From positions 4,278,001 through 4,342,000 of the forward strand of contig NC_014829.1 of assembly GCF_000177235.2 (NCBI RefSeq): a stretch of DNA of 64,000 bases, given 5' to 3'. This document shows, in pieces, positions 1 through 64,000 of this stretch; position 1 is the stretch's first letter, and every line of letters begins with the position of its first letter. The translations under genes and the position numbers were made by a program. The notes beneath the pieces are model-generated. The model did not search any database. It worked only from the letters and a program-made list of their open reading frames with translations, and was not told the origin of the DNA. The DNA comes from Evansella cellulosilytica DSM 2522. GTDB lineage: Bacteria > Bacillota > Bacilli > Bacillales > Salisediminibacteriaceae.

Positions 1-335
1 ATTGCTTCTGGATTAGGTTTAACTCTATGAATTTTCATTTGCATATCGACTGAAATTTTCAAGTAATATTCTGCTTGTTCTTTATCTTTGAACACTAAAT
101 CTCCTAATATTTCTCCCTTAACATATTCCATTATAATTGCTTGTTCCCCGTTTATTTTAGTAACACTTAAAATTTCAGGAACAGGAAGTCCACATGAATA
201 TGCATATTTTTGCTTGTTTGCTTCCTTTATGGATTCGGTATCAGGCAAAAAATCGTTAAAAACTTTTACTATTTTGTTGTCAGTATAATATATTGTTGCA
301 GTATTTCCTTTTGCTATTGGATTACCTAAATCCAT
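1..335 (-). CDS. APH/choline-kinase-like phosphotransferase, N-terminal part (runs off window)
   Basis: The minus strand reads from an ATG at 335, preceded by a GGGAGAG ribosome site, to the window edge without a stop, giving about 111 residues. The start (MDLGNPIAKGNTATIYY) has the G-x-A-x-x-Y look of a nucleotide-binding loop. It is followed by a lysine in KIVKVF and by IIMEYVKGE, the hinge region typical of aminoglycoside phosphotransferase-type small-molecule kinases. The catalytic HGD loop would lie beyond the window, so the substrate cannot be judged. Family assignment is by motif pattern only. Confidence 0.7.
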   Translation of the reverse strand, partial: MDLGNPIAKGNTATIYYTDNKIVKVFNDFLPDTESIKEANKQKYAYSCGLPVPEILSVTKINGEQAIIMEYVKGEILGDLVFKDKEQAEYYLKISVDMQMKIHRVKPNPEA

Positions 336-492
336 TGGGCTCTCTCCCTACATCCTAAAATAATTATGCCTGCAAGTTTTATATGAGAGAGGTATCTCCT
401 TATTAAAGCAACCTCCCTGTTTATCGAGTCAACAACAGCATCGTTAGCCTGTTCCACTAAGGCTGCTTTTCTTGAACGAGTAACGTATAAAA

Positions 493-1149
493 TCACCCGT
501 AAATATCAAGTCCAACTACACTCATATCTTTTTCATCAACCACTAAAACAATTTGTTTTGCAAATGTACTAAAAGATCGAATCGTTACTGACTCTTTCAA
601 ACTATCTTCTAATTTCCATCCTGTTGGTTGAAGCGATATGAAACCTCTAGAAGTAAAGAAGGAGCTTATTAAAAAATCTCGTATCTTTTCTGTCTCATCA
701 TTATGAAGTGAGTCGATCATGTCTAGATTTACCGAATAATATTTCAAGTTCCTCGGTCCAGTTGGCAACTGAAGATTTTTTGTACGATATAGATCTGGAA
801 TAACTGGATATATACCGTTTGTAAGGGACTCCTGTACAAGCCTTTTAGACTCCTTTTTAAGACCCGTAACGTTTATTTCTATTAGTTTACCGTTAATGTA
901 TATTTCCTTTATATCTAAATAATGTGGAACGACTTCATTCAATATCGTTTTCAATGCAGTTTGAGTTGGGGTTGGCAACGCTGTTACGGAATCACAGTCT
1001 AAAATCACATCAAACGAGGTAAAAAACTGGCAAACTGGGCTCATTTCCTTTAATTCATCTGTTGCTTCTAATCTTTCAATGTTTAATTCACCATGATCGT
1101 TATTCATTTCAGATAATGGTTCATCGATTTCTGTCATCCACTTCAACAT
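493..1149 (-). CDS. hypothetical protein, 218 aa
   Basis: This is a soluble, acidic protein with no signal peptide or membrane segment, and I do not recognise the family. The ATG follows GGGGAGATCACA, a good ribosome site. The first 35 residues are very acidic; the rest alternates short hydrophobic and charged stretches, suggesting a mixed alpha/beta fold. It stands alone between the kinase-like fragment and a small membrane protein, with gaps of about 90-160 bases, so it is probably transcribed separately. Confidence 0.6.
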   Translation of the reverse strand: MLKWMTEIDEPLSEMNNDHGELNIERLEATDELKEMSPVCQFFTSFDVILDCDSVTALPTPTQTALKTILNEVVPHYLDIKEIYINGKLIEINVTGLKKESKRLVQESLTNGIYPVIPDLYRTKNLQLPTGPRNLKYYSVNLDMIDSLHNDETEKIRDFLISSFFTSRGFISLQPTGWKLEDSLKESVTIRSFSTFAKQIVLVVDEKDMSVVGLDIYG

Positions 1150-1237
1150 TGTGATCTCCCCAAATCCTCGTTATTTATATTCACTATTCTTACTCCCGTT
1201 CGAAGAACAGGCTACCGCTCCTGTTAGTAAAAAAATA

Positions 1238-1444
1238 TCAGTTAGCTGTAGTTGCACCATTTCGTAACCACTTTCTATAGTTCAAAAATTGAACAAATAC
1301 ACAAGAACCAATCGCACCGAGAATTAAAATGATGTAATGTATTGTTATATTTAAAAGTAAAGCAAGTAAAACCGCGATAGCAATCGCAATTATATTACCA
1401 ATTAAAATTTCAGCCCATTTAACCCGCAGATACCGCAATACCAT
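1238..1444 (-). CDS. small two-helix membrane protein, 68 aa
   Basis: Residues about 12-34 and 35-53 are nearly uninterrupted hydrophobic stretches (two membrane helices with a very short turn), followed by a basic tail (NYRKWLRNG). The ATG is preceded by AAAAGGCGG at normal spacing. No known family is evident. It may be a membrane anchor or accessory protein; function unknown. Confidence 0.55.
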   Translation of the reverse strand: MVLRYLRVKWAEILIGNIIAIAIAVLLALLLNITIHYIILILGAIGSCVFVQFLNYRKWLRNGATTAN

Positions 1445-1512
1445 GTATACAACCGCCTTTTCATTTTAATTTCGAAACTTACTTTCCTAATCTCATATAG
1501 CGCCACAGTATT

Positions 1513-2130
1513 TTAATCAAAGAATGCAGGTTCCTCTCGGTTGTGTAAGTGTTTAAAGGCCTGTTTAATTTGTGATTCTGTTATTCTCTCTATTGATAAT
1601 GGTGGTAGGTCATTTTCAGAAAAAAATTGTACTGCGCTCGTTTCTCTTCCTTCTTTCGGTTGTCCACCTATGATTTCACATTGTATGAATATTTTATATG
1701 TGTGATAGGGTGAAGGTGGGTGAGGATGGCATTTCTTATCAAGTACACCTAATAGTTTGATTGCCTTGACATCAAAGTTTGATTCCTCTTTCACTTCTTT
1801 GACTGCAACCTCGCTTGGCGATAAACCAATATCGCCCCAGCCACCTGGGAGCGACCATTTTCCATCTGCGTTTTCCCTGACCATTAAAATTTGGTTATCT
1901 TTAAAAACAACAGACCTAATATCTACTTTAGGTGTTGCATAACCCGTTTCATTGGCAAATAAATCTTTTATTTTTGTCTCGCTAACTTCCGTATGTAGTG
2001 AGAGTATTTCAACACTCAAATTTCTAATCTGTTCGAACCTTTCTATGTCGTATACATCTTTCGAATAAGCTAATCCTGCTTGTGCAATGGACTGAAGCTG
2101 TTTCGCCCATTCAAGCCATTTCGGTTCCAT
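1513..2130 (-). CDS. Nudix hydrolase with N-terminal helical domain (YjhB-like)
   Basis: The Nudix box occupies about residues 96-120: GGWGDIG, then SPSEVAVKEVKEES, with the metal-binding E-x-x-E-E pattern intact. The first 65 residues form the helical N-terminal domain seen in the Bacillus YjhB/YfcD type of ADP-ribose/nucleotide pyrophosphatases. The family hydrolyses nucleoside diphosphates linked to another moiety; the exact substrate cannot be read from sequence. At 205 residues it has the usual length for this two-domain class. The start follows a GGTGGTGAT ribosome site. Confidence 0.85.
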   Translation of the reverse strand: MEPKWLEWAKQLQSIAQAGLAYSKDVYDIERFEQIRNLSVEILSLHTEVSETKIKDLFANETGYATPKVDIRSVVFKDNQILMVRENADGKWSLPGGWGDIGLSPSEVAVKEVKEESNFDVKAIKLLGVLDKKCHPHPPSPYHTYKIFIQCEIIGGQPKEGRETSAVQFFSENDLPPLSIERITESQIKQAFKHLHNREEPAFFD

Positions 2131-2212
2131 GTAAAATCACCACCATCGATTGTTTTCAGCTGCTGTATTGCATAACGGAAGCCTCAAGAGGTGTTACCTT
2201 TTGAGCCTTGTA

Positions 2213-3001
2213 TTATTTTACTGCCTTCCAAATTGTCCATCTGTCTTTTTCGACGATGTTGGTGTTTGTTTTGATTGTTTTGTCTAAGTGGTTGACGAGT
2301 TGGGATAGCTCATCGTCGGTTAATTCGTGCAGTATACTTCTCCCTGTTCTTTCACTTATGTCTTTTAGGAGCTGTGCCTTCGTTTCATGCGTTTGTCTTT
2401 TTTCCCATAGCGTGATTTCTTCGATCTGCTTAAAGTTTGCTTTCTTTAACGTTTCTCTCACGAAAGCACTGCTATGTCTTCGCTTCGTTTCCTTCTCTAT
2501 TAATTTAGGAAAAAGCTCGAAGAAATAGCCTCTAATATGGGTGTCACTACCTTCAAGAAGGCAATCTTCAGGTGTGCGGTCTTGAATAATATAATGTCCG
2601 CCGTCTTTTAAAACGCGGTGTCCTTCTTCAAAACAGACGCTAAGGTCTTCTGCTTTAATATGGTGAATCAAGGCCCTTTCTAGGAGAAGCTCATAGTTAT
2701 TGTTTTCAAGCGTCGTCTCAAAAGCAGTGCCGTGTTGAAATGTGATGTTTGGATAGTCTTTACAGTTTTCACGTGCTGCTTCAAGCATCGTTTTAGAAAA
2801 ATCGACGCCTGTTACAGCGCTGATGCCGATGTCATACAGCGCCTTTAAGTAAATGCCCCCACCGCAGCCCACATCTGTAGCAGAGGTAATGTTATCAATC
2901 GGTAGCAAAGTTTGCATTGCCTCTATCCAAGACTTGTCAGCTTCTCGGGTCGTGTAGCTCGTTTTATTTTTCTTACTATGGAAATCTATTCCCACGTTCA
3001 T
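2213..3001 (-). CDS. class I SAM-dependent methyltransferase
   Basis: Motif I (TDVGCGGG, about residues 42-49) and the acidic strand-2 end (VTGVDFSKTML) define a Rossmann-fold methyltransferase of the type-11/25 group. Residues after 180 form a helical C-terminal region with no clear match. Substrate unknown. The ATG directly follows AAGGGGGA. The gene ends nine bases downstream of the serine hydrolase gene in transcription order (3011 to 3001), so the two are probably one operon. Confidence 0.85.
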   Translation of the reverse strand: MNVGIDFHSKKNKTSYTTREADKSWIEAMQTLLPIDNITSATDVGCGGGIYLKALYDIGISAVTGVDFSKTMLEAARENCKDYPNITFQHGTAFETTLENNNYELLLERALIHHIKAEDLSVCFEEGHRVLKDGGHYIIQDRTPEDCLLEGSDTHIRGYFFELFPKLIEKETKRRHSSAFVRETLKKANFKQIEEITLWEKRQTHETKAQLLKDISERTGRSILHELTDDELSQLVNHLDKTIKTNTNIVEKDRWTIWKAVK

Positions 3002-3010
3002 TCCCCCTTA

Positions 3011-4066
3011 TCATTTGATTTTAGCTAATTGGGTAATGACCTTCATGAGCACAAATTTCACTCCTTTTTTTTCATAGGAAAAGTCGTTAAAAGTGCCAAT
3101 GATGTATGCGTCGAAGGTCGGATGGTAGAACATATAAGCGCCTGTTGCCCCGGCATGACCCCACATCGCAAAAATTTTAGGCATGAGAAGAGGGACAGGC
3201 TTAAACTGCATCATGCCGTATCCATAGTCAATACCCATACCGTACTTCACTTTATCCTGCTTCATTTTTTCAAGCGTCTCCTCTTTCACGAGTCGATGAT
3301 TCGTTAATGCTTGCATAAACTTCAGCAAGTCTTCGCCCGTGGAGACTACTGCCCCACCTGCATAGTCAATCGCTGCGTAGCCTTTATAGTTTGTCACTTT
3401 GTTGTTCTCAATATAAAAATCCGCGACCGGATGCGTTGTCTCATCTAGCGGTTCAGAGTAATAAAGTATTGATGAGTGCATCATTCCGAGAGGCTCGTAA
3501 ATATATTGCGTGACAGCCTCATGAAAAGGCAGCTTTGTGATTTTCTCTATGATCAATCCTAAAATATGATAGTTTGTATCCGTATATTGAAAGCCTTTCC
3601 CCGGAGGAAATTCCGCATGATGATGCTTCGACCAAGCGATCGCTTCCTCAGGTGTTATGTAGAAGTTCTTATCCTGAAGAAACTTCTCTAATAAAGGACG
3701 AAAATTATCCGATAGCCCAGATGTATGATTTAAAAGATGCCTAATTTTTATTTCGTCCGTATAGTCATTCCCATCATGCACATGAAGCGCTTCCATAAAT
3801 GGATAATCCAAATATGATGTGATTGCATCATCAAACGTTAAATGGCCATGCTCAAATAAAATGCTGATTAGTGTAGAAGTAAACAACTTCCCAACACTCG
3901 CCATGTACACTGGCTGATTCGGATCAACCAACCCCTCATTCGCGTTCAAATGAATGTTATGCTTCTCCGAATGAACGAGCAAACAAGCACTCTTCAAGTT
4001 TTTGTCCTTTCGCACCTGCTTCCTAAACGACTCCTCAATCGATTTAACAACATCAAGCTTTTCCAT
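3011..4066 (-). CDS. beta-lactamase-family serine hydrolase
   Basis: The S-x-x-K nucleophile motif is SVGK at about residues 57-60. The second motif is YTDTN (Tyr present, Asp in place of the usual Asn at the third position) and the third is GHAG in MWGHAGATGAY. This is the class C/esterase EstB-like group, which includes D-aminopeptidases and esterases; true beta-lactamase activity is not implied. No signal peptide is visible, so it appears cytoplasmic. I choose ATG 4066, because AAGGAGGG lies six bases upstream; the in-frame TTG two codons earlier is too close. It is followed closely by the methyltransferase gene. Confidence 0.85.
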   Translation of the reverse strand: MEKLDVVKSIEESFRKQVRKDKNLKSACLLVHSEKHNIHLNANEGLVDPNQPVYMASVGKLFTSTLISILFEHGHLTFDDAITSYLDYPFMEALHVHDGNDYTDEIKIRHLLNHTSGLSDNFRPLLEKFLQDKNFYITPEEAIAWSKHHHAEFPPGKGFQYTDTNYHILGLIIEKITKLPFHEAVTQYIYEPLGMMHSSILYYSEPLDETTHPVADFYIENNKVTNYKGYAAIDYAGGAVVSTGEDLLKFMQALTNHRLVKEETLEKMKQDKVKYGMGIDYGYGMMQFKPVPLLMPKIFAMWGHAGATGAYMFYHPTFDAYIIGTFNDFSYEKKGVKFVLMKVITQLAKIK

Positions 4067-4129
4067 CGCCAACCCTCCTTCGTAGGTAGTTTAATAGTAA
4101 CATATTTTTCCAATGTTGAGGGGGTGGGT

Positions 4130-5120
4130 TTTTGGGTGGTTTGGTGTGGGTTGCGGGCGATTCGGCGCGAGTTGCGGGCGATTTTTTCAGAGTTGGGAGC
4201 GATTCGGTACGAGTTTCAGGCGATTTTCTCAAAGTTACGAGCGATTTCAACTGAGTTCCGTGCGATTTCTTCAAAGTTACGGGCGATTTACCAGTTCTTT
4301 GGCAAATAGCTATCTAGCTTTTCAGTATTAGGTTGCTTCCAACTTTATGATTAGTTTCATTCTTAGATGTTTTGTGCGATTTGGAGCGAGTTGCGTGCGA
4401 TTTTCTCAAAGTTACGAGCGATTTGAACTGAGTTACGTGCGATTTCTTCAAAGTTACATGCAATTTACCAGTTCTTTGGCAAATAGCTATCTAGCTTTTC
4501 AGTATTTGGTTGCTTCCAACTTTATGTATAGTATCATTCTTAGATGTTTTGCTTGGTTTGGAGCGAGTTGCGCTCGACCTGGTGTGTGTTACGCGCGATT
4601 CGGCACGAGTTGCGTGCGATTTTCTCAAAGTTACGAGCGATTTGAACTGAGTTACGTGCGATTTCTTCAAAGTTACGAGCAATTTCCCAGTTCTTTGGCA
4701 AATGGCTATCTAGCTTTTCAGTATTTGGTTGCTTCCAACTTTATGTATAGTTTCATTCTTAGATGTTTTGCTTTATTTAGCGAGTTGTGCTCGACCTGGT
4801 GGTATTGCGCGCGATTCGGCGCGAGTTGCAGGCGATTTTCTCAAAGTTACGAGCGATTTGAACTGAGTTACGAGCGATTTCTTCAAAGTTACGAGCAATT
4901 TACCAGTTCTTTGGTAAATGACTATCTAGCCTTTCAGTATTAGGTTGCTTCCAACTTTATGATTAGTTTCATTCTTAGATGTTTTGCTTGATTTGGAGCG
5001 AGTTGAGTTATGCACGATCTGGTTTGTGTTACGGGCGATTTGGCGCGAGTTGCAGGCGATTTTCTCAAAGTTACGAGCGATTTACCAGGTATTTGGTAAA
5101 TGGCTATCTAGGTTTTCAAT
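4130..5120 (+). repeat. array of about 22-bp GCGATTT units in four to five larger modules
   Basis: This 1.1-kb gap contains no credible gene. It consists of units of the form GTTACGNGCGATTT followed by about eight variable bases (often TTCAAA or GAACTGA), grouped into modules that each end with a conserved stretch containing GCTATCTAGCTTTTCAGTAT and GGTTGCTTCCAAC. The GCTATCT mark occurs at about 4309, 4486, 4705, 4920 and 5103. Module lengths are therefore about 177, 219, 215 and 183 bp, as expected if the number of 22-bp units varies. Open frames in it repeat a short Arg-Phe/Ser-Tyr-Glu pattern and are artefacts. Confidence 0.85.
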
Positions 5121-5227
5121 AGTTAGGATATAAACCGCCATAAATTGTCCATTTTTATGATCAGAAATGAAAGGATTCATAAATGTGGATGGAGAATTAG
5201 TCACAAAATTGAAAAGGGTGTGATGAA

Positions 5228-6205
5228 TTGATTAGGAAGTCTTTGAAAAAGTCACTGCATCTTAGACGGTTAGAGGCTGCTGTGCGGCGTGTACATGCTA
5301 GTTTTCCCAACAAACATTTAATTGAGTTCGATTTGAGTAAATTTGAATCAGGCTATAAAGGCGAGAAATCGTTAGAGTACTATTTTAGTTTTCTAGACGA
5401 AACGGCTTATGATATTTTGTTTAATGTTCGCCTTCCGTGCAAAGGCTACTATTTCCAAATTGATGCTGCCATAATAACTAGTAATTTTGTCATACTGCTA
5501 GATTCGAAACATATTTCTGGCGACATTAGCTTTGAGCACAATCATCATCAATTAGTTCGCAAATTTAAGGATGAGTATACAACATATAGTGATCCGATTG
5601 AGCAAGGAGAGCGTCATTCATTTCAGTTTCAGAAGTGGTTAAAAGATCATGGTTTTCCACCAGTACCTGTCTTTTCAAAGGTGGTTGTAACAAACCTTAA
5701 CTCCAGGATTATTGTTCCACCTCAGGATTATAAGTATAAGCGCAAGATTGAGAACTCCGTGATCAAAAGTACACAGATTGTTGAGAGAGTGAACGGTTAT
5801 AATAAATCACTTCGGAGAGAGTACTTAAGCGAAATCGATAGGTCTCGGCTAATCAATACCCTCATTCAACATCACACGCCTTCCGATACTAATATTCTCC
5901 AAATATTTAAAATCCCTAAAGAGCTTATATTAACGGGTGTCCACTGCCCAAGCTGCCACCATATTCCGATGATTAAGTTTAGAAACTACTGGCTTTGTAC
6001 GAAATGTGGATGTAAATCTGCAGATGCATTTAAGGAATCTGTGCTAGATTATGCTTTACTCTGTGGCCCGCAAATAACAAATAAACAACTAAGAAAATAT
6101 TTGAACATTAGTCGTTCACGTTCCTTTACTATTCTTCGTTCAATGAATCTGACTTCGATTGGGACTACTCGGGATCGTGTCTATATCATTCCGCTAGAAG
6201 ATTAG
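5228..6205 (+). CDS. NERD-domain (nuclease-related) protein with zinc ribbon
   Basis: The N-terminal domain (about residues 40-160) fits NERD: GEKSLEYYF, then QIDAAII with Asp79, then LLDSKHISG with Asp92 and Lys94, resembling the D-(D/E)-x-K catalytic arrangement of restriction-endonuclease folds. A zinc ribbon follows at about 240-262 (CPSC...CTKC), then a short helix-turn-helix-like tail (LRKYLNISRSRSFTILRSM). NERD proteins are predicted DNA-processing enzymes, often in accessory regions; the role is unproven. The start is TTG at 5228 after AAAGGGTG. The gene lies between two arrays of the 22-bp repeat. Confidence 0.8.
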   Translation: MIRKSLKKSLHLRRLEAAVRRVHASFPNKHLIEFDLSKFESGYKGEKSLEYYFSFLDETAYDILFNVRLPCKGYYFQIDAAIITSNFVILLDSKHISGDISFEHNHHQLVRKFKDEYTTYSDPIEQGERHSFQFQKWLKDHGFPPVPVFSKVVVTNLNSRIIVPPQDYKYKRKIENSVIKSTQIVERVNGYNKSLRREYLSEIDRSRLINTLIQHHTPSDTNILQIFKIPKELILTGVHCPSCHHIPMIKFRNYWLCTKCGCKSADAFKESVLDYALLCGPQITNKQLRKYLNISRSRSFTILRSMNLTSIGTTRDRVYIIPLED

Positions 6206-6214
6206 ATTGCTGGA

Positions 6215-6750
6215 GTGGGGCTGTGCATAATTCGAAGGAGTTACGTGCGATTTCTTCAAAGTTACACGCGATTTACCAGGTATTTGGTAAATGGCTATCT
6301 AGCTTTTCAATATAAGGTTGCTTCCAACTTTATGTATAGTTGCATTCTTAGATGTTTTGCTTGATTTGGAACGAGTTGTGCACGATCTGGTGTGTGTTGT
6401 GGGTAATTTAGTGTGAGTTGCGCGCGATTCGGTGCGAGTTGCGGGTGATTTCTACTGAGTTACGAGCGATTTGAACTGAGTTACGCGCGATTTCTTCAGA
6501 GTTAGGAGCGATTTTCCAGTTATTTGGCAAATGGCTATCTAGCTTTTCAATATTAGGTTGCTTCCTACTTTATGTTTAGTTTCATTGTTAGATGTTTTGC
6601 TTAATTTAGCGAGTTGTGCACGATCTGGTGTGGGTTACGGGCGATTCGGCGTGAGTTGCGGGCGATTTCTACTGAGTTACGCGCGATTTCTTCAGAGTTA
6701 CGTGCAATTTACCAGTAATTTAACAAATGGCTATCTAGCTTTTCACCTTA
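6215..6750 (+). repeat. second array of about 22-bp GCGATTT units
   Basis: Same composition as the array at 4.1-5.1 kb: GAGTTACGNGCGATTT-type units followed by the GGCTATCTAGCTTTTCA mark at about 6294, 6534 and 6730, giving modules of about 240 and 196 bp. It begins immediately after the NERD stop codon, so that gene sits as an island between two arrays. From 6750 to 6936 I see only AT-rich leader sequence for the chemotaxis receptor. Confidence 0.8.
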
Positions 6751-6936
6751 CGACATTTTGACATTATACAATTATTTCCCAGAAAATATTACATTTTTCC
6801 GTTAAGGTAGGGTAGGGAATTTGTCTATTAATGTAGTTATTGCTTGTTTATGTGCTAGTTTTAGAATAGAATTTTAATAATGTCATCATCGTTAACTATA
6901 GTGAACATATTTTTAAACAAAGAAAGGGTTGCTTCT

Positions 6937-8220
6937 ATGAATTTTGTTAAAGGATTACAATTTAAGATTATTTGTGCTTTAATAGTAGTTTTAACAGTGA
7001 ATGCGTTTATTGTTGGACAGGTTGTAAGGTTAATAGAAAATATTGATGCTGATCTAGGTGTGATTGGATTAGTTCTGAATAATGCTATTAATATTATTAC
7101 CGCTACTGTGTTGATCAGTTTCCTACTATTTTATTTAGTATTACGCCCGTTAAAGCGTATACATAAGGTGATTAAAAGTATTGAAGACGGTGATTTGCAT
7201 ACTCGTTTAGACTTGAAGTCAAAGGATGAAATCGGTGTGCTCGGAAAACGTCTTGATCTTTTATTTGAAAACTTGGAGAAGTTTAGTAAGGCGCAAGAAA
7301 AACAATTTGATACGATTGAGTCATTCACAACTGAATCTGTAGAGAGAATGGATAATCTTTCGGATAACATTCATGCTATAAAGCAGTCGTCTGATAAGGT
7401 TTCAGCGCAATCACAGGATTTATTAAGCTCATTTGAAGAAACTGCTAGCTCTGCGGAAACGATGAGTGAGCGTCTCACGACTATTGATGGTAAAACGAAG
7501 GCGTTGTCTGATTTATTCGAGGATATTACAACGAAGGCTGAAAAGGGTATCACAGATATAGAGGCTACTTCTCAGTTATTGCATACAGTTGGGGAGGAAA
7601 CGGAGCAATCTAAAGTCGATATGTCGAAATTAGCTACTGATATTTCCTCTATTCATGAGGTGATTTCACTTATTCATGACATTTCGGAGCAAACTAATTT
7701 ACTTGCATTGAATGCTAGTATTGAGGCCGCTCGTGCTGGTGAGCATGGGAGAGGGTTTTCTATCGTTGCTGATGAGGTTCGTAAGCTGGCTGAAAACTCA
7801 GTTGATGCGACAACGAAGATTACGGACACGATTAATGCCATTTTAGATGAAGTGAAGGAAACGCAAGTAAAAACAACGGAGCGTGCGGAGACGATTCAAA
7901 GTGGATCTCAGCAAATCGTTTCTATGAGCACAAATTTAGAGGATATTGCGAAGTCGATTCTCGATAACAAGTCTATTATTGAGGAAATTAATGAGAGTAC
8001 AACCGCTCTATCTGAAGCAAGCAGTGAAGTTGCTAACATGATGGAAAATGTAACTGGCAAAACGGAAGGTTCAACGGAAGAAATCATGACGATCGATCAA
8101 CAGCTCGAGCTTCAACTGCAAGCGGCTGAAAGTTTAAAAGAAACATTGGCGCGACTGAACAAAACATTTGATAAAGTTGATGCCATTTCAGATGATAAAG
8201 CGCTGAAAATGGTAAATTAG
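6937..8220 (+). CDS. methyl-accepting chemotaxis protein with minimal sensor
   Basis: Two membrane helices (about residues 8-28 and 45-68) enclose only some 15-20 outside residues, so there is no extracellular ligand domain. A HAMP domain follows ([21 protein letters not shown]), then a long coiled-coil signalling domain with the conserved hairpin tip, [20 protein letters not shown] followed by [13 protein letters not shown]. Such receptors bind CheW/CheA; this one may sense membrane or internal signals. I start at the ATG at 6937, preceded by AGAAAGGG; an upstream in-frame ATG at 6880 lacks a ribosome site. The product is 427 residues. Confidence 0.9.
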
Positions 8221-8299
8221 TTTTAAAGTAAACGGCTTTACTTTGAATAAACTGGCGTATGCTATTAAATGCATCTCCTCTTTTGAGGCTAATGCATTA

Positions 8300-8331
8300 G
8301 GGAGACTCAATAGTGCTGAGTCTCCCTTTTC
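8300..8331. terminator. bidirectional rho-independent terminator
   Basis: A perfect 10-bp stem, GGGAGACTCA / TGAGTCTCCC, with a seven-base loop is followed by TTTTCTT on the plus strand. The opposite strand also ends in an A/T-rich run. It separates the convergent receptor gene and the DUF3888-like gene. Confidence 0.9.
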
Positions 8332-8760
8332 TTAGTTTTTATCGTGATGGTGGATGTAGTCTATAAATTGGACTGATACTTCTTTTAAGCTTTTTCTTTT
8401 CACATCGGAGGATCCGAAATAAGTTTTGGGATCGATGTTGAATGTGACAGTGTCAATTTGCCAAGCGTCGGCTTCATTATCTTCGTTCATCGTTCTAATT
8501 GTTAGACTCACTTCATACCATCTTCTTGATTTATTTTTCATGTGCTCGACCATTAAGTGGATGTTTTTTACTCTTTCAAAGCTCCACGTAACATTGTCGC
8601 CACACTCTTTTTTTACCGCTTCAGTAATGTAAGGGTGAAGCATGTCTACTAATACTTCTTCTGGTGCAGCATAGATTTCTTTACTTGTGAGTTCTTCAGC
8701 TGAAACATGTGGGGTTAGAACAATAAACAATATGAATAATAACGCTATTTTTATTTTCAT
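8332..8760 (-). CDS. secreted DUF3888-like protein
   Basis: A signal peptide (MKIKIALLFILFIVLTPHVSAEE, cleavage after about residue 22) is followed by a ~120-residue domain with LTSKEIYAAPEEVLVDMLHPYI and a single Cys, resembling small exported Bacillus proteins of the DUF3888 group. The start at 8760 follows AGAGGTGTTTAT; upstream in-frame codons lack a ribosome site. Function unknown. It is convergent with the chemotaxis receptor gene and shares its terminator. Confidence 0.7.
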   Translation of the reverse strand: MKIKIALLFILFIVLTPHVSAEELTSKEIYAAPEEVLVDMLHPYITEAVKKECGDNVTWSFERVKNIHLMVEHMKNKSRRWYEVSLTIRTMNEDNEADAWQIDTVTFNIDPKTYFGSSDVKRKSLKEVSVQFIDYIHHHDKN

Positions 8761-8907
8761 ATAAACACCTCTTCTATTAGATTCATGTTTAATATGCACA
8801 TATACGTTTTTCTTGATGCACTTAACTTTGATTTCAAAGTAAGGCGTAGTACATGAATAAATGTTGCGACAGAGGGGAGTATATAGCCTTGAAAGAGGTG
8901 ATATAAC

Positions 8908-9396
8908 ATGATGAAACAAGAGGAGATCGAAACTTTAAGAGAGTTAATTAAAGATGTAGACACGGCTATGTTGACTACGTCAACTGAGGAAGGACTAGTT
9001 TCTCGTCCTATGAAAACGCAAGAGGTAGAGTTTGATGGCGACTTATGGTTTTTCACTAAAAAAGAGACGAATAAATATGACGAAATCTTACATAACCAAG
9101 ATGTTAATGTAGCGTATGTTGGTAAGTCCTACGTTTCGGTTCGTGGGAAAGCAGAAATCATTGAAGATTTAGACAAGAAAAAGGAATTGTGGAGTAAAGT
9201 ACACGAAAAAATTATGCAAACTTCTTATGATGATTCTAATGTTATCTTGATAAAGGTCAATGTGGAAGCAGCCGAGTATTGGGAAGAGGGAAATTTGATA
9301 AAGAAGATTGCCTTCTACTATAAACGAATGACAGGGCAAAGTGCTAAGGCTACTGACATTAATGAAACTTTGGAATTAAATAATAAGAAAAGCTAA
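8908..9396 (+). CDS. pyridoxamine 5'-phosphate oxidase-like (general stress protein 26 type)
   Basis: Its 162 residues form one split-barrel flavin-binding domain: AMLTTSTEEGLVSRPMKTQEVEFDGDLWFFT near the N terminus, then NVAYVGKSYVSVRGKAEI, and an EYWEEG segment near the C terminus. This is the pattern of the Bacillus GSP26/YdaG family, which bind FMN or FAD and have poorly defined stress roles. The start follows AAAGAGGTGATATAAC. It is monocistronic, with a terminator directly after the stop. Confidence 0.85.
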   Translation: MMKQEEIETLRELIKDVDTAMLTTSTEEGLVSRPMKTQEVEFDGDLWFFTKKETNKYDEILHNQDVNVAYVGKSYVSVRGKAEIIEDLDKKKELWSKVHEKIMQTSYDDSNVILIKVNVEAAEYWEEGNLIKKIAFYYKRMTGQSAKATDINETLELNNKKS

Positions 9397-9428
9397 AAAC
9401 GCGCTTAATGAAGCTTGTTTTTAGTTTT
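9395..9428 (+). terminator. terminator of the PPOX-like gene
   Basis: The stem AAAAAC...GCTT / AAGC...GTTTTT overlaps the stop codon and is followed by a T-rich run (TTAGTTTTTTCTT). Confidence 0.7.
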
Positions 9429-9490
9429 TTCTTAGAAGTGTTGAAGAAATGTTGCCACATGTCTTTAAACAAAGGGGAAAATAGAAGTTT

Positions 9491-9739
9491 TCACAGCTGC
9501 TTTGTGCTTTGATTACCTTCATTACCCCTTTTAAAATTTCCTGTTATCTTCGCCATGATTAATTGTCTTTCGTTTTCGTTTTCAGCAAAGTTAATTTTTT
9601 TAAGAAATTTTTCTGCATCCTTCCCTTTTATCATTTTCACTTGTTTACCTTCATAATTCAGAAAAACGGTGTTAGCTTTATTGACTCGATAACTAAAAGG
9701 AAGTTCTGCTAAACGATTTCTCTTATCAATTTTGCCCAT
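9491..9739 (-). CDS. small conserved-looking hypothetical protein, 82 aa
   Basis: A soluble, basic protein starting at an ATG preceded by TAGGGGGAAAACA. It has a compact beta-rich first half (SYRVNKANTVFLNYEGKQVKM) and a helical second half; no membrane segment or known motif. I do not recognise the family. It is convergent with the PPOX-like gene. Confidence 0.6.
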   Translation of the reverse strand: MGKIDKRNRLAELPFSYRVNKANTVFLNYEGKQVKMIKGKDAEKFLKKINFAENENERQLIMAKITGNFKRGNEGNQSTKQL

Positions 9740-9882
9740 TGTTTTCCCCCTACTATTTATTGCACTTTTGGTTATGATTGGTTGTCAACGATCTCTTCGT
9801 ATTGATGTACAAAAGCAGCGATAGCTTATTGTACTAATGCTTCGTTTGTTTAAGTATATGAGTAACTTTCCGGTCGGCAAAA

Positions 9883-10281
9883 CTATTCCGGTGCAACTAG
9901 TTCTACTTTTATTCTATCTGGGTCTTCAAAAAAAACAGCATAATAGTTTTTCCCACCAGCGAAAGGGTGCTTATCTGAGTATAGAATGTTGACTTTTCTC
10001 GCTTTTAATTTATTTGTCATTTCATCGACGTGTTGACGTGATGATGCATGAAAGGCTAAATGATTGAGACCTACCCGGCATCTATGGTACGGAATATCTA
10101 AATACCTGTCCTCCGCTTGGACAAAAACAATGTAGGTGTCTTCTAGCTTCCAACTTTGCCCTTCTTCCCATTTCTGAAAAGATGTGTATCCTAATTCTTC
10201 TAGAAACCATCCCCAAAAATCTTGTGTCCTTTTTAGGTCTGATACATATAGTTCAATATGATGAAGCAATCCTTTTGGCAA
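9883..10281 (-). CDS. VOC-family (glyoxalase/bleomycin-resistance fold) protein
   Basis: A single ~132-residue VOC domain: HHIELYVSDLKRTQDFW at the start supplies the first metal-ligand His, GLNHLAFHA the second and DRIKVELVAPE the Glu. This is the two beta-alpha-beta-beta-beta module pattern of metal-dependent lyases and isomerases. The substrate is unknown. The start is TTG after AAGGAGGAATTTTCA. It stands alone. Confidence 0.8.
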   Translation of the reverse strand: MPKGLLHHIELYVSDLKRTQDFWGWFLEELGYTSFQKWEEGQSWKLEDTYIVFVQAEDRYLDIPYHRCRVGLNHLAFHASSRQHVDEMTNKLKARKVNILYSDKHPFAGGKNYYAVFFEDPDRIKVELVAPE

Positions 10282-10481
10282 TGAAAATTCCTCCTTGCTT
10301 ATTCAAGCAACTATTGTGGGTGCCCTATAAAGGCTACACTCGCCGAGCGCGGCGGTCAGCACATTTCATGGAGGTTGACTCAACAGCTAAAATTTTCGAC
10401 CTTATGAGTCTCCCACATTTCTTAAACGACAAAAATAAAAACGAATATCGTATCCATAATAGACAAGCTTATAACAAACTA

Positions 10482-10913
10482 TTAGTCTTCGTTATTTTCA
10501 TCTTGTCGTTTTTTTCGTAGATTATAGATATAAACTATTGGAATAAGGCCGCAAACAAATATTATTCCACCTATCATTACACCATTGATTATTGCAAAGC
10601 CATCAGTGAGTGATACAAAAAATCCTATGACTGTTGAGATTAAAAGTAGCACAACTAGTGAGATGCTTAGACTTTTTTGTGGGTTAATTTTATTATTTTC
10701 ATAGTCTGCACTGATGCTCATTGATAAATAAGCAGAAGTAACTCCGGTTATAATAAGTAAAAGCCAGAGGGGATTTTCTCTCATTTCATCAAACCCCTTT
10801 GAAACTAAATCATATCCTAAAATTCCAATAATACCAATGGTTTGAATGATATATACAATGCGTATGTTTATTAAATTTTGTAATAACAAACGTTCATCTG
10901 TAATTTTTTTCAT
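10482..10913 (-). CDS. four-helix membrane protein paired with an XRE regulator
   Basis: Four hydrophobic segments at about residues 20-38, 50-68, 84-103 and 110-131 end in a charged tail (NLRKKRQDENNED). The ATG at 10913 lies two bases after the XRE stop and is served by AAAGGAGA inside the XRE gene, so the two are translationally linked. Small HTH regulator plus adjacent multi-helix membrane protein is a recurrent Firmicutes pair of unknown function. An upstream in-frame start would overlap the regulator and lacks a ribosome site. Confidence 0.75.
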   Translation of the reverse strand: MKKITDERLLLQNLINIRIVYIIQTIGIIGILGYDLVSKGFDEMRENPLWLLLIITGVTSAYLSMSISADYENNKINPQKSLSISLVVLLLISTVIGFFVSLTDGFAIINGVMIGGIIFVCGLIPIVYIYNLRKKRQDENNED

Positions 10914-10915
10914 TT

Positions 10916-11122
10916 TTAACCATTCTCCTTTTCTACCCAAAATACTTCATCTAACGTTTTATTTACTGCATAACAAATATCCAGACACAACTTTAAGGTT
11001 GGATTGTATTTTCCCTTTTCAATCAAACTAATAGTTTGGCGAGTGACACCTATTTTTTCTGCCAGCTGTTGCTGTGTCAGGTTTACTTGAGTACGGGCAA
11101 TTTTAACTTTGTTTCTCATCAT
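10916..11122 (-). CDS. small XRE-family transcriptional regulator
   Basis: The 68-residue protein is almost all HTH_3: TQQQLAEKIGVTRQTISLIE with the recognition helix TRQTISLIEKG, and NPTLKLCLDICYAVNKTLDEVF in the fourth and fifth helices. This is the short, ligand-less type seen beside integral membrane proteins. It probably represses its own promoter, since two matching AT-rich palindromic sites lie 24-70 bases upstream. It is first in a two-gene operon with the membrane protein. Confidence 0.9.
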   Translation of the reverse strand: MMRNKVKIARTQVNLTQQQLAEKIGVTRQTISLIEKGKYNPTLKLCLDICYAVNKTLDEVFWVEKENG

Positions 11123-11145
11123 GTTGTTTCCCTCCCCACACCCAA

Positions 11146-11189
11146 TTGTAATATATATATTACAAAATTCAATATATATATTACAATTA
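11146..11189. promoter_or_regulatory. paired palindromes upstream of the XRE gene (probable operator/promoter)
   Basis: TTGTAATATATATATTACAA (11146-11165) is a perfect 20-bp palindrome. A second TATATATATTACAATT half lies at about 11172-11188, spaced about two helical turns from the first. Both contain -10-like TATATT sequences in the direction of the XRE gene, which suits repressor sites covering the promoter. The downstream gap to 11388 shows nothing else that I can identify. Confidence 0.65.
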
Positions 11190-11388
11190 AATCATAATCG
11201 TGACCATTTTGACCACAACAGGGCAGCAACAGTTTCTTTCACTATCGCTGCCCGCTACATTAGTACATCATTTTTTTTCATTACTTAATCTGATTAGAAC
11301 TAGTTTTCATATAACAAATACATTCATGAACACGATTATACTTTTCTTTTATTAAGTCTTTTTCTTTCCCTAAATGACTGAAACTATC

Positions 11389-11748
11389 CTAAATAATCCC
11401 TAATTCTTTTTGAATCTTATGTTTATATTTGATATATCCCTGGTCAAAATCAGGACTTTCATTTTCAAATTTGCTCATTTTATAATCCCATTGCTTTATT
11501 TCATAACTGAAAATACCATTTTTAACAGTAGGGTCATTCTCAGCAAATTTAATAACGTCTTCTTCCTTAACTGCATCAATCACGATCGCTCCTCCAGTTG
11601 AGCCTGCAAATGGTCCAGCTAAAACTATACTCCCATTATTATATTCGTTTTGAACATAAACAGCATGTTCAGGCATAAAAGGTTGATTATGTAAAACTAC
11701 ACCATCTATCCAATTCATTGATGGAGTTAATAATATTAGGTATCTCAT
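11389..11748 (-). CDS. YciI-like protein
   Basis: About 119 residues: MRYLILLTPSMNW at the start, HAVYVQNEYNNGSIVLAGPF (the conserved His-containing helix and the GPF turn) and FAENDPTVKNGIFSYEIKQW in the second half. This matches the YciI ferredoxin-like fold, whose members have varied or unknown activities. I prefer ATG 11748, because AAGGAATGTCC precedes it; the codons further upstream would place the ribosome site inside the gene. Confidence 0.75.
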   Translation of the reverse strand: MRYLILLTPSMNWIDGVVLHNQPFMPEHAVYVQNEYNNGSIVLAGPFAGSTGGAIVIDAVKEEDVIKFAENDPTVKNGIFSYEIKQWDYKMSKFENESPDFDQGYIKYKHKIQKELGII

Positions 11749-11833
11749 GGACATTCCTTCTTTCATTTTTCATATGAAATTATTAAAATCTTTCTCTGTC
11801 TATTGTGCTAACAGCACCCATTAAAGGAATTTC

Positions 11834-12241
11834 TTAAACGACAAATAGATAGATAGCAAAAATGGTAATGAATATCGTATCCACAATCGCCAAGTAGAAT
11901 CCGACGTTCGACTTTTTTAACTTTTCTAATCTGGAATTATACAAGCTGTCGTATAAACTTATAACAAATAACACAACTGAAATCATTAGCACGAATATGT
12001 TTTCCGTGATTAATACTGCAAGAATATAAATCATCCATCTTCGGAAAAAAGAAAACATTAAGCTAAATAACATGATGGATATTGAATTTGGATTTATGTC
12101 CAATTCATCTTCAGAATTTATTTCACTTAATCCTTTTTGAATATTCTTAAAATCTCTTATGTAGCTGATATTAATCCACAAAATGATGAAACAATATATG
12201 ACTATGAAAATCTCTTCATTATTCCTCACAAGCTCTGGCAA
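11834..12241 (-). CDS. hypothetical membrane protein, about 135 aa
   Basis: Four hydrophobic stretches (about 12-30, 55-72, 75-95, 115-133) separated by short charged loops, including an acidic loop (SEINSEDELDINP). No recognisable family. The TTG at 12241 has AGGGAG nine bases upstream and is preferred to the TTG at 12250, which abuts the ribosome site. A second, similar cytoplasmic motif is lacking, so no role is proposed. Confidence 0.55.
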   Translation of the reverse strand: MPELVRNNEEIFIVIYCFIILWINISYIRDFKNIQKGLSEINSEDELDINPNSISIMLFSLMFSFFRRWMIYILAVLITENIFVLMISVVLFVISLYDSLYNSRLEKLKKSNVGFYLAIVDTIFITIFAIYLFVV

Positions 12242-12445
12242 TATTAACAACTCCCTATATAGTTAGACCTTTTGTTCCATTTCGTAGTCACTATCATGTT
12301 ACAGACCGCCCTTATAGTTTAACATCATTTTCCAGTTTGTTGGTACAAAAAATGAGCTGCATCATTGCAACTCGAAATTTTTACTCGCGGAAACTATAGC
12401 GTAAGTACTTTCACATGCGTTCTACTACAAAAATATTGGTATCTT

Positions 12446-12976
12446 TTAGTTACGGCTAAGTACAGCCTCATACGAATATAAAAGACAAAGTAAAATGTCA
12501 GGAGGCAGTTGTGATTCATCGTTTATATTTAAGTAGAATGTAGGTCTAATAAGGGAAATGCCTTTATATTTATAATTGAAAGTCGCTATTTTTCTCGCTC
12601 CTGAATAAATGTAAGTAGTTTTATCCCCTAAATTCTTTTTAATTTCAAAAGAACGTCCTTCATAGTTAAAAATATATCTTGGGTGTGTATTTATTTTTGA
12701 CACACATTGAAATGTAAATGTATTCTCTAATGAATTGCCATAATGAATATCCCACTTTGGTCTAGTAAACTTTGGTGTCTCCATTTCAGAAAACACTAGA
12801 GTATTATTGTTTTTGTCTAAAACTTTAAAATTATATAGCTTAATTATTAAATATTTCTCCAGTTTACTCGTATGAATTTTCTTTATTTTGTAGGCTACAT
12901 GGCCATTTTCATCATAAACATTTATTGGATTTGTACTTAAGACTAAAAAGTTGCGTCTGTACTTATAAGTTGCCAC
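12446..12976 (-). CDS. tubby C-terminal-domain-like (LURP-one/YxjI-type) protein
   Basis: The 176-residue protein is beta-rich: it alternates short strands such as FLVLSTNPINVYDENGH, VAYKIKKI, FKVLDKNN, FTFQCVSK and YIFNYEGRSFEIKK. This is the pattern of bacterial tubby-like (scramblase-related) proteins. The assignment rests on strand pattern, not on a catalytic motif, so it is moderate. Start is GTG after AAGGAGTGCAAACTG. No membrane segment. Confidence 0.55.
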   Translation of the reverse strand: MATYKYRRNFLVLSTNPINVYDENGHVAYKIKKIHTSKLEKYLIIKLYNFKVLDKNNNTLVFSEMETPKFTRPKWDIHYGNSLENTFTFQCVSKINTHPRYIFNYEGRSFEIKKNLGDKTTYIYSGARKIATFNYKYKGISLIRPTFYLNINDESQLPPDILLCLLYSYEAVLSRN

Positions 12977-13078
12977 CAGTTTGCACTCCTTAATCTCTTT
13001 TTATTTTCTGCTCATCGTACTACTGACTACATATTATTTTTACCTCATATTCGCCGTATGTCTTAATACCGCTCTCCT

Positions 13079-13312
13079 TCAATTCAATAAGAAGACTAGA
13101 AGTGATGCAAATAATACAAATAAGAAAGCAACTATGCTAATCCAGCCCGTCACTTTTCGTTCTTTCTGAAATTGTTCTATTCCTATTACTAACACCATTA
13201 AACTTAGGGAAAACAGCATATATGATTGGAATTCAAAATTCTTAGTAATCAAGCCATATCCTGCAAAAGAAGCAGCGATTACCGCAAAAATGACTCTTAA
13301 AATAATGAACAA
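13079..13312 (-). CDS. DUF3953 (YczI-like) small membrane protein
   Basis: 77 residues with three hydrophobic segments: FIILRVIFAVIAASFAGYGL, YMLFSLSLMVLVIGIEQFQKER and a C-terminal WISIVAFLFVLFASLLVF. The middle 'SLMVLVIGIEQFQKERK' pattern is typical of the Bacillus YczI/DUF3953 group. Function unknown. Start is TTG after AAAGGGGTG. Confidence 0.65.
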   Translation of the reverse strand: MFIILRVIFAVIAASFAGYGLITKNFEFQSYMLFSLSLMVLVIGIEQFQKERKVTGWISIVAFLFVLFASLLVFLLN

Positions 13313-13343
13313 ATATATACACCCCTTTAAAGCTTATTTGAGC

Positions 13344-13820
13344 TTAGTTGAACAATAAAAAGCTAGTAGAAAAACTCCAAATAAAAGCAATAATCGTTAT
13401 TAATATAAGTTTCGTTTTATCATTGTTAATATTAAAATAATGAAGGGTAGTCTTTCTAAATAGATAAAAAGGAATGAATAGCCCAATGATAATAGTAAGA
13501 ATCATAACAGGAGAAAGCATATTAGAGATATCTACCTCTATACCTTCAAACTGTCGAGGTACAATATAAAGATAATTGATGGTCGAAATAACGGTGTTGA
13601 ATAGCACTTGAATATAATAGATATTTGTTAGCCACCAACCCCATTGTTTGGCTTTCCACAATCCGAATGAAGCTAATAAAATCAATGTCAATAAACTAAT
13701 GTTCATCAAAAATGCAGTTAGGTGAAATGTCCATACAAACTGATTATATAAAATAAAAACCGATGCTATAACTGCTTGAGTAATTGCAATAATACTTATT
13801 AGGATAGGTCGATTTTTCAA
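13344..13820 (-). CDS. hypothetical membrane protein, 158 aa
   Basis: Four membrane helices (about residues 7-24, 31-52, 93-117 and 136-156) with an aromatic loop KQWGWWLTNIYYIQ. It has no recognised motif. Start is TTG after AGGAGGGAACAAA, an excellent ribosome site. It lies 31 bases upstream of the YczI-like gene and may be co-transcribed with it. Confidence 0.6.
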   Translation of the reverse strand: MKNRPILISIIAITQAVIASVFILYNQFVWTFHLTAFLMNISLLTLILLASFGLWKAKQWGWWLTNIYYIQVLFNTVISTINYLYIVPRQFEGIEVDISNMLSPVMILTIIIGLFIPFYLFRKTTLHYFNINNDKTKLILITIIAFIWSFSTSFLLFN

Positions 13821-13938
13821 TTTGTTCCCTCCTTATATCTACTTTCTTCAACAAAGTCTTAATCCTTAATTAAACAATTGTTTTCATATACATCGAATCG
13901 TAATAAAAGATATTTACAAACTTTAAACTCAAGTTTTC

Positions 13939-14100
13939 TTAATAAGGTTTAAAAGAGCCTTTTAGCTTTTTTCTATATTGCTCTAATTTCTTAATCCTTT
14001 TAAATGTCATAATAGAACTAATAGTTGTTATTATAAGCATTAATTCATGTTCTTCTCCTCGATTATCGATTATATTGTGGATTTGGGATTGTTCGTCCAT
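13939..14100 (-). CDS. small protein, 53 aa
   Basis: An ATG at 14100 preceded by GGGAGGGGAGATAACAGCT opens a 53-residue frame that ends at TAA 13939. The sequence starts MDEQSQIHNIIDNRGEEHEL, has a hydrophobic middle (LMLIITTISSIMTF) and a strongly basic tail (KRIKKLEQYRKKLKGSFK). The strong ribosome site and biased composition support a real gene. It could be a membrane-associated peptide; function unknown. Confidence 0.5.
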   Translation of the reverse strand: MDEQSQIHNIIDNRGEEHELMLIITTISSIMTFKRIKKLEQYRKKLKGSFKPY

Positions 14101-14140
14101 AGCTGTTATCTCCCCTCCCTATACAAAACGGCTAGTTGGG

Positions 14141-14338
14141 TTATTTCTTTTTTGCCTTATTTGTTTGGATATACTTTTGTGTTAATAACCCTGCATTGTA
14201 AACAGCTATGATCATAATAAAATAAAATAGAATATCGATAAATCCGCTCAACTCAGTTACGTTAACAAAAATATGAAAAACAAATAAAACGGCTGTGATT
14301 ATAGTAATAATGAATTGTCCTTTAACTGACTTAAACAT
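14141..14338 (-). CDS. small two-helix membrane protein, 65 aa
   Basis: Two hydrophobic helices (about residues 8-27 and 32-52) and a lysine-rich end (QTNKAKKK). ATG follows AAGGTAGGG. The 53-aa gene starts 40 bases downstream in the same direction, so they may form a pair. The 288-base stretch from 14339 to 14626 has no gene that I can support. Confidence 0.5.
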   Translation of the reverse strand: MFKSVKGQFIITIITAVLFVFHIFVNVTELSGFIDILFYFIMIIAVYNAGLLTQKYIQTNKAKKK

Positions 14339-14626
14339 AGTAACCCTACCTTTGTGGTTTTTTCACTTCAATAGAAACATATTTTTATGCAATTTAGCAA
14401 TTATACTTTTTTAATAGAGAATCAGATTACTTTGTTATTCAACTTTAACAGAAAGACTTGAGCATAATAAAAGTTGGTAAGAATTAAAAGTTCCTATTAA
14501 AACTCTTAATAGTCCAATAAAGTTCATTCCTCCCACTAAATTTAGTATTTTGCGCGTTAGCGGTACAAGAGCAGTGTCAGTTTGTTGAATTAACACTTAC
14601 GTTTGTTAAATGAGAAATTCAAGGAC

Positions 14627-15475
14627 TCAGATTTTCATTTTGTTTTCATATATCTTCAGTGCTTTATAATATATGTCTTTATCTATTCCAAATAACTTTG
14701 TTACCCAATATTCTACTTCTCCCTTGTTTAATACTTTCTCCGTTTTCCCTGTTTGAAAGTGTTGTTTTAAAACATTCTTCTTCAAAGAAGTAGGTACACC
14801 ATTAATATATCCAAAAATTTGTATCTCTCTAAGTACAGGAGATGTATCCCAATTATTAGAGTTTTTTATTATTGGCTCCATGTCTTGCAAAATAATAGGA
14901 TTCGGATTTAACGTTTTGGTAGGTCCTGGCGTTCTTATTATTTTTATACCATCATTGGTAACAGAGTAATCAAATATTTCTCTTTCGTCTTTGACTTTAA
15001 AGCTTTCAAACATAGGATACGCTTGAAATAAAGGCGCACAATATCCAACATCAACATAATAAGGCTCGTCAAGTTCTACTCTCAGGCAAATGTGACCTGG
15101 ATCCATGTATACGTAATAAACGGGAAAGCCTAGTTCGGTTAATAACCAATGGAGCCCGACCGAATGTGTCCAACACGTTCCACCCATTCCTTTATTTATT
15201 ACACGTTCAAAATAAATATCGACTGAAGGTAAAAATTGGCCCGTTTGATCTCCATTTTGCCAATCAATCACCTTTGTCAGTGTTTCCCATTTAATTTTCT
15301 CTTGATGATTTTTAACTATTTTATTTAGGAATGATAGATTTGGATGTTCTTTTTTTACAGAAAGAAATTTTAATACTTTATTACATAATTTGTCGTTTTC
15401 CATAAAATCTATCTCCTCATTTATAGGATCCAATATGTCAGCAACTAGACTAAAAAGTTCGTTAATAGATTTCAC
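14627..15475 (-). CDS. arylamine N-acetyltransferase-family protein
   Basis: The catalytic triad of the family is in place: Cys101 in GGTCWTHS, His128 in PGHICLRVEL and Asp142 in YYVDVGY. The 282-residue length fits. These enzymes move an acetyl group from acetyl-CoA to arylamines or hydrazines by a ping-pong mechanism; some homologues act in biosynthesis. The usual RGG before Cys is MGG here, a divergent feature. The start is GTG at 15475 with only a distant GGGAG, so the exact start is uncertain. Confidence 0.85.
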   Translation of the reverse strand: MKSINELFSLVADILDPINEEIDFMENDKLCNKVLKFLSVKKEHPNLSFLNKIVKNHQEKIKWETLTKVIDWQNGDQTGQFLPSVDIYFERVINKGMGGTCWTHSVGLHWLLTELGFPVYYVYMDPGHICLRVELDEPYYVDVGYCAPLFQAYPMFESFKVKDEREIFDYSVTNDGIKIIRTPGPTKTLNPNPIILQDMEPIIKNSNNWDTSPVLREIQIFGYINGVPTSLKKNVLKQHFQTGKTEKVLNKGEVEYWVTKLFGIDKDIYYKALKIYENKMKI

Positions 15476-15582
15476 AATTAGCGCTCATATGAACTCCCGT
15501 AGCTTCTTGAATTATTCTTTTCTCGTTTGTTTATGTTTATTTCTTCAACCGCTAAGAATATAGATTCTAAAAAAATTTTTCC

Positions 15583-16089
15583 CTATTTATTTATTATCAC
15601 TTGGGCTATTTGTTTCTCACCATTTTTCTCAAATATCTTATATGTCTGCATTCCTAATTTTTCTGCAACCTTCTGTGATGATATATTTTCAAGTGTTGTA
15701 TATGAAAATAACTTGGGGTAATTCAAAAGATCAAATGCATAATCCATACAGGCAAATGCTGCTTCTGTTGCATAGCCTTTATTCCAATGCTCCTTTATAA
15801 TATGATAACCAATCTCTGGTACTATTTCATTTTCTATTGCTTGCATTGTAATGCCACAGTCTCCAATAAATTTTTCCCCATCTTTTAGAATAACGGCCCA
15901 TAAACCATGGTTATATTTATTATAATTATCAATATTCCATTGAATCCATTGTTCCACTTTCTCCTGATCAAATGGCTCAGCATAGTATTGCATAGATTCT
16001 GGGTCTGAAAGAACTTTAGATAACGCTTGTATATCTTCCATTACTAGTTCCCTAAGATAAAGCCTCTCTGTTTCTATTATTTTCTTCAT
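15583..16089 (-). CDS. GNAT acetyltransferase, RimJ/RimL type
   Basis: Starts MKKIIETERLYLREL, the standard opening of the RimJ/RimL-like group that acetylates N termini or small molecules. The acetyl-CoA loop is present (GYHIIKEHWNKGYATEAAFACMDYAF), as is the late NISSQKVAEKLGM motif. I choose ATG 16089 because GGAGAG lies nine bases upstream; an upstream TTG is unsupported. Substrate unknown. It stands alone. Confidence 0.85.
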   Translation of the reverse strand: MKKIIETERLYLRELVMEDIQALSKVLSDPESMQYYAEPFDQEKVEQWIQWNIDNYNKYNHGLWAVILKDGEKFIGDCGITMQAIENEIVPEIGYHIIKEHWNKGYATEAAFACMDYAFDLLNYPKLFSYTTLENISSQKVAEKLGMQTYKIFEKNGEKQIAQVIINK

Positions 16090-16280
16090 GATATCTACAC
16101 TCTCCAAATACTATTTTGACCCTATTCTTGCATCTCCCCGTTAACAACGGTTAACGAAAGCTTACCCGTTTGTTGAAGTGCATCATTCAGTAGTATTAGT
16201 AGTTCACCTTACCAACCACGGTACAATAACCTAACCAAACTAAAAATGTTATATTGCTTCTTTTATTACAACACCTCAAT

Positions 16281-16820
16281 TTATTTTTCTTGGTGCTTTT
16301 CAAGCATTTCCTTTAAATAATCTTCAGATTTACCTTTCGGAATACTGAGACTTTCCCATTCACTATCTTTTAGTTGTTTTCCAATATAAACAATTTGACC
16401 AACATGATAGGCGTAATGTGCCATTTGCCTTTCAATCGCTTCTAAAACGAAATGACTTTCTCCACGTATGGTAATTTTTTTTAATAAATCTTGTTCTTTT
16501 AAATCCGTTAATGTATCAATTAGAACATTCCAACCTTTTTCCCAAACAGTGATTAATTCGGCTTTTGTAGCTATATCATCTATAAATTCCTCATCACGAT
16601 TTCTATCATTTTTTTCCCCATCAGAAGTTAAAAAGTCACTCCACCTTGAAGTCATATTTCCACTTAAATGCTTAACTATTATTGCTACGCTGTTGGATTG
16701 GCTATTATAATTCCAATGTATTTCCTCTTCAGATAGTTGGTTTAATGTCTTATCTCCTAGGATTTTTACACTTTTAAATCTTTCTAATACAATCCTCAAA
16801 TACTCGTTTCCAACATCCAT
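16281..16820 (-). CDS. DinB-like four-helix protein (DUF1572)
   Basis: Conserved marks of this DinB-superfamily branch are NSVAIIVKHLSGNMTSRWSDF near residue 45 (first His of the putative metal triad) and MAHYAYHVGQIVYIGKQLK (two further His in the HxxxH arrangement). The superfamily includes thiol-S-transferases; this branch has no assigned reaction. ATG follows AAGGGGGATTCAA. Confidence 0.8.
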   Translation of the reverse strand: MDVGNEYLRIVLERFKSVKILGDKTLNQLSEEEIHWNYNSQSNSVAIIVKHLSGNMTSRWSDFLTSDGEKNDRNRDEEFIDDIATKAELITVWEKGWNVLIDTLTDLKEQDLLKKITIRGESHFVLEAIERQMAHYAYHVGQIVYIGKQLKDSEWESLSIPKGKSEDYLKEMLEKHQEK

Positions 16821-17006
16821 TTGAATCCCCCTTTAAACGGCTAATGAATCAAATTAAAAACTAAGAATTTATTAAAATCTTCTTCCTGGCTGCTTCTTTA
16901 TCGCAGGAAGCGACTGTTGTACAAAAACCGAAACCCCTTTATTAGAATTCCGAAGATAAGCTTTATTTGATGTAGGAAAAAATAGTATCGATAATCATGT
17001 CATCGA

Positions 17007-17582
17007 TTACTCAAATTCTAAATATTGCATGCTAAAGTCGTCTCCAACGAAGTTCATTTCTCCTGAGAAAGCATGAATTTCCCAGTCCCCATCCTCACTT
17101 TCATCAAAAACATACTCTCTTTTCCAACCTTCTAATTCATTGTCATCACCAGTATATTCCTGCTTTATCATTAGGCGGGTTTCATTAAAAAATTCATTCT
17201 CGTAATAACTTTTATAGATAACAGCATCTGTTATGGCTATTCCTTTATGGAAAACAGTTGGATATAACGTTTCTTGAATCAAATAGGTACCTGTTTCTGT
17301 TTCATTCTCTGAACCCAGTATAATAAACATCTCTAAAAAACTTTGGGCGTGTTGTCCAAACTGTTCTGTAAATGCTTCTTCATATTCGTCATACTCTTTT
17401 TTAGTTACTGTCTCCTTCATTGCTAGCTCAATAATCAGCTCTTCTTTTTCCTTAATCATCTCTGTTGCAGTATTAATATCAAAATCTATATTTTCTTCCA
17501 TAATAGGCTTTATTTCTTCAGATGTTGCACATCCAGTCAAAATAACAGTAGTAAAAATAAGCAGAAATACTAACTGTCGCAT
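17007..17582 (-). CDS. lipoprotein of unknown function
   Basis: The signal sequence MRQLVFLLIFTTVILTGC ends in a lipobox (LTGC), predicting a diacylated membrane-anchored protein on the outer face. The mature part is strongly acidic, with a helical first third (EEIKPIMEENIDFDINTAT...) and a beta-rich second half. No family recognised. ATG 17582 is preferred because GAGGTG lies seven bases upstream; a GTG three codons earlier is less likely. Confidence 0.7.
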   Translation of the reverse strand: MRQLVFLLIFTTVILTGCATSEEIKPIMEENIDFDINTATEMIKEKEELIIELAMKETVTKKEYDEYEEAFTEQFGQHAQSFLEMFIILGSENETETGTYLIQETLYPTVFHKGIAITDAVIYKSYYENEFFNETRLMIKQEYTGDDNELEGWKREYVFDESEDGDWEIHAFSGEMNFVGDDFSMQYLEFE

Positions 17583-17651
17583 TTTTTTCACCTCACTATT
17601 ATATTTTTTAATGCTGCGCTAGTTGAAGCGGATTCTACTATATGTATTGAA

Positions 17652-17699
17652 GGTGTATATTAAATTATCCATATACACCGGCTTGTGCATATGGATAAT
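17652..17699 (-). promoter_or_regulatory. two mutually exclusive hairpins upstream of the lipoprotein gene
   Basis: ATTATCCATAT (17664-17674) pairs perfectly with ATATGGATAAT (17689-17699). The overlapping segment ATATACACC (17671-17679) pairs perfectly with GGTGTATAT (17652-17660). Only one stem can form at a time. They lie about 70-120 bases before the lipoprotein start. Function is inferred only. Confidence 0.4.
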
Positions 17700-17831
17700 C
17701 TGTAAAGATGTCTGTTGATTGATTAGTTTTATTTTGGAAAAATGAAGTTTTTCATTGGCTACAATTCGAGTCACAGTTTTCAAAACATTATTGCGTTTTT
17801 TCGCTAGGACCGAAGTTAAGATCTACTTTTT

Positions 17832-18017
17832 TTAAGAGCGGGTCGATATGTTTTTATGAAATTTGCGATATAGATCCACTATCGAATTAATAGCATAGCC
17901 GAATACGACTGCGCTCACTAGTATTGTGGTAAGCTTAAGCTTACTATGCCAATCAAATATGAGTAAAACGAACAGGACAGCTAAGGCATATAAAGTAGTT
18001 TTCAACACAACATGCAT
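17832..18017 (-). CDS. small two-helix membrane protein, 61 aa
   Basis: Begins MHVVLKTTLYALAVLFVLLIFDW (helix one), then LTTILVSAVVFGYAINSIVDLY (helix two) and a basic tail (RKFHKNISTRS). ATG 18017 lies ten bases after AGGAG. Family not recognised. Confidence 0.55.
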   Translation of the reverse strand: MHVVLKTTLYALAVLFVLLIFDWHSKLKLTTILVSAVVFGYAINSIVDLYRKFHKNISTRS

Positions 18018-18227
18018 GTTTATCACGCTCCTAATTTATCGATATTAGTTTGTTATTCATCCAACTTTTTGTTGTTCACGTCGGGTGGCAATTACTTCTC
18101 AGTTTTCCAATAGGCCAGAATAAATAAAACAATTAAAATGACTGCTAGTATTATTAGTTCTGACCCTATCAATCTAGTAATGTTACGAGATTAGCCAAAA
18201 ATGTTTATACAAATATGAGAGATTTAG

Positions 18228-18317
18228 TCAATTTGTGAATAGTGGTACAATAAAAAGCCCCGTGAGGATGCCTAATAAAAATAATATTATATAGTAGATT
18301 TTAGAGCCTTTAGTCAT
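18228..18317 (-). CDS. 29-aa single-helix peptide
   Basis: An ATG preceded by a perfect AGGAGG seven bases upstream (TAGGAGGTTCATCTC) opens a 29-residue frame: a short charged start (MTKGSK), then one hydrophobic segment (IYYIILFLLGILTGLFIVPLF). The ribosome site is much stronger than chance would give for such a short frame. It may be a small membrane peptide. There is no downstream partner. Confidence 0.4.
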   Translation of the reverse strand: MTKGSKIYYIILFLLGILTGLFIVPLFTN

Positions 18318-18440
18318 GAGATGAACCTCCTATCATGTATCCTAGTATGTAGATTAACATATTTTTACACTTAATTGGAAAAGAATTGTAAAAATATTGT
18401 CTAGAAGTGTCAGAGTAAAGTGGATGAAGGTAAATTTCGT

Positions 18441-18869
18441 CTAAAAATAGTAGTTTGTAAAAATTGAATGGCCTGTTTCGATAAAGGATTTGAAATCACT
18501 AATAACTATTGGCCAATAATTTGTATTTCTGCCGAGCAAGTTTTCGTGTGTGAGTGTAGGCTTGACGAGCCGTTTTGCTGCCATTGTTTGTTCTAGTTTA
18601 TATGTGATAAGAGACGGCGCAAGGTCATCATCTACATCGTTCCAATGGTATGTTATTAATTTGAAAGGCTCGATATCTACTATTTTCCCTCTGCCATCTA
18701 ACTGTCCATTGCTCATCTAAGACTCTACAACAGCATCAGGCTTCCAATCAGAATTTAACTCTCTCGCCCCAACACTTTGTTTTGTTAAATCTCCATTTGT
18801 GAGCGTTTCCCATAGCTGCTCTGGCCTAGTCTCGATATATACTTCATACAAGTAAGGACCATTAGCCAT
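18441..18869 (-). pseudogene. SRPBCC (AHSA1-like) protein interrupted by an in-frame TAG
   Basis: An ATG at 18869 (AAAGGA upstream) opens a frame with YLYEVYIETRPEQLWETLTNGDL, the classic AHSA1/START-like opening. It stops at TAG 18717-18719, then continues in exactly the same frame with GKIVDIEPFKLITYHW and a final ISDFKSFIETG, both family motifs. The whole is 143 codons, the normal family length. It is therefore either a nonsense-mutated gene or two fragments with re-initiation at the ATG directly after the stop. Confidence 0.75.
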
Positions 18870-18964
18870 GTTTGACCGATCCTTTATGCAAATTGTCTTA
18901 TTAGTTAAATTCTAACATTTACTATCCATTTATATTGTTATAGTTGGTAGTTCTTTTACATTTT

Positions 18965-19172
18965 TTAGTTATTCGTGCGTAACTCGGGGGAAGTCATGCC
19001 GAACTCGGACAGAATTGTGCGTAACTTTGGGGAAATCATACCGAACTTTGATCGAATCATCCATAACTCTGTTCTTGATCATACACACCCCCACCCGCGT
19101 CATGCAATTTGGCTAACGAGATCCGCCACGCGTCATGCAATTTGGCAAATGAGGTCCGTCCCTATTAGCCTA
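18965..19172 (-). repeat. 22-bp unit array and hairpin core, reverse orientation
   Basis: AACTCGGNNGAA(T/A)TCNTGCGTAACTTT-type units (reverse of the GTTACGNGCGATTT unit) run from about 18970 to 19070. They are followed by GGCAAATGAGGTCCGTCCCTATTAGCC-like hairpin sequence, split here as arm GGCAAA, core AGGTCCGTCCCT and arm TTAGCC. The hairpin overlaps the end of the GGDEF-EAL gene and supplies its stop codon. Between 18870 and 18965 I see only AT-rich leader. Confidence 0.75.
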
Positions 19173-21489
19173 GTTGTTCGGGTGGGAGTGGTTTGCTGAA
19201 TAGGTAGCCTTGGGCTTTGACGCAGTCTTGGTTGGCTAGGAATGTTGCTTGTTCTTCGTATTCGACTCCTTCGGCGATGGTGTTGAGGTGAAGGTTGTTG
19301 CCTAGGTCGATGATTGTTTTTACAATGGCTGCTTTGCTGTCGTTTGTGATCATGTCACGGATGAAGCTGCGATCTATTTTTAGTGTGTCAATTGGTAGTT
19401 GATCGATGGCGTTTAAGGATGAGTAGCCTGTTCCAAAGTCGTCAATGGCTACTTTGATCCCCATTTCTTTCACTTGGTGCACTTTATCTATTGTGTCGAT
19501 AAAGTGGTGCATCATCGATTCTGTGATTTCTAGTTCGAGATATTTTGGGTCGAGATTTGTTTCGTCTAGTGCTGCTTTAATGTTTTCTACGAAATTCTTG
19601 TCTCTAAATTGCCATGGTGAGACGTTGACTGCGACGGGAATGTAAAAGCTGCCGTTTTGCTGCCATTGTTTGTTTTGTCTGCATGCTTCTTTGATTAGCC
19701 ATTTCCCTATGTGATTAATATAGCCGGTTTCTTCGGCAATTGGTATAAAATCCATTGGCGGTATGAGCCCTAGTTTTGGGTGTTGCCAACGGATAAGGGC
19801 TTCAAGTCCAACGAGATCACCTGACTTTAAGTCTACTTGTGGCTGATAGTAGAGTAAAAACTCCTCGTTTTTCAATGCTTTCCTTAGATCATTTTCTATA
19901 ATATATTTTTTACTTAAGAGGTTGGTTGGCTCTGGCGTGTAGAATTGATAATTGTTTCCGCCATTTTCTTTTGCGACATACATTGCAGTGTCGGCGTGCT
20001 TTATAATATCATCCTTCGTTTGCCCGTCCTTTGGATAAACACTTATACCAATACTTGGTGACGTGAAAAATTCTTTGCTATTAATGATAAATGGATTCGC
20101 CATATCCTTGAGAATTTTTTTTGCTATGTTCGATACTTTTTCTATCGAAGCGTCCTTTGATAATATTAAAAACTCGTCTCCTCCTAATCGTCCTACAGTA
20201 CAGTTTTCACATACGTGCTGTTGTAGTCTTATTGCGGTTTGGATGAGTAATTGATCACCTATTTGGTGTCCCATCGTATCATTTAATATTTTGAAGCGGT
20301 CCAGATCCATAAACATGAGTGCCAGTGACTGGTCGTTTTCGTCGCACGTGACGATCTCTTGCTCTAAAAGCTGTTCGATATGATAGCGGTTCGGCAATCC
20401 TGTTAATATGTCGTGGTTGGCTCGATATTCAACTTCCTTCCTTGATTGATTGAAGTTATGAACCATTTCGTTAAAGCGTACAATTAAGTTTTTCATTTCG
20501 GGATAGTCTTTGACGTTGACGTCGAGCGTTTTTGTGTAGTTTCCTTCGGCTACCTTGTCTACAGCATCATACAAGTTTACGAATGGTTCCAGTGTTTTTC
20601 TCGCATAAATGTAAGTAAAGAAGGTGATTGAAACGATAACAAACAGTGCCATATTCCAGATCGAGCTGCGGAAATCACGTAGTTGATCATAAATACTTGA
20701 TTCAGGAATTTGCGCAATGATTCCCCATTCTAGCTCTGGGATGTACTGATACGACGCATAATACGCATTCCCTTCGCTGTTAATTGTATGTTCATATCCT
20801 GATTGTTTGTTCATTATTTTTTCAACAATAGGTCGATCACTAATATTCTTTCCTACTCTTTCTCGCAGTGCATGTGCTAATACATCTCCATTTTGATCAA
20901 CAACCGCTGAATATCCACCAGACCCTAAATTTTTCTGGTTAAGAAGGGCATCTAACACTAAGTTTTCTTGGGTAAAGCTTCCTAAATAAATATAGTGATG
21001 AATCTCGTTACTTCCATTGTATAGCGGTACTGTCGTGCCAATAATCGGACTTTCCACGCCCGTTATGAAATCCGAACTGACTGTTACTTCTGTTCTTTGA
21101 ACTAAACGTTCTATTTGCTCCGTCAAATCTCTGTCGTATTCATACGGATAACTAAAGCCAACTGCTCCCTCTGGGGTGATGACGACCCCTAAATCGACCA
21201 AAGGTGAAATAGAAACAATCCGTCTTACTTTCTCATTGATGCCACTTAAGTTTTCTTCCGTAACGATCTGCTGAATGCTGTCTCCAGTGATGGTATATTG
21301 CTCGATCATCGCCGACAAGACTTTTGCTGTATGGTTAACTTCCGCATCTGTCACCTCTTGAAAGTGTGCGCGAGATATTTCAGGTAAGTTTCTCTCAGCA
21401 ATGAAAAATATCGCTGCTAGTAGAAAAATAAATATCGCTACTACTAAAATGTATATCCTCCAAAACGTAAATGATTTTAATACGTACAT
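19165..21489 (-). CDS. membrane GGDEF-EAL protein with dCACHE-like sensor
   Basis: The order is membrane helix (about 10-30), a ~240-residue extracellular dCACHE-like domain (YSAVVDQNGDVLAHALRERVGKNISDRP marks the second PAS-like lobe), second helix (about 278-298), HAMP-like linker (ARKTLEPFVNLYDAVDKVAEGNY), GGDEF domain with intact GGDEF active site, and EAL domain with intact EALIRWQHP, ELEITES and DDFGTGYSSL. Both cyclic-di-GMP synthesis and hydrolysis could occur; net activity cannot be told. It ends PLPPEQLG, the stop coming from the hairpin repeat. A ribosome site before ATG 21489 is poor. Confidence 0.9.
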   Translation of the reverse strand: MYVLKSFTFWRIYILVVAIFIFLLAAIFFIAERNLPEISRAHFQEVTDAEVNHTAKVLSAMIEQYTITGDSIQQIVTEENLSGINEKVRRIVSISPLVDLGVVITPEGAVGFSYPYEYDRDLTEQIERLVQRTEVTVSSDFITGVESPIIGTTVPLYNGSNEIHHYIYLGSFTQENLVLDALLNQKNLGSGGYSAVVDQNGDVLAHALRERVGKNISDRPIVEKIMNKQSGYEHTINSEGNAYYASYQYIPELEWGIIAQIPESSIYDQLRDFRSSIWNMALFVIVSITFFTYIYARKTLEPFVNLYDAVDKVAEGNYTKTLDVNVKDYPEMKNLIVRFNEMVHNFNQSRKEVEYRANHDILTGLPNRYHIEQLLEQEIVTCDENDQSLALMFMDLDRFKILNDTMGHQIGDQLLIQTAIRLQQHVCENCTVGRLGGDEFLILSKDASIEKVSNIAKKILKDMANPFIINSKEFFTSPSIGISVYPKDGQTKDDIIKHADTAMYVAKENGGNNYQFYTPEPTNLLSKKYIIENDLRKALKNEEFLLYYQPQVDLKSGDLVGLEALIRWQHPKLGLIPPMDFIPIAEETGYINHIGKWLIKEACRQNKQWQQNGSFYIPVAVNVSPWQFRDKNFVENIKAALDETNLDPKYLELEITESMMHHFIDTIDKVHQVKEMGIKVAIDDFGTGYSSLNAIDQLPIDTLKIDRSFIRDMITNDSKAAIVKTIIDLGNNLHLNTIAEGVEYEEQATFLANQDCVKAQGYLFSKPLPPEQLG

Positions 21490-21614
21490 CGCTTACAACT
21501 CCAATTATGTATGTCTAGGTGAGGGACTTTTGTACACCAATATTATCTTCAAAGTGTCGGTCAATATGCTGATATGGAGATTATTTTATATTTTGCTGTG
21601 ATGGGTGGGAAGTA

Positions 21615-22226
21615 TTAATCAGGGGCGAATGAGGTCCGTCCCTGTTAGTACTCCGGATTTACCAGTTGGTTTCCAAATTACGCGTAACTCGGGTGGAATC
21701 GCTCGTAACTTTGATCAAATCGCGCATAACTCGGGCGGAATCGCGTGTAACTTGGATGAAATCGCTCGTAACTATGGCCGAATCGCGCGTAACTTTGATC
21801 AAATCGCGTGTAACTCCGTTCTAATCACGCGCAAGTCCATCTCTATCGAGTTTTGCATTTCGGCTAACGAGGTCCGTCCCTGTTAGCACTCCGGATTTAC
21901 CAGTTAGATTCCAAATTTCACGTAACTTTGATCAAATCGCTCGTAACTCGAGCGGAATCGCGCATAACTTTGATCAAATCGCGTGTAACTCCGTTCTAAT
22001 CAAGCGCAAGTCATCTCTATCGAGTTTTGCATTTCGGCTAACGAGGTCCGTCCCTGTTAGCACTCCGGATTTACCAGTTAGATTCCAAATTGCACGTAAC
22101 TTTGATCAAATCGCTCGTAACTCGGGCCGAATTGCGCGTAACTTTGATCAAATCGCGTGTAACTCCGTTCTAATCAAGCGCATCGTGTCTTCCATTTCGG
22201 CTAACGAGATCCGTCCCTGTTAACCG
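21615..22226 (-). repeat. three-module array of 22-bp units with hairpins, reverse orientation
   Basis: Modules begin with a hairpin (AGGTCCGTCCCTGTTAG), then CTCCGGATTTACCAGTT at about 21651, 21889 and 22063. Each then has several units of AAATCGCGCGTAACTTTGATC type and a tail with ATCGAGTTTTGCATTTCGG. Module lengths are about 238 and 174 bp, again differing by a few 22-bp units. No credible gene lies between 21490 and 22286. Confidence 0.85.
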
Positions 22227-22286
22227 GTACATATTTTTCTATAGAATTGAAAAATATATTATTAGTAGTCATGTTAGGAGGCTAAA

Positions 22287-22721
22287 ATGTTATATGTCAC
22301 GATCGTTACGATACTTCTAGCGATATTCGTTTGGTTTTTACCAAAGAGGTTAAGGCGCAACGATGTGCTTGTTATTTGGATTACTGTGTCCTATGTTGAA
22401 ATTGTTGCTGATCTTATTTTAGGACTGCTATTGGATTTGTATTATTTCGCTGGGGAAAATGAGGTAAGTGCTGAAGCGCTCGGCATCAAGCTTATTATGG
22501 CTCCACTATTTGGCATCATTTTTCTTCATTATATGCCTAAGGATTTTAGACGCTTTATCCCGTACTGGTTGTTTTGGGCAGTGTTTTCTACGTTTTTTGA
22601 ATGGACAACTAGTGTTTTTCACTACTTGACCTACACAGGCTGGACGCCATTTTATTCGTTCATTTTCTTCTTAATTATCATTCCTCTCTTTCGCGTTTAT
22701 TATTTGTATATTAAGCATTAA
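22287..22721 (+). CDS. CBO0543-type membrane protein
   Basis: 144 residues with about four to five membrane helices and conserved-looking marks of this Bacillus/Clostridium family: VIWITVSYVEIVADLILG, LHYMPKDFRRF(I/V)PY and FFEWTTSVFHYLTYTGW. ATG follows TTAGGAGGCTAAA. Function unknown; homologues are commonly monocistronic, as here. Confidence 0.75.
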   Translation: MLYVTIVTILLAIFVWFLPKRLRRNDVLVIWITVSYVEIVADLILGLLLDLYYFAGENEVSAEALGIKLIMAPLFGIIFLHYMPKDFRRFIPYWLFWAVFSTFFEWTTSVFHYLTYTGWTPFYSFIFFLIIIPLFRVYYLYIKH

Positions 22722-22826
22722 GAAAGGTGAACTCTAAAGTTTGAGTCCACCTTACTAGATTCTTTAAATTAATATTGGTGCGGTGACATGCGTGTATCGA
22801 GAAGTGCACTACTAATTTGGTGGGGA

Positions 22827-22886
22827 AAAGGCTAACGAGGTCCGTCCCTGTTAGCCATGCTAATGAGGTCCGTCCCCGTTAGCCTT
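22827..22886 (-). repeat. two hairpin repeats side by side, one inside a coding end
   Basis: The first copy has arms GGCTAAC / GTTAGCC around GAGGTCCGTCCCT; the second has arms GCTAATG and GTTAGCC around AGGTCCGTCCCC. The second copy is read into the end of the DUF4309-like gene. Confidence 0.85.
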
Positions 22887-23576
22887 TGTTAGGGCGTCGT
22901 AGTTGATAATTTGTGAGCTTTTTATATATTCAGCTGTGCCGCGGTTAAAGCCGATGAGGACAATTTCTTCGTCTGATTCGCCTTTTGTAAATTCGAAGGT
23001 GAGAATGTCATCTCCGCTGTAGACGAACATAAATCTAGGGTAATCATTCGTCTCATCGTAATAAAATGCAAGTTCGTACTCCTTATACAATTCATAAATG
23101 TCCGTTAGCTTGTCGCGGCGTTGTACTCCCTCTTTCGTAATATCGTTTCCATGTGGCATTGCATACGCATACGAAAGGCCAACGAGCGTGTCTGTTTCAT
23201 CATATTGAAACGATACAGGGAAATAGTAATATGGATCAAAATAAATTTCAGGTTCGCCAAACATTGCAACGATATAGTCCCTTTCAACACCTAATGGAAC
23301 TTCCATTGCTTTTTCCATCGTTTCTGCATATCTTTTTTGCCTATCCTCATATTCAGGTTCTTCTTCGTCAAGCCGCTCCGTCTCTGGCTCTTGTTCCTGT
23401 TCGTCTTCTTCATCTTTTTCTTCCACAGGAGGTAAAAGCTCTTCTGATATATCTTTAGATTCCTCTACTGTCGGAGCTGATTGCTCTACGTTTGTATAAA
23501 AGTGAAAAAACCATGTCCCAATACCAATGATCATGGTTAACAGGATAATTGTTAGTATTTTATTGAATGTCGTCAT
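22860..23576 (-). CDS. membrane-anchored DUF4309-like protein
   Basis: An N-terminal helix (about residues 5-24) is followed by a very acidic linker (EESKDISEELLPPVEEKDEEDEQ...) and a ~130-residue outside domain with GVERDYIVAMFGEPEIYFDPYYYFPV and a late ILTFEFTKGESDEEIVLIGFNRG. It looks like a DUF4309-type extracytoplasmic domain; role unknown. ATG 23576 follows GAGGGAAAAC. The last eight residues (KANGDGPH) and stop come from the hairpin repeat, so the native end is probably altered. Confidence 0.65.
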   Translation of the reverse strand: MTTFNKILTIILLTMIIGIGTWFFHFYTNVEQSAPTVEESKDISEELLPPVEEKDEEDEQEQEPETERLDEEEPEYEDRQKRYAETMEKAMEVPLGVERDYIVAMFGEPEIYFDPYYYFPVSFQYDETDTLVGLSYAYAMPHGNDITKEGVQRRDKLTDIYELYKEYELAFYYDETNDYPRFMFVYSGDDILTFEFTKGESDEEIVLIGFNRGTAEYIKSSQIINYDALTKANGDGPH

Positions 23577-23724
23577 GTTTTCCCTCACTTCAAAAAGCAT
23601 TGAATTTCATTATACATAGTATACGTTGCTTATCAAAAACATAGAATCGATATATTTCATAACATTTTTATACATATTTGGTTTAATAATGCTCATTATA
23701 CCACTGAAGGATGGAGGTGATAAG

Positions 23725-24270
23725 ATGACAAATCCACTAGATTCTATATGGACTAAGCTACAGGCAATGATAGAGGAAGATGAAGATGCACCGCTTCACG
23801 TAGGGGAAGCGATGCTCTCATGGACTTACTTGACAGCAATGAAAGATTTGCAACGCTATGAGGAAATAGGTTTGAATACAACGACCGATAACGAAGTGAA
23901 AGATATTCTTCAGGATGCATATAAGCTTTGTGAATCGCAGACAAAACAATTAGAAGATTTATTGACGAAGGAAGGGGTTCCGCTCCCTGATAACGCTCCT
24001 CAAAAGCCGAAATCGTCTCCGGATGACGTCCCTCCTGGAGTAAAAGGCACTGATAATGAAATTACAAACGGTCTATCGGTAAAAATTGCTGCCGCCATTG
24101 TCGAGTGTGCGTCTGGACAATCCCAAGCAATCCGCAACGATATCGGGAAAATGTGGTTTGAATTTCAAACTGAGCTTCTTACGTTTGGAATGAAGCTAAA
24201 AGGATTAATGAAAAAAAGAGGTTGGTTAAAGGTGCCACCGTACTATATTCCGCCAGGTAAAATTAATTAG
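23725..24270 (+). CDS. DUF3231-family protein
   Basis: 181 residues: HVGEAMLSWTYLTAMKDLQRYEE, then a helix ending in LLTKEGVPLPDNAPQKP, the hallmark proline-rich link of DUF3231, then a second helical half ending in VPPYYIPPG. Longer homologues contain this unit twice; this is the single form. The family occurs mainly in spore-forming Bacillaceae with no settled function. I start at ATG 23725 after ATGGAGGTGATAAG; upstream codons read through promoter-like DNA. Confidence 0.8.
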   Translation: MTNPLDSIWTKLQAMIEEDEDAPLHVGEAMLSWTYLTAMKDLQRYEEIGLNTTTDNEVKDILQDAYKLCESQTKQLEDLLTKEGVPLPDNAPQKPKSSPDDVPPGVKGTDNEITNGLSVKIAAAIVECASGQSQAIRNDIGKMWFEFQTELLTFGMKLKGLMKKRGWLKVPPYYIPPGKIN

Positions 24271-24290
24271 ACTCGTTCCAGTCTTTTCGG

Positions 24291-24322
24291 GCTCCCTCCC
24301 TCAATCGGATGGAGCTTTTTTT
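24291..24322 (+). terminator. terminator after the DUF3231 gene
   Basis: GCTCCCTCC / GGATGGAGC forms a stem with one mismatch and loop CTCAATC, followed by TTTTTTTATTTTCTT. Confidence 0.9.
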
Positions 24323-24377
24323 ATTTTCTTTACATATATTTGGTTTTATTAGGCAAAACTATTTTTGGTGATGTGAC

Positions 24378-25118
24378 ATGTTGAAGAAACTACATATTGT
24401 TTTTCTACTCGCTTTCATGGTTGGCGCTCTTCCAATGGAAGCATCAGCAGAAGACAAAAATATCGCAAGAGAGTTTATGATATCCTTCATTGAAGGAAAA
24501 GAAGAAAGCCCGTATGATACCTATCTCGCTGACGGCGTAGTCGTACCAGAGATTCGTGAGCATACACGGGTGAAAGGCTATTCTTCACTATCCTCCCCTT
24601 TGAAAAATACAAAGGTTGTCATAGGATATTTTGAGGATGACTTAGCCGACGATCGAATGGCTTTCATTTGGGAATTAACTGTCGAAGACGACAAAATAAC
24701 GAACATTCGTGTTGTCCACGACGGCTCTAACCCGATGATCAACGAGGAAAAAACGGTAAAGGAATACGAAGAGCTGAACGGGACTAGCATTCTAGTCCCT
24801 TCCGATCTTCCTTTCACCATCACGCACGTAGACGGCGCCGTAAACGACGATCAATTAGAAATCACCTACAAAAATGGCCTTCTAAATGATCTCCTTTCCA
24901 TCAACGTCGGCCCAAAAACGTACGATATTGATAACTACAGTGGCGACGGTTACGAAAGCCTCCACCTTTCCGACGGAACAAAGGTACTGTTCTATTCAGG
25001 CGAAGCCGCCTCCGAACAGCAGCTCATCTTCCAAAAAAGCAACCTACAATACACCATTCGCTTGAATACCCATTCAAGCGAAACATACGACATCATCAAA
25101 GTCGTCGAATCAATGTAA
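24378..25118 (+). CDS. exported hypothetical protein, 246 aa
   Basis: A signal peptide (MLKKLHIVFLLAFMVGALPMEASA) precedes a soluble acidic domain with a helical first part (KNIAREFMISFIEGKEES) and a longer beta-rich part. No lipobox, membrane anchor or known domain is seen. ATG follows GGTGATGTGAC. The stop codon touches a perfect hairpin repeat that probably ends transcription. Confidence 0.65.
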   Translation: MLKKLHIVFLLAFMVGALPMEASAEDKNIAREFMISFIEGKEESPYDTYLADGVVVPEIREHTRVKGYSSLSSPLKNTKVVIGYFEDDLADDRMAFIWELTVEDDKITNIRVVHDGSNPMINEEKTVKEYEELNGTSILVPSDLPFTITHVDGAVNDDQLEITYKNGLLNDLLSINVGPKTYDIDNYSGDGYESLHLSDGTKVLFYSGEAASEQQLIFQKSNLQYTIRLNTHSSETYDIIKVVESM

Positions 25119-25152
25119 AGGCGAATGGGGACGGTTCTCATTCGCCTTTTTG
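25117..25152 (+). terminator. hairpin repeat acting as a terminator
   Basis: AAAGGCGAATG (25117-25127) pairs perfectly with CATTCGCCTTT (25139-25149) around the repeat core GGGACGGTTCT, and a T run follows. Here the repeat family forms a complete rho-independent terminator. Degenerate 22-bp units (GAGTTATGTATAATTT and similar) continue to about 25310. Confidence 0.8.
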
Positions 25153-25379
25153 GCGTTGGGTTGGTGGAGTTTTGCATGATTCGGTGGACGTTCCGCATGA
25201 TTTGGTCTGAGTTATGTATAATTTTCATTGAGTTACGCTCTATCTAAGTTTTGTGTGATTTGAGCGAAGTTTCGCAAAGTTTACTGGATATGTGGTAAAT
25301 GAGCTATCCAGGGTTGCTGCGGAGGAGGGGCTTTCATTTTTTTGTGCAATCATTTGGTTGCGCCCTACTTTTTAGTCAC

Positions 25380-25808
25380 TTACATACCCCAATCTTTCTT
25401 CCAGCTGTCAGGTATATACATCCCTTTTTGCTTTAGGGCGACGTAGTATTGGCCTTGATGAATGCCTTCGTGTTGTATCGCAGTCGCAAGTAATTCCGCA
25501 ATAGATAATTCTTCTTCTGCCATTTTGATGTGCGTCCCTTCAGTACTCAAAAATGCAGTTGCTAGCTCCTCCATACTTTTTTCAAGCGCTTCCTTTATGT
25601 TTTCACTAGACGGTAGTTCACCTGGGAATTGCACTACTCCTGTTTCGAGTCCATTCCGGTAAACATTTCTTACGCGTATAATATGGATAAACAATTTTCT
25701 CAGCGTACCGAGTTCACGTATTAGTGGAGTGTCCCAGCTGCTTTCCGGAATCTCTTTTGCTAAGGCATTTGTCATTTTCGCTGCGTATATAAAACCTTTT
25801 ACATCCAC
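25380..25808 (-). CDS. DinB-family protein
   Basis: About 142 residues. The first helix carries the DinB-like RELGTLRKLFIHIIRVRNVY and the last the paired His, TAIQHEGIHQGQYYVALKQKG (HxxxH), matching a metal-binding four-helix bundle. Such proteins include bacillithiol-type S-transferases; substrate unknown. The GTG at 25808 sits nine bases after AAAGGAG; the ATG at 25817 is only one base after it and is less likely. Confidence 0.75.
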   Translation of the reverse strand: MDVKGFIYAAKMTNALAKEIPESSWDTPLIRELGTLRKLFIHIIRVRNVYRNGLETGVVQFPGELPSSENIKEALEKSMEELATAFLSTEGTHIKMAEEELSIAELLATAIQHEGIHQGQYYVALKQKGMYIPDSWKKDWGM

Positions 25809-25871
25809 TTCTACCATACTCCTTTTCTAATTTTGCAATAAAAACTGGCGCTCAATTCCAGCAAAGTGTAA

Positions 25872-26339
25872 CTATAATAGATTTTTAACCATGATTAAAC
25901 AGGGGTTTTCTTCTCCCCAGATTTCCTTGATTTCTTCTAATGGAATAAAGCCATTTTTAGCATAAAATCGTCTCGTTTTTTGGTAGTTTTTATCTGGGTG
26001 TGAGTCACTTAACGTTTTTACCATAAAGAATTTAACATCGTTTTTTACTAAATGCTCCTCAGCAACCTTCAATAGCTTTGTTCCCCAGCCACAGCCGTGG
26101 TAATTCTTTGAAATACCCATCGCATATATTTCTGAGGTGAACGTATTGTTAGCTTTGATGCTGATAAAACCAACAGGTTGATTTAAGTCGTACAGTGCGT
26201 AAAAATCGGTGCCGTTTACACCGTTAACATAATTGGTGATTGCTTCCTCGATGCCGAACCATTCTGGAAGCTCCCTTAAAATGTTGTTAGTAATTTTTGA
26301 TTTATCTTGATCGAGTGAGACTTGTCTTATTTCTTGCAA
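25872..26339 (-). CDS. GNAT acetyltransferase
   Basis: The acetyl-CoA loop reads GISKNYHGCGWGTKLLKVAEEH, with the later TRRFYAKNGFIPLEE (Tyr and GF motif). One GNAT domain of 155 residues, substrate unknown. Start is TTG after GGAGGAATCGAT. It ends just before the DinB-like gene with a 63-base gap and could be upstream of it in one transcript. Confidence 0.85.
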   Translation of the reverse strand: MQEIRQVSLDQDKSKITNNILRELPEWFGIEEAITNYVNGVNGTDFYALYDLNQPVGFISIKANNTFTSEIYAMGISKNYHGCGWGTKLLKVAEEHLVKNDVKFFMVKTLSDSHPDKNYQKTRRFYAKNGFIPLEEIKEIWGEENPCLIMVKNLL

Positions 26340-26397
26340 ATCGATTCCTCCATTTTTTTCGAATGTAATGTTTATTATCTCTATAACTACTTGTAAG

Positions 26398-27262
26398 GAT
26401 AACAGGGACGGTTCTCACTTGCCAGTTTGATAGTTTTTTATGATTTGATCATGGTTATGTGCGATTTCTTTCAAGTTACACGCGATTTTGATCGAGTTAC
26501 GCGCGATTTCACACGAGTTTGAAGCGATTTGGAAGCCAACTGGAAAAACACTTCAATTATGCAAACAGGGACGGTTCTCTATCGCCAGTTTGATAGTTTT
26601 TTATGATTTGGTCATAGTTATGTGCGATTTCTTTCAAGTTACACGCGATTTTGATCGAGTTACGCGCGATTTCACACGAGTTTGAAGCGATTTGGAAACC
26701 AACTGAAAAAAACACTTCAATTATGCTAACAGGGACGGTTCTCACTTGCCAGTTTGATAGTTTTTTTATGATTTGGTCAAAGTTATGTGCGATTTCTTTC
26801 AAGTTACACGCGATTTTAATCGAGTTACGCGCGATTTCACACGAGTTTGAAGCGATTTGGAAACCAACTGGAAAAATACTTCAATTAGGCTAACAGGGAC
26901 GGTTCTCACTTGCCAGTTTGATAGTTTTTTATGATTTGGTCATAGTTATGTGCGATTTCTTTCAAGTTACACGCGATTTTGATAAAGTTACGCGCGATTT
27001 CACACAAGTTTGAAGCGATTTGGAAGCCAACTGGAAAAATACTTCGATTAGGCTAACAGGGACGGTTCTCACTTGCCAGTTTGATAGTTTTTTTATGATT
27101 TGGTCATGGTTATGTGCGATTTCTTTCAAGTTACACGCGATTTTGATAAAGTTACGCGCGATTTCACACGAGTTCGAAGCGATTTGGAAACCAACTGGAA
27201 AAACACTTCAATTAGGCTAACAGGGACGGTTCTCACTTGCCAGTTTGATAGTTTTTTTATGT
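26398..27262 (+). repeat. five tandem copies of a 163-164-bp hairpin plus 22-bp-unit cassette
   Basis: AGGGACGGTTCT recurs at 26404, 26567, 26731, 26895, 27058 and 27222, so the period is 163-164 bp. Each cassette has the hairpin (ending ACTTGCCAG), TTTGATAGTTTTTTATGATTTGGTCA, three to four units of GTTACGCGCGATTT type, and GAAGCGATTTGGAAACCAACTGG. Copies differ at only a few positions, so amplification is recent. The sixth copy is cut short. This gap has no credible gene. Confidence 0.95.
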
Positions 27263-27310
27263 TTGTTGTAGAGTGCCTTTATGCTTTTCCTATCATCTTT
27301 GAGATGGTTC

Positions 27311-27437
27311 TGTTATGCTTCTGCAACCATTTTTAACTTGTGTATGTTATGTTTTTGCAACCATTTTAACTTGTGTATGTTATGCTTTTGCAACCAACTT
27401 GTTAATGCTAAGCTTTTGCGACCATTTTTAAGATGTG
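27311..27437 (-). repeat. tandem repeat of the crtM 3' end
   Basis: On the minus strand a ~33-bp unit containing TTAAAAATGGTTGCAGAAGC then ATAAC recurs about four times. The first copy is the true end of crtM (encoding LKMVAKA and stop) and the others lie just downstream. It appears to have arisen by slippage or duplication of the gene end. Confidence 0.75.
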
Positions 27438-28247
27438 TTGTTTTTGTTGTGTCGTGACGTATGCTCTTTTTCCAAAGACGTCGTAGTTGTTTTGTCGTAT
27501 TGATGTTAGGATTGCTTTATAATAGTAGGCTGATAGTGTTACTGGTAGCCTCGAGAATTGTGGATACAGCTCGATATTGGCTAATCCTTTTTCATAGTTT
27601 TGCTCAGCGATGTTGGATAGTTCTTCGCACATGCGAACAAAGGCTGGGTTCACTTCTTTGTTTGCTAGCATCGTATCTGTATAGTTATGTTTATCACGGA
27701 GGTCTTTCGGGATGTAAATGCGATCTCGATCTAAATCCTCTCCTATGTCGCGCAGTATATTTGTTATTTGCATAGCGAGTCCTAAACTAATTGCACTTGG
27801 GCGAAGCTGCTCTTTGTTTTCTGGAGATAGGATTGGTAGGAGCATGAGTCCAACGGTGCTCGCAACGTAATATGCGTACTGCTCCAGTTCTTCCATCGTA
27901 TTGTATCTCGATTTATATAAGTCCATTTCTTGCCCCTTCACCATATCGAGGAATGGCTGGATGTCAAAATCAAATTTTGAAAAGGTATCGTTTAACGCTA
28001 TCCATAAATAATCACTTTCATCGATGGTGCCGTTTCTAAACTGTTCGAAGTTCGTTTTAAAGTCATTTAGCTCTGTAACAGGGTTAGTCCCTTCATCTAC
28101 GATATCATCTACAGTACGGCAAAAGGCATAGATGGCCCATACAGCTTGCCGTTTCTCGAGAGGCAATAATTGAAATGCTTTAGAAAACGACTTTGAATGA
28201 TGCTCCATTACTTGCTGGCACATTTTATACGCAACACTTATTTCCAT
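27408..28247 (-). CDS. crtM: dehydrosqualene (diapophytoene) synthase, CrtM
   Basis: This trans-isoprenyl diphosphate synthase condenses two farnesyl diphosphates to 4,4'-diapophytoene, the first step of C30 carotenoid synthesis. Both Asp-rich motifs are intact: DDIVD at about residues 47-51 and Asp167/Asp171 in NILRDIGEDLDRDR. FCRTVDD and YYVASTVG fit the family, as does the 279-residue length. ATG 28247 follows GGAGGGCAAGTACA. It lies downstream of crtN in the same direction, in a probable crtN-crtM operon. Confidence 0.95.
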   Translation of the reverse strand: MEISVAYKMCQQVMEHHSKSFSKAFQLLPLEKRQAVWAIYAFCRTVDDIVDEGTNPVTELNDFKTNFEQFRNGTIDESDYLWIALNDTFSKFDFDIQPFLDMVKGQEMDLYKSRYNTMEELEQYAYYVASTVGLMLLPILSPENKEQLRPSAISLGLAMQITNILRDIGEDLDRDRIYIPKDLRDKHNYTDTMLANKEVNPAFVRMCEELSNIAEQNYEKGLANIELYPQFSRLPVTLSAYYYKAILTSIRQNNYDVFGKRAYVTTQQKQHILKMVAKA

Positions 28248-28300
28248 TGTACTTGCCCTCCTCATCTATGAATCCTCTTTGTCATTCTTCTCGTTCGAAT

Positions 28301-29799
28301 TCAAATATGGACAGTTTTTTTCCTTGCGTTATCGATCAGTAATTTCGTTGTGATTCTTGCGGATTCAAAGATTGTTGGAAGTCCGCTTCCTGGATGGGTT
28401 CCGCCACCGACGAGCCACAGCCCCTTAATTTCTTTTACTTGATTATGCGGTCGGAGGTACATCATTTGCTTTAAGTTGTGGGCAAGATTAAAGGTTGCAC
28501 CACGAAAAACGTGTTTCTCCCGTTCCCAGTCTAGTGGGGTAAGTATTTTTTCGACTTCGATATTGCTTCGCAAATCCGTTAGGCCTGTTCTTTTTTCAAC
28601 CTGATCCCAAATTAAATTTCTAAAACTCTCTTTTTCCGTATCCCAAGAAATGCCACTCGTATTATTCGGCACAGGTGCTAATATATAGAGTGCAGATTTG
28701 CCAGCTGGCGCTAATGTTGGATCGGTAACAGTCGCATTTTGAATGTATATAGATGGGTCTTCTGAAACTGTCATCGTTTCTGTTATTTGTTCTACATTTT
28801 TCTTATAATCCTCTGAGAACAAAATCGTGTGGTGATCTAGGTTGACAGGTTGATTCACTCCTGCGTAGATCATGAATGTAGAACAGGAATAGTCTTTTTT
28901 CTCTAGCTTGATGTTTTTATATGCTTTTCTTTTATTGTCATCGATCAGTGATGTCATGCCATACGCAACGTCTGCATTCATTACAACGTCATCAGCGTGG
29001 ATTAGTTCACCGTTCGATAGCGCTACACCTCGAGTGTGTTGATTTTCCACCATTATTTTTTCTACGCTTGTTCCTGTATGTATTTCTCCTCCATACTCTT
29101 TTACTACGTTTGCCATCGCCTTCGTTAATGCATTCAAGCCACCGATTGGGTGAAAAATACCATACTCATATTCCATGAATGATAATATGCTAAATGCACC
29201 GGACATTTCCACGGAGACATTCCTAAATATTTTGATTGAAAGGTAAAGGAAAGTAACAGTCTTTCGTCATCAAAATATTGAGATAGCACATCGTATAAGC
29301 TTTTTCCTAAATCTAACGATGGAAGCGCACGTAGACTTTTTAAACGAACGTAATCGAAAATGGAATCATGCTTATTTTGCAGAATTGGCATTAACATGCT
29401 CATCTTTTTTCTCGTATCATCCATAAATCTTTCATATTGAGCGCCGTAGCCCGGGAAAAGGCTTTCAATTGTATTGACCATGTTCCGCTTATCTTTCGTT
29501 GCCTTTATCTTCAAGTCGTTAAAAGCGAGTGTATACATCGGATTGAGTTCCTTTAGTGTTACATAATCATGAAGGTTTCGATTAGCAGCTTGAAAGATTT
29601 CCTCTAGTATGTGAGGCATACTAAAAAATGTTGGTCCTAGATCAAAGGAATAGTCACCTAAGGAAAACGATGATGTTCTGCCTCCGATATAATCCTGTTT
29701 TTCAAAGACTTGTACTTTGTATCCTTTTGCCGCGAGGAGCATTGCTGCCGCTAATCCTCCAGGGCCTGCGCCGATGACAATCACTTTGTTTTCTTTCAT
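28301..29799 (-). pseudogene. crtN: diapophytoene desaturase CrtN, split by a one-base frameshift
   Basis: The first part (29799 to about 29200) begins KVIVIGAGPGGLAAAMLLAAKG, the FAD-binding fold, and reads normally to SKYLGMSPWKCP. The frame then shifts and resumes as GAFSILSFMEYEYGIFHPIGG and runs to the family's end motif, GGGTHPGSGLP, near residue 470. Together they are full length (~500 residues). Restoring one G in the CCGG run at 29199-29202 would repair it. The enzyme normally converts diapophytoene to diaponeurosporene or diapolycopene. Real mutation and sequencing error cannot be told apart here. Confidence 0.9.
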
Positions 29800-29856
29800 T
29801 ACCGTTCTCCCTTCATCTATCGTGCCATTTCCCTATTGATATGTTCCCCACTCATA

Positions 29857-29878
29857 TGTATACAAATTATATACAAAA
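29857..29878 (+). promoter_or_regulatory. two 11-bp direct repeats before crtN (CarH/LitR-like operator)
   Basis: TGTATACAAAT (29857-29867) and TATATACAAAA (29868-29878) both fit nnTnnACAnnn in exact 11-bp register, the operator pattern described for CarH-type B12 photoreceptor repressors. On the crtN strand the sites cover a TATAAT -10-like box (29866-29871). The remainder of 29800-30099 is AT-rich promoter DNA with no gene. Confidence 0.6.
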
Positions 29879-30053
29879 ACGAATTGGAAGTGTTAGTATT
29901 TTGCTTTATCAATTTACCATGTTACATTTTCACCAAATGCATCAGAACCCCTATTACTGTAAGTGTTAACTTACTTACTAGCCTCTGTTTTTTTCACTAA
30001 ATATTGCACCATTTTCTTCCATAAAGTCGTATCACTACACATTTTAAGTGTAT

Positions 30054-30075
30054 CGTTGTATAACTATTGTATAAC
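30054..30075 (-). promoter_or_regulatory. two 11-bp direct repeats before the rightward crt operon
   Basis: On the minus strand GTTATACAATA (30075-30065) and GTTATACAACG (30064-30054) both fit nnTnnACAnnn, again exactly 11 bp apart, and lie 25 bases before the first start codon. The same motif on the opposite strand flanks crtN, giving mirrored operators in the divergent region. Confidence 0.6.
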
Positions 30076-30099
30076 ATGATAGGATTTGGAGGGCTCTTC

Positions 30100-30912
30100 A
30101 TGCCATATCAGCTCGATACAGTATTATTCCGTTTTTTCATTTTTTGGTACATATGTGGGGTTGTCCTATTAACCTTTGACCTTCTACCGATGTGGTTAGA
30201 ATGGGCAAACGTCGTATTTTTGATTCTTGCCGGCCTGCTTGCGATGGTCTATTTTACTCGCGCTTTCCATTTTAAAAAAGGGTTGCTTATGATCGCGTTC
30301 GTTTTCGTTTTGTCTATGCTGATTGAAAGCTTTGGTGTTAAAACGGGACTATTTTTTGGTGATTATACATATGAATCTGATTTTGGTCCAAAGCTGCTTG
30401 GCGTACCAATTACAATTGGCTTCGCATGGGTAATGGTCATTGCCACTTCTCATACACTAGCTCGTCCTATTGCGAACATCGTTTCTCGCATGAAAGGAAT
30501 TGCGTATGCTCTTTATGCAGCTTTTATCGCAACAGCGTTGGACTTTATTATTGATCCGGTGGCATTTCAAGTGAAGCAATATTGGATATGGCACGAACCG
30601 GGCTATTATTATGGCATTCCTGCTTCTAATTTTTACGGGTGGTTTATACTATCTTTTGTCATCCACTACTGCCTGTACACATTTTTCTTTAAAAATAACA
30701 AATGGACTTCGCAACAAACAGCTTGGGATTTACGAATGAGACTACTATATTTTCTTATGACCTTCATGTTTCTCATCGTTGCATTAGTAAACACGCTTTT
30801 TCTTGCAGCCGTTCTTTCTATTATTTTTCTATTGATCATATATCCTATTTATTACGTTACGAATAATAGGAGGGCTGTCGATGATAAAAGCAGAAAGAAG
30901 CGTATTGTTTGA
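30100..30912 (+). CDS. carotenoid biosynthesis membrane protein (CruF-like, DUF422)
   Basis: About 271 residues with seven to eight hydrophobic segments and the family's signature stretch ESFGVKTGLFFGDYTYESDFGPKLLGVP, then ALDFIIDPVAFQVKQYW(I)W and NFYGWF. CruF-type proteins are carotenoid 1,2-hydratases; in Bacillus C30 clusters they are thought to hydroxylate the apolycopene end before glycosylation. ATG 30100 follows GGAGGGCTCTTC. Its last 32 bases overlap the acyltransferase start, indicating translational coupling. Confidence 0.85.
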   Translation: MPYQLDTVLFRFFIFWYICGVVLLTFDLLPMWLEWANVVFLILAGLLAMVYFTRAFHFKKGLLMIAFVFVLSMLIESFGVKTGLFFGDYTYESDFGPKLLGVPITIGFAWVMVIATSHTLARPIANIVSRMKGIAYALYAAFIATALDFIIDPVAFQVKQYWIWHEPGYYYGIPASNFYGWFILSFVIHYCLYTFFFKNNKWTSQQTAWDLRMRLLYFLMTFMFLIVALVNTLFLAAVLSIIFLLIIYPIYYVTNNRRAVDDKSRKKRIV

Positions 30913-31597
30913 ACATATGTTTTCTGTGTATAACAAGCACCTTTTAAGGAAGCATTTTCATTGCATTTATTTAGCTAGACGTGGGGAAAAACGAGCTGGA
31001 CCAGCAATCTATCTTGTTAACCATAGCTCGTGGTGGGATCCCCTCGTTTTGTTTTATTTAAACCATGCCGTTTTAAAGGAAAATGCTGTAGCGATGATGT
31101 CAGAGGATGGACTGACACGTTTTCCTTTTTTTCGAAAAATCGGGGCGTTTTCTGTTAATCGGCAAGCTAGAAAATCAATCATGACATCGTTGCAATACGC
31201 TTCTGAGCAATTAAAGGAAGGAAAAAGCGTATTTTTATTTCCACAAGGAGAGGAAGTACATATCGAAAAACGACCGCTCACTTTTTTTTCAGGAGCTGCC
31301 TATTTAGTAGAAAAGCAACCTAGCTTACCTGTTATTCCTATCAGTTTTTATCACTCGTTCTTTCATCATCAACTTGCTGAATGGTTCATTTCTATCGGTA
31401 AGCCCATTTCTATTCCACAACGAGCGACTAGGAAGGAAATAACCGCTTTGTTTGAGAAAAAGATGACATTCGAGCTTGATCATTTAAGAACGCTTGCAAT
31501 GACGGAGCAGATTGACGATTTCCAGTTAATATTACATGGCAAAAGCGGGATTAGTGAGAAGCTTGAAAGTTGTAAACAACTGTTTAAAAGGAGGTAA
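30881..31597 (+). CDS. PlsC-type acyltransferase (carotenoid glycoside acylation)
   Basis: The catalytic H-x4-D box is NHSSWWD (about residue 47) and the third motif is FPQGEE in place of the usual FPEGTR; PVIPISF near residue 155 is the fourth. The ~238-residue size fits the 1-acylglycerol-phosphate acyltransferase group. Its position between the hydratase and the glycosyltransferase suggests it esterifies the pigment sugar with a fatty acid, the role CrtO has in staphyloxanthin synthesis, although it is unrelated to CrtO. The start is preceded by AGGAGGGC inside the upstream gene. Confidence 0.8.
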   Translation: MIKAERSVLFEHMFSVYNKHLLRKHFHCIYLARRGEKRAGPAIYLVNHSSWWDPLVLFYLNHAVLKENAVAMMSEDGLTRFPFFRKIGAFSVNRQARKSIMTSLQYASEQLKEGKSVFLFPQGEEVHIEKRPLTFFSGAAYLVEKQPSLPVIPISFYHSFFHHQLAEWFISIGKPISIPQRATRKEITALFEKKMTFELDHLRTLAMTEQIDDFQLILHGKSGISEKLESCKQLFKRR

Positions 31598-31602
31598 TTA
31601 CG

Positions 31603-32706
31603 ATGTTGGCATTATTTATCGTTATTCAGCTTGCCTTTCTAGTTTGGGTTCTGTTTAATAGTTTTTGTTTACCAAAGCTTCCGTCTTACTCCAGACGGTC
31701 TTCTTCTCCGCTTATATCTGTTCTCATACCGATGAGAAATGAAGAAAGAAATGTTGCTAAGGTCATCAATAACTTAAAAGCGTTAACGTATCAAAATTTT
31801 GAAGTGATCATCCTGGATGACCATTCAGAAGACGATACGAAACAGCTTCTTCAGCAAGCAATAGGCAGCGACAATCGTTTTAAAGTGATTGATGGGAAGC
31901 CGCTTCCTCAACGTTGGGTTGGAAAAGTTTTTGCTTGCCATCAGCTCGCTTTGGAGGCAAATGGCGATTACTTTCTTTTTCTTGATGCAGATGTTTCCAT
32001 TCACGAAAATACGTTAGAGCGTACGTTACGCGCTTTTCACTTAGGGACTGGTCTTATTACCGGTTTCCCAAAGTATCCTGTTAAAAACTTCTTTAGTCAC
32101 TTGCTCGTTCCTATGCAGCATTTTATTGTTCATTTTCACTTACCAATTTTCATCGCTAACAATACAAAGAGACCAGCTTTTACAGCAGCACATGGTGCTT
32201 TTATGATGTTTAAGCGAGATGCGTATGAAGCAATTAAGGGACATTATTCTGTGAAAAATTCGCTTGTCGAGGATATCCATATTGCTCGTGAAGTAAAAAA
32301 AACAGGCTATTACGTAAGACTGATGAATATTTCCGATTCTGTTTCTTGTTTCATGTATGAAAGTAACAAGGAAGTATGGGCAGGCTTCTCAAAAAATATT
32401 TTTCCTGGGTTAGGAAAAAGTAAAGCATTAGCCCTTTTGTTATCGACGTTTTATTTTGCTATATTTTTGCTTCCGTTTTTAATATTCATTGGTGGACTTT
32501 TTTCTAGTTCCCCATTTCTCAGTTCGATTCCTTTCCTTTTAGTACTCGCACAAAAGTGCATCGTCGACATATTTACAAAGCAAGCAAGTTGGAACTTTCT
32601 ACTATTCCCGCTTTCTGTCATAGCAACAATACTCGTTTTGTTTTACTCTATGTTTTTACAGTTTTCTAAACGAGGATTTTCTTGGAAAGGACGTACATAT
32701 TCATGA
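31603..32706 (+). CDS. family-2 glycosyltransferase (CrtQ-like)
   Basis: An N-terminal helix is followed by a GT-A domain: SVLIPMRNEERNVAKVINNLK, VIILDDHSEDDT, the metal-binding LDADV and an acceptor-site VEDIHIA; two to three membrane helices close the 367-residue protein. This layout matches staphylococcal CrtQ, which glucosylates the carotenoid acid. Here the acceptor may be a hydroxyl or a carboxyl group. AAAAGGAGG precedes the ATG, and its TGA overlaps the next ATG (ATGA). Confidence 0.85.
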   Translation: MLALFIVIQLAFLVWVLFNSFCLPKLPSYSRRSSSPLISVLIPMRNEERNVAKVINNLKALTYQNFEVIILDDHSEDDTKQLLQQAIGSDNRFKVIDGKPLPQRWVGKVFACHQLALEANGDYFLFLDADVSIHENTLERTLRAFHLGTGLITGFPKYPVKNFFSHLLVPMQHFIVHFHLPIFIANNTKRPAFTAAHGAFMMFKRDAYEAIKGHYSVKNSLVEDIHIAREVKKTGYYVRLMNISDSVSCFMYESNKEVWAGFSKNIFPGLGKSKALALLLSTFYFAIFLLPFLIFIGGLFSSSPFLSSIPFLLVLAQKCIVDIFTKQASWNFLLFPLSVIATILVLFYSMFLQFSKRGFSWKGRTYS

Positions 32707-34166
32707 AAAAACACGCTGTTATTATCGGTGGTGGATTAGGTGGGCTAAGTGCAGCTATTAAACTACAAGCAACTGGTTGGCAAGTGACACTACTTGAAAA
32801 AAATAACGACGTTGGTGGAAAACTGCATGAAGTTGTTATCGGAAGTCATCATTTCGATTTTGGTCCAAATACGATTACAATGCCTCATGTTTTCCGTGAA
32901 GTTGTTCAAGACGCAGGTGAAAACCCTGATGACTATTTCACTTTTGAAAAACTTGATGTGCATACGAAAAATGTATTTGCTGATCGTAGTTCCTTTTATT
33001 TTTCTTCAGAAAAAGAAAGAATGAAAGAAGAGTTGTTAAAGCTCGATCCGTTTGCTGCAGATAAGTACGAGGATTATTTAATGGAAGTAGAAAACTTATA
33101 TTCCCTTGCCCGACAACATTTCTTTCATCGCACTTTTTCTTCATGGAAGGATTACTTGTCGCTCCCTTTAGCGAAGGCAATGGCAAGGGTGAAGCCGTTA
33201 ACGACGTTAGATGCTTTTCATCAGCAGTTTTTCAAAGATGCCCGTGTCCGTTATGCCTTTAATCGCTATGCGACGTATATAGGATCTTCCCCTTATACGA
33301 CTCCGGCTACATTCGGTTTAATTGGGCACTTGGAATTAGTTGATGGGGTTTATTTTACTCGTGGTGGTAACCATCGCATTGCTCTCGGTTTTTTAAAGCT
33401 GGCAAAAAAATTAGGGGTCACTTTGCTCACGAATACAGAAGTAACGAAGCTGGAGGTTAAGGATCAGCGTATCGTTGCCGCCATTACTGACAAGGAACAG
33501 CGAATCACAGGAGATAAGTTTATTTTAAATGGTGATTTATTAACGCAGTTTCCAAGACTCGTCGATAAGCAGCACCGCCCTCACTTTTCTTTAAAGCACG
33601 TACAGCCATCGATCTCCGCATTCGTTATCATGGCAGCAATGAAAACAAGATTAGACTTACATCACCATCACGTCTTTTTCGGTGAAAACCCTAAAAGGGA
33701 ATTCACTCAATTGTTTGACGACCAGAAATTCGGTGACGATCCAACAATCTATATTTGTACTTCCTCGAAAACAGACGAAACACTTTCTCCTGACGGGGAT
33801 AATTTATTTATTTTAGTAAATGCCCCACCTCTTTCAGCAGATTTGAATGAGAAGAGAGAGCCTTCTTTTGTGATAAAAGAAAGAATCTATGACCAATTGG
33901 AAAAGCGTGGCTTGGCAATTCGCGACAATGTTGTCAACGATATAACGGTCGATCCAACAACGATCGCAGCTAAGTTCCATGCATTTCGCGGCTCCTTATA
34001 TGGCATCGCATCAAATCGAAAACGCGATACTTTTCTAAGGCCATACAATGCTGCAAAAGATATTTCAAACCTTTATTTCGTCGGTGGCAGTACACACCCA
34101 GGCGGCGGCTCTCCTATGGTTGTGTTAAGCGGCAGCAACGTCGCGAGGAAAATCCTGAGCGGTTAA
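32703..34166 (+). CDS. CrtN/CrtP-family carotenoid FAD oxidoreductase
   Basis: The protein opens with the FAD loop VIIGGGLGGLSAAIKLQATGW. It then has DFGPNTITMPHVF and ends with FVGGSTHPGGGSPMVVLSG, the family's C-terminal FAD signature, in 487 residues. It is a second desaturase-like enzyme besides CrtN. It is probably the terminal-methyl oxidase CrtP, or a 3,4-desaturase of hydroxylated apolycopene. The sequence alone does not decide. The start overlaps the preceding stop as ATGA. Confidence 0.85.
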   Translation: MKKHAVIIGGGLGGLSAAIKLQATGWQVTLLEKNNDVGGKLHEVVIGSHHFDFGPNTITMPHVFREVVQDAGENPDDYFTFEKLDVHTKNVFADRSSFYFSSEKERMKEELLKLDPFAADKYEDYLMEVENLYSLARQHFFHRTFSSWKDYLSLPLAKAMARVKPLTTLDAFHQQFFKDARVRYAFNRYATYIGSSPYTTPATFGLIGHLELVDGVYFTRGGNHRIALGFLKLAKKLGVTLLTNTEVTKLEVKDQRIVAAITDKEQRITGDKFILNGDLLTQFPRLVDKQHRPHFSLKHVQPSISAFVIMAAMKTRLDLHHHHVFFGENPKREFTQLFDDQKFGDDPTIYICTSSKTDETLSPDGDNLFILVNAPPLSADLNEKREPSFVIKERIYDQLEKRGLAIRDNVVNDITVDPTTIAAKFHAFRGSLYGIASNRKRDTFLRPYNAAKDISNLYFVGGSTHPGGGSPMVVLSGSNVARKILSG

Positions 34167-34167
34167 T

Positions 34168-34672
34168 GGGCTAATGGGGACGGTTCTCATTGGCCAAGTT
34201 TGCTTGATTTGCTTGATTTGGTCAAAGTTACGGGCGATTTCTTTCAAGTTACGAGCGATTCCGATCGAGTTACGCGCGATTTCAACGGAGTTACACGCGA
34301 TTTGGAAGCCAACTGGAAATCACCTTCTATCAGGCTAATGGGGACGGTTCTCATTGGCCAGGTTTGCTTGATTTGCTTGATTTGGTCAAAGTTACGTGCG
34401 ATTTTTTTCAAGTTACGAGCGATTCCGATCGAGTTACGCGCGATTTCAACGGAGTTACACGCGATTTGGAAGCCAACTGGAAATCCCCTTCTATCAGGCT
34501 AATGGGGACGGTTCTCATTGGCCAGGTTTGCTTGATTTGCTTGATTTGGTCAAAGTTACGTGCGATTTCTTTCAAGTTACGAGCGATTCCGATCGAGTTA
34601 CGCGCGATTTGGAAGCCAACTGGAAATCACCTTCGATTAGGCTAATGGAGACGGTTCTCATTGGCCTCGTTC
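34168..34672 (+). repeat. tandem 164-bp hairpin/22-bp-unit cassettes after the crt operon
   Basis: The GGGGACGGTTCT core occurs at 34176, 34340 and 34504, spaced exactly 164 bp, and a variant (GGAGACGG) at 34647 is 143 bp further. The short module lacks one 21-bp unit (TCAACGGAGTTACACGCGATT type), directly showing gain or loss of single units. Each cassette ends GATTTGGAAGCCAACTGGAA. The array starts at the stop codon of the CrtP-like gene. There is no gene between 34167 and 34761. Confidence 0.95.
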
Positions 34673-34710
34673 GCCATTGGTGTGCACCATTCTCTATAAA
34701 CATTGCACAA

Positions 34711-34750
34711 AGGGACTGAAAAAGGTAAGTATCTACCTATTCCAGTCCCC
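34711..34750 (-). terminator. terminator of the surface-protein gene
   Basis: On the minus strand GGGGACTGG-AATAGGTA pairs with TACC-TTTTTCAGTCCC across a short loop, followed by TTTG. It begins 12 bases after the stop codon. Confidence 0.75.
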
Positions 34751-34761
34751 ACGATTTTAAT

Positions 34762-37700
34762 TTATGCAGTTCGTTTTTTTCTGTAGTATAGGCTAATGAC
34801 TCCCATGATGGTGAGTACGGTGCCTAGTAACAGCATATTGTAGTTGTTCGTTGCTGTGCTTGGTAAGTTATCCGTGTCAGCGGCTACAGCATCGGTTAGC
34901 GCGTCTGCACCTGCTGCTTTCTCACCAGTCTTGTTTTCTCCACCTTTGCCTTCTGATCCAGCGGAATCATTTTCGACAGTAGCGTCACTACCTATTCCTG
35001 GCGTAGTGTCCGTAACTGGCGATTCGCTTCCACTTCCTGGAGTCGGCTCTAATCCTGGTGTTTCACTTCCGCTTCCTGGAGTCGTTTCCGATCCTGGGCT
35101 TTCGTTGTCCTCTACTGGCGGAGTTCCTTCGCCTGGCGTATCTACTTCTTCGCTTTGTACGATTTCGAAGATGGTAAATGTACTAAATTTATCAATGACA
35201 AATTGTAATCCTACTGGCGTACCGTTTTCGTCTACGACAACTTCGCCATTCACTACTCTTCTGTCGCCGTCAGTATGCTCGATGAAAATACGTAAGTTAT
35301 CAATGTTTGTGTATTCTACATCGTCTAGAGGTAAAATGACGGTTGTTTCGTATCCTTTATAGTTTGTTTCGATTTCTCTCGGTGTACCTAATACAACAAT
35401 TTCTTGTCCTGCTTCTAACTCAGCAATGACTAGTTCGTGGTTTTTCGTACGTTCTATTACGTCATTTCTTTCGTCGGTTTGGCGGACAGGGACGATACGG
35501 AAAAATAAGTCTTTGCCGTCTTGCTGCATTTTTTCGATTGTTTCTTTAGACAAGATAATCGAGCCTTGATCTGTCTTAATTGTTAATGAATCTTGTATTT
35601 TTTCTAAAACATCTAATGAAATCTCTACAGCAATTTCATCAGCGAGATTAGATGTGTCATCAGGAAGGTAAATCGTGATCGGTCCTGATGTTACTTGCGA
35701 AATAATCGCGTTGTCAATAATGAGCTTGTCGATTTTGTTCACGATTGTCGTATTCGAACTATCCAATAAGTTAATGCGTTGAATCGCTGGTGGCTTGTTT
35801 AAGTTAGAACCAACTTCAACAGTGACTTCTCGCTTTACTTCTTCAAATAACTTGTCACCGACTCTGTTGCTTTTGACAACTAATAAGAAGGTCTTCTCTA
35901 ATTGCGCTACGCCATTTGTGAGGGTAGCTGTTAAGATTACTGACTCATCTCTCGTTTGTCGTTGTACTTCAGCATTTTCTCCTGAAACTGTGATAATGTC
36001 ATTTTTGCTTGATTCCCAAGTAATGTTTGAACCGTAGTTTCCTTCAGCTAGCATAATGAATTTTGACGTGATGCTTTCCCAAGTGTCGCCTTCCGCGAAA
36101 GTGAAAGCTGTTTGCATCGATAATGCACGAGCATCTACTGTTAATTCAAGAAGTGTCGTTAGCCTTTGTTTTTCTTCATCACTTGTGACGTTTTGGATTG
36201 CCAATTCAATTACTTTATTTTCTGGCTGTTGGAACTTAGTTTCTGCATTAACTGGTTTGTCATGCTTTGCAACGTCATCGATTGCATTTTCTATCAATGC
36301 GATGTACGCCTGCTGCTTCTCTGTTTCTTCTTTATCTGATTGTTCAACTGCATCTACTAGCTGTTGCACTTGATCTTCGTCTACGAAGGAAAACGATGTT
36401 TTCGTTTCTAGCCATTTATTAACGAGATTCGTGTACAAGTGTGCTTTTCTGTCTTCACTAATGTCACTACTATCAATTTTTTGTTTCACTTCAAGCAATT
36501 GATCGATCGAATCGACGTTTGTGATATCAGTTTCTAGATCTTTAGTTGTCGTTTCCATATTTAATTCTAAGATAGCGGCTTCTAATAATGCCGTTGCCTC
36601 TTCAATCGTTTCTTTATTGAGAGGGTCCTGATGTAGTGCTTCTTGTAGTGTGTTTTTCGCTTCTTCTACTGCTTCATAAAGTTCGTCAGACGCTTCGCCA
36701 CCTGATTTTTTATAGCGATCATGTGCTTTTTCTGCTTCGTCTAACGCGTCTTCTCCGGCTGCTTTCGCATTTTCTAGTTCCTTTTGTTCAGCGGCTTCTT
36801 CTAGTTTTTTCGTCGCGTCGTTTAACGCTTCTGTTGCTGCTTCAATCGCATCTTTCTCTACTGGTGTTGCTTGCAATGCATTGTTTAAGACTTCCTTCGC
36901 TGCTTCTACTACTTCGTACAGCTCATCAGATTCCTCTCCACCTGCATTGTAATAACGATCTTTAGCTTTCGTTGCTTCCTGTAATGCTTCTTCTCCAGCT
37001 GCTTTCGCATTTGCTAATTCCTTTGCTTCAGCGGCTTCCTCTAATTTTTTCGTCGCGTCGTTTAACGCTTCTGTTGCTGCTTCAATCGCTTCTTTCTCTG
37101 CTGGTGTTGCTTGTAATGCATTGTTTAAGACTTCCTTCGCTGCTTCTACTGCTTCGTACAGCTCATCAGATTCCTCGCCACCTGCATTGTAATAACGATC
37201 CTGCGCTTTTTCCGTTTTCTCTAACGCTTCTTCTCCGGCTGCTTTCGCATTTGCTAATTCCTTTGCTTCAACGGCTTCTTCTAGTTTTTTCGTTTCATCA
37301 ATTAACGCTTCCGTTGCTGCTTCGATTGCATCTTTCTCTGCTGGATCAGCAAGTAGTACTTCTTTTAATGCTTCCTTCGCTGCTTCTACTGCTTCATAAA
37401 GATCGTCAGACGTTTCGCCACCTGCATTTTCATAACGGTCTTGGGCTTTTTCTGCTTCCTCTAATGCTTTTTCTCCCGCAAACTTCGCGTTTTCTAGCTC
37501 CTTCGCGTCGATTGCTTTTTCTAGTACAGTAGTAAGATCTGTTACTTCCTCTGTCGCTGCTTCAATCGCTTCTTTGTTTGCTGGATCAGCAAGTTTCGCT
37601 GCTTCTAACACTTCTTTTGCTGCTTCTAGTGCTTCATATATTTCATCAGTTGCATCGCCGCCCGCGTTTTTATAGCGATCCTGCGCTTTTTCCGCTTCCT

Positions 37701-39630
37701 CTAATGCTTCTTCTCCAGCTGCTTTCGCATTTTCTAGTTCCTTTTGTTCAGCGGCTTCTTCTAGTTTTTTCGTTGCGTCATTTAGGGCTTCCGTTGCTGA
37801 TTCGATTGCGTCCTTGTCTGCTGGATCAGCTAGTAGTGCTTCGTTTAATGCTTCTTTCGCTGTTTCTAATTGCTCAAATATATCGTCAGACGCATCGCCG
37901 CCCGCGTTTTTATAACGTTCCTGCGTTTTTTCTGCTTCCTCTAATGCTTCTTCTCCGGCTGCTTTCGCGTTTGCTAATTCCTTTTGTTCAGCGGCTTCTT
38001 CTAATTTTTTCGTTGCGTCATGTAGGGCCTCTGTTGCTGATTCGATTGCATCCTTGTCTGCTGGATCAGCTAGTAGTGCTTCGTTTAATGCTTCCTTCGC
38101 TGCTGCTACTTCTTCATAAAGCTCGTCTGACGCATCACCGCCTGTGTCTTTATAGCGATCCTGCGTTTTTTCCGCTTCCTCTAGTGCTTCTTCAGCTGCT
38201 GCTATCAAGTCTGCTAGAGAATTTAACGTATCTTCTGCTTCCGCTTTTTTTGTAGGGTCAACGATATCGTCGATGATTGCTCTCGTCGCTTCTTCTTCCT
38301 CAGGAGATAACTCCTCAAGATCATCTAAAATCTTTTTCACGTATTTTTTACGTATATCATCTTTTTCCTCATCGTCTTTATCAGATTCATTAATGAGGTC
38401 ACGAACGACGAAAATATCTCGTGCATCTCGAATTAAAATATCTTTTTCTCCGTCTATTAAAATATCAAGAACGTCTGATTTTAATTCTTTCTTCTTTTCT
38501 TCCTCTAATGAATCTTCATTGTCAATTTTGTCTTTTACTTTTTTGACGTCATCCATATCGTCAAGGTTTTCTATATCTTTTTTCACGTCATCAATGAAAA
38601 TCTCTTTTTGCACGTCGTCAAAGTCACGTTCGTCTAAGCTCGTATAGTACGTGAATGTTTTGCTTTCACCTGCATGTAATGGGCCTGAATCCCAAGTCAT
38701 TGTGATTGCTTGGTCAGCTTGAATCGTTTGACCTTTCGCACTTGGGTTATCGTAGGCAGCTGGCTCATACGGGTTCGTATTCGTAAATCCGAATACGGAC
38801 GCTCTAGCTGCAGGATCATTTGAGTAAAAGAAAATTGGTATTCTTGAATTAAAAGCAGTATATAGTGGATCATGATTTTGGAAAGTCTCTGCTTTAATTA
38901 CCGATTTGCCGTCCTCTGCAATCGTGTGGGTTACTGTATTTGCCGTCACAAATGGTCCACCGCGATATTGAGAGTTGTCAGGGTCGAAAGTTCGCATATA
39001 GCGCGCGCCGTCCCAAGCATGTGCAGTGATGTTTTTGATCGTGACATCATTGCGGTAAAACTTGTCGTCTACACGAAAACTGATGACTTGTGTAATTTCC
39101 ATTGTGCCAGCCCAAATAGAAACAGTTCTCGCCTTCAAAATGCCTTGCTCAACATTCGATTCATTTGTAACTGTAGTAGGCATGTTTCTCGTACCCATTT
39201 GAGCCGAATTCGAGTTAGCATTTTTTGTAGAGCCAATTTGATAGCCTACCGCAAATCTTTCTTCTGGTGTACCTGGAAGATAGTAATCAACTGGTAAATC
39301 TCTTCCATTACAGAATCCATCATGGTCTGCACTCATGCCAATCATATTCGAACCTAGGTGTGGTGTCGTTTCTCCGTTTAAAGTTCCTCTGAAATTCGAA
39401 GGCTTCTCTCCTAAAGTTCCGAAGTCACCCCAATTACTAATTCCTAATTCAATGTAATTACCGCCTAAAAATAGCTCGGTTCCGTGTTCTCCTCCATACA
39501 CCGCTCTTGCTCCAGAGTATGAGCAAGCGTCTGCGGTAACTGTGCTTGCTGGTAAAACCGTATAAAATAATATGAGTAGAACCATTCCGATGATAGATGG
39601 CCTTTTTATGTGTTTCTTTGCTTTCCCCAT
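34762..39630 (-). CDS. sortase-type cell-surface protein with seven 80-residue repeats
   Basis: A signal peptide (about residues 1-36) leads into an unrecognised ~290-residue N-terminal domain (GGEHGTELFLGGNYIELGIS...). After this come an acidic helical region, seven 80-residue helical repeats of FIVAR-like type (about 470-1030), more helix, and an Ig-like segment (ITWESSKNDIITVSG). Next are two beta-rich regions, a Pro/Gly/Ser/Thr linker and LPSTA at 1589 with a membrane helix and RKKR tail. LPxTA fits class C/D sortases. It is likely an elongated stalk or adhesin. ATG 39630 lies eight bases after AAGGGG. Confidence 0.85.
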   Translation of the reverse strand: MGKAKKHIKRPSIIGMVLLILFYTVLPASTVTADACSYSGARAVYGGEHGTELFLGGNYIELGISNWGDFGTLGEKPSNFRGTLNGETTPHLGSNMIGMSADHDGFCNGRDLPVDYYLPGTPEERFAVGYQIGSTKNANSNSAQMGTRNMPTTVTNESNVEQGILKARTVSIWAGTMEITQVISFRVDDKFYRNDVTIKNITAHAWDGARYMRTFDPDNSQYRGGPFVTANTVTHTIAEDGKSVIKAETFQNHDPLYTAFNSRIPIFFYSNDPAARASVFGFTNTNPYEPAAYDNPSAKGQTIQADQAITMTWDSGPLHAGESKTFTYYTSLDERDFDDVQKEIFIDDVKKDIENLDDMDDVKKVKDKIDNEDSLEEEKKKELKSDVLDILIDGEKDILIRDARDIFVVRDLINESDKDDEEKDDIRKKYVKKILDDLEELSPEEEEATRAIIDDIVDPTKKAEAEDTLNSLADLIAAAEEALEEAEKTQDRYKDTGGDASDELYEEVAAAKEALNEALLADPADKDAIESATEALHDATKKLEEAAEQKELANAKAAGEEALEEAEKTQERYKNAGGDASDDIFEQLETAKEALNEALLADPADKDAIESATEALNDATKKLEEAAEQKELENAKAAGEEALEEAEKAQDRYKNAGGDATDEIYEALEAAKEVLEAAKLADPANKEAIEAATEEVTDLTTVLEKAIDAKELENAKFAGEKALEEAEKAQDRYENAGGETSDDLYEAVEAAKEALKEVLLADPAEKDAIEAATEALIDETKKLEEAVEAKELANAKAAGEEALEKTEKAQDRYYNAGGEESDELYEAVEAAKEVLNNALQATPAEKEAIEAATEALNDATKKLEEAAEAKELANAKAAGEEALQEATKAKDRYYNAGGEESDELYEVVEAAKEVLNNALQATPVEKDAIEAATEALNDATKKLEEAAEQKELENAKAAGEDALDEAEKAHDRYKKSGGEASDELYEAVEEAKNTLQEALHQDPLNKETIEEATALLEAAILELNMETTTKDLETDITNVDSIDQLLEVKQKIDSSDISEDRKAHLYTNLVNKWLETKTSFSFVDEDQVQQLVDAVEQSDKEETEKQQAYIALIENAIDDVAKHDKPVNAETKFQQPENKVIELAIQNVTSDEEKQRLTTLLELTVDARALSMQTAFTFAEGDTWESITSKFIMLAEGNYGSNITWESSKNDIITVSGENAEVQRQTRDESVILTATLTNGVAQLEKTFLLVVKSNRVGDKLFEEVKREVTVEVGSNLNKPPAIQRINLLDSSNTTIVNKIDKLIIDNAIISQVTSGPITIYLPDDTSNLADEIAVEISLDVLEKIQDSLTIKTDQGSIILSKETIEKMQQDGKDLFFRIVPVRQTDERNDVIERTKNHELVIAELEAGQEIVVLGTPREIETNYKGYETTVILPLDDVEYTNIDNLRIFIEHTDGDRRVVNGEVVVDENGTPVGLQFVIDKFSTFTIFEIVQSEEVDTPGEGTPPVEDNESPGSETTPGSGSETPGLEPTPGSGSESPVTDTTPGIGSDATVENDSAGSEGKGGENKTGEKAAGADALTDAVAADTDNLPSTATNNYNMLLLGTVLTIMGVISLYYRKKRTA
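36550..38230 (-). repeat. seven in-frame 240-bp repeats inside the surface-protein gene
   Basis: The marker encoding 'RYKNAGG'-type sequence and the following alanine/glutamate-rich helix recur at 240-bp steps (about 36721, 36961, 37201, 37441, 37681, 37921 and 38161) without length change. Neighbouring copies are 80-95% alike by eye. The exact step equals 80 codons. Long open frames on the opposite strand come from this composition and are not genes. Confidence 0.9.
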
Positions 39631-39748
39631 CTCCAAAACCCCTTTTTTCTTTAGTTAAGCTTTTTTAATTAAATGTTTTGTCTATTACAATGAACTCACT
39701 TATTAACGTTCATTTAAGGCAACTCCTTCGCTTTTTTTACATATTTCT

Positions 39749-39782
39749 ATTTTAGTTCTTTAGTCTGAACATTTTCTGAACA
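39749..39782 (-). promoter_or_regulatory. SARP-type direct heptamer repeat and -10 box before the surface-protein gene
   Basis: On the coding (minus) strand TGTTCAG AAAA TGTTCAG occupies 39782-39765. These are two identical heptamers with a 4-bp spacer (11-bp period). Ten bases later is TAAAAT (39754-39749), a -10 candidate, about 120 bases before the start codon. This is the layout used by SARP activators, whose DNA-binding plus BTAD output architecture the neighbouring response regulator shares. The rest of 39631-40021 is AT-rich and shows no gene. Confidence 0.55.
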
Positions 39783-40021
39783 TTCGACGTTATTCACCAT
39801 AATAATGGTGCTAACAGTATGATATATAGGTATAAAAACCTAATACTTATAGCCCACAAAAATATTTTTTATTAAATAAAAAAAGTAATAGCCTGACTAA
39901 CAGGAGGGGATTTTCACCTATCGAGTCAACCTATACCTATATGCAGCAGAGCTTTAGTTACTTTAGCGGAATATGCGTCGTAAAGAACTTTGAGGTGTAA
40001 CGATATTTTGAAAAACACAAA

Positions 40022-40051
40022 AGGAGACTCTATTTGCCTTTTGAGTCTCCC
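40022..40051 (-). terminator. terminator of the two-component operon
   Basis: GGAGACTC / GAGTCTCC with a short loop, followed on the minus strand by TTTTGTGTTTTT. It lies 56 bases past the response-regulator stop. Confidence 0.8.
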
Positions 40052-40106
40052 TCTAGTAATTAAAGTTCTATTTATTTTCTTCACGAAACATTGTCCATCA
40101 TTTTTT

Positions 40107-41198
40107 CTACAAATATGTTTGTATTAACTTATTCGTTTCCTCATGAGGCGCTTGCTCTAAGTCCTCCCATAAAAGCTGTTTGAATGCTTGATAGGCGTTT
40201 CGTGCGTCCGAGTACTTGCCTTCCTCAATAAGGTGCTTGATTAACTGTTGTCTATAGCTTTCTTCCATTGGCTCTAGTTCGATTAACCGCTCTAGTATGA
40301 TTTGTTTACTAGCTATGAAGCTAGCTTGTTTGGCGCTATCTTCTAATAGTGAAATGATTTTTTTCCTAACAGAAAAGCGGTGGCTTGTTGCCCACATATA
40401 ATCGTCCTGCACTAAATAGTCATCTTTATATATAGCAAGTAGCTTGTTTACATGCTCCTCCGTGTAGTCTGAAAGCTGAAGGATGTTCGTAACATTTAGC
40501 AGATCGCTCGTTATTTCAAGGTTAATTTTATACCTTTCGTCGATGTACTGTATCGCGTCTTCAATGCCCTCTGTTTTGAAAACCTTTCTAAGCTGATACA
40601 TCGTTGTGTGTAATAAATTTTTCGATTTTTCAACAGAATGCGTTGGCCATAGATCCTCTAAAATTTGCTCTTTATGCACCGATTCCATATGGTGGTATAG
40701 TAAATAGGCACAAAGCTCCTTCACCTTTTTTGTTCTCCATTTAATCGGCATGTGATGTTTATCGTACAAGATGAAATTCCCGAGAAATTGCGCTTTAAGA
40801 AAACGATCGTGCTGTTCGTTATTCGGCGCGCTTATATTTCTTCTTTTCAATATTTTTGCCACTGATTTTTCTAATTTCTCCTTTGTGACAGGCTTCAACA
40901 AGTAATCAACGGCGTGCACACCGAACGCTTCAAGGGCATATTGATCATAAGCCGTCACAAACACAATATCGACGTTTTCATCTATCGTCGTCATTCGCTC
41001 CGCAGCTCTTATGCCATTTTCACCAGGCATTTCAATATCTAAAAAAAGTAGATCCGGCTTAAGCTCATTCAAGTCAGCGATGGCAGCATCAAAGCTCGTA
41101 AACTTCCCAACTATTTCAATGCCGTGAATCGTCTTTATTAAGTTTTCTAGTAAGTTTAATGCCAATATTTCATCATCAATCATCACTACTCTTACCAT
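40107..41198 (-). CDS. response regulator with winged-helix and BTAD (SARP-like) output
   Basis: The receiver domain is standard: MIDDEILALNLL, phospho-acceptor Asp54 in LLFLDIEMPGENG, and the Lys of KPVTKE. The linker leads to an OmpR-like winged helix (about 150-225: IKWRTKKVKELCAYLLYHH...LLHTTMYQLRKVF) and a bacterial transcriptional-activation domain of TPR-like helices (240-363), ending ARNAYQAFKQLLWEDL. This is the layout of the SARP group. It overlaps the kinase gene by seven bases. It probably regulates the neighbouring surface protein. Confidence 0.9.
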   Translation of the reverse strand: MVRVVMIDDEILALNLLENLIKTIHGIEIVGKFTSFDAAIADLNELKPDLLFLDIEMPGENGIRAAERMTTIDENVDIVFVTAYDQYALEAFGVHAVDYLLKPVTKEKLEKSVAKILKRRNISAPNNEQHDRFLKAQFLGNFILYDKHHMPIKWRTKKVKELCAYLLYHHMESVHKEQILEDLWPTHSVEKSKNLLHTTMYQLRKVFKTEGIEDAIQYIDERYKINLEITSDLLNVTNILQLSDYTEEHVNKLLAIYKDDYLVQDDYMWATSHRFSVRKKIISLLEDSAKQASFIASKQIILERLIELEPMEESYRQQLIKHLIEEGKYSDARNAYQAFKQLLWEDLEQAPHEETNKLIQTYL

Positions 41199-44100
41199 TT
41201 GCCTTCTCCCTCTTTAGGAACAACCTTTTTCGGTAAAACGATCGTCACTGTTGTTCCACTTTGTTCTTTGCTTTCAATCGAAATGCTTGCTTTCGGATAT
41301 GCTTTTAGTCTTTTTACGATGTTCATTAGCCCTACGCCACTGTTCGCTTGATAGTCTAATCGTTCAATAGCTTCGATTTTTTCCTTACGCATCCCTACAC
41401 CATTATCGATCACTTGAATAATAATATTTGCTTCATTTTCTTTTATCGTTAATTTTACTCGCCCATTTTCTTTCGTGCTCAGCCCATGACGAATCGCATT
41501 TTCTACTAAAGGCTGGATGAGTAAAGGCGGAATGAGGGCACTTATATTGTCATCTCGTTCTATTTCAAAATGAAATTGTTCTGGATATCTCGCTTTTTCT
41601 ATATTTGCGTATGATTGTACGAGAGTTACTTCTTTTTCAATCGGAATCCATTTGTCCGTATTCATGAAAACAAAGCTTCCTCTTAAAAAATTTGCAAAGT
41701 TAGCGATTAAATCTCTCGTTTGCTCAATATCAGTGTAGCTTAATGACATGATCGAGTTTAATACGTTATAAATAAAGTGCGGTTTTATTTGCGCCTGTAA
41801 GTAGGCTACTTCCATATTCAGTGACGCTTCTGCTGTTTCCTTCATCACGATTAAGTTGTTCATTCTCGTTTTCAATTCGGCAATGTCTATTGGCTTGTGC
41901 AAGAAGTCATTCGCCCCCGATTGAAAGGCAGCGACCATATCATCGGCAAGGAAAGCTGCGGTTAACATGAGAACTGGTAGCTCTGTTAGGCTATAGGTTT
42001 CTCTAATTTTTTGACAAACCTCATATCCGCTCATGCCAGGCATCATAATGTCTAGCAATACTAAATCGACATCTGGATGCTCCTCTAGTTGCTTCAATAC
42101 GTCATTTCCATTATCTACTGCGATAATAAAGTAACCTTCTCGTTTTAACGTTTCCAATAGCACTTTAATGTTCGAGTGGTTGTCGTCGGCAATAATCACT
42201 TTTTTATCGTTTGATTCGCCGTATAAGAAAGGACATTTCAGATAAAAATGCTGTGCTGTTGCACGCTCCTCATTTTTCTCGCTACCATCTGTTTTTTGAG
42301 GTGCCAACGGTAGTGTGAAGGAAAAGGTCGATCCTACTCCTAGCTTAGATACAACCGAAATTTCTCCTTGCTGAAGCTGCACTAATTCTCTCGTAATACT
42401 TAGTCCGAGACCAACACCTATTCCACTATCGGCGTGCCCTATTTGTTCATAATCGTAAAAAATCGTGTCTATTTTGTTTGCAGGTATTCCTATCCCCGTA
42501 TCTTTGATCGATATGGTAATAGTACCGTTTTCTTCTGTTGCATATATTTGTATTTTCCCGGCATCCGTATACTTAATCGCATTATCTACTAAATTATACA
42601 AGATTTGCCGCAGACGTTTTTCATCCGCTAACACGAATGGGATGTCTCTAGGAATCAAGTTTTCTATTTGAACATCCTTGTGTGTAATATAGGAAAAAAC
42701 TTCGGTTACGATATGCGCATTAGCATACACGTCCACATTTTCAATATTTACATTTAATTCCCGGCGCTTCACTTTAGCTAAATCTAATATGTCATTTACA
42801 AGGCTCGATAAGTGCTTCGCTTTCGAGATTACAAAATTAATTTTTTCCTGTTGCTGCAATGTGAGGGGTGCTTTGTCTTCTTTTTGCGTCATCGATTGCA
42901 ATATCGCAATTATCCCGTGTAAAGGCGTTCTGAATTCATGGGATGTTTTCGCCAAAAACTCATCTTTAAATTTATCCGTTTGTACTAGTTTTTCTGATAA
43001 CTCCTCATTTTTTCTATAAGTATCTGTGAATCGTTTTGCTATAAATAATGATAGCGTCAGTAAGTATAAAAATGGTAAAACTGGCGGCAACACGTAGATC
43101 TTCGTATTACCGATGACATTCAGCGTCGCTACAATAAAGTAGATAAAGAGTGTAAAGGAACCGAGTAATAAATAGAGCGAGCCTGTCGTTTTATTCATGT
43201 ACGCTTTTATTTGAATATGAAGAACATATAAGTTGATGATTAAGAAATAGATGGAATACACATGCTGCAGCTGTGAGTTAATAGCTGTTGGTAATAGCAT
43301 CGATGCCGACAATAATACGCCTATTGCAATCAGTGTTTTTACTACTTTTTTATTTGTTAAATCTTTAAACAAATGATGGAAATAAGCTAAAATAAATATA
43401 CCTATTAAGTTCGATGTGCCTTGTAGCTTTTGAAACAAGCTATAAGGCATTTCTGGAAAATAGTAGTGTAAAAGCTTCTCTCCATGTGTTGCATAGTATA
43501 GAACGATCGAAAAACAGAATAACGAAAAGTATAATAAGCTAATATCTTTTCTAAAGTGTAAGTAAAATCCGAAAAAGTATAAGCCTACAATGAAAAAAGT
43601 CGCCATCATGATCCAATCATACGTAACAGATTTTTCTCGTAGCTTATACACGCTTTCATCATTTCCGAAGTAAATCGAGCTGACGATTCCTCCGCCAGTT
43701 GCATAGTTAAAATTCGCTATGTGAATGAGTAGCTCGATTTCGTTCTCGTCACTATGAAACGTTGCCACATATGGCGTGTTTTTCGGCGCATACGATTTAT
43801 CCTCTTGCGGTGAACCGCTTTGCCCGATTTTCTCCCCATTAACAAAAATGGCATTCGACATACGGATATTATTCGTTTTTATCCCAAATGATTGTTCATT
43901 TTCAGGTAGTTTCACGATGAGTCGATACGTACCACTCGTAAATTTTGTTACGGCTTGTCCATTTATTTCATAGTTAGTCCAAAGAGACGGGACTTTTACA
44001 TAATGAGGTTCGTCTCTCGTAGCAAAATACTGCGAGTCTACTAATCCTTCTACAAATTCCCACTCACCATCTAGTCTGATAGTTTCCCCTTCCTCGACAT

Positions 44101-44239
44101 GCCATTCCGATAAATCTATTACTCCAAGATTAGCAACCGGTTTCTCTTCCTCCGCTTGACCCGCCTTCAAATAAAAACTAACAAACACGCTAACTATCAT
44201 CAGCGCACAAACAATCACTATCAATCTTTTTCTATTCAT
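41192..44239 (-). CDS. hybrid sensor kinase: 7TM sensor, HisKA kinase, receiver and LytS-type kinase
   Basis: In order: signal/anchor; an extracellular 7TMR-DISM-like beta-sandwich domain (about 40-195); seven membrane helices (205-405); HisKA with His434 in SHEFRTPLHG; HATPase (about 540-645, DTGIGIP); a receiver with Asp730 in VLLDIMMPG; then a second, LytS/YehU-type kinase with His821 in QIKPHFIYNVLNSIMSL and its own ATPase (DNGVGM). Two kinase modules and an internal receiver in one chain suggest an internal phosphorelay to the response regulator. ATG follows CGGAGGTTAGT. Confidence 0.9.
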   Translation of the reverse strand: MNRKRLIVIVCALMIVSVFVSFYLKAGQAEEEKPVANLGVIDLSEWHVEEGETIRLDGEWEFVEGLVDSQYFATRDEPHYVKVPSLWTNYEINGQAVTKFTSGTYRLIVKLPENEQSFGIKTNNIRMSNAIFVNGEKIGQSGSPQEDKSYAPKNTPYVATFHSDENEIELLIHIANFNYATGGGIVSSIYFGNDESVYKLREKSVTYDWIMMATFFIVGLYFFGFYLHFRKDISLLYFSLFCFSIVLYYATHGEKLLHYYFPEMPYSLFQKLQGTSNLIGIFILAYFHHLFKDLTNKKVVKTLIAIGVLLSASMLLPTAINSQLQHVYSIYFLIINLYVLHIQIKAYMNKTTGSLYLLLGSFTLFIYFIVATLNVIGNTKIYVLPPVLPFLYLLTLSLFIAKRFTDTYRKNEELSEKLVQTDKFKDEFLAKTSHEFRTPLHGIIAILQSMTQKEDKAPLTLQQQEKINFVISKAKHLSSLVNDILDLAKVKRRELNVNIENVDVYANAHIVTEVFSYITHKDVQIENLIPRDIPFVLADEKRLRQILYNLVDNAIKYTDAGKIQIYATEENGTITISIKDTGIGIPANKIDTIFYDYEQIGHADSGIGVGLGLSITRELVQLQQGEISVVSKLGVGSTFSFTLPLAPQKTDGSEKNEERATAQHFYLKCPFLYGESNDKKVIIADDNHSNIKVLLETLKREGYFIIAVDNGNDVLKQLEEHPDVDLVLLDIMMPGMSGYEVCQKIRETYSLTELPVLMLTAAFLADDMVAAFQSGANDFLHKPIDIAELKTRMNNLIVMKETAEASLNMEVAYLQAQIKPHFIYNVLNSIMSLSYTDIEQTRDLIANFANFLRGSFVFMNTDKWIPIEKEVTLVQSYANIEKARYPEQFHFEIERDDNISALIPPLLIQPLVENAIRHGLSTKENGRVKLTIKENEANIIIQVIDNGVGMRKEKIEAIERLDYQANSGVGLMNIVKRLKAYPKASISIESKEQSGTTVTIVLPKKVVPKEGEGKW

Positions 44240-44257
44240 ACTAACCTCCGTTCGGTT

Positions 44258-44717
44258 AATGGGGTAATGGGCTAATGGGGACGGTTCTTGTTTGCCTACA
44301 TTAAAAGATTATAACAGTATTATTGCGACAAATTCTGAATTTTTTTTATAGTAAATTTTTCTAAGGGGATAATGGATAATGGGGACGTTTCTCATTCGCC
44401 AGTCTGATAGTTTTGGATGATTTGGTCAATGTTATGTGCGATTTCTTTCAAGTTACAAGCGATTCTGATCGAGTTACGCGCGATTTCACACGAGTTTGAA
44501 GCAATTTGGTAACTAACTGGAAAAACACTTCGATTAGGCTAATGGGGACGGTTCTCGTTCGTCAGTTTGATAGTTTTGGATGATTTGGTCGAAGTTATGT
44601 GCGATTTCTTTCAAGTTACAAGCGATTCTGATCGAGTTACGCGCGATTTCACACAAGTTTGAAGCGATTTGGAAGCCAACTGGAAAAACACTTCAATTAG
44701 GCTAATGGGGACGGTTC
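44258..44717 (+). repeat. hairpins and 22-bp-unit cassettes before the first IS copy
   Basis: GGGGACGG(T/)TTCT cores occur at about 44277, 44383 (one base changed), 44546 and 44708. The last two cassettes carry the TTTGATAGTTTTGGATGATTTGGTC linker, then CAAGTTACAAGCGATTCTGATCGAGTTACGC-type units, and GATTTGGAAGCCAACTGG. The hairpin at 44708 is where the IS is inserted. No gene lies between 44240 and 44748. Confidence 0.85.
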
Positions 44718-44748
44718 TGTTGTGACCCCTTAAAGTTAGAGTTTTATA

Positions 44749-45558
44749 TTAAGCTACTAATTGGCTGGTGTGGAGGCGGTATTGAACCGGACTCTTCCCA
44801 GCTAATTTCTTTTTAATGCGCTTGTGATTATAGTAATCTATATAATCTTCGATTTTTCCTTTTAATTCTTCGTAAGTACACAAAGCCTCTCCGTGATATA
44901 TTTCTTGCTTTAGTAGACCAAAAAAGTTCTCCATTGGCGAATTATCCAAACAATTACCTTTTCTAGACATACTCTGAAAAACGTTATTTTCTTTAAGGAG
45001 TCCCACCCAATTTTTATGTTGATAATGCCAACCTTGATCTGAGTGAAGGGTTGTTCTATACTTTGCATCCTTTATGATTTCAAGGGTTTCTACTAAAGGT
45101 TCTAACACAAGTTGAAGATTTGGACGCGTGCTGATTCCAAACGAAAGTATTTCACTATTAAACAAGTCCATAATTGGATTTAAATATAATTTCGCCCCAC
45201 CTAAACATTTTAATTCTGTGATATCTGTAGTTAGTTTCTGATGGGATACAGTCGTATGAAAACGGCGATTTATACGGTTTGGGGCTACTTTGCCCACAGG
45301 ACCTTTATAAGAACTATACTTGCGTGATTTTCTACAGAACTTAGTTACTTTAAGTCCTAATTTTTGCATGATGCGTTGAACCTTCTTGTGATTAATTTGG
45401 TAACCTTGGTTTCTCAATTCTAGATGAATGCGACGATAACCATAATTCCCGTTGTGCTCATCGAAGATGGATTGGATTAACTCTTCAAGTGCCTGATCTG
45501 GGTTGTCTTTCTTCATCACTTTTATATGATAATGGTAAGAGGATTCTGGTATTCCCAC
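44749..45558 (-). CDS. IS3-family transposase OrfB (DDE integrase core)
   Basis: The rve-type DDE core is intact: TDITELKC (first Asp), LHSDQGWHYQHKNW (second Asp) and SPMENFFGLLKQEIYHGEA (Glu). The open frame continues upstream of the GTG at 45558 without a stop, into orfA. The native product is therefore an OrfAB fusion made by -1 frameshifting rather than a separately started OrfB. Confidence 0.9.
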   Translation of the reverse strand: MGIPESSYHYHIKVMKKDNPDQALEELIQSIFDEHNGNYGYRRIHLELRNQGYQINHKKVQRIMQKLGLKVTKFCRKSRKYSSYKGPVGKVAPNRINRRFHTTVSHQKLTTDITELKCLGGAKLYLNPIMDLFNSEILSFGISTRPNLQLVLEPLVETLEIIKDAKYRTTLHSDQGWHYQHKNWVGLLKENNVFQSMSRKGNCLDNSPMENFFGLLKQEIYHGEALCTYEELKGKIEDYIDYYNHKRIKKKLAGKSPVQYRLHTSQLVA

Positions 45559-45575
45559 TACTTGTAAAACATCTT

Positions 45576-46139
45576 TTAATTTGAACTCTTCTTTGAGTTC
45601 GAATGATAACGCTGCTTGTGCTTTTCGAGATAATCCTCCGGGTTTGCCCGAAAAGCTTGCAACTTTTTTAAATACTCTACCTCCAAACGAAGAAGCTCAT
45701 TTTCCCTCTCTAACCGTTGCTCGTTTGTAAGTTCTTTTTCATTTATATTTTTCTTGTTTTTGTTCTTAGGTCTATCAGACATGGTACCTCGTCCTCTCGT
45801 TCGATCCAGGGCTTCAGCCTTATCTTCACGAAAAGATTTTTTCCATGAAGCAATTAAAGTGGGACTATCTAACCCAAAATGGAGGGCTGTTTGGGTTTCT
45901 GAAGTTCCTGTTCTTTTAATAAAGCTTAATACATCTAGCTTAAATTGAACAGAATAAGTTCCCTTATGCCCATTACTTTTTATTCCTTCTTCTCCGAACT
46001 TCTCATATATCTTCACCCATCTTTCAACCAATGATTTTGATTTAATATGATGCTTTTTGGCTAGACGCCTGAAGCCTAGAATTCCTTCTTGATATTCTTT
46101 AACGACTTTAATCTTTAATTCATCATTATATTTAGGCAT
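45576..46139 (-). CDS. IS3-family OrfA (helix-turn-helix protein)
   Basis: Two helix-turn-helix regions (GILGFRRLAKKHHIKSKSLVERW and a second around TSETQTALHFGLDSPTLIASW) precede a leucine-zipper-like helix (LERENELLRLEVEYLKKL). The slippery heptamer T TTA AAA (45666-45672) sits in frame just after the zipper. Slipping -1 there leads into orfB with no stop. ATG 46139 is preferred; GGGGTG lies eight bases before it. Confidence 0.9.
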   Translation of the reverse strand: MPKYNDELKIKVVKEYQEGILGFRRLAKKHHIKSKSLVERWVKIYEKFGEEGIKSNGHKGTYSVQFKLDVLSFIKRTGTSETQTALHFGLDSPTLIASWKKSFREDKAEALDRTRGRGTMSDRPKNKNKKNINEKELTNEQRLERENELLRLEVEYLKKLQAFRANPEDYLEKHKQRYHSNSKKSSN

Positions 46140-46353
46140 AAATAAACACCCCAAAAGTTAGATTTTTCACTCTAACTTTTGGGGTGCACTACATTCTCGT
46201 TAGCTTTTTTTGGTAATTACAGGAACGGCTTTCGACTACTTTATATAGTTCAGATTGGTGATGAGAGATATTCTAGCCTTATACATATGAGCGTAGTGAA
46301 GGTATTACTGGATCTAGTAATTTTTCAGTTAGTAGCCGTTCGTAAGAAATAGG

Positions 46354-46695
46354 TTATTCCCAGTAGCATACTTGTATTTTATTATTATCTAAGTCATAAA
46401 AATCGAAAAATGTGTTATCACCATCGTCTTTGATTTCTGTTACTTTTATGCCTTTTCCTTGTAGCATTTTATACGTTTTGTTAATATCTCTAGCGAATAA
46501 AATAGGGAAAGCTCGATTTGCTTTAGAGGTGATCGTTCCTTCTTCTAGTGTTAAGGGGACATGACTGTTTCCAATTGCTAAAATTCTATAGCCTTCTCCT
46601 TGAAAGTCGACTTTAAAGCCTAATGCTTCGTACCAGTTACTCGCGTCCTCGATATTGCTAACTGTTAGACAAATAGTATCTAATCTCTCAAACAT
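46354..46695 (-). CDS. VOC-family protein
   Basis: 113 residues, one VOC domain: FERLDTICLTVSNIEDASNWYEALGF starts it and NTFFDFYDLDNNKIQVCYWE closes it. The expected first-strand His is Asp/Thr here (LDTICL), so metal binding may be incomplete. It may be a ligand-binding VOC rather than an enzyme. ATG 46695 follows AAGGAGTGTGCGTAAA; an upstream start is not supported. Confidence 0.75.
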   Translation of the reverse strand: MFERLDTICLTVSNIEDASNWYEALGFKVDFQGEGYRILAIGNSHVPLTLEEGTITSKANRAFPILFARDINKTYKMLQGKGIKVTEIKDDGDNTFFDFYDLDNNKIQVCYWE

Positions 46696-46757
46696 TTTAC
46701 GCACACTCCTTTTTATATTTTCCTTTGAAAACAACGCGATTTCGTTTTCTTAAAGTG

Positions 46758-46955
46758 CTATTCTATTACGCCTACGAGAGCTGCTGCGACGATGAATATG
46801 TACATAAGAAAGCCGAAAATAAAAATCTCTACAAAAGATTTAGTCCCTTTCGATTTATTCTTTAGAATTCTTATTAATAGATTAGATTTTTTTGTGATAA
46901 TATGTCTTAACTGAAACGAAATCATTGCAATAACAAAGAAAATAAAAAACTGCAT
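46758..46955 (-). CDS. small membrane protein, 65 aa
   Basis: Two hydrophobic helices (about 2-17 and 45-63) flank a basic loop (KKSNLLIRILKNKSKGTK). ATG follows AAAGGAGGGGCTTA. Unknown family. Its partner VOC gene lies 60 bases further on in the same direction. Confidence 0.55.
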   Translation of the reverse strand: MQFFIFFVIAMISFQLRHIITKKSNLLIRILKNKSKGTKSFVEIFIFGFLMYIFIVAAALVGVIE

Positions 46956-46976
46956 TAAGCCCCTCCTTTCTATTGG

Positions 46977-47250
46977 GTACGGTTCCGAACGAATGAAAAT
47001 GAACTTAGGTTATTCGATTGTAGGCGTTGATGAGACCTAAGAAAACTTGCATTCACCGGGCGACTCGATGCTATGTATCTGCAGGGCTTTGCTCCTGCAG
47101 GAACGAGCGCCGCGTCGAGTTGTATCAACAGATACGAACCTAAGCATAATCCTGGTGGAAGTGAGAGTTAACTCTCTTTGTCCGGTCTCATCAACTTTTT
47201 CTATAATAGGTATTTTGAATAGCCGTTCCCTACCGGTTCACGTTTTCCAA
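46977..47250. repeat. degenerate structured element related to the MITE family
   Basis: GTTGATGAGACC (about 47028) and GGTCTCATCAAC (about 47193) are perfect 12-bp inverted repeats, as in the MITE copies at 50.3, 60.1 and 62.5 kb. The interior differs and has its own hairpin (CTGCAGG / CCTGCAG). Left flank TACGGTTCCGAAC and right flank GCCGTTCCC are worn versions of the target sequence. No gene lies between 46956 and 47294. Confidence 0.6.
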
Positions 47251-47294
47251 AGAATTACATCATCTACTTGATTTTAATATATTTTGATTAGTAA

Positions 47295-48206
47295 TTAAAT
47301 TGTTTGATGTTCGTGTTCTCTTAAATCCTCTTTTTCTATTTGAACTGTACTGTGCTTAATGTTCAGATTGGTTCTAATATATTCATTGGCTTGTAACAAA
47401 ATCTCATGATTTTTTTCTGAATAGCTAGGATCGATAATGAGGTGTACAGTTAAGCTATTAATACCAGATGTTATTGTCCAAACATGCAAATCATGTATAT
47501 TGATAACCCCTTTTATATTCAAAAGTGCATGTTCTATCTCTTTTACATTTATATTCTCAGGAGTACCCTCTAATAATACATGAACGGAATCCTTTAACAA
47601 TGAAAATGCTGTAAAAGCTATCATAATTGCGATAATAATACTTAAAATAGGATCCGCCATATACCATCCTGTAAAGTATATAATTACTCCAGCAAGTATT
47701 GCGACTACGGAGCCTAAAGTATCACTAAGTACGTGCAAATATGCTCCACGCATATTAAGGTTTTCTTTCACATCTCCACGCGTTAAAGCATACATTGCCC
47801 CAATGTTAGCTATGAGCCCAACAAATGCAATAAATATCATGCCTTCAGCAATTATTTCTTGAGGGGACATGAACCTGAAAATTGCTTCTCGAAAAATAAA
47901 GACAGAAATTACAAGAAGGGCAACACTGTTGAATAATGCTGCTAACACTTCATAGCGATGATTACCATAAGTACGTTTTTGAGTAACTGCTTTGGCAGCA
48001 AGAATAATAGCAACTAAACTGATAAGCAAGTTGGAAAAGTCATTAAGCATATGAACCGCATCAGCCAATAGAGCTAAACTTCCTGTCCATAGTCCTCCGA
48101 TAAACTGAATAATCATCCAGCTTCCTATCATCAGCATTGCGATTATTAAATTTTTTTTATTTTTTTGTCCTGTGTGATGGTGGTGATTGTGGTGATGATG
48201 TCCCAT
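47295..48206 (-). CDS. czcD: CzcD-type cation diffusion facilitator (zinc exporter)
   Basis: A His-rich start (MGHHHHNHHHH) is followed by six membrane helices with both metal-site motifs, HMLND (ADAVHMLND) and HVLSD, and a cytoplasmic ferredoxin-like C-terminal domain (INIHDLHVWTITSG). This is the standard CzcD layout for export of Zn and related divalent ions in exchange for protons. I choose ATG 48206 after AAGGAG. It lies 97 bases after the CzrA-like gene, and a palindromic site lies between. Confidence 0.9.
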   Translation of the reverse strand: MGHHHHNHHHHTGQKNKKNLIIAMLMIGSWMIIQFIGGLWTGSLALLADAVHMLNDFSNLLISLVAIILAAKAVTQKRTYGNHRYEVLAALFNSVALLVISVFIFREAIFRFMSPQEIIAEGMIFIAFVGLIANIGAMYALTRGDVKENLNMRGAYLHVLSDTLGSVVAILAGVIIYFTGWYMADPILSIIIAIMIAFTAFSLLKDSVHVLLEGTPENINVKEIEHALLNIKGVINIHDLHVWTITSGINSLTVHLIIDPSYSEKNHEILLQANEYIRTNLNIKHSTVQIEKEDLREHEHQTI

Positions 48207-48226
48207 TCCCTTCACTCCTTATAATA

Positions 48227-48244
48227 TATGATCATATATTCATA
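48227..48244. promoter_or_regulatory. CzrA-like operator before the exporter gene
   Basis: TATGATCATATATTCATA is an imperfect 18-bp palindrome, about 85% alike to the one before the regulator gene. It sits 20 bases before the exporter start, so the exporter can be controlled separately. Confidence 0.65.
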
Positions 48245-48302
48245 TAAATAGTGCAAATAATGTGTTGAAAAATATCTTTACATGTTTTGGCAAACCATCA
48301 TG

Positions 48303-48605
48303 TTAATCATGGTTTGAGTGTTCTATTGTTTTTTCGAGGATATCCATTATGTGCTCATCTTCAGGAGAATAGTAAATGGATGTTCCTTCTCTTCTAGATT
48401 TAACTAGGCGTAAGTTTTTAAGAAACCTTAGTTGATGAGAAACTGTTGATTGTCCTAATGACAAATGTTCCACAATTTCACCAACTGAACATTCTTTTAC
48501 CGATAATAAATGTAATATTCTAATACGAGTTGGATCCCCCAGAGCCTTAAAGGTTTGTGAAACGATAAAAAGAGTTTCTTTATCAAGGTCAATATTATTT
48601 GCCAT
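48303..48605 (-). CDS. czrA: ArsR/SmtB-family zinc-responsive repressor, CzrA type
   Basis: The 100-residue winged helix has the alpha-5 metal site of CzrA: Asp83, His85, His96 and His99 (DEH...EHSNH). The ArsR alpha-3 Cys site is absent. The DNA-reading helix is [22 protein letters not shown]. CzrA releases DNA when Zn binds, turning on export. ATG follows AAAGGAGTACAATGCC. Regulator first, exporter second is the normal operon order. Confidence 0.9.
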
Positions 48606-48632
48606 GGCATTGTACTCCTTTATATATGAATA

Positions 48633-48650
48633 TATGAATATATGTTCATA
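48633..48650. promoter_or_regulatory. CzrA-like operator before the repressor gene
   Basis: TATGAATATATGTTCATA is a nearly perfect 18-bp palindrome just upstream of the ribosome site, with an additional half (TATGAATA) beside it. It suggests autoregulation. The stretch from 48651 to 48851 contains one hairpin repeat (about 48722-48747) and a few GAGTTACAGC-like unit remnants. Confidence 0.65.
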
Positions 48651-48851
48651 TTACCATATTATTCTTATTATGTGTAGGTCTAATTTATGAATACGCATAT
48701 ACCCTTAGTGAAACCTACTACTAATAGGGACGGTTCTCACTTGCCAAATTGCTAGATTTACAAGATTTCAGCATAGTTATGTATGATTCAAGTCGAGTTA
48801 CAGCTTTTGCGGTACCTCTTACTAAGGAACTTTGTTTTCACCTTTCTGTAC

Positions 48852-49376
48852 CTATGTACCGTCACGTAGGCTAAGTTTTACGAGCTTCACTATCGCAATG
48901 ATGATCGGTAGTCCTGTTCCTAAGAAAACCAGTGGCAAAATGAGGCTAGCAACACCGTCTCCCCAGCCCAATGCGATTACGCTTGCATTGATCATGATAA
49001 AAGAAAAAATGACTAGTATTGTGTTTTTTAACATACCCAACATGGAACGAGAAATTTTATAAGCTTCTTCGGCATTTGATTCGGTAATCTCTATAGGGTA
49101 GTTGTGCATATGTGGGTATTTCTCAAGTAGGTGCATAGACAAATAGATAACTAGCCCTATAATCGGAAGGATTAGCAGCTCCCATTGCGAGCCGTGACGG
49201 GTTACCTCACCAGAAAAATTAAAGTGCGCCGGAACTCGATCAGGTATGTCCCCCCACACGAGAGCAAGAAAGGCTAAACTTCCCAAAAATATGAGCATGC
49301 TTAAGAAAGATATTACACGTTCGAAAGTAGATTTCTCTAGTTTTTCAAGAGGAATCTTTGGTCGTTTTGCATTCAT
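48852..49376 (-). CDS. DUF1648-domain membrane protein
   Basis: About 174 residues, four membrane helices. The DUF1648 mark, WGDIPDRVPAHFNFSGEVTRHGS, lies between helices one and two, as in SdpI-type immunity/signalling membrane proteins; the C-terminal SdpI domain itself is not evident. ATG 49376 is chosen, though its ribosome site (GGGAGG) is 12 bases off; an upstream TTG is too close. Confidence 0.75.
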   Translation of the reverse strand: MNAKRPKIPLEKLEKSTFERVISFLSMLIFLGSLAFLALVWGDIPDRVPAHFNFSGEVTRHGSQWELLILPIIGLVIYLSMHLLEKYPHMHNYPIEITESNAEEAYKISRSMLGMLKNTILVIFSFIMINASVIALGWGDGVASLILPLVFLGTGLPIIIAIVKLVKLSLRDGT

Positions 49377-49404
49377 ATATGCCAATTGCCTCCCTTCTCA
49401 TTGT

Positions 49405-49440
49405 AGCCAATAGGCTAATGGGGACGGTTCTCATTTGCCC
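49405..49440 (-). repeat. hairpin repeat between genes
   Basis: GGCTAATG, core GGGACGGTTCT and CATTTGCC; the arms match in five of seven positions. Located between the DUF1648 gene and the DUF1801 gene. Confidence 0.8.
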
Positions 49441-49461
49441 ATTAAATTGGATATTTTGATC

Positions 49462-49833
49462 TTATTTGCGCCAAAAGGTTGTACAATCTTCCTTATCGAT
49501 TATATTGAACTCAATTATTTTTTCCAGAAGTGTGAAGTCAACTGGCTTGTTCCATTTAATGCGTATTATCTCTTTCGTGTGATCATAGCCAGCTTGAACA
49601 ATGTCATCTGAAAAGCGATTAATCGCTACTCTTTCCGGGGCAACAGCCAGGTGCTGTTTCGATACACTAAACCCAATAATAAATGTACCGTGGTCAGTAT
49701 ACATCGGCTGGTTCCAGGCAATTTTCGGTGCTAAGTTAGGGAATTTATCATTTATCCAAGACAATACTTCTTCTGTTCGGGCTCGATGTTCTTCGTTCGT
49801 AACACTTTGTAAATAGTCGGCAAACTCTTTCAT
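49462..49833 (-). CDS. DUF1801 (YdhG/Fra-like iron chaperone) protein
   Basis: 123 residues. The DUF1801 pattern is clear: LSWINDKFPNLAPKIAWNQPMYTDHGTFIIGFSVSKQHLAVAPE. B. subtilis YdhG/Fra of this type has a frataxin-like fold and supplies iron. ATG follows AGGAGGAAAAAC. It stands alone between hairpin repeats. Confidence 0.85.
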   Translation of the reverse strand: MKEFADYLQSVTNEEHRARTEEVLSWINDKFPNLAPKIAWNQPMYTDHGTFIIGFSVSKQHLAVAPERVAINRFSDDIVQAGYDHTKEIIRIKWNKPVDFTLLEKIIEFNIIDKEDCTTFWRK

Positions 49834-49980
49834 GTTTTTCCTCCTGTATCATTTATTTATTAGCCACTAAATCGTAATAATTAATAATAACATTGTAGCA
49901 ATAGTTTTTACTTTTTTATTGTTAATCACTCTAGACATTATATACTCAGTCAGTAAGTCCACCAAAAATATAATCTCATG

Positions 49981-50253
49981 CTACCGTGCAAACTTATTCA
50001 TGAAGTATTTTAGACTAAAGAAAATAAGTGAAATGAGCGTCGAGATGATGATTGAATAAGCGATCGCGTATACCAAGCTATGAAAGCTTAAGTAAGAGAA
50101 TAACAATAGAAAAATGAGTGGTATGCCAAATGCCCTAGATTTAAACAAAGAGGACCAGTTTGCACGACCAGTGCTCGTTTTTTGTATTCTCGAAAAAAGT
50201 AGTGGTGCAATAACAATAAAAAGGACTACTAAGGGAACAATTATTTCCAGCAA
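49981..50253 (-). CDS. small membrane protein, 90 aa
   Basis: Three hydrophobic segments with an arginine-lysine loop between the first two (SRIQKTSTGRANWSSLFKSR). Start is TTG with AAAGGAG nine bases upstream. Unknown family. Confidence 0.55.
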   Translation of the reverse strand: MLEIIVPLVVLFIVIAPLLFSRIQKTSTGRANWSSLFKSRAFGIPLIFLLLFSYLSFHSLVYAIAYSIIISTLISLIFFSLKYFMNKFAR

Positions 50254-50279
50254 ATCAACAAACTCCTTTCGACTAACGG

Positions 50280-50568
50280 GGACGGTTCGGTTCGGAACCA
50301 GTGAAAAAGTACTTACCCTTTAAGTATAGACTAATAAATATAAGGTTATTTGAATATAGAAGTTGATGAGACCTGTGCAAACTCGCTTTCCGCGGGCGGC
50401 TGGTGAGCCTCCTTGATGCTTTGCATCTACGTAGTCTCACCCCTGCCTTTTCTCCCGCAGGAGTCTCGCTTGCTCCGGTCTCATCAACCTTTTCTATAAT
50501 TAGATATATTGAATATTAATACAATAAAATATCAAGTTTTCTACTTTTTCAGCAGTCTCGGACGGTTC
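50280..50568. mobile_element. MITE-like element A inserted in a hairpin repeat
   Basis: A 266-bp element (50294-50559) is bounded by imperfect 18-bp terminal inverted repeats (GGAACCAGTGAAAAAGTA and, on the other strand, GAGACTGCTGAAAAAGTA). It is flanked by the 9-bp repeat GGACGGTTC at 50280-50288 and 50560-50568; five additional bases (GGTTC) lie at the left junction. The interior contains GTTGATGAGACC / GGTCTCATCAAC arms around further hairpins. It has no open frame. The rest of 50254-50745 is AT-rich with no gene. Confidence 0.85.
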
Positions 50569-50745
50569 TCATTCGCCAAATTCTCGTTAGTTTTACCGTG
50601 TTAAAAAGGCAGGTGCCTAGTTTTCATTAATAATGCTCTATCTTTATATATGTACTATCATTATAACATTTTGGGTAAATATGGAAAAACAACAACTTGC
50701 CGTATTTGATACTGTAAGTGTTATGATAGATCTATTATTTAGAAA

Positions 50746-51138
50746 TTAATAGACGAATTTTTTTGTTACAAGGCTCGTTAAATACTTGATGTGTAAAAAA
50801 ATAAGCGCCGCAACTATACCAAACGTCATCATCTGTAATGCTTCTTCTCCTAAGCCCTCATTGAAGACTGTAATATAAAAGAATACATTTACGACAATGC
50901 CGCCTGCAGCATATAAAACGATAGACATAAAGTATTTTGATAGCTTACGATTGAAATTCATTTTTCCTAGGAGTAGGTCTGCAAATATGGAAAAAATGAT
51001 ACCTCCTACTGCGATGATGAAAAAGGAAAATATGAAATATGCGAGAAAATACTCCATTAAGCCACCTAAAGCTGATAGAGCAAATGAAAATAAAAGGGCA
51101 GAAACGATTGCTGTTATAACCCTCTCTAACAAATCCAT
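50746..51138 (-). CDS. membrane protein, 130 aa
   Basis: Four hydrophobic helices (about 8-28, 31-54, 67-90, 100-117) and a basic tail. ATG follows AGAGGTGAATTTAC. No motif recognised. Confidence 0.6.
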   Translation of the reverse strand: MDLLERVITAIVSALLFSFALSALGGLMEYFLAYFIFSFFIIAVGGIIFSIFADLLLGKMNFNRKLSKYFMSIVLYAAGGIVVNVFFYITVFNEGLGEEALQMMTFGIVAALIFLHIKYLTSLVTKKFVY

Positions 51139-51210
51139 GTAAATTCACCTCTTTTTTATTGTACAAACCATTTAGTTAATGATCATTCCTAGGACGGAGC
51201 TTCCTGCTGT

Positions 51211-51750
51211 TTACTCGCCTTTACGGAGATGGAATCTTCGGTTTTCTTTAATGTTTTCGAGTATACTATCTAGGTCAGCGGGCTTTAAGTTTGTTGTGTT
51301 GTAAATGAAGCGCTTATCTACTTGTTTTTCTTGGAATTCTTTCACTAATTCGATACATCTTTCTCCCATTTGATGCTCTTTTATTCTTAAGGCATCTCTT
51401 CTTAGGAGTTCATCTGGCTCGACCATTAGTGTGACATAGACGATTTCAGCGTCAGCTACTTTTGACCATACCATTTTAGATAGCCTCTCTACTTCTTCTG
51501 GAAAAGCAACATAGTCAATAACCACATTTTTGTTGGCTTTTAAAAAATTGATACTTAAGTCCGCAATATTTTTCCAAGCTAACGTTAGCGATGCTTCACT
51601 TTCCCATGGAGGGAGATAGCCGCCAACGACCATACCATAAATGACATCGCCTTCGATATAAGCACTTTCTTCTAGCTGGTGGGCAAGTCTTTTTGCAGTT
51701 GTTGATTTGCCAACGCCAGCTGGTCCTGAAATAATATACATTTTCGTCAA
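51211..51750 (-). CDS. P-loop kinase-like AAA protein
   Basis: Walker A is GPAGVGKST near the N terminus. The chain continues as a shikimate/gluconate-kinase-like fold, with NVVIDYVAFPEE (Walker B-like) and RRDALR (lid arginines). It probably phosphorylates a small molecule or nucleotide; substrate unknown. I place the start at TTG 51750, five bases after AGGTGG; ATG 51741 would also yield an intact domain. Confidence 0.75.
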   Translation of the reverse strand: MTKMYIISGPAGVGKSTTAKRLAHQLEESAYIEGDVIYGMVVGGYLPPWESEASLTLAWKNIADLSINFLKANKNVVIDYVAFPEEVERLSKMVWSKVADAEIVYVTLMVEPDELLRRDALRIKEHQMGERCIELVKEFQEKQVDKRFIYNTTNLKPADLDSILENIKENRRFHLRKGE

Positions 51751-51823
51751 TATAGCCACCTACTTTACTCAATAAGCTTTCATTACACCGGAAGATCATG
51801 TTTAGGGAAAAATATTGTCACGG

Positions 51824-52387
51824 TTAAATCTCAATTTCCTTTAATATTTTTGCCGGGTTTCCTCCAACTACAACGTTATTTGGGACATCCTTTGTCACGA
51901 CTGCACCTGATGCAATGACGGCATTGTCTCCTACAGTAACGCCAGGGTTTATGATGGCACTGCCACCTATCCATACATTGTTTCCAAAGGTAATGGGCTT
52001 GGCATATTCTTTCCCTGAATTTCGCTCAGTTGGTTGGAGTGGGTGTGTCGCTGTGTAGATTTGCACTCCAGGAGCGAGCATGCAATTATCTCCAAATCGC
52101 ACTTCACAAACGTCTAAAATTGTACAATCGAAATTTGCATAGAAGTTCTCACCGACATATGTATTGTAGCCATAATCGAACCTGATGTTTGGCTCCATAT
52201 AGACGTTTTCACCAGTAGCACCTAGTAGCTCTTTTAATAGCTCCACTCGTTTTTCTCCATCTGTTTCTAAAGTTTGGTTATATAATCTCACTAATCTTCT
52301 TGCGTTCTCTCGACCCTTAACTAACTCAGGATCAGTAGGGTCATACATCTCTCCAGCTAACATCTTCTCTTTTTCCGTTCTCATCAT
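51824..52387 (-). CDS. maa: maltose/galactoside O-acetyltransferase (Maa/LacA type)
   Basis: The Mac domain ([24 protein letters not shown]...) precedes left-handed beta-helix hexapeptides: [27 protein letters not shown], the active-site THPLQP, and [15 protein letters not shown]. Length and order match maltose O-acetyltransferase, which transfers acetyl from CoA to the sugar 6-position. ATG 52387 is six bases after AAAGGAG. A hairpin repeat (about 52402-52428) lies upstream. Confidence 0.85.
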
Positions 52388-52494
52388 AAACATCTCCTTT
52401 TGGCTAATGGGGACGGTTCTCGTTTGCCTATTCCTCTAATTTTTTTCTTCGGTTTAAATTTAGTTATCAAAATCAACACTGCTTACTGTATGAT

Positions 52495-52902
52495 TTAATG
52501 CCGGTCTATGTATACGGTATCATTATCGGGGGTTAAATACTCTTTATTCCCTATGGAGAAGCTGTTTCTTTGTCGATTCATCTCGGCATATTGAACAACC
52601 TTCTCTTCATGAAGGAAAACCAATAAATAAATATCATCCCTCATGGAAATGTTGCTACGATCTTTATACTTCACTCCTAGTTTTTCCTCCATGTGCTGTT
52701 GAGGTGTGTATGGCTCAAAGAGAAATGCTTTATCCCAATTAAAATCTGTAATAGCTGCAATTTTAATGACATCATTTTCATCATTTTCGACAATAGAATA
52801 AATGGCTTTTTCTAAGTCCTTGTTTTGTTGAGAAGTTGTTTGGCTATAAACTATTAGTGCGAATGAAAGTACAACAAGGCCGAACACAATTACTTTTTTC
52901 AC
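52495..52902 (-). CDS. small exported protein, 135 aa
   Basis: The N terminus (MKKVIVFGLVVLSFALIVYSQ) is a signal or anchor helix. The remainder is soluble and mixed (DLEKAIYSIVENDENDVIKIAAI...). No lipobox. Start is GTG after AGGAGGAAGACAAT. Function unknown. A hairpin repeat follows upstream at about 52937-52965. Confidence 0.6.
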   Translation of the reverse strand: MKKVIVFGLVVLSFALIVYSQTTSQQNKDLEKAIYSIVENDENDVIKIAAITDFNWDKAFLFEPYTPQQHMEEKLGVKYKDRSNISMRDDIYLLVFLHEEKVVQYAEMNRQRNSFSIGNKEYLTPDNDTVYIDRH

Positions 52903-52978
52903 ATTGTCTTCCTCCTAAGGTTGGTAGGCTAAAACAGCTAATGGGGACGGTTCTTGTTTGCCTTTGACCAAAAATTTC

Positions 52979-53323
52979 TTAGGACTGAAAAATATATTTT
53001 TCTAGAAAGTGAATTGGAATGAGCATAAAAAGTGATATTAAAACAGAAAAAAATACTGGTGATAACAAGTTGTTTATTATTAAAAGCATAAAAAGTGCAG
53101 TTGGTAAAACAAATAAGTAGTTTCCTATAGAGTTTTTTGATTCCCTATGCTTAACTATCAACTCAATCATAATAATTTGAAAAACAATAATATAGATTCC
53201 ATAAATGACATAACTGCCATCCCAAAGTTTAAAGAGCCATAATAAAAAGGCTAGAGTAAATGTAAAAATGATATATAATATTAGATATATTTTTTTACTA
53301 TCTTTTTGAAATAGATTTAACAT
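52979..53323 (-). CDS. membrane protein, 114 aa
   Basis: Four closely spaced hydrophobic helices with an early KKIYLILYIIFTFTLAFLLWLF, typical of small Bacillus membrane proteins. ATG follows GGGTGATTGTTGG. Not recognised. Confidence 0.55.
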   Translation of the reverse strand: MLNLFQKDSKKIYLILYIIFTFTLAFLLWLFKLWDGSYVIYGIYIIVFQIIMIELIVKHRESKNSIGNYLFVLPTALFMLLIINNLLSPVFFSVLISLFMLIPIHFLEKYIFQS

Positions 53324-53467
53324 CCAACAATCACCCTTTCATCCTCTAGGCTAATGGGGACGGTTCTCATTTGCCTGCCACCGTTTCCTTTTGCCTCATT
53401 TCATTCATTCTCTGCTCGCCCAATATGAAAGCTCTAAACTAGATTCATACAGTTAAAGTTATAACTA

Positions 53468-53767
53468 CTAAACGCTATTATCCTTTTGAGGTACAAGGAT
53501 GGTTCTTTGCATTGGCACTCCACCGATGTTAATCGTCCGTTCGGTAAAGAAATAGTGTTTGTTATCAATGATAAATCTACGATTGCCAACAAGTTCAACA
53601 ACTTTACCTTGCTCAGCAAGTTTTTTCACAATCGCTTGGGAATGTTCAGTAACATCGGTATATCGCTCGTCAAAATCGATGATGATTTGATGCTTTTTAT
53701 ATCCGAGTAGGTAATTCAAGAGAATGCCAAGAGATACAATGATGCAAATAGTGATGATTATATACAA
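53468..53767 (-). CDS. small membrane-anchored protein, copy 1 (99 aa)
   Basis: One helix (MYIIITICIIVSLGILLNYLLGY) is followed by a cytoplasmic or outside domain with DERYTDVTEHSQAIVKKLAEQGK and VELVGNRRFIIDNKHYFFTE. No known family. TTG follows GGAGGTGGGCA. Twin of the copy at 53952. Confidence 0.65.
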   Translation of the reverse strand: MYIIITICIIVSLGILLNYLLGYKKHQIIIDFDERYTDVTEHSQAIVKKLAEQGKVVELVGNRRFIIDNKHYFFTERTINIGGVPMQRTILVPQKDNSV

Positions 53768-53951
53768 ATGCCCACCTCCACTTTTTTCTGAAAAAGCCTT
53801 TCTTTACATATACGGGTTAAACTTTTTATCGTTTCGGCTAATGGGGACGGTTCTCGTTTGCCTGCCACCGTTTCCTTTTGCCTCATTTCATTCATTCTCT
53901 GCTCGCCCAATATGAAAGCTCTAAACTAGATTCATACAGTTAAAGTTATAA

Positions 53952-54254
53952 CTAATAAACGCTATTATCCTTTTGAGGTACAAGGATGGTTCTTTGCATT
54001 GGCACTCCACCGATGTTAATCGTCCGTTCGGTAAAGAAATAGTGTTTGTTATCAATGATAAATCTACGATTGCCAACAAGTTCAACAACTTTACCTTGCT
54101 CAGCAAGTTTTTTCACAATCGCTTGGGAATGTTCAGTAACATCGGTATATCGCTCGTCAAAATCGATGATGATTTGATGCTTATTATATCCGAGTAGGTA
54201 ATTCAAGAGAATGCCAAGAGATACAATGATGCAAATAGTGATGATTATATACAA
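53952..54254 (-). CDS. small membrane-anchored protein, copy 2 (100 aa)
   Basis: Same as copy 1 except Asn for Lys at residue 24 and one additional C-terminal residue, because the TAG stop of copy 1 reads TAT here and a second TAG follows. Both copies keep the ribosome site and start, so both may be expressed. Which is ancestral cannot be told. Confidence 0.65.
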   Translation of the reverse strand: MYIIITICIIVSLGILLNYLLGYNKHQIIIDFDERYTDVTEHSQAIVKKLAEQGKVVELVGNRRFIIDNKHYFFTERTINIGGVPMQRTILVPQKDNSVY

Positions 54255-54517
54255 ATGCCCACCTCCTACTTTTTTTCTAGAAAAAGCCTTTCTTTACATA
54301 TACGGGTTTAAAGTTTCTATAGTTTCATAGTTGCTATTATATGAAAATATATATTCACTCAAAGTTTCTCTAGTAGTGTCCGTTTGCTTTTGTTGACGTT
54401 TCCCAGACAAAGTTAAGGCTAATGGGGACGGTTCTTCTTTGCCAATATAAAATTTTTCTAATATGGACTACTAATAGGGACGGTTCTGTTGTGACCCCTT
54501 AAAGTTAGAGTTTTATA

Positions 54518-55327
54518 TTAAGCTACTAATTGGCTGGTGTGGAGGCGGTATTGAACCGGACTCTTCCCAGCTAATTTCTTTTTAATGCGCTTGTGATTAT
54601 AGTAATCTATATAATCTTCGATTTTTCCTTTTAATTCTTCGTAAGTACACAAAGCCTCTCCGTGATATATTTCTTGCTTTAGTAGACCAAAAAAGTTCTC
54701 CATTGGCGAATTATCCAAACAATTACCTTTTCTAGACATACTCTGAAAAACGTTATTTTCTTTAAGGAGTCCCACCCAATTTTTATGTTGATAATGCCAA
54801 CCTTGATCTGAGTGAAGGGTTGTTCTATACTTTGCATCCTTTATGATTTCAAGGGTTTCTACTAAAGGTTCTAACACAAGTTGAAGATTTGGACGCGTGC
54901 TGATTCCAAACGAAAGTATTTCACTATTAAACAAGTCCATAATTGGATTTAAATATAATTTCGCCCCACCTAAACATTTTAATTCTGTGATATCTGTAGT
55001 TAGTTTCTGATGGGATACAGTCGTATGAAAACGGCGATTTATACGGTTTGGGGCTACTTTGCCCACAGGACCTTTATAAGAACTATACTTGCGTGATTTT
55101 CTACAGAACTTAGTTACTTTAAGTCCTAATTTTTGCATGATGCGTTGAACCTTCTTGTGATTAATTTGGTAACCTTGGTTTCTCAATTCTAGATGAATGC
55201 GACGATAACCATAATTCCCGTTGTGCTCATCGAAGATGGATTGGATTAACTCTTCAAGTGCCTGATCTGGGTTGTCTTTCTTCATCACTTTTATATGATA
55301 ATGGTAAGAGGATTCTGGTATTCCCAC
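54518..55327 (-). CDS. IS3-family transposase OrfB, copy 2
   Basis: Identical to the first copy's OrfB, DDE core intact; expressed by frameshifting from orfA. Confidence 0.9.
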   Translation of the reverse strand: MGIPESSYHYHIKVMKKDNPDQALEELIQSIFDEHNGNYGYRRIHLELRNQGYQINHKKVQRIMQKLGLKVTKFCRKSRKYSSYKGPVGKVAPNRINRRFHTTVSHQKLTTDITELKCLGGAKLYLNPIMDLFNSEILSFGISTRPNLQLVLEPLVETLEIIKDAKYRTTLHSDQGWHYQHKNWVGLLKENNVFQSMSRKGNCLDNSPMENFFGLLKQEIYHGEALCTYEELKGKIEDYIDYYNHKRIKKKLAGKSPVQYRLHTSQLVA

Positions 55328-55344
55328 TACTTGTAAAACATCTT

Positions 55345-55908
55345 TTAATTTGAACTCTTCTTTGAGTTCGAATGATAACGCTGCTTGTGCTTTTCGAGAT
55401 AATCCTCCGGGTTTGCCCGAAAAGCTTGCAACTTTTTTAAATACTCTACCTCCAAACGAAGAAGCTCATTTTCCCTCTCTAACCGTTGCTCGTTTGTAAG
55501 TTCTTTTTCATTTATATTTTTCTTGTTTTTGTTCTTAGGTCTATCAGACATGGTACCTCGTCCTCTCGTTCGATCCAGGGCTTCAGCCTTATCTTCACGA
55601 AAAGATTTTTTCCATGAAGCAATTAAAGTGGGACTATCTAACCCAAAATGGAGGGCTGTTTGGGTTTCTGAAGTTCCTGTTCTTTTAATAAAGCTTAATA
55701 CATCTAGCTTAAATTGAACAGAATAAGTTCCCTTATGCCCATTACTTTTTATTCCTTCTTCTCCGAACTTCTCATATATCTTCACCCATCTTTCAACCAA
55801 TGATTTTGATTTAATATGATGCTTTTTGGCTAGACGCCTGAAGCCTAGAATTCCTTCTTGATATTCTTTAACGACTTTAATCTTTAATTCATCATTATAT
55901 TTAGGCAT
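55345..55908 (-). CDS. IS3-family OrfA, copy 2
   Basis: Identical to the first copy's OrfA. The slippery T TTA AAA lies at 55435-55441. Confidence 0.9.
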   Translation of the reverse strand: MPKYNDELKIKVVKEYQEGILGFRRLAKKHHIKSKSLVERWVKIYEKFGEEGIKSNGHKGTYSVQFKLDVLSFIKRTGTSETQTALHFGLDSPTLIASWKKSFREDKAEALDRTRGRGTMSDRPKNKNKKNINEKELTNEQRLERENELLRLEVEYLKKLQAFRANPEDYLEKHKQRYHSNSKKSSN

Positions 55909-56027
55909 AAATAAACACCCCAAAAGTTAGATTTTTCACTCTAACTTTTGGGGTGCACTACATTCTCTCTCGCCAAACATTGACTGCAAAACGGAACAAT
56001 TCTATTTGCCAAATCACAGAAGGTATA

Positions 56028-56103
56028 TGGTCGGCTAACTAGGTCCGTCCCCGTTAGCCAAAATCACAGACGCACGTTTGGCTAACAAGAACCGTCCCCG
56101 TTA
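56028..56103 (-). repeat. two consecutive hairpin repeats, the second at the transporter gene's end
   Basis: Copies at about 56033-56059 (arms GGCTAAC / GTTAGCC, core AGGTCCGTCCCC) and 56079-56105 (GGCTAAC / GTTAGCC, core GAACCGTCCCC). The second provides the transporter's stop codon. Confidence 0.85.
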
Positions 56104-57294
56104 GCCATTTGCTGTATGGTTGGTTTTTAGGGTGATGTTTAGTTTTTCTGAGACTAGGAACATGATGACGACAAAGGTGGCGATCATGAATGGAAAGATG
56201 CCTATTGTTAATTGTGCTGCTACGAACCCTAGTAATGGTGGGAGAAATGTGCTCCCTGTGTAGGCAACTGCCATTTGATATCCCATAATTGTTTGTGAAT
56301 GTTCTTTTCCAAAGCGTGCTGGTGTCTCATGTAGCATGCATGGAAAAATAGGTGCAAATCCTAACCCTATTAGGACAAAGCTAATAAGGGTAAATGTATC
56401 TGGTAAAGGTAATAAGAGAAATGCGGTTCCTACTAATGCGATGATTTGTCCCATTCGAATGAGTGAGCGATTGCTCATTTTTAGCGTGATGAAGCCTGTT
56501 AGGAATCTGCCGACTGTGATTCCCCCGTAGTATAAGGAAACCCATGCTGCCGCTAGCTCTACTGACAAACTTTTTATATTGACTAAAAAGCTACTACCCC
56601 AAAGGCCTACTGCGGCTTCTGCTCCACAGTAAAACAAGAAAGGTATTAAAGCTAGTTTAACTCCTCTTATTTGTAACGGCTTTTCGTTTTTAGTGCTTGA
56701 TTCATGTTGATCACTTAATTCTTGACTAGCATTTCCTGCGTTGTTTTCTCCAATTCGCTTCCATAATGGCAAGCTCAAGAAAAGAATGATGACTAAGACA
56801 AACTGAATAGCAGCGATAGCAAGAAAGCCGTTTCTCCAAGCGCCATCAACCATAAAGTAAGCCATGATAACTGGGCCGAGAGTAGCTCCAATGCCCCAAA
56901 AGCAATGAAGCCAACTCATGTGATGTGCTTTGTAGTGCGTAGCGACGTAATTATTTAGTGCTGCATCAACTGCTCCAGCCCCTAACCCGAGTGGAACAGC
57001 TAAAACGAATAACCAAACGAGGGTCGGCGCAATGTGAAAACCAGCTAGTGCTCCTGCGGTCATCAGGCAACTTACCGCTGTGACGCTGCCCGTTCCGAAA
57101 CGTTTAATGACTGCCCCGCTAGCAAGGCTGGAAATGATCGTTCCTCCAGCAACTGTCATGAATAACAATCCTGCGGCTTCCAGTGGTGCGCCAAACTCTG
57201 GTTGCATCAATGTCCATGAAACTCCTATTAACGAATCTGGTAACCCGAGGCTAATAAATGCCAAGTATATAATAATTAGTAGAAATGTTGCCAT
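56101..57294 (-). CDS. MFS transporter
   Basis: Twelve membrane helices in two six-helix halves with a hydrophilic middle loop (ENNAGNASQELSDQHESSTKNEKP). Early signature LGLPDSLIGVSWTLMQPEFGAP and helix-5 HCFWGIGATLGP resemble the fucose-permease-like/YfkF branch. Substrate unknown. ATG 57294 follows GGAGGAAACATAC. The last two residues (NG) and stop come from the hairpin. Confidence 0.85.
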   Translation of the reverse strand: MATFLLIIIYLAFISLGLPDSLIGVSWTLMQPEFGAPLEAAGLLFMTVAGGTIISSLASGAVIKRFGTGSVTAVSCLMTAGALAGFHIAPTLVWLFVLAVPLGLGAGAVDAALNNYVATHYKAHHMSWLHCFWGIGATLGPVIMAYFMVDGAWRNGFLAIAAIQFVLVIILFLSLPLWKRIGENNAGNASQELSDQHESSTKNEKPLQIRGVKLALIPFLFYCGAEAAVGLWGSSFLVNIKSLSVELAAAWVSLYYGGITVGRFLTGFITLKMSNRSLIRMGQIIALVGTAFLLLPLPDTFTLISFVLIGLGFAPIFPCMLHETPARFGKEHSQTIMGYQMAVAYTGSTFLPPLLGFVAAQLTIGIFPFMIATFVVIMFLVSEKLNITLKTNHTANG

Positions 57295-57386
57295 GTATGT
57301 TTCCTCCAAGTAGGTTAAGAGGGACGGTTCTCATTTGCCAACCTTAGTTAAATCGTAATTTCGCAAACGGGAACCGTCCATATTGT

Positions 57387-57560
57387 CTAGTTATCAATTT
57401 TATTTTTTATGTAGTCCACTTTCTCCTCAAGTCTTTCTAGTCTTTTTCTATTTTCAATACTGCTTCTTATAATTGTGATGATTAGTAAAATGATTCCTAA
57501 CCATGCCGCGATGGCGATGAATTGATAAATTACATTGAATACGTTAATATCCTCAAACAT
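57387..57560 (-). CDS. small membrane protein, 57 aa
   Basis: ATG 57560 follows AGAGGTGAAAAG. One long hydrophobic segment (AIAAWLGIILLIITIIRS) precedes a charged helix with heptad spacing (SIENRKRLERLEEKVDYIKNK). The strong ribosome site and regular tail support a real gene. Hairpin repeats lie on both sides (about 57317-57340, 57362-57378 and 57592-57618). Confidence 0.55.
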   Translation of the reverse strand: MFEDINVFNVIYQFIAIAAWLGIILLIITIIRSSIENRKRLERLEEKVDYIKNKIDN

Positions 57561-57675
57561 CTTTTCACCTCTAATTTAATAAATGTAAAATGCAAATGAG
57601 AACCGTCCCCGTTTGCTGTTAATGATAGACCCTCCTAGGTTCAATTCTCGTTTTTTCCTCAACAGTTTAATAGTA

Positions 57676-57972
57676 CTAATAGTTTGCTTTTCTTTTCCAT
57701 AACGCTAAAGTGTAATGATTTATACAAGTGATGACAGGAATAAAAAATGCAAAAATTAAAATACCTAAACTAGCAAATAGGCCTCCTGTTCCTTTCACAT
57801 GAAAGACTTTGGAATAAACAATCGTTGCTCCACACAGTAAGATGACATTGATACAAAATGCCAAAAATAATGCCGACCACTTATTCTCCTTCTTCTTATA
57901 AAACCATATTGAAGAGGCTGTCGATATGAGAAAAGTCGTGATGATAAAAAAATATATAGATAAATTCAACAC
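57676..57972 (-). CDS. membrane protein, 98 aa
   Basis: Three helices (about 3-20, 31-51, 63-86). Start is GTG with AGGAGGGG four bases before. No family recognised; a hairpin repeat follows upstream at about 57992-58019. Confidence 0.55.
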   Translation of the reverse strand: MLNLSIYFFIITTFLISTASSIWFYKKKENKWSALFLAFCINVILLCGATIVYSKVFHVKGTGGLFASLGILIFAFFIPVITCINHYTLALWKRKANY

Positions 57973-58041
57973 ATTCCCCTCCTAGGTCTGAACGGCAAAT
58001 GGGGACGGTTCTCGTTTGCCAATTACTCGCGCTTTTTACTA

Positions 58042-58230
58042 TCAAGAACCGTCCTTGTTAGTCGTTTTGCTTTCCTTTTCTTTCGTTAATAATGCGATTA
58101 TTTTTTCATTTTGATCGATTTGCTGCTCTAGGCGGTATTGAATGATTTTAATTCTGTCGTATGCTAGGAAAACTAGGACAACAAGAGCGATAAAGGCTAT
58201 GAATAAAAAAGTAAAGATGCTTTCGCCCAT
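58042..58230 (-). CDS. small membrane coiled-coil protein, 62 aa
   Basis: A membrane helix (about 5-24) is followed by a coiled-coil (RLEQQIDQNEKIIALLTKEKE). The final residues NKDGS and the TGA stop are encoded by a hairpin repeat. ATG follows GGGAGGTGTTTATGA. Confidence 0.65.
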   Translation of the reverse strand: MGESIFTFLFIAFIALVVLVFLAYDRIKIIQYRLEQQIDQNEKIIALLTKEKESKTTNKDGS

Positions 58231-58265
58231 TCATAAACACCTCCCTTTTTTGTTCAATATTACTT

Positions 58266-58510
58266 TTAAAAATGGTTGTAAAGAGACAAGAGAATAAAAA
58301 ACAAAAAGGTAACTCCTAATAAAGATATGACAACATATTTTCCTAATATATTTTTCCCATGATCGATTTCCTTTGAAAGGGTTTTGTTGTTATAGGCTTC
58401 TTCAATGTCGGGTTTGTTTTTTTCGTTTTATAGTAACCGACGAGAATACGCAATAATGTGTAGATAGTAAATGAAATTACCGTTAATGCAACTGCTTGTA
58501 TTAATACCAT
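58266..58510 (-). pseudogene. two-helix membrane protein with a one-base frameshift
   Basis: From ATG 58510 (GGAGGGGTGTGA upstream) the frame reads MVLIQAVALTVISFTIYTLLRILVGYYKTKK, then leaves its natural course. One base's difference in the A7 run gives a coherent continuation with KPDIEEAYNNKTLSKEIDHGKNILG and a second helix to a stop at 58266. The intact gene would encode about 82 residues. Real or sequencing error cannot be told. Confidence 0.6.
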
Positions 58511-58527
58511 TCACACCCCTCCATCGA

Positions 58528-58605
58528 ACTGGCAAATAGGGACGGTTCTTGTTTGCCAATTACTTATTCTCATTTTACTAACGAGATCCGTCCCCGTTTG
58601 CCCGT
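58528..58605 (-). repeat. two hairpin repeats
   Basis: Copies at about 58531-58557 (arms GGCAAAT, core AGGGACGGTTCT, TTTGCC) and 58577-58600 (AACGAGATCCGTCCCCGTTTGCC). Arms of the first are complementary. Confidence 0.8.
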
Positions 58606-58659
58606 TTGCCTCTTTTTAGGATTATATTTAAATTTACTAGCGAATAAAGGGAATATCAC

Positions 58660-58974
58660 TTAATTACTATCGTCGAGTACTCTTTTGCGTATAATGAGCA
58701 TTCCAGTTACGATAAAAGCCGATATACCTAAGATAATGATTGGTATGATAATGATATGCTGGATGATGAAGCCTATTAAAAAGCATGTTGTTATAAATAA
58801 GCCAAAGATTGCGAAAAATTTAGTATAGATGACGGCCCCTTCAGAAAATTCTGGTTTTTCCTTGTACATCCAACGTGTTCCAAATAACATCATCTCTTCT
58901 GGGTACAAATAACTGAGAATTAAAAGGATATATATAGGGATTGATATAATAACCGTAAAAATGATCTCTGCCAT
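58660..58974 (-). CDS. membrane protein, 104 aa
   Basis: Three hydrophobic segments with a polar insert YPEEMMLFGTRWMYKEKPEFSE between the first two, somewhat like DUF6199-type proteins. ATG follows GGGAGTGAATCGGG. Function unknown. Confidence 0.6.
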   Translation of the reverse strand: MAEIIFTVIISIPIYILLILSYLYPEEMMLFGTRWMYKEKPEFSEGAVIYTKFFAIFGLFITTCFLIGFIIQHIIIIPIIILGISAFIVTGMLIIRKRVLDDSN

Positions 58975-59058
58975 CCCGATTCACTCCCATTAGCGTGATT
59001 TTTCATCAAGAATGATATGCACTTTCAACAACATCATAGTTTCGAAAAAGTGCTGTTA

Positions 59059-59442
59059 TTAGAGAAATGATTTCTTCAGCATTTTCATGCGCGCTTTTTC
59101 TTCGTCTTTATTGATGTATTCGAAAAAACCTAGCTGGTTTCCCCATGGGTCAGTGAATGTCCCCCATTTTACAGGAACCTCCGTTCTTGAAAAGATCTCA
59201 AATTTATCAATGTTTAACTGTTGTACGAGGCGGTCTCTTTCAGCCTCAATATTGGTTATTCCAAATCGTAATGGACCACTCACTTCAGATGGTAGGCCTT
59301 CGGCAACTTGTAGCCAGCAGCCGGGTACAATTTCCCATTCAGCAAAACCTTCGTGAGGAATAAAGTCAGGTTTTCTATTAAACAAGGTTTCGTACCACTT
59401 TAGTCCTTCTTCTATTTCTTTTACTCTTATTTGATTTGTCAT
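59059..59442 (-). CDS. VOC-family protein
   Basis: One VOC domain: EEGLKWYETLFNRKPDFIPHEGFAEWEIVPGCWLQVAEG, then FTDPWGNQLGFFEYI at the end, which carries the usual D-P-W/D-G-N motif. It may bind a small ligand. ATG 59442 has TTGGTGAT eight bases earlier; a longer start (GTG) is possible. Confidence 0.7.
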   Translation of the reverse strand: MTNQIRVKEIEEGLKWYETLFNRKPDFIPHEGFAEWEIVPGCWLQVAEGLPSEVSGPLRFGITNIEAERDRLVQQLNIDKFEIFSRTEVPVKWGTFTDPWGNQLGFFEYINKDEEKARMKMLKKSFL

Positions 59443-59519
59443 TTCGATTATCACCAAGATCGCCCCCACCTTAAATCTTTAAATCTATCACCGAAACTAG
59501 CAACACCGATTAGAGAATT

Positions 59520-60080
59520 TCAAAAATTCGTTTCCAACATACCTTCTTTTTTATAAAGCTCGAACAATTCGTTCAGGTGCTTATTTGCTTTATCTTCCCA
59601 TTCTTTTACTTCCTCTTCCGTTTCCGAGTCATTAATATCACCGAATTTATAATAAATATATTTCCCCAAATACGCTGATATCGTTTGCGTCTTGTCTTCC
59701 CAAATTTCATAGTATTCTTCTGTCGATAACCCTAAAATGGCTGCTTGTTGTTCATAAAATTCTGTGGACGGTAACATTTCATATCTTTCCTGAGGCGTGG
59801 AGCCTGGATATATCCCTTGTTTCGCTTCATCTAATTCTTCCTCTGTAACCGTCATTCCCATGCTTTTTGCTTCTTCTGCAACCACTTTTAGTTTCAAATG
59901 AGAAAGAATGATCTCCTCTGCATTTTCTTCAAGTGATGTGTATAAAAGTAAATCCTCGACTTTAATCTCATTTCCGTTAAGAATCGCCACTGTTTCATCC
60001 TTTTCGAACGTTCTCTCGGAACAAGCTACTAAAAGAAAAGCTACTATTAGGACGAAAAAGCGGATGATACGTGTTCGCAT
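59520..60080 (-). CDS. lipoprotein with SurA/PrsA-like N-terminal chaperone fold
   Basis: Lipobox LVAC ends the signal. The mature chain starts DETVAILNGNEIKVEDLLLY, the opening of SurA/PrsA-type foldases, followed by helices (LKLKVVAEEAKSMGMTVTEEELDEA). The parvulin isomerase domain is absent. It may be a folding factor or a degenerate relative. ATG follows AAAGGAGGATTCCCA. Confidence 0.7.
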   Translation of the reverse strand: MRTRIIRFFVLIVAFLLVACSERTFEKDETVAILNGNEIKVEDLLLYTSLEENAEEIILSHLKLKVVAEEAKSMGMTVTEEELDEAKQGIYPGSTPQERYEMLPSTEFYEQQAAILGLSTEEYYEIWEDKTQTISAYLGKYIYYKFGDINDSETEEEVKEWEDKANKHLNELFELYKKEGMLETNF

Positions 60081-60122
60081 TGGGAATCCTCCTTTGGTTA
60101 ATAAAGGCTAATGGGCTAATGG

Positions 60123-60406
60123 GGACGGTTCGGAACCAGTGAAAAAGTACTTACCCTTTAAGTATAGACTAATATATATAAGGTTATTTGAATATAGAAG
60201 TTGATGAGACCTGTGCAAACTCGCTTTCCGCGGGCGGCTGGTGAGCCTCCTTGATGCTTTGCATCTACGTAGTCTCACCCCTGCCTTTTCTCCCGCAGGA
60301 GTCTCGCTTGCTCCGGTCTCATCAACCTTTTCTATAATTAGATATATTGAATATTAATACAATAAAATATCAAGATTCCTACTTTTTCAGCGGTCTCGGA
60401 CGGTTC
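60123..60406. mobile_element. MITE-like element B inserted in a hairpin repeat
   Basis: 266-bp element at 60132-60397 with ends GGAACCAGTGAAAAAGTA and GAGACCGCTGAAAAAGTA (other strand), flanked by GGACGGTTC at 60123-60131 and 60398-60406. Nearly identical to element A. Confidence 0.9.
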
Positions 60407-60444
60407 TCGTTGGTCAGTTCTCGCTAATTGGGACAAGTGCTCGG

Positions 60445-60537
60445 TTGCCCCACAACGAAATGGCTAATAAGATCCGTCCCTCTTTGCCTAACAGCGAAAT
60501 GGCTAATAAGGTCCGTCCCTGTTTGCCTCTGTTTGCT
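60445..60537 (-). repeat. two hairpin repeats before the kinase gene's stop
   Basis: Cores AGATCCGTCCCTC (about 60467) and AGGTCCGTCCCTG (about 60508), each with GGCTAAT and TTTGCC arms. Confidence 0.75.
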
Positions 60538-60539
60538 TT

Positions 60540-61796
60540 TTAATTTACTTCATTAAATCGAAGTTTGAATGACGTGCCTTCTCCTTTTTTACTTGATACT
60601 GATATTTGGCCATTTAAGGTCTTTACTAAGCGGAATACGACCATTGTTCCTAGTCCAGTTCCTTTTGCTTTTGTGGATAAGAAAGGTGTACCTAATCTTG
60701 AAACTTCCTCCTTCGTCATTCCGACACCGCTGTCTTTCATTTCAATCATTACTTTGTTTTTTTCCTTACTGATGAATATGTGTAGAACACCACCATTTGG
60801 CATTGCTTCAATGGCATTTTTTGATAGATTTAAAAGAATTTGATGAAGCTTCTTTTTATCAATTTTAATAAAATAACTTTCATGATCATCGAAACTAGTA
60901 CTAACCTTCACATTATTCATTAATGCTAGTGGATTAATCACATTTATTATATATTCAACCTCTTTTTTTACATCAATTTTTTGCAGATTGATTTCATCAT
61001 AAGGTTTTGCATACGTTAAATAATCCGTGATGATGGATTCTGCTCTTTCTAATTCTTGTAGTGCAAGCTTCAAATGGCTTTTCCTTGTAGCAACTTCGAT
61101 AGTATCGTCATTTTGTACTAATTGGATAAAACCCTTTGTTACAGTAAGTGGATTTCTAATTTCATGTGATATCGATGATGCCATCTCACTTAATGCTTTC
61201 GTTTTATTATGTATATTATAATTTTCCATTAACTCATTAGCATTCCTCAAATACTCAATTAAGTACACTACACCTGCAGTAAGGAGAGGTGCCACCAAGA
61301 TGCTAATTATCATTAGTATTGGAGACATTTTTGTTAATGTGCCGAACCAAATATGACAAATGGTGAACTCGTAAGAAATATATGCCAAGGCAACTAGACT
61401 AGAATATACTATTTTCTTGTTTTGTGTTAGTCGATTAAATAAAGGAATGAAGCCATATATTAATAGAGCGCCAAAGGATAAAGAAGTGATAAGGTAAACA
61501 TAAAATCCATGACCACCAATAAAAAACCGCGTGATTATAGAATAAATGATTAACACCAACACGACTTTTTTCCCACCATAAATGGCCCCAATAAGTATTG
61601 GAATAAATCTTAAATCAAACACATGCCCATGACTCTCGTAAATGGGAAAATTCATACACAAAGTAATCGAAATGATAGATAAAATAATGAGAGTAAACTG
61701 GCTATAACGTTTAAACACATGATGTACGTTCACAAAAACATGATAAGCAAGTATAAATACAATAATGACTAATACATTGAGATACATGTTTTCCAT
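60540..61796 (-). CDS. sensor histidine kinase with 5TM-LYT-type sensor
   Basis: Five to six membrane helices fill residues 1-185, with the LYT-type stretch DLRFIPILIGAIYGG. Then HisKA with His211 in SISHEIRNPLTVTKG and an ATPase domain (DSGVGM, STKAKGTGLGT). This is the KinB-like group of Bacillus, which feed sporulation or related phosphorelays. There is no partner regulator adjacent. ATG follows GGAGGTTGGGCT. Confidence 0.9.
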   Translation of the reverse strand: MENMYLNVLVIIVFILAYHVFVNVHHVFKRYSQFTLIILSIISITLCMNFPIYESHGHVFDLRFIPILIGAIYGGKKVVLVLIIYSIITRFFIGGHGFYVYLITSLSFGALLIYGFIPLFNRLTQNKKIVYSSLVALAYISYEFTICHIWFGTLTKMSPILMIISILVAPLLTAGVVYLIEYLRNANELMENYNIHNKTKALSEMASSISHEIRNPLTVTKGFIQLVQNDDTIEVATRKSHLKLALQELERAESIITDYLTYAKPYDEINLQKIDVKKEVEYIINVINPLALMNNVKVSTSFDDHESYFIKIDKKKLHQILLNLSKNAIEAMPNGGVLHIFISKEKNKVMIEMKDSGVGMTKEEVSRLGTPFLSTKAKGTGLGTMVVFRLVKTLNGQISVSSKKGEGTSFKLRFNEVN

Positions 61797-61804
61797 AGCC
61801 CAAC

Positions 61805-61882
61805 CTCCACATAGGCTAATAGGGACGGTTCTCGTTAGCCTTTGTCAAAAAAGCCAACAGGGACGGTTCTCCTTTGCCTGTT
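61805..61882 (-). repeat. two hairpin repeats before the kinase
   Basis: Copies at about 61813-61839 (GGCTAAT / GTTAGCC, core AGGGACGGTTCT) and 61853-61877 (GCCAAC, core AGGGACGGTTCT, TTTGCC). They lie just upstream of the kinase start. Confidence 0.8.
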
Positions 61883-62011
61883 TTTTCCTCCTACTTATCC
61901 TACATGTTCGATGAAGTGATGTTCGAAGGCCACACTCACTCATTATCGTAACATTGTTTTCTAGTTTATTTAAAAGAAGATTTCACACTTCGCTTTTATA
62001 TGGTCCTTGTT

Positions 62012-62467
62012 TTATCTATGGCCTTCTTTACGTGCTTGAATATATCCGTAGTATTTACAAGTTCCATTCCTTGTTAAGTCGTCAACTTCAAAGCCACATT
62101 TTTTATAGAAAGAGAAGTTTTCAGATGAAGTATGTGCAAACCAATCGCCGTGGGGCAGCTTGTGAACGCAAAGCTCTACTAGCTTTTTCCCTACTCCCCT
62201 TCCACGATAGTCTGATAAAACTATTAAATCTAATATATTTGCAACCATGATTTTATCTGAAATTACTCTAACCATCCCTACTAATTTTTCATCATCCCAG
62301 ACTGTAAATGCCCAAGTAGCATTTTTAAATATGAGAGAAAATTTTTCTCTTTGCCAAGAAGGCGTATGTTTAGTCCAACCAGCATCTTGAAAAAGTGATT
62401 CAACTAAGTCAGCAGGAATATTGTCAGTGCCCTCTCTAATGATTAATCCATGATAGTACTGATACAT
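62012..62467 (-). CDS. GNAT acetyltransferase
   Basis: 151 residues from ATG 62467 (GGGGGAGCTTACAAAC upstream). The acetyl-CoA site reads LDLIVLSDYRGRGVGKKLVELCV and ends with NFSFYKKCGFEVDD. Open reading continues upstream into the MITE but lacks a ribosome site there. The element stands 49 bases before the start and may affect expression. Confidence 0.85.
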   Translation of the reverse strand: MYQYYHGLIIREGTDNIPADLVESLFQDAGWTKHTPSWQREKFSLIFKNATWAFTVWDDEKLVGMVRVISDKIMVANILDLIVLSDYRGRGVGKKLVELCVHKLPHGDWFAHTSSENFSFYKKCGFEVDDLTRNGTCKYYGYIQARKEGHR

Positions 62468-62506
62468 GTTTGTAAGCTCCCCCATTCTAGTTAAGAAAGT
62501 TAATAG

Positions 62507-62799
62507 GGACGGTTCGGAACCAGTGAAAAAGTACTTGTATTTAGTGAGCTCCCTAATAAATATAAGGTTATTAGAATATAGGAGTTGAAGAGACCTATGC
62601 AAACTCGCTTTCCGCGGGCGGCTGGTAAGCCTCCTCTATGCTGCGCATCTGCGGGGTCTTACCTCTGCCTTTATTCCCGCAGGAGTCTCGCTTGCTTCGG
62701 TCTCATCAACTCTTTCTATAAATCTATAAATTAGGTACTCTGAATAAAAATGCAACAATATATTAATTCTTACACTTTTTCAGCGGTCTCGGACGGTTC
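62507..62799. mobile_element. MITE-like element C inserted in a hairpin repeat
   Basis: 275-bp element at 62516-62790 with the same terminal repeats, flanked by GGACGGTTC (62507-62515 and 62791-62799). More diverged inside than A and B, so it is older or a subfamily. Confidence 0.9.
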
Positions 62800-62875
62800 T
62801 CGTTCGCCGTTCTCCCATTTTACCGGTTAGTAGTGCCAATAGTGACTGTTACCCCTCGCCCCTTCACCTAGTGAA

Positions 62876-63328
62876 TTAATTCTCACTTAGTTTTTCAGCG
62901 ATTTGTTTTAAGTGGTGCGTGTCGTGCTTTACGAAAATCTTAGTGAAGCTTTCAACAGAGAGTTTCCTCTTGCCACCACCAATAGTAAATCTCATATTTC
63001 CGTCTAAACTTACTAGTTTTCCCGTCAGTACTTGTCTAGTCTCTACAAAACGATCTACGATAGCTTCGACTGGCTCATCTTGAAGAAATGAAATCGCTTC
63101 GGCGTTATGCTCATCATGATCAGGAAACTTTCGTAGATCAGCACCGTCGTGCATATCCGGAAGCATCCGTTCGAGATTAAATTTATCCCAGTAATAGAGA
63201 TGACCGATGATTTCTCTCACCGACCATTTACCTTCTTGTATAGGTTCACAAAGCTTTTCCTCCGGTACACCTTGTAGTTTTAAAACTTCCTCACATGCAC
63301 TCGCAAATTCCTTGAACGTTTTTTTCAT
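62876..63328 (-). CDS. DinB-family protein
   Basis: 150 residues; GKWSVREIIGHLYYWDKFNLERM supplies the first His, and FVKHDTHHLKQI the late His pair. A four-helix metal-binding bundle; substrate unknown. ATG follows ATGGAGGTGAGCCC. Confidence 0.85.
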   Translation of the reverse strand: MKKTFKEFASACEEVLKLQGVPEEKLCEPIQEGKWSVREIIGHLYYWDKFNLERMLPDMHDGADLRKFPDHDEHNAEAISFLQDEPVEAIVDRFVETRQVLTGKLVSLDGNMRFTIGGGKRKLSVESFTKIFVKHDTHHLKQIAEKLSEN

Positions 63329-63354
63329 GGGCTCACCTCCATATCAGTCTGCTG

Positions 63355-64000
63355 CTAAACATTTATGTAGTACGTGTCATATCGTTCTTTAAAAATGTAG
63401 CCAAGTTTCTCGGCAAGATGAATAGATTCTTCGTTCGCGCCATCCCAACTAGCATATTTCCCTCTATGTAAACAATCTAGTATTATGGCAGCTGCTACTA
63501 TAGTTGCTAAACCTTTCTTTCTAAAGTTTGGGTGAGTGGCAACTTCTATTTCGATACCGTCGTTGTATATACTATACGATGTTGCCGCAGATACTACTTG
63601 GTCATCATGGGAAATAGCATACCCCACGCCTCTATTAATAAAATCATCTATCGATTCGAACTGACTTACAAAATCTTCGGAGAGCTCTTGGAATGTGGGA
63701 TCCTCAGCTACTTTTTTATCTACTTTTTGCATTTTATACTCTTTTGGTAATTGAGAAGCTATTTTTTCTAAATGTGTCCTCTGTAAATGCTCACGATTCT
63801 TACTGAAGCGATAGCGCTGAAATTTTTCAAATGAATCTTTATGAACTTTCTCGATCCGCTCTTTCCATTCAGTGCTCTGCACAATGACTAGTGGAAACTC
63901 GGGAAGATTGTGTAGTAACTGTTCCGCTCCTTCTGCATAAGGGTCCCCTGCATAAAATACGAAAATGCCTACCGTTATTTGTGCAACGGTTGGCGTTTCA
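63355..64000 (-). CDS. GNAT acetyltransferase, large C-terminal part (runs off window)
   Basis: The frame is open to the window edge (at least 214 residues), so the internal GTG at 63882 is not its start. Upstream codons read FVFYAGDPYAEGAEQLLHNLP. The acetyl-CoA motif HPNFRKKGLATIVAAAIILDCL and the final LAEKLGYIFKERYDTYYI identify the GNAT_acetyltran-type fold. Confidence 0.85.
   Translation of the reverse strand, partial: ETPTVAQITVGIFVFYAGDPYAEGAEQLLHNLPEFPLVIVQSTEWKERIEKVHKDSFEKFQRYRFSKNREHLQRTHLEKIASQLPKEYKMQKVDKKVAEDPTFQELSEDFVSQFESIDDFINRGVGYAISHDDQVVSAATSYSIYNDGIEIEVATHPNFRKKGLATIVAAAIILDCLHRGKYASWDGANEESIHLAEKLGYIFKERYDTYYINV

Follow-up and report, generated by a model that had tools for sequence, protein, structure and literature searches.

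REP-like hairpins of Evansella cellulosilytica and their probable partnership with a single-copy Y1 transposase

What is the short hairpin that recurs through a 64,000-nucleotide stretch of the Evansella cellulosilytica DSM 2522 chromosome (NC_014829.1, positions 4,278,001 to 4,342,000; hereafter the window), and which gene, if any, does it belong to? Its unit is a 27-mer in which a 6-bp stem, formed by positions 1-6 with 22-27, encloses an asymmetric core, GGGACGG(TT/AC/AT)CT, that is nearly invariant among the copies of the genome. GGGACGG is expected 1.67 times in the window; we found it 43 times, a count reached by none of 100 dinucleotide shuffles, along with 39 intact matches to the 27-bp pattern GGSNAAYRGGGACGGWYCTYRTTNGCC with at most 3 mismatches, where ten mononucleotide shuffles of the window gave none in total. 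Seven further hairpins are split or worn: an IS interrupts two of them (insert at 44718 and 54487) and a MITE three (insert at 50294, 60132 and 62516), and the other two carry one core mismatch (57371 and 58046). The estimate of about 45 copies in an earlier sequence-only reading is thus right, being made up of 39 intact, five split and two mismatched hairpins; the coordinates given there also hold, and its densest part, 44 to 63 kb, holds 21 of the 39 intact ones. The features are as follows (window coordinates, strand).

19144-19170, minus: hairpin, core ACCT (27-mer match)
21624-21650, minus: hairpin, core ACCT (27-mer match)
21862-21888, minus: hairpin, core ACCT (27-mer match)
22036-22062, minus: hairpin, core ACCT (27-mer match)
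22199-22225, minus: hairpin, core ATCT (27-mer match)
22830-22856, minus: hairpin, core ACCT, in tandem with the next (27-mer match)
22858-22884, minus: hairpin, core ACCT (27-mer match)
25120-25146, plus: hairpin, perfect stem followed by TTTTT, terminator-like (27-mer match)
26397-27241, plus: tandem array of six hairpins, 163-164 bp period (26397, 26560, 26724, 26888, 27051, 27215)
34169-34666, plus: tandem array of four hairpins, spacings 164, 164, 143 (34169, 34333, 34497, 34640)
44270-44296, plus: hairpin (27-mer match)
44374-44563, plus: hairpin pair, 163 bp spacing (44374, 44537)
44700-44717, plus: left portion of IS-split hairpin
44718-46193, no strand: IS3-type element (rve integrase core) in hairpin core, TTC on both sides
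48719-48745, plus: hairpin (27-mer match)
49413-49439, plus: hairpin (27-mer match)
50270-50293, plus: left portion of MITE-split hairpin, extra GGTTC
50294-50559, plus: 266-bp MITE in hairpin core; the flanking 9 bases differ at 2
52402-52428, plus: hairpin (27-mer match)
52936-52962, plus: hairpin (27-mer match)
53349-53375, plus: hairpin (27-mer match)
53836-53862, plus: hairpin (27-mer match)
54417-54443, plus: hairpin (27-mer match)
54469-54486, plus: left portion of hairpin split by second IS copy
54487-55962, no strand: IS3-type element, second copy, at the same core position as the first
56033-56106, minus: two hairpins (56033, 56080; 27-mer match)
57313-57388, no strand: hairpin (plus, 57313) and worn inverted partner (minus, core at 57371)
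57591-57617, minus: hairpin (27-mer match)
57994-58063, no strand: hairpin (plus, 57994) and worn inverted partner (minus, core at 58046)
58531-58602, no strand: plus-minus hairpin pair (58531, 58576; 27-mer match)
60114-60131, plus: left portion of MITE-split hairpin
60132-60397, plus: 266-bp MITE in hairpin core, 9-bp duplication GGACGGTTC
60462-60527, minus: two hairpins (60462, 60501; 27-mer match)
61814-61878, plus: two hairpins (61814, 61852; 27-mer match)
62498-62515, plus: left portion of MITE-split hairpin
62516-62790, plus: 275-bp MITE in hairpin core, 9-bp duplication GGACGGTTC

Genome-wide, the pattern finds 246 uninterrupted copies and its reversed control none, and because control matches were nil it was used without a covariance model. 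These copies are extragenic (just 21 of 237 fall within the ORFs that a simple script predicted) and regionally confined, with 235 of the 246 packed into two zones that make up 13% of the chromosome. A copy is present in only 1 of the 44 gaps between gene pairs syntenic with the sister species, versus 134/670, and the syntenic part of the same chromosome arm has hardly any. Non-synteny alone was rejected as a sufficient condition, as the non-syntenic 4.24-4.295 Mb is also nearly copy-free. Likewise rejected was a strand bias set by the replication arm, since 1.10-1.48 Mb and 4.10-4.22 Mb lean to the minus strand (67/101 and 50/80) and 4.30-4.36 Mb to the plus strand (32/47). Neighbors less than 250 nt apart form 37 plus-minus pairs, no minus-plus pairs and 46 same-strand pairs; in the sister genome, G001, the inverted neighbors number 34 and 0, respectively.

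The arms had been read as compensating, which does not hold among the copies of this genome: across 192 distinct copies we found no covariation at any pair, Watson-Crick pairing being at the shuffled expectation (27% vs. 29% at pair 4/24, 34% vs. 35% at 7/21 and 38% vs. 43% at 8/20). The commonest state of pair 4/24 is a T.T mismatch, all six outer pairs are Watson-Crick in 26 of the 192, and the 107 distinct copies of G001 are similarly devoid of arm covariation. The conserved arm positions are dyad symmetric (GGC.AA/TT.GCC), leaving 4/24, 7/21 and 8/20 free. It is only between species that the arms covary: at 32 loci beside transposase relatives with the exact GGGACGGTTC core, the 6-bp stem changes in a compensatory manner, with pairs 3-8 covarying (p 0.0002-0.013) and a stem covariation score of 0.652 versus 0.218 for shuffled stems (0/500) and 0.12-0.24 for slid ones. 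The 20 nt upstream of 209 copies contain no GTAG/GTGG at the 5′ foot and are merely A-rich (at most 0.23 bit), and a weak AAAT tail (0.25-0.57 bit) lies on their 3′ side.

No Y1 transposase was found within the window, in line with the sequence-only reading, which had proposed a search for such a gene flanked by the same hairpin. One exists 119 kb outside the window, a single-copy Y1 (HUH) transposase gene located on the same chromosome at 4.1585 Mb. Its stop codon is followed after 8 nt by this hairpin, interrupted by a MITE, and about 360 bp upstream lies an inverted copy split by an IS end. The product of the gene matches Y1_Tnp (2.5e-14), and H60, H62 and Y119 are invariant in 10 relatives. 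Its sole PDB sequence match is TnpA-REP (4er8; 3.2e-8), which also ranks first in the fold comparison (5.1e-8), where 2vjv, 2xqc and others match as well; the NCBIfam REP transposase model scores 75.5 bits, with 80 needed. A second RAYT gene in the genome has its own GGGACAGG hairpin, and there is one transposase gene per hairpin type. C-terminal HTH_23 matches were found (1.6e-4 in the first and 0.0073, each under the Pfam gathering score), the structure model has helices at 199-257, and both proteins look like the TIRYT/TnpA subclass 2.1 branch.

We then considered the relatives of this transposase, which with their hairpins extend across Firmicutes, many keeping the central sequence while the stems differ. 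Among the best 80 of at least 577 relatives, GGGAC occurs at -12 to +90 of the stop codon in 67 and is absent in 13, as compared to 12.7% of shuffled windows and 5/80 in-gene windows; at least five perfect arm pairs surround it in 38 (shuffled, 0.3%; in-gene, 0/80). In the genus, six of the ten RAYTs have the core near the stop, and four (L076, L077, L078 and L084) lack GGGAC within 90 nt of it. On a transposase tree of 90 rows, including all ten genus rows, the core class follows the proteins (24 changes vs. 44.3 shuffled, 0/200). In the nearest relative (G001, 72% identical) the stop is followed by GGGACAG rather than GGGACGG; of 153 core copies that G001 holds within 0.8 Mb, 122 have both RAAC and GTTYAC arms, as found beside its second RAYT. 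In a survey of 35 family genomes, with thresholds chosen after looking, 6/11 genomes with the RAYT reach 40 or more GGGACGGTTCT copies, versus 2/24 without it (p 0.006). Five RAYT-bearing genomes have at most 10 such copies, one of which (G004) has mostly GGGACGGTTCC, and in the copy-rich G021 and G026 no RAYT match better than 1e-80 was found. The adjoining gene, its relatives and the tree thus support the early guess of a REP/RAYT relation, but not the argument from arm covariation within the genome that accompanied it.

Accordingly, we consider it likely that these hairpins form a REP-like family of non-autonomous mobile repeats whose cognate enzyme is the single-copy Y1 (HUH) transposase of the TIRYT/subclass-2.1-like type. 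We base this on the linkage of gene and hairpin, the tie of the core to the transposase lineage and the stem complementarity between species, together with copy number, doublet polarity, position at stop codons and regional confinement. The transposase would recognize the hairpin in single-stranded form, by its core and then by its stem, and would cut and rejoin it, as E. coli TnpA-REP does in vitro (PMC8266576); single hairpins or plus-minus inverted doublets would then be copied into new intergenic sites. Cleavage, a single-stranded intermediate and movement of these copies by this transposase are all predictions, and neither a transposition event nor an empty site came to light. The confinement may mean that copies are tolerated only in non-syntenic zones or spread over short range from the gene. 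Counted against this explanation are the missing GTAG/GTGG foot, which canonical REPs possess, the GGGACAG core of the nearest relative, the relatives lacking GGGAC near the stop, the copy-poor RAYT genomes, the copy-rich G021 and G026, the 1.10-1.48 Mb zone with 101 copies and no Y1 gene, and the shortfall with the NCBIfam REP model.

Alternatively, whatever their origin, selection could maintain the hairpins in RNA form at the 3′ ends of mRNAs, as terminators, as barriers to RNases or to slow the last ribosome, which we regard as unlikely. In E. coli, translation is affected by REPs close to stop codons. Within -10 to +9 nt of stop codons 59 copies are oriented like the gene and 1 oppositely, and the stop codon itself lies within 15 of those 59; in G001 the numbers are 34 and 0. 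Moreover, the RNA of the plus strand is predicted to fold better for the TTCT form (-10.1 vs. -5.1 kcal/mol) and the G001 form (-15.0 vs. -9.7 kcal/mol); the ACCT form shows little strand difference (-14.0 vs. -12.6 kcal/mol). T runs follow 37/240 copies in the minus orientation, above the background of 6.9% of positions, but just 18/240 in the plus orientation, the one seen at stops. As a class, the hairpins are thus not intrinsic terminators, and most lack a T run, as first noted; individual copies do have the form of one, such as 25120-25146, which had been singled out as a full terminator at 25117. A function at 3′ ends also does not predict the mostly opposite orientation near start codons (84 vs. 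21), and the lack of arm covariation in the genome and the rarity of copies between syntenic genes speak against it.

Operator-like features, namely the dyad-symmetric conserved positions with three free, non-covarying pairs and the strong regional clustering, would suit double-stranded sites for a chromosome-organizing or regulatory protein, purposely clustered in two domains. This is quite improbable given the asymmetric, nearly invariant core, which goes with the transposase where the arms of the sister species and of the relatives differ, and given the almost copy-free syntenic part of the same arm. Least probable by far is that the repeats are ends or target-site debris of a single known MITE or IS. 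Elements of both kinds, a MITE and an IS3-type one, do lie inside hairpins, but each of the 246 copies in the count has an unbroken 27-mer, and all such inserts found in the two zones (22/22 MITEs and 6/6 IS copies) sit in hairpin cores, which indicates that the hairpin came first there; the objection that the copies might be worn ends of one known IS therefore does not apply. Of the 18 MITEs for which both ends were found, 10 have exact 9-bp target duplications, 1 a 10-bp one, 4 a duplication with one mismatch and 3 none that is clear. The split cores and these duplications make the hairpin the target, and its cores serve as landing sites for a MITE and an IS.

Returning to the mobile hairpins and their Y1 transposase, one of the closest known systems is the TIRtron/TIRYT (Di Nocera 2013, PMC3733652), equivalent to subclass 2.1 in PMC6006769. 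Both feature a Y1 transposase with a C-terminal HTH. As to the GGGGWSAS motif of the repeats flanking TIRYT genes, GGGGACAG beside the second RAYT fits it and GGGGACGG departs from it at the seventh base. TIRYT repeats are dispersed, some being self-complementary and dimeric (S. maltophilia ORF 1152; PMC3733652), as are those described here, which differ in being short hairpins with a central motif, in about 250 copies, and in Firmicutes. Automatic and manual searches found no REP-like sequences near subclass 2.1 genes (PMC6006769), a 2018 observation that does not extend to the present genes, with their covarying stems. With the REP/REPIN-RAYT systems of E. coli and Pseudomonas (PMC3116915, PMC2817692) the hairpins share a single-copy Y1 HUH gene beside the repeat, hundreds of intergenic palindromes, inverted doublets and one family per RAYT, as well as IS insertion into the repeats, reported for REPs in the accessible part of PMC1525189. 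Unlike REPs, they lack the GTAG/GTGG foot, carry the conserved core in the loop of a 6-bp stem and are confined to chromosome zones, whereas the available portion of PMC3116915 describes REP doublets as randomly distributed in extragenic space; identity with canonical REPs was rejected for want of the GTAG foot. CGTC REPs, which have the tag at one unpaired end, 8-9 bp stems, 4-5 nt loops and no dedicated transposase (PMC3733652), are also small intergenic palindromes, and CGTC occurs in the complement of our core; here, however, the tag is central, on which ground identity was rejected, and a transposase gene is attached. IS200/IS605 elements share the HUH-Y1 fold (2vjv and 2xqc, by fold) and act on terminal hairpins, but instead of several near-identical transposase copies with hairpin ends this genome has three mutually dissimilar Y1 genes. 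Searching the literature with four 11-mers of the core gave nothing on bacterial repeats, judged by title. For Bacillus/Geobacillus, the accessible text of PMC6542083 has no RAYT text, only a surname in the references, and those of PMC4847372 and PMC9693769 tabulate the numbers of RAYT genes and name no repeat.

Subclass 2.1, the second largest Y1 transposase group (14.9% of strains; PMC6006769) and one described as devoid of REP-like repeats, would thereby gain a hairpin partner with a conserved core and an exchangeable stem, a grammar simple enough for recognition to be testable with short oligonucleotides. It is also a natural case where repeat density, stop codons and synteny loss coincide, so that a comparison of strains can ask whether REPs drive genome plasticity or are only its markers. 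More tentatively, and with the odds somewhat against it, we suggest that the RAYT-hairpin pair may spread only or mainly in plastic zones, inserting doublets directly at gene ends with a single polarity, that the hairpin carpet with its dedicated MITE and IS may help keep these zones rearranging, and that its density may mark the border of synteny. If true, this would amount to another REP world, loop-coded and spanning Firmicutes, whose transposase recognizes a constant core as the stems drift freely from species to species.

We found 46 copies of the 27-bp hairpin in the window, which bears out the "about 45" of the sequence-only reading: 39 are intact (26 forward and 13 reverse, spanning 19144 to 61878, with 21 in the 44-63 kb part), five are split by inserts and two have a core mismatch. 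Intact copies are matches to the 27-mer GGSNAAYRGGGACGGWYCTYRTTNGCC with at most three mismatches, a search that yielded no match in ten shuffles of the window, and the core string GGGACGG occurs 43 times against 1.67 expected. The 4.68-Mb genome holds 246 copies (105 forward and 141 reverse) and no match to the reversed pattern. The hairpin family is real and abundant. Core variants, counted on the 240 copies inside 0.8 Mb fetched around listed places, are GGGACGGTTCT (167), ACCT (37), ATCT (26) and others (10).

Two zones at 1.10-1.48 Mb and 4.12-4.36 Mb, amounting to 13% of the chromosome (the origin being placed by dnaA at 484 bp), contain 235 of the 246 copies; 395 kb of control stretches elsewhere have five core sites, and 655-675 kb, picked because matches were listed there, has three copies. 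Ortholog-like matches in the sister species (G001), mostly ordered at its 4.42-4.66 Mb, exist for 105 of 163 ORFs between 4.36 and 4.56 Mb, and copies are few here in both genomes; the copy-rich 4.10-4.34 Mb has such matches for 17 of 190 ORFs, and these are scattered. A copy is present in 1 of 44 gaps between syntenic gene pairs versus 134 of 670 others (p 0.0013), for ORFs called with a simple script and 1.2 Mb of G001; scoring stretches that lack a fetched G001 counterpart as non-syntenic tends to weaken this contrast. Certain non-syntenic stretches have zero copies.

The genome has three Y1_Tnp genes, two of which are followed by hairpins:

4158499-4159272, - strand: first Y1 transposase gene, 119 kb left of the window
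4221253, + strand: second Y1 (RAYT) gene, 46% identical to the first

The REP/RAYT-like relation that the sequence-only reading had raised as possible is supported by the first gene, which is flanked by the same hairpin: GGCTAACGGGGACGGACC, the left part of the family hairpin, lies 8 nt past its stop, with the right part beyond a MITE, and about 360 bp upstream lies a further copy in inverted orientation, cut by an IS end. Its product combines a Y1_Tnp domain with a C-terminal HTH, and H60, H62 and Y119 are invariant across ten relatives. TnpA-REP (4er8) is its only match in a PDB profile search and the best match of its predicted model (pLDDT 87), followed by the IS608 and ISDra2 transposases. 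The second gene is directly followed by a different hairpin, TAAGACAA-GGGGACAGGTCACA-TTGTCTTA; visual inspection of the 38 GGGACAGG sites in the fetched zones assigned 27 to this type, and they are most crowded near the gene, at 4.220-4.230 Mb. There (locus L059) and in locus L001, the second family is of the TAAGACAGA-GGGACAGG-TTCC-TCTGTCTTA type, with the same logic and another core. The third gene (4383.4 kb) belongs to another branch, and repeated palindromes GAACCCGGGTTCGTTCTAACCCGGGTTAC spaced 182-273 bp are seen to its right (locus L003, 2354-3110).

Species genomes were scanned once with a ten-protein alignment, and the best 80 of at least 577 relatives were analyzed; these come from Bacillaceae, other Bacilli, many Clostridia and Negativicutes, plus two Atribacterota, one Coriobacteriales and one Thermodesulfobacteriota bin. 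GGGAC is found at -12 to +90 nt of the stop codon in 67 of the 80 (versus 12.7% of shuffled and 5/80 in-gene windows), and is enclosed by at least five perfect arm pairs in 38 (versus 0.3% and none). Across the 32 loci with exact GGGACGGTTC, counting stem pairs outward from the core, covariation is present at pairs 3 to 8 (p 0.0002 to 0.013), weaker at pair 2 (p 0.015) and absent at pairs 1, 9 and 10; the named 6-bp stem has 78.6% versus 53.8% paired cells and a covariation score of 0.652 versus 0.218, reached in 0 of 500 shuffles, with slid versions scoring 0.12-0.24. Sibling cores beside relatives include GGGACAGG, GGGACGGGGTTG and GGGACGTTTCG. On a FastTree phylogeny with many weak inner branches, of 90 transposases (the best 80 and all 10 genus members) labeled by regular expression with five core classes, including 'none' (21 rows), the labels need 24 changes versus 44.3 when shuffled (0/200), and GGGACGTTTCG forms a single clade (support 99). 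A tight rule is contradicted by four of the 10 genus RAYTs, which are without GGGAC inside 90 nt, and by the nearest relative, with its GGGACAG core. Taken together, these results indicate a loose link between core and transposase lineage, and a stem sequence that changes faster yet stays paired.

Inside one genome, the claim that the arms compensate from copy to copy fails, because free positions pair no more often than shuffled ones: among 192 distinct copies, 27 versus 29% at 4/24 (where a mismatch is the commonest state), 34 versus 35% at 7/21 and 38 versus 43% at 8/20, and likewise in 107 distinct G001 copies. Hardly any variation is seen in the core or in the outer bases GGC, AA and TT, GCC; the search pattern restricts what may vary in the arms, yet not which arm joins which.

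G001 has two such transposase genes, 72% and 55% identical to that of E. cellulosilytica, the second adjoined by GTGAACATG-GGGACGGTTCT-CCCGTTTACAC, and 153 core copies within 0.8 Mb, 122 with a RAAC left arm and a GTTYAC right arm. A further genome (G006) has 145 core copies in all; among the 100 listed, 39 surround its transposase gene (contig 11, 34.6 kb) at 17-78 kb, with further clusters on contigs 4, 6, 10 and 18. Eight of 35 family genomes have 40 or more copies of GGGACGGTTCT, the reversed control giving at most five in any and at most one in these eight. Transposase matches better than 1e-80 are found in six of the eight (one gene with an internal stop) and in neither G021 nor G026, and five genomes with the gene hold at most 10 copies; copy richness is associated with transposase presence at p 0.006, with thresholds chosen afterwards.

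Copies starting -10 to +9 nt from a stop codon in the E. cellulosilytica zones follow the gene's orientation in 59 cases versus one opposite (34 to 0 in G001); for 15 of the 59 the hairpin itself contains the stop, at positions 4-6, which may mislead the ORF caller, and excluding these leaves 44 to 1. Near start codons the orientation flips (84 opposite, 21 same). Inverted neighbors less than 250 nt apart are always +- (37 to 0; 34 to 0 in G001), and same-strand pairs at such distances number 46 and 11, respectively. One reading fits all these data, namely that what moves is a +- doublet, or one hairpin sharing that outer arm, placed with its left arm facing the gene; any mechanism derived from this pattern is inferred. 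In G001 (3.95-4.34 Mb), many +- doublets have spacings of exactly 44 nt (11) or 62 nt (5), the former sharing an inner AATTGTC as a homogeneous REPIN-like class.

Other elements are found in or near the hairpins:

window 50294-50559: MITE copy
window 60132-60397: MITE copy
window 62516-62790: MITE copy
window 44718-46193: IS3-type element
window 54487-55962: IS3-type element
window 26397-27241: tandem array
window 34169-34666: tandem array
window 44374-44718: tandem array

The MITEs belong to a 266-350 bp family with 22 left ends in the two zones, all 22 junctions lying within a hairpin core. A right end was located for 18 of them, with a perfect 9-bp duplication in 10, a 10-bp one in one, a duplication with a single mismatch in four and no clear duplication in three. 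The single MITE-end match in G001 is outside any hairpin. All six left ends of the IS3-type element in the zones are also in cores; the two window elements occupy one and the same core position, each bordered by TTC at both ends, and the four other copies in the fetched zones are likewise in cores. REPs are already known as IS targets (PMC1525189). The arrays have a 163-164 bp unit (one step of 143 bp) with one hairpin per unit. Neighboring 300-bp duplicates at window 53337-53636 and 53824-54123 are 98% identical, each starting near a hairpin, and these hairpins may have mediated the duplication.

Canonical REPs are marked by a GTAG foot, which these hairpins do not have, and the hairpins are accordingly not filed under that label; they would act as REPs do, with recognition organized differently. 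The comparison with print also took in PMC3116915, PMC8266576, PMC2817692, PMC8049555, PMC6542083, PMC4847372 and PMC9693769. The nearest kind are the TIRYTs with GGGGWSAS repeats described by Di Nocera (PMC3733652), 20 of whose 26 TIRYTs are placed in subclass 2.1 by PMC6006769; according to that paper, REP-like sequences turned up in this subclass neither by automatic nor by manual searching. Architecture and motif, not the published tree, are the grounds for our predicted assignment of the transposase to subclass 2.1. We consider it quite probable that the hairpin family is the REP-like partner of this TIRYT-type transposase, with putative mobility and function, a confidence lowered slightly because the nearest relative (72% identical) has another core, GGGACAG. 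The pair would represent a new variant that is Firmicutes-wide and core-coded, with strong polarity by zone and stop codon.
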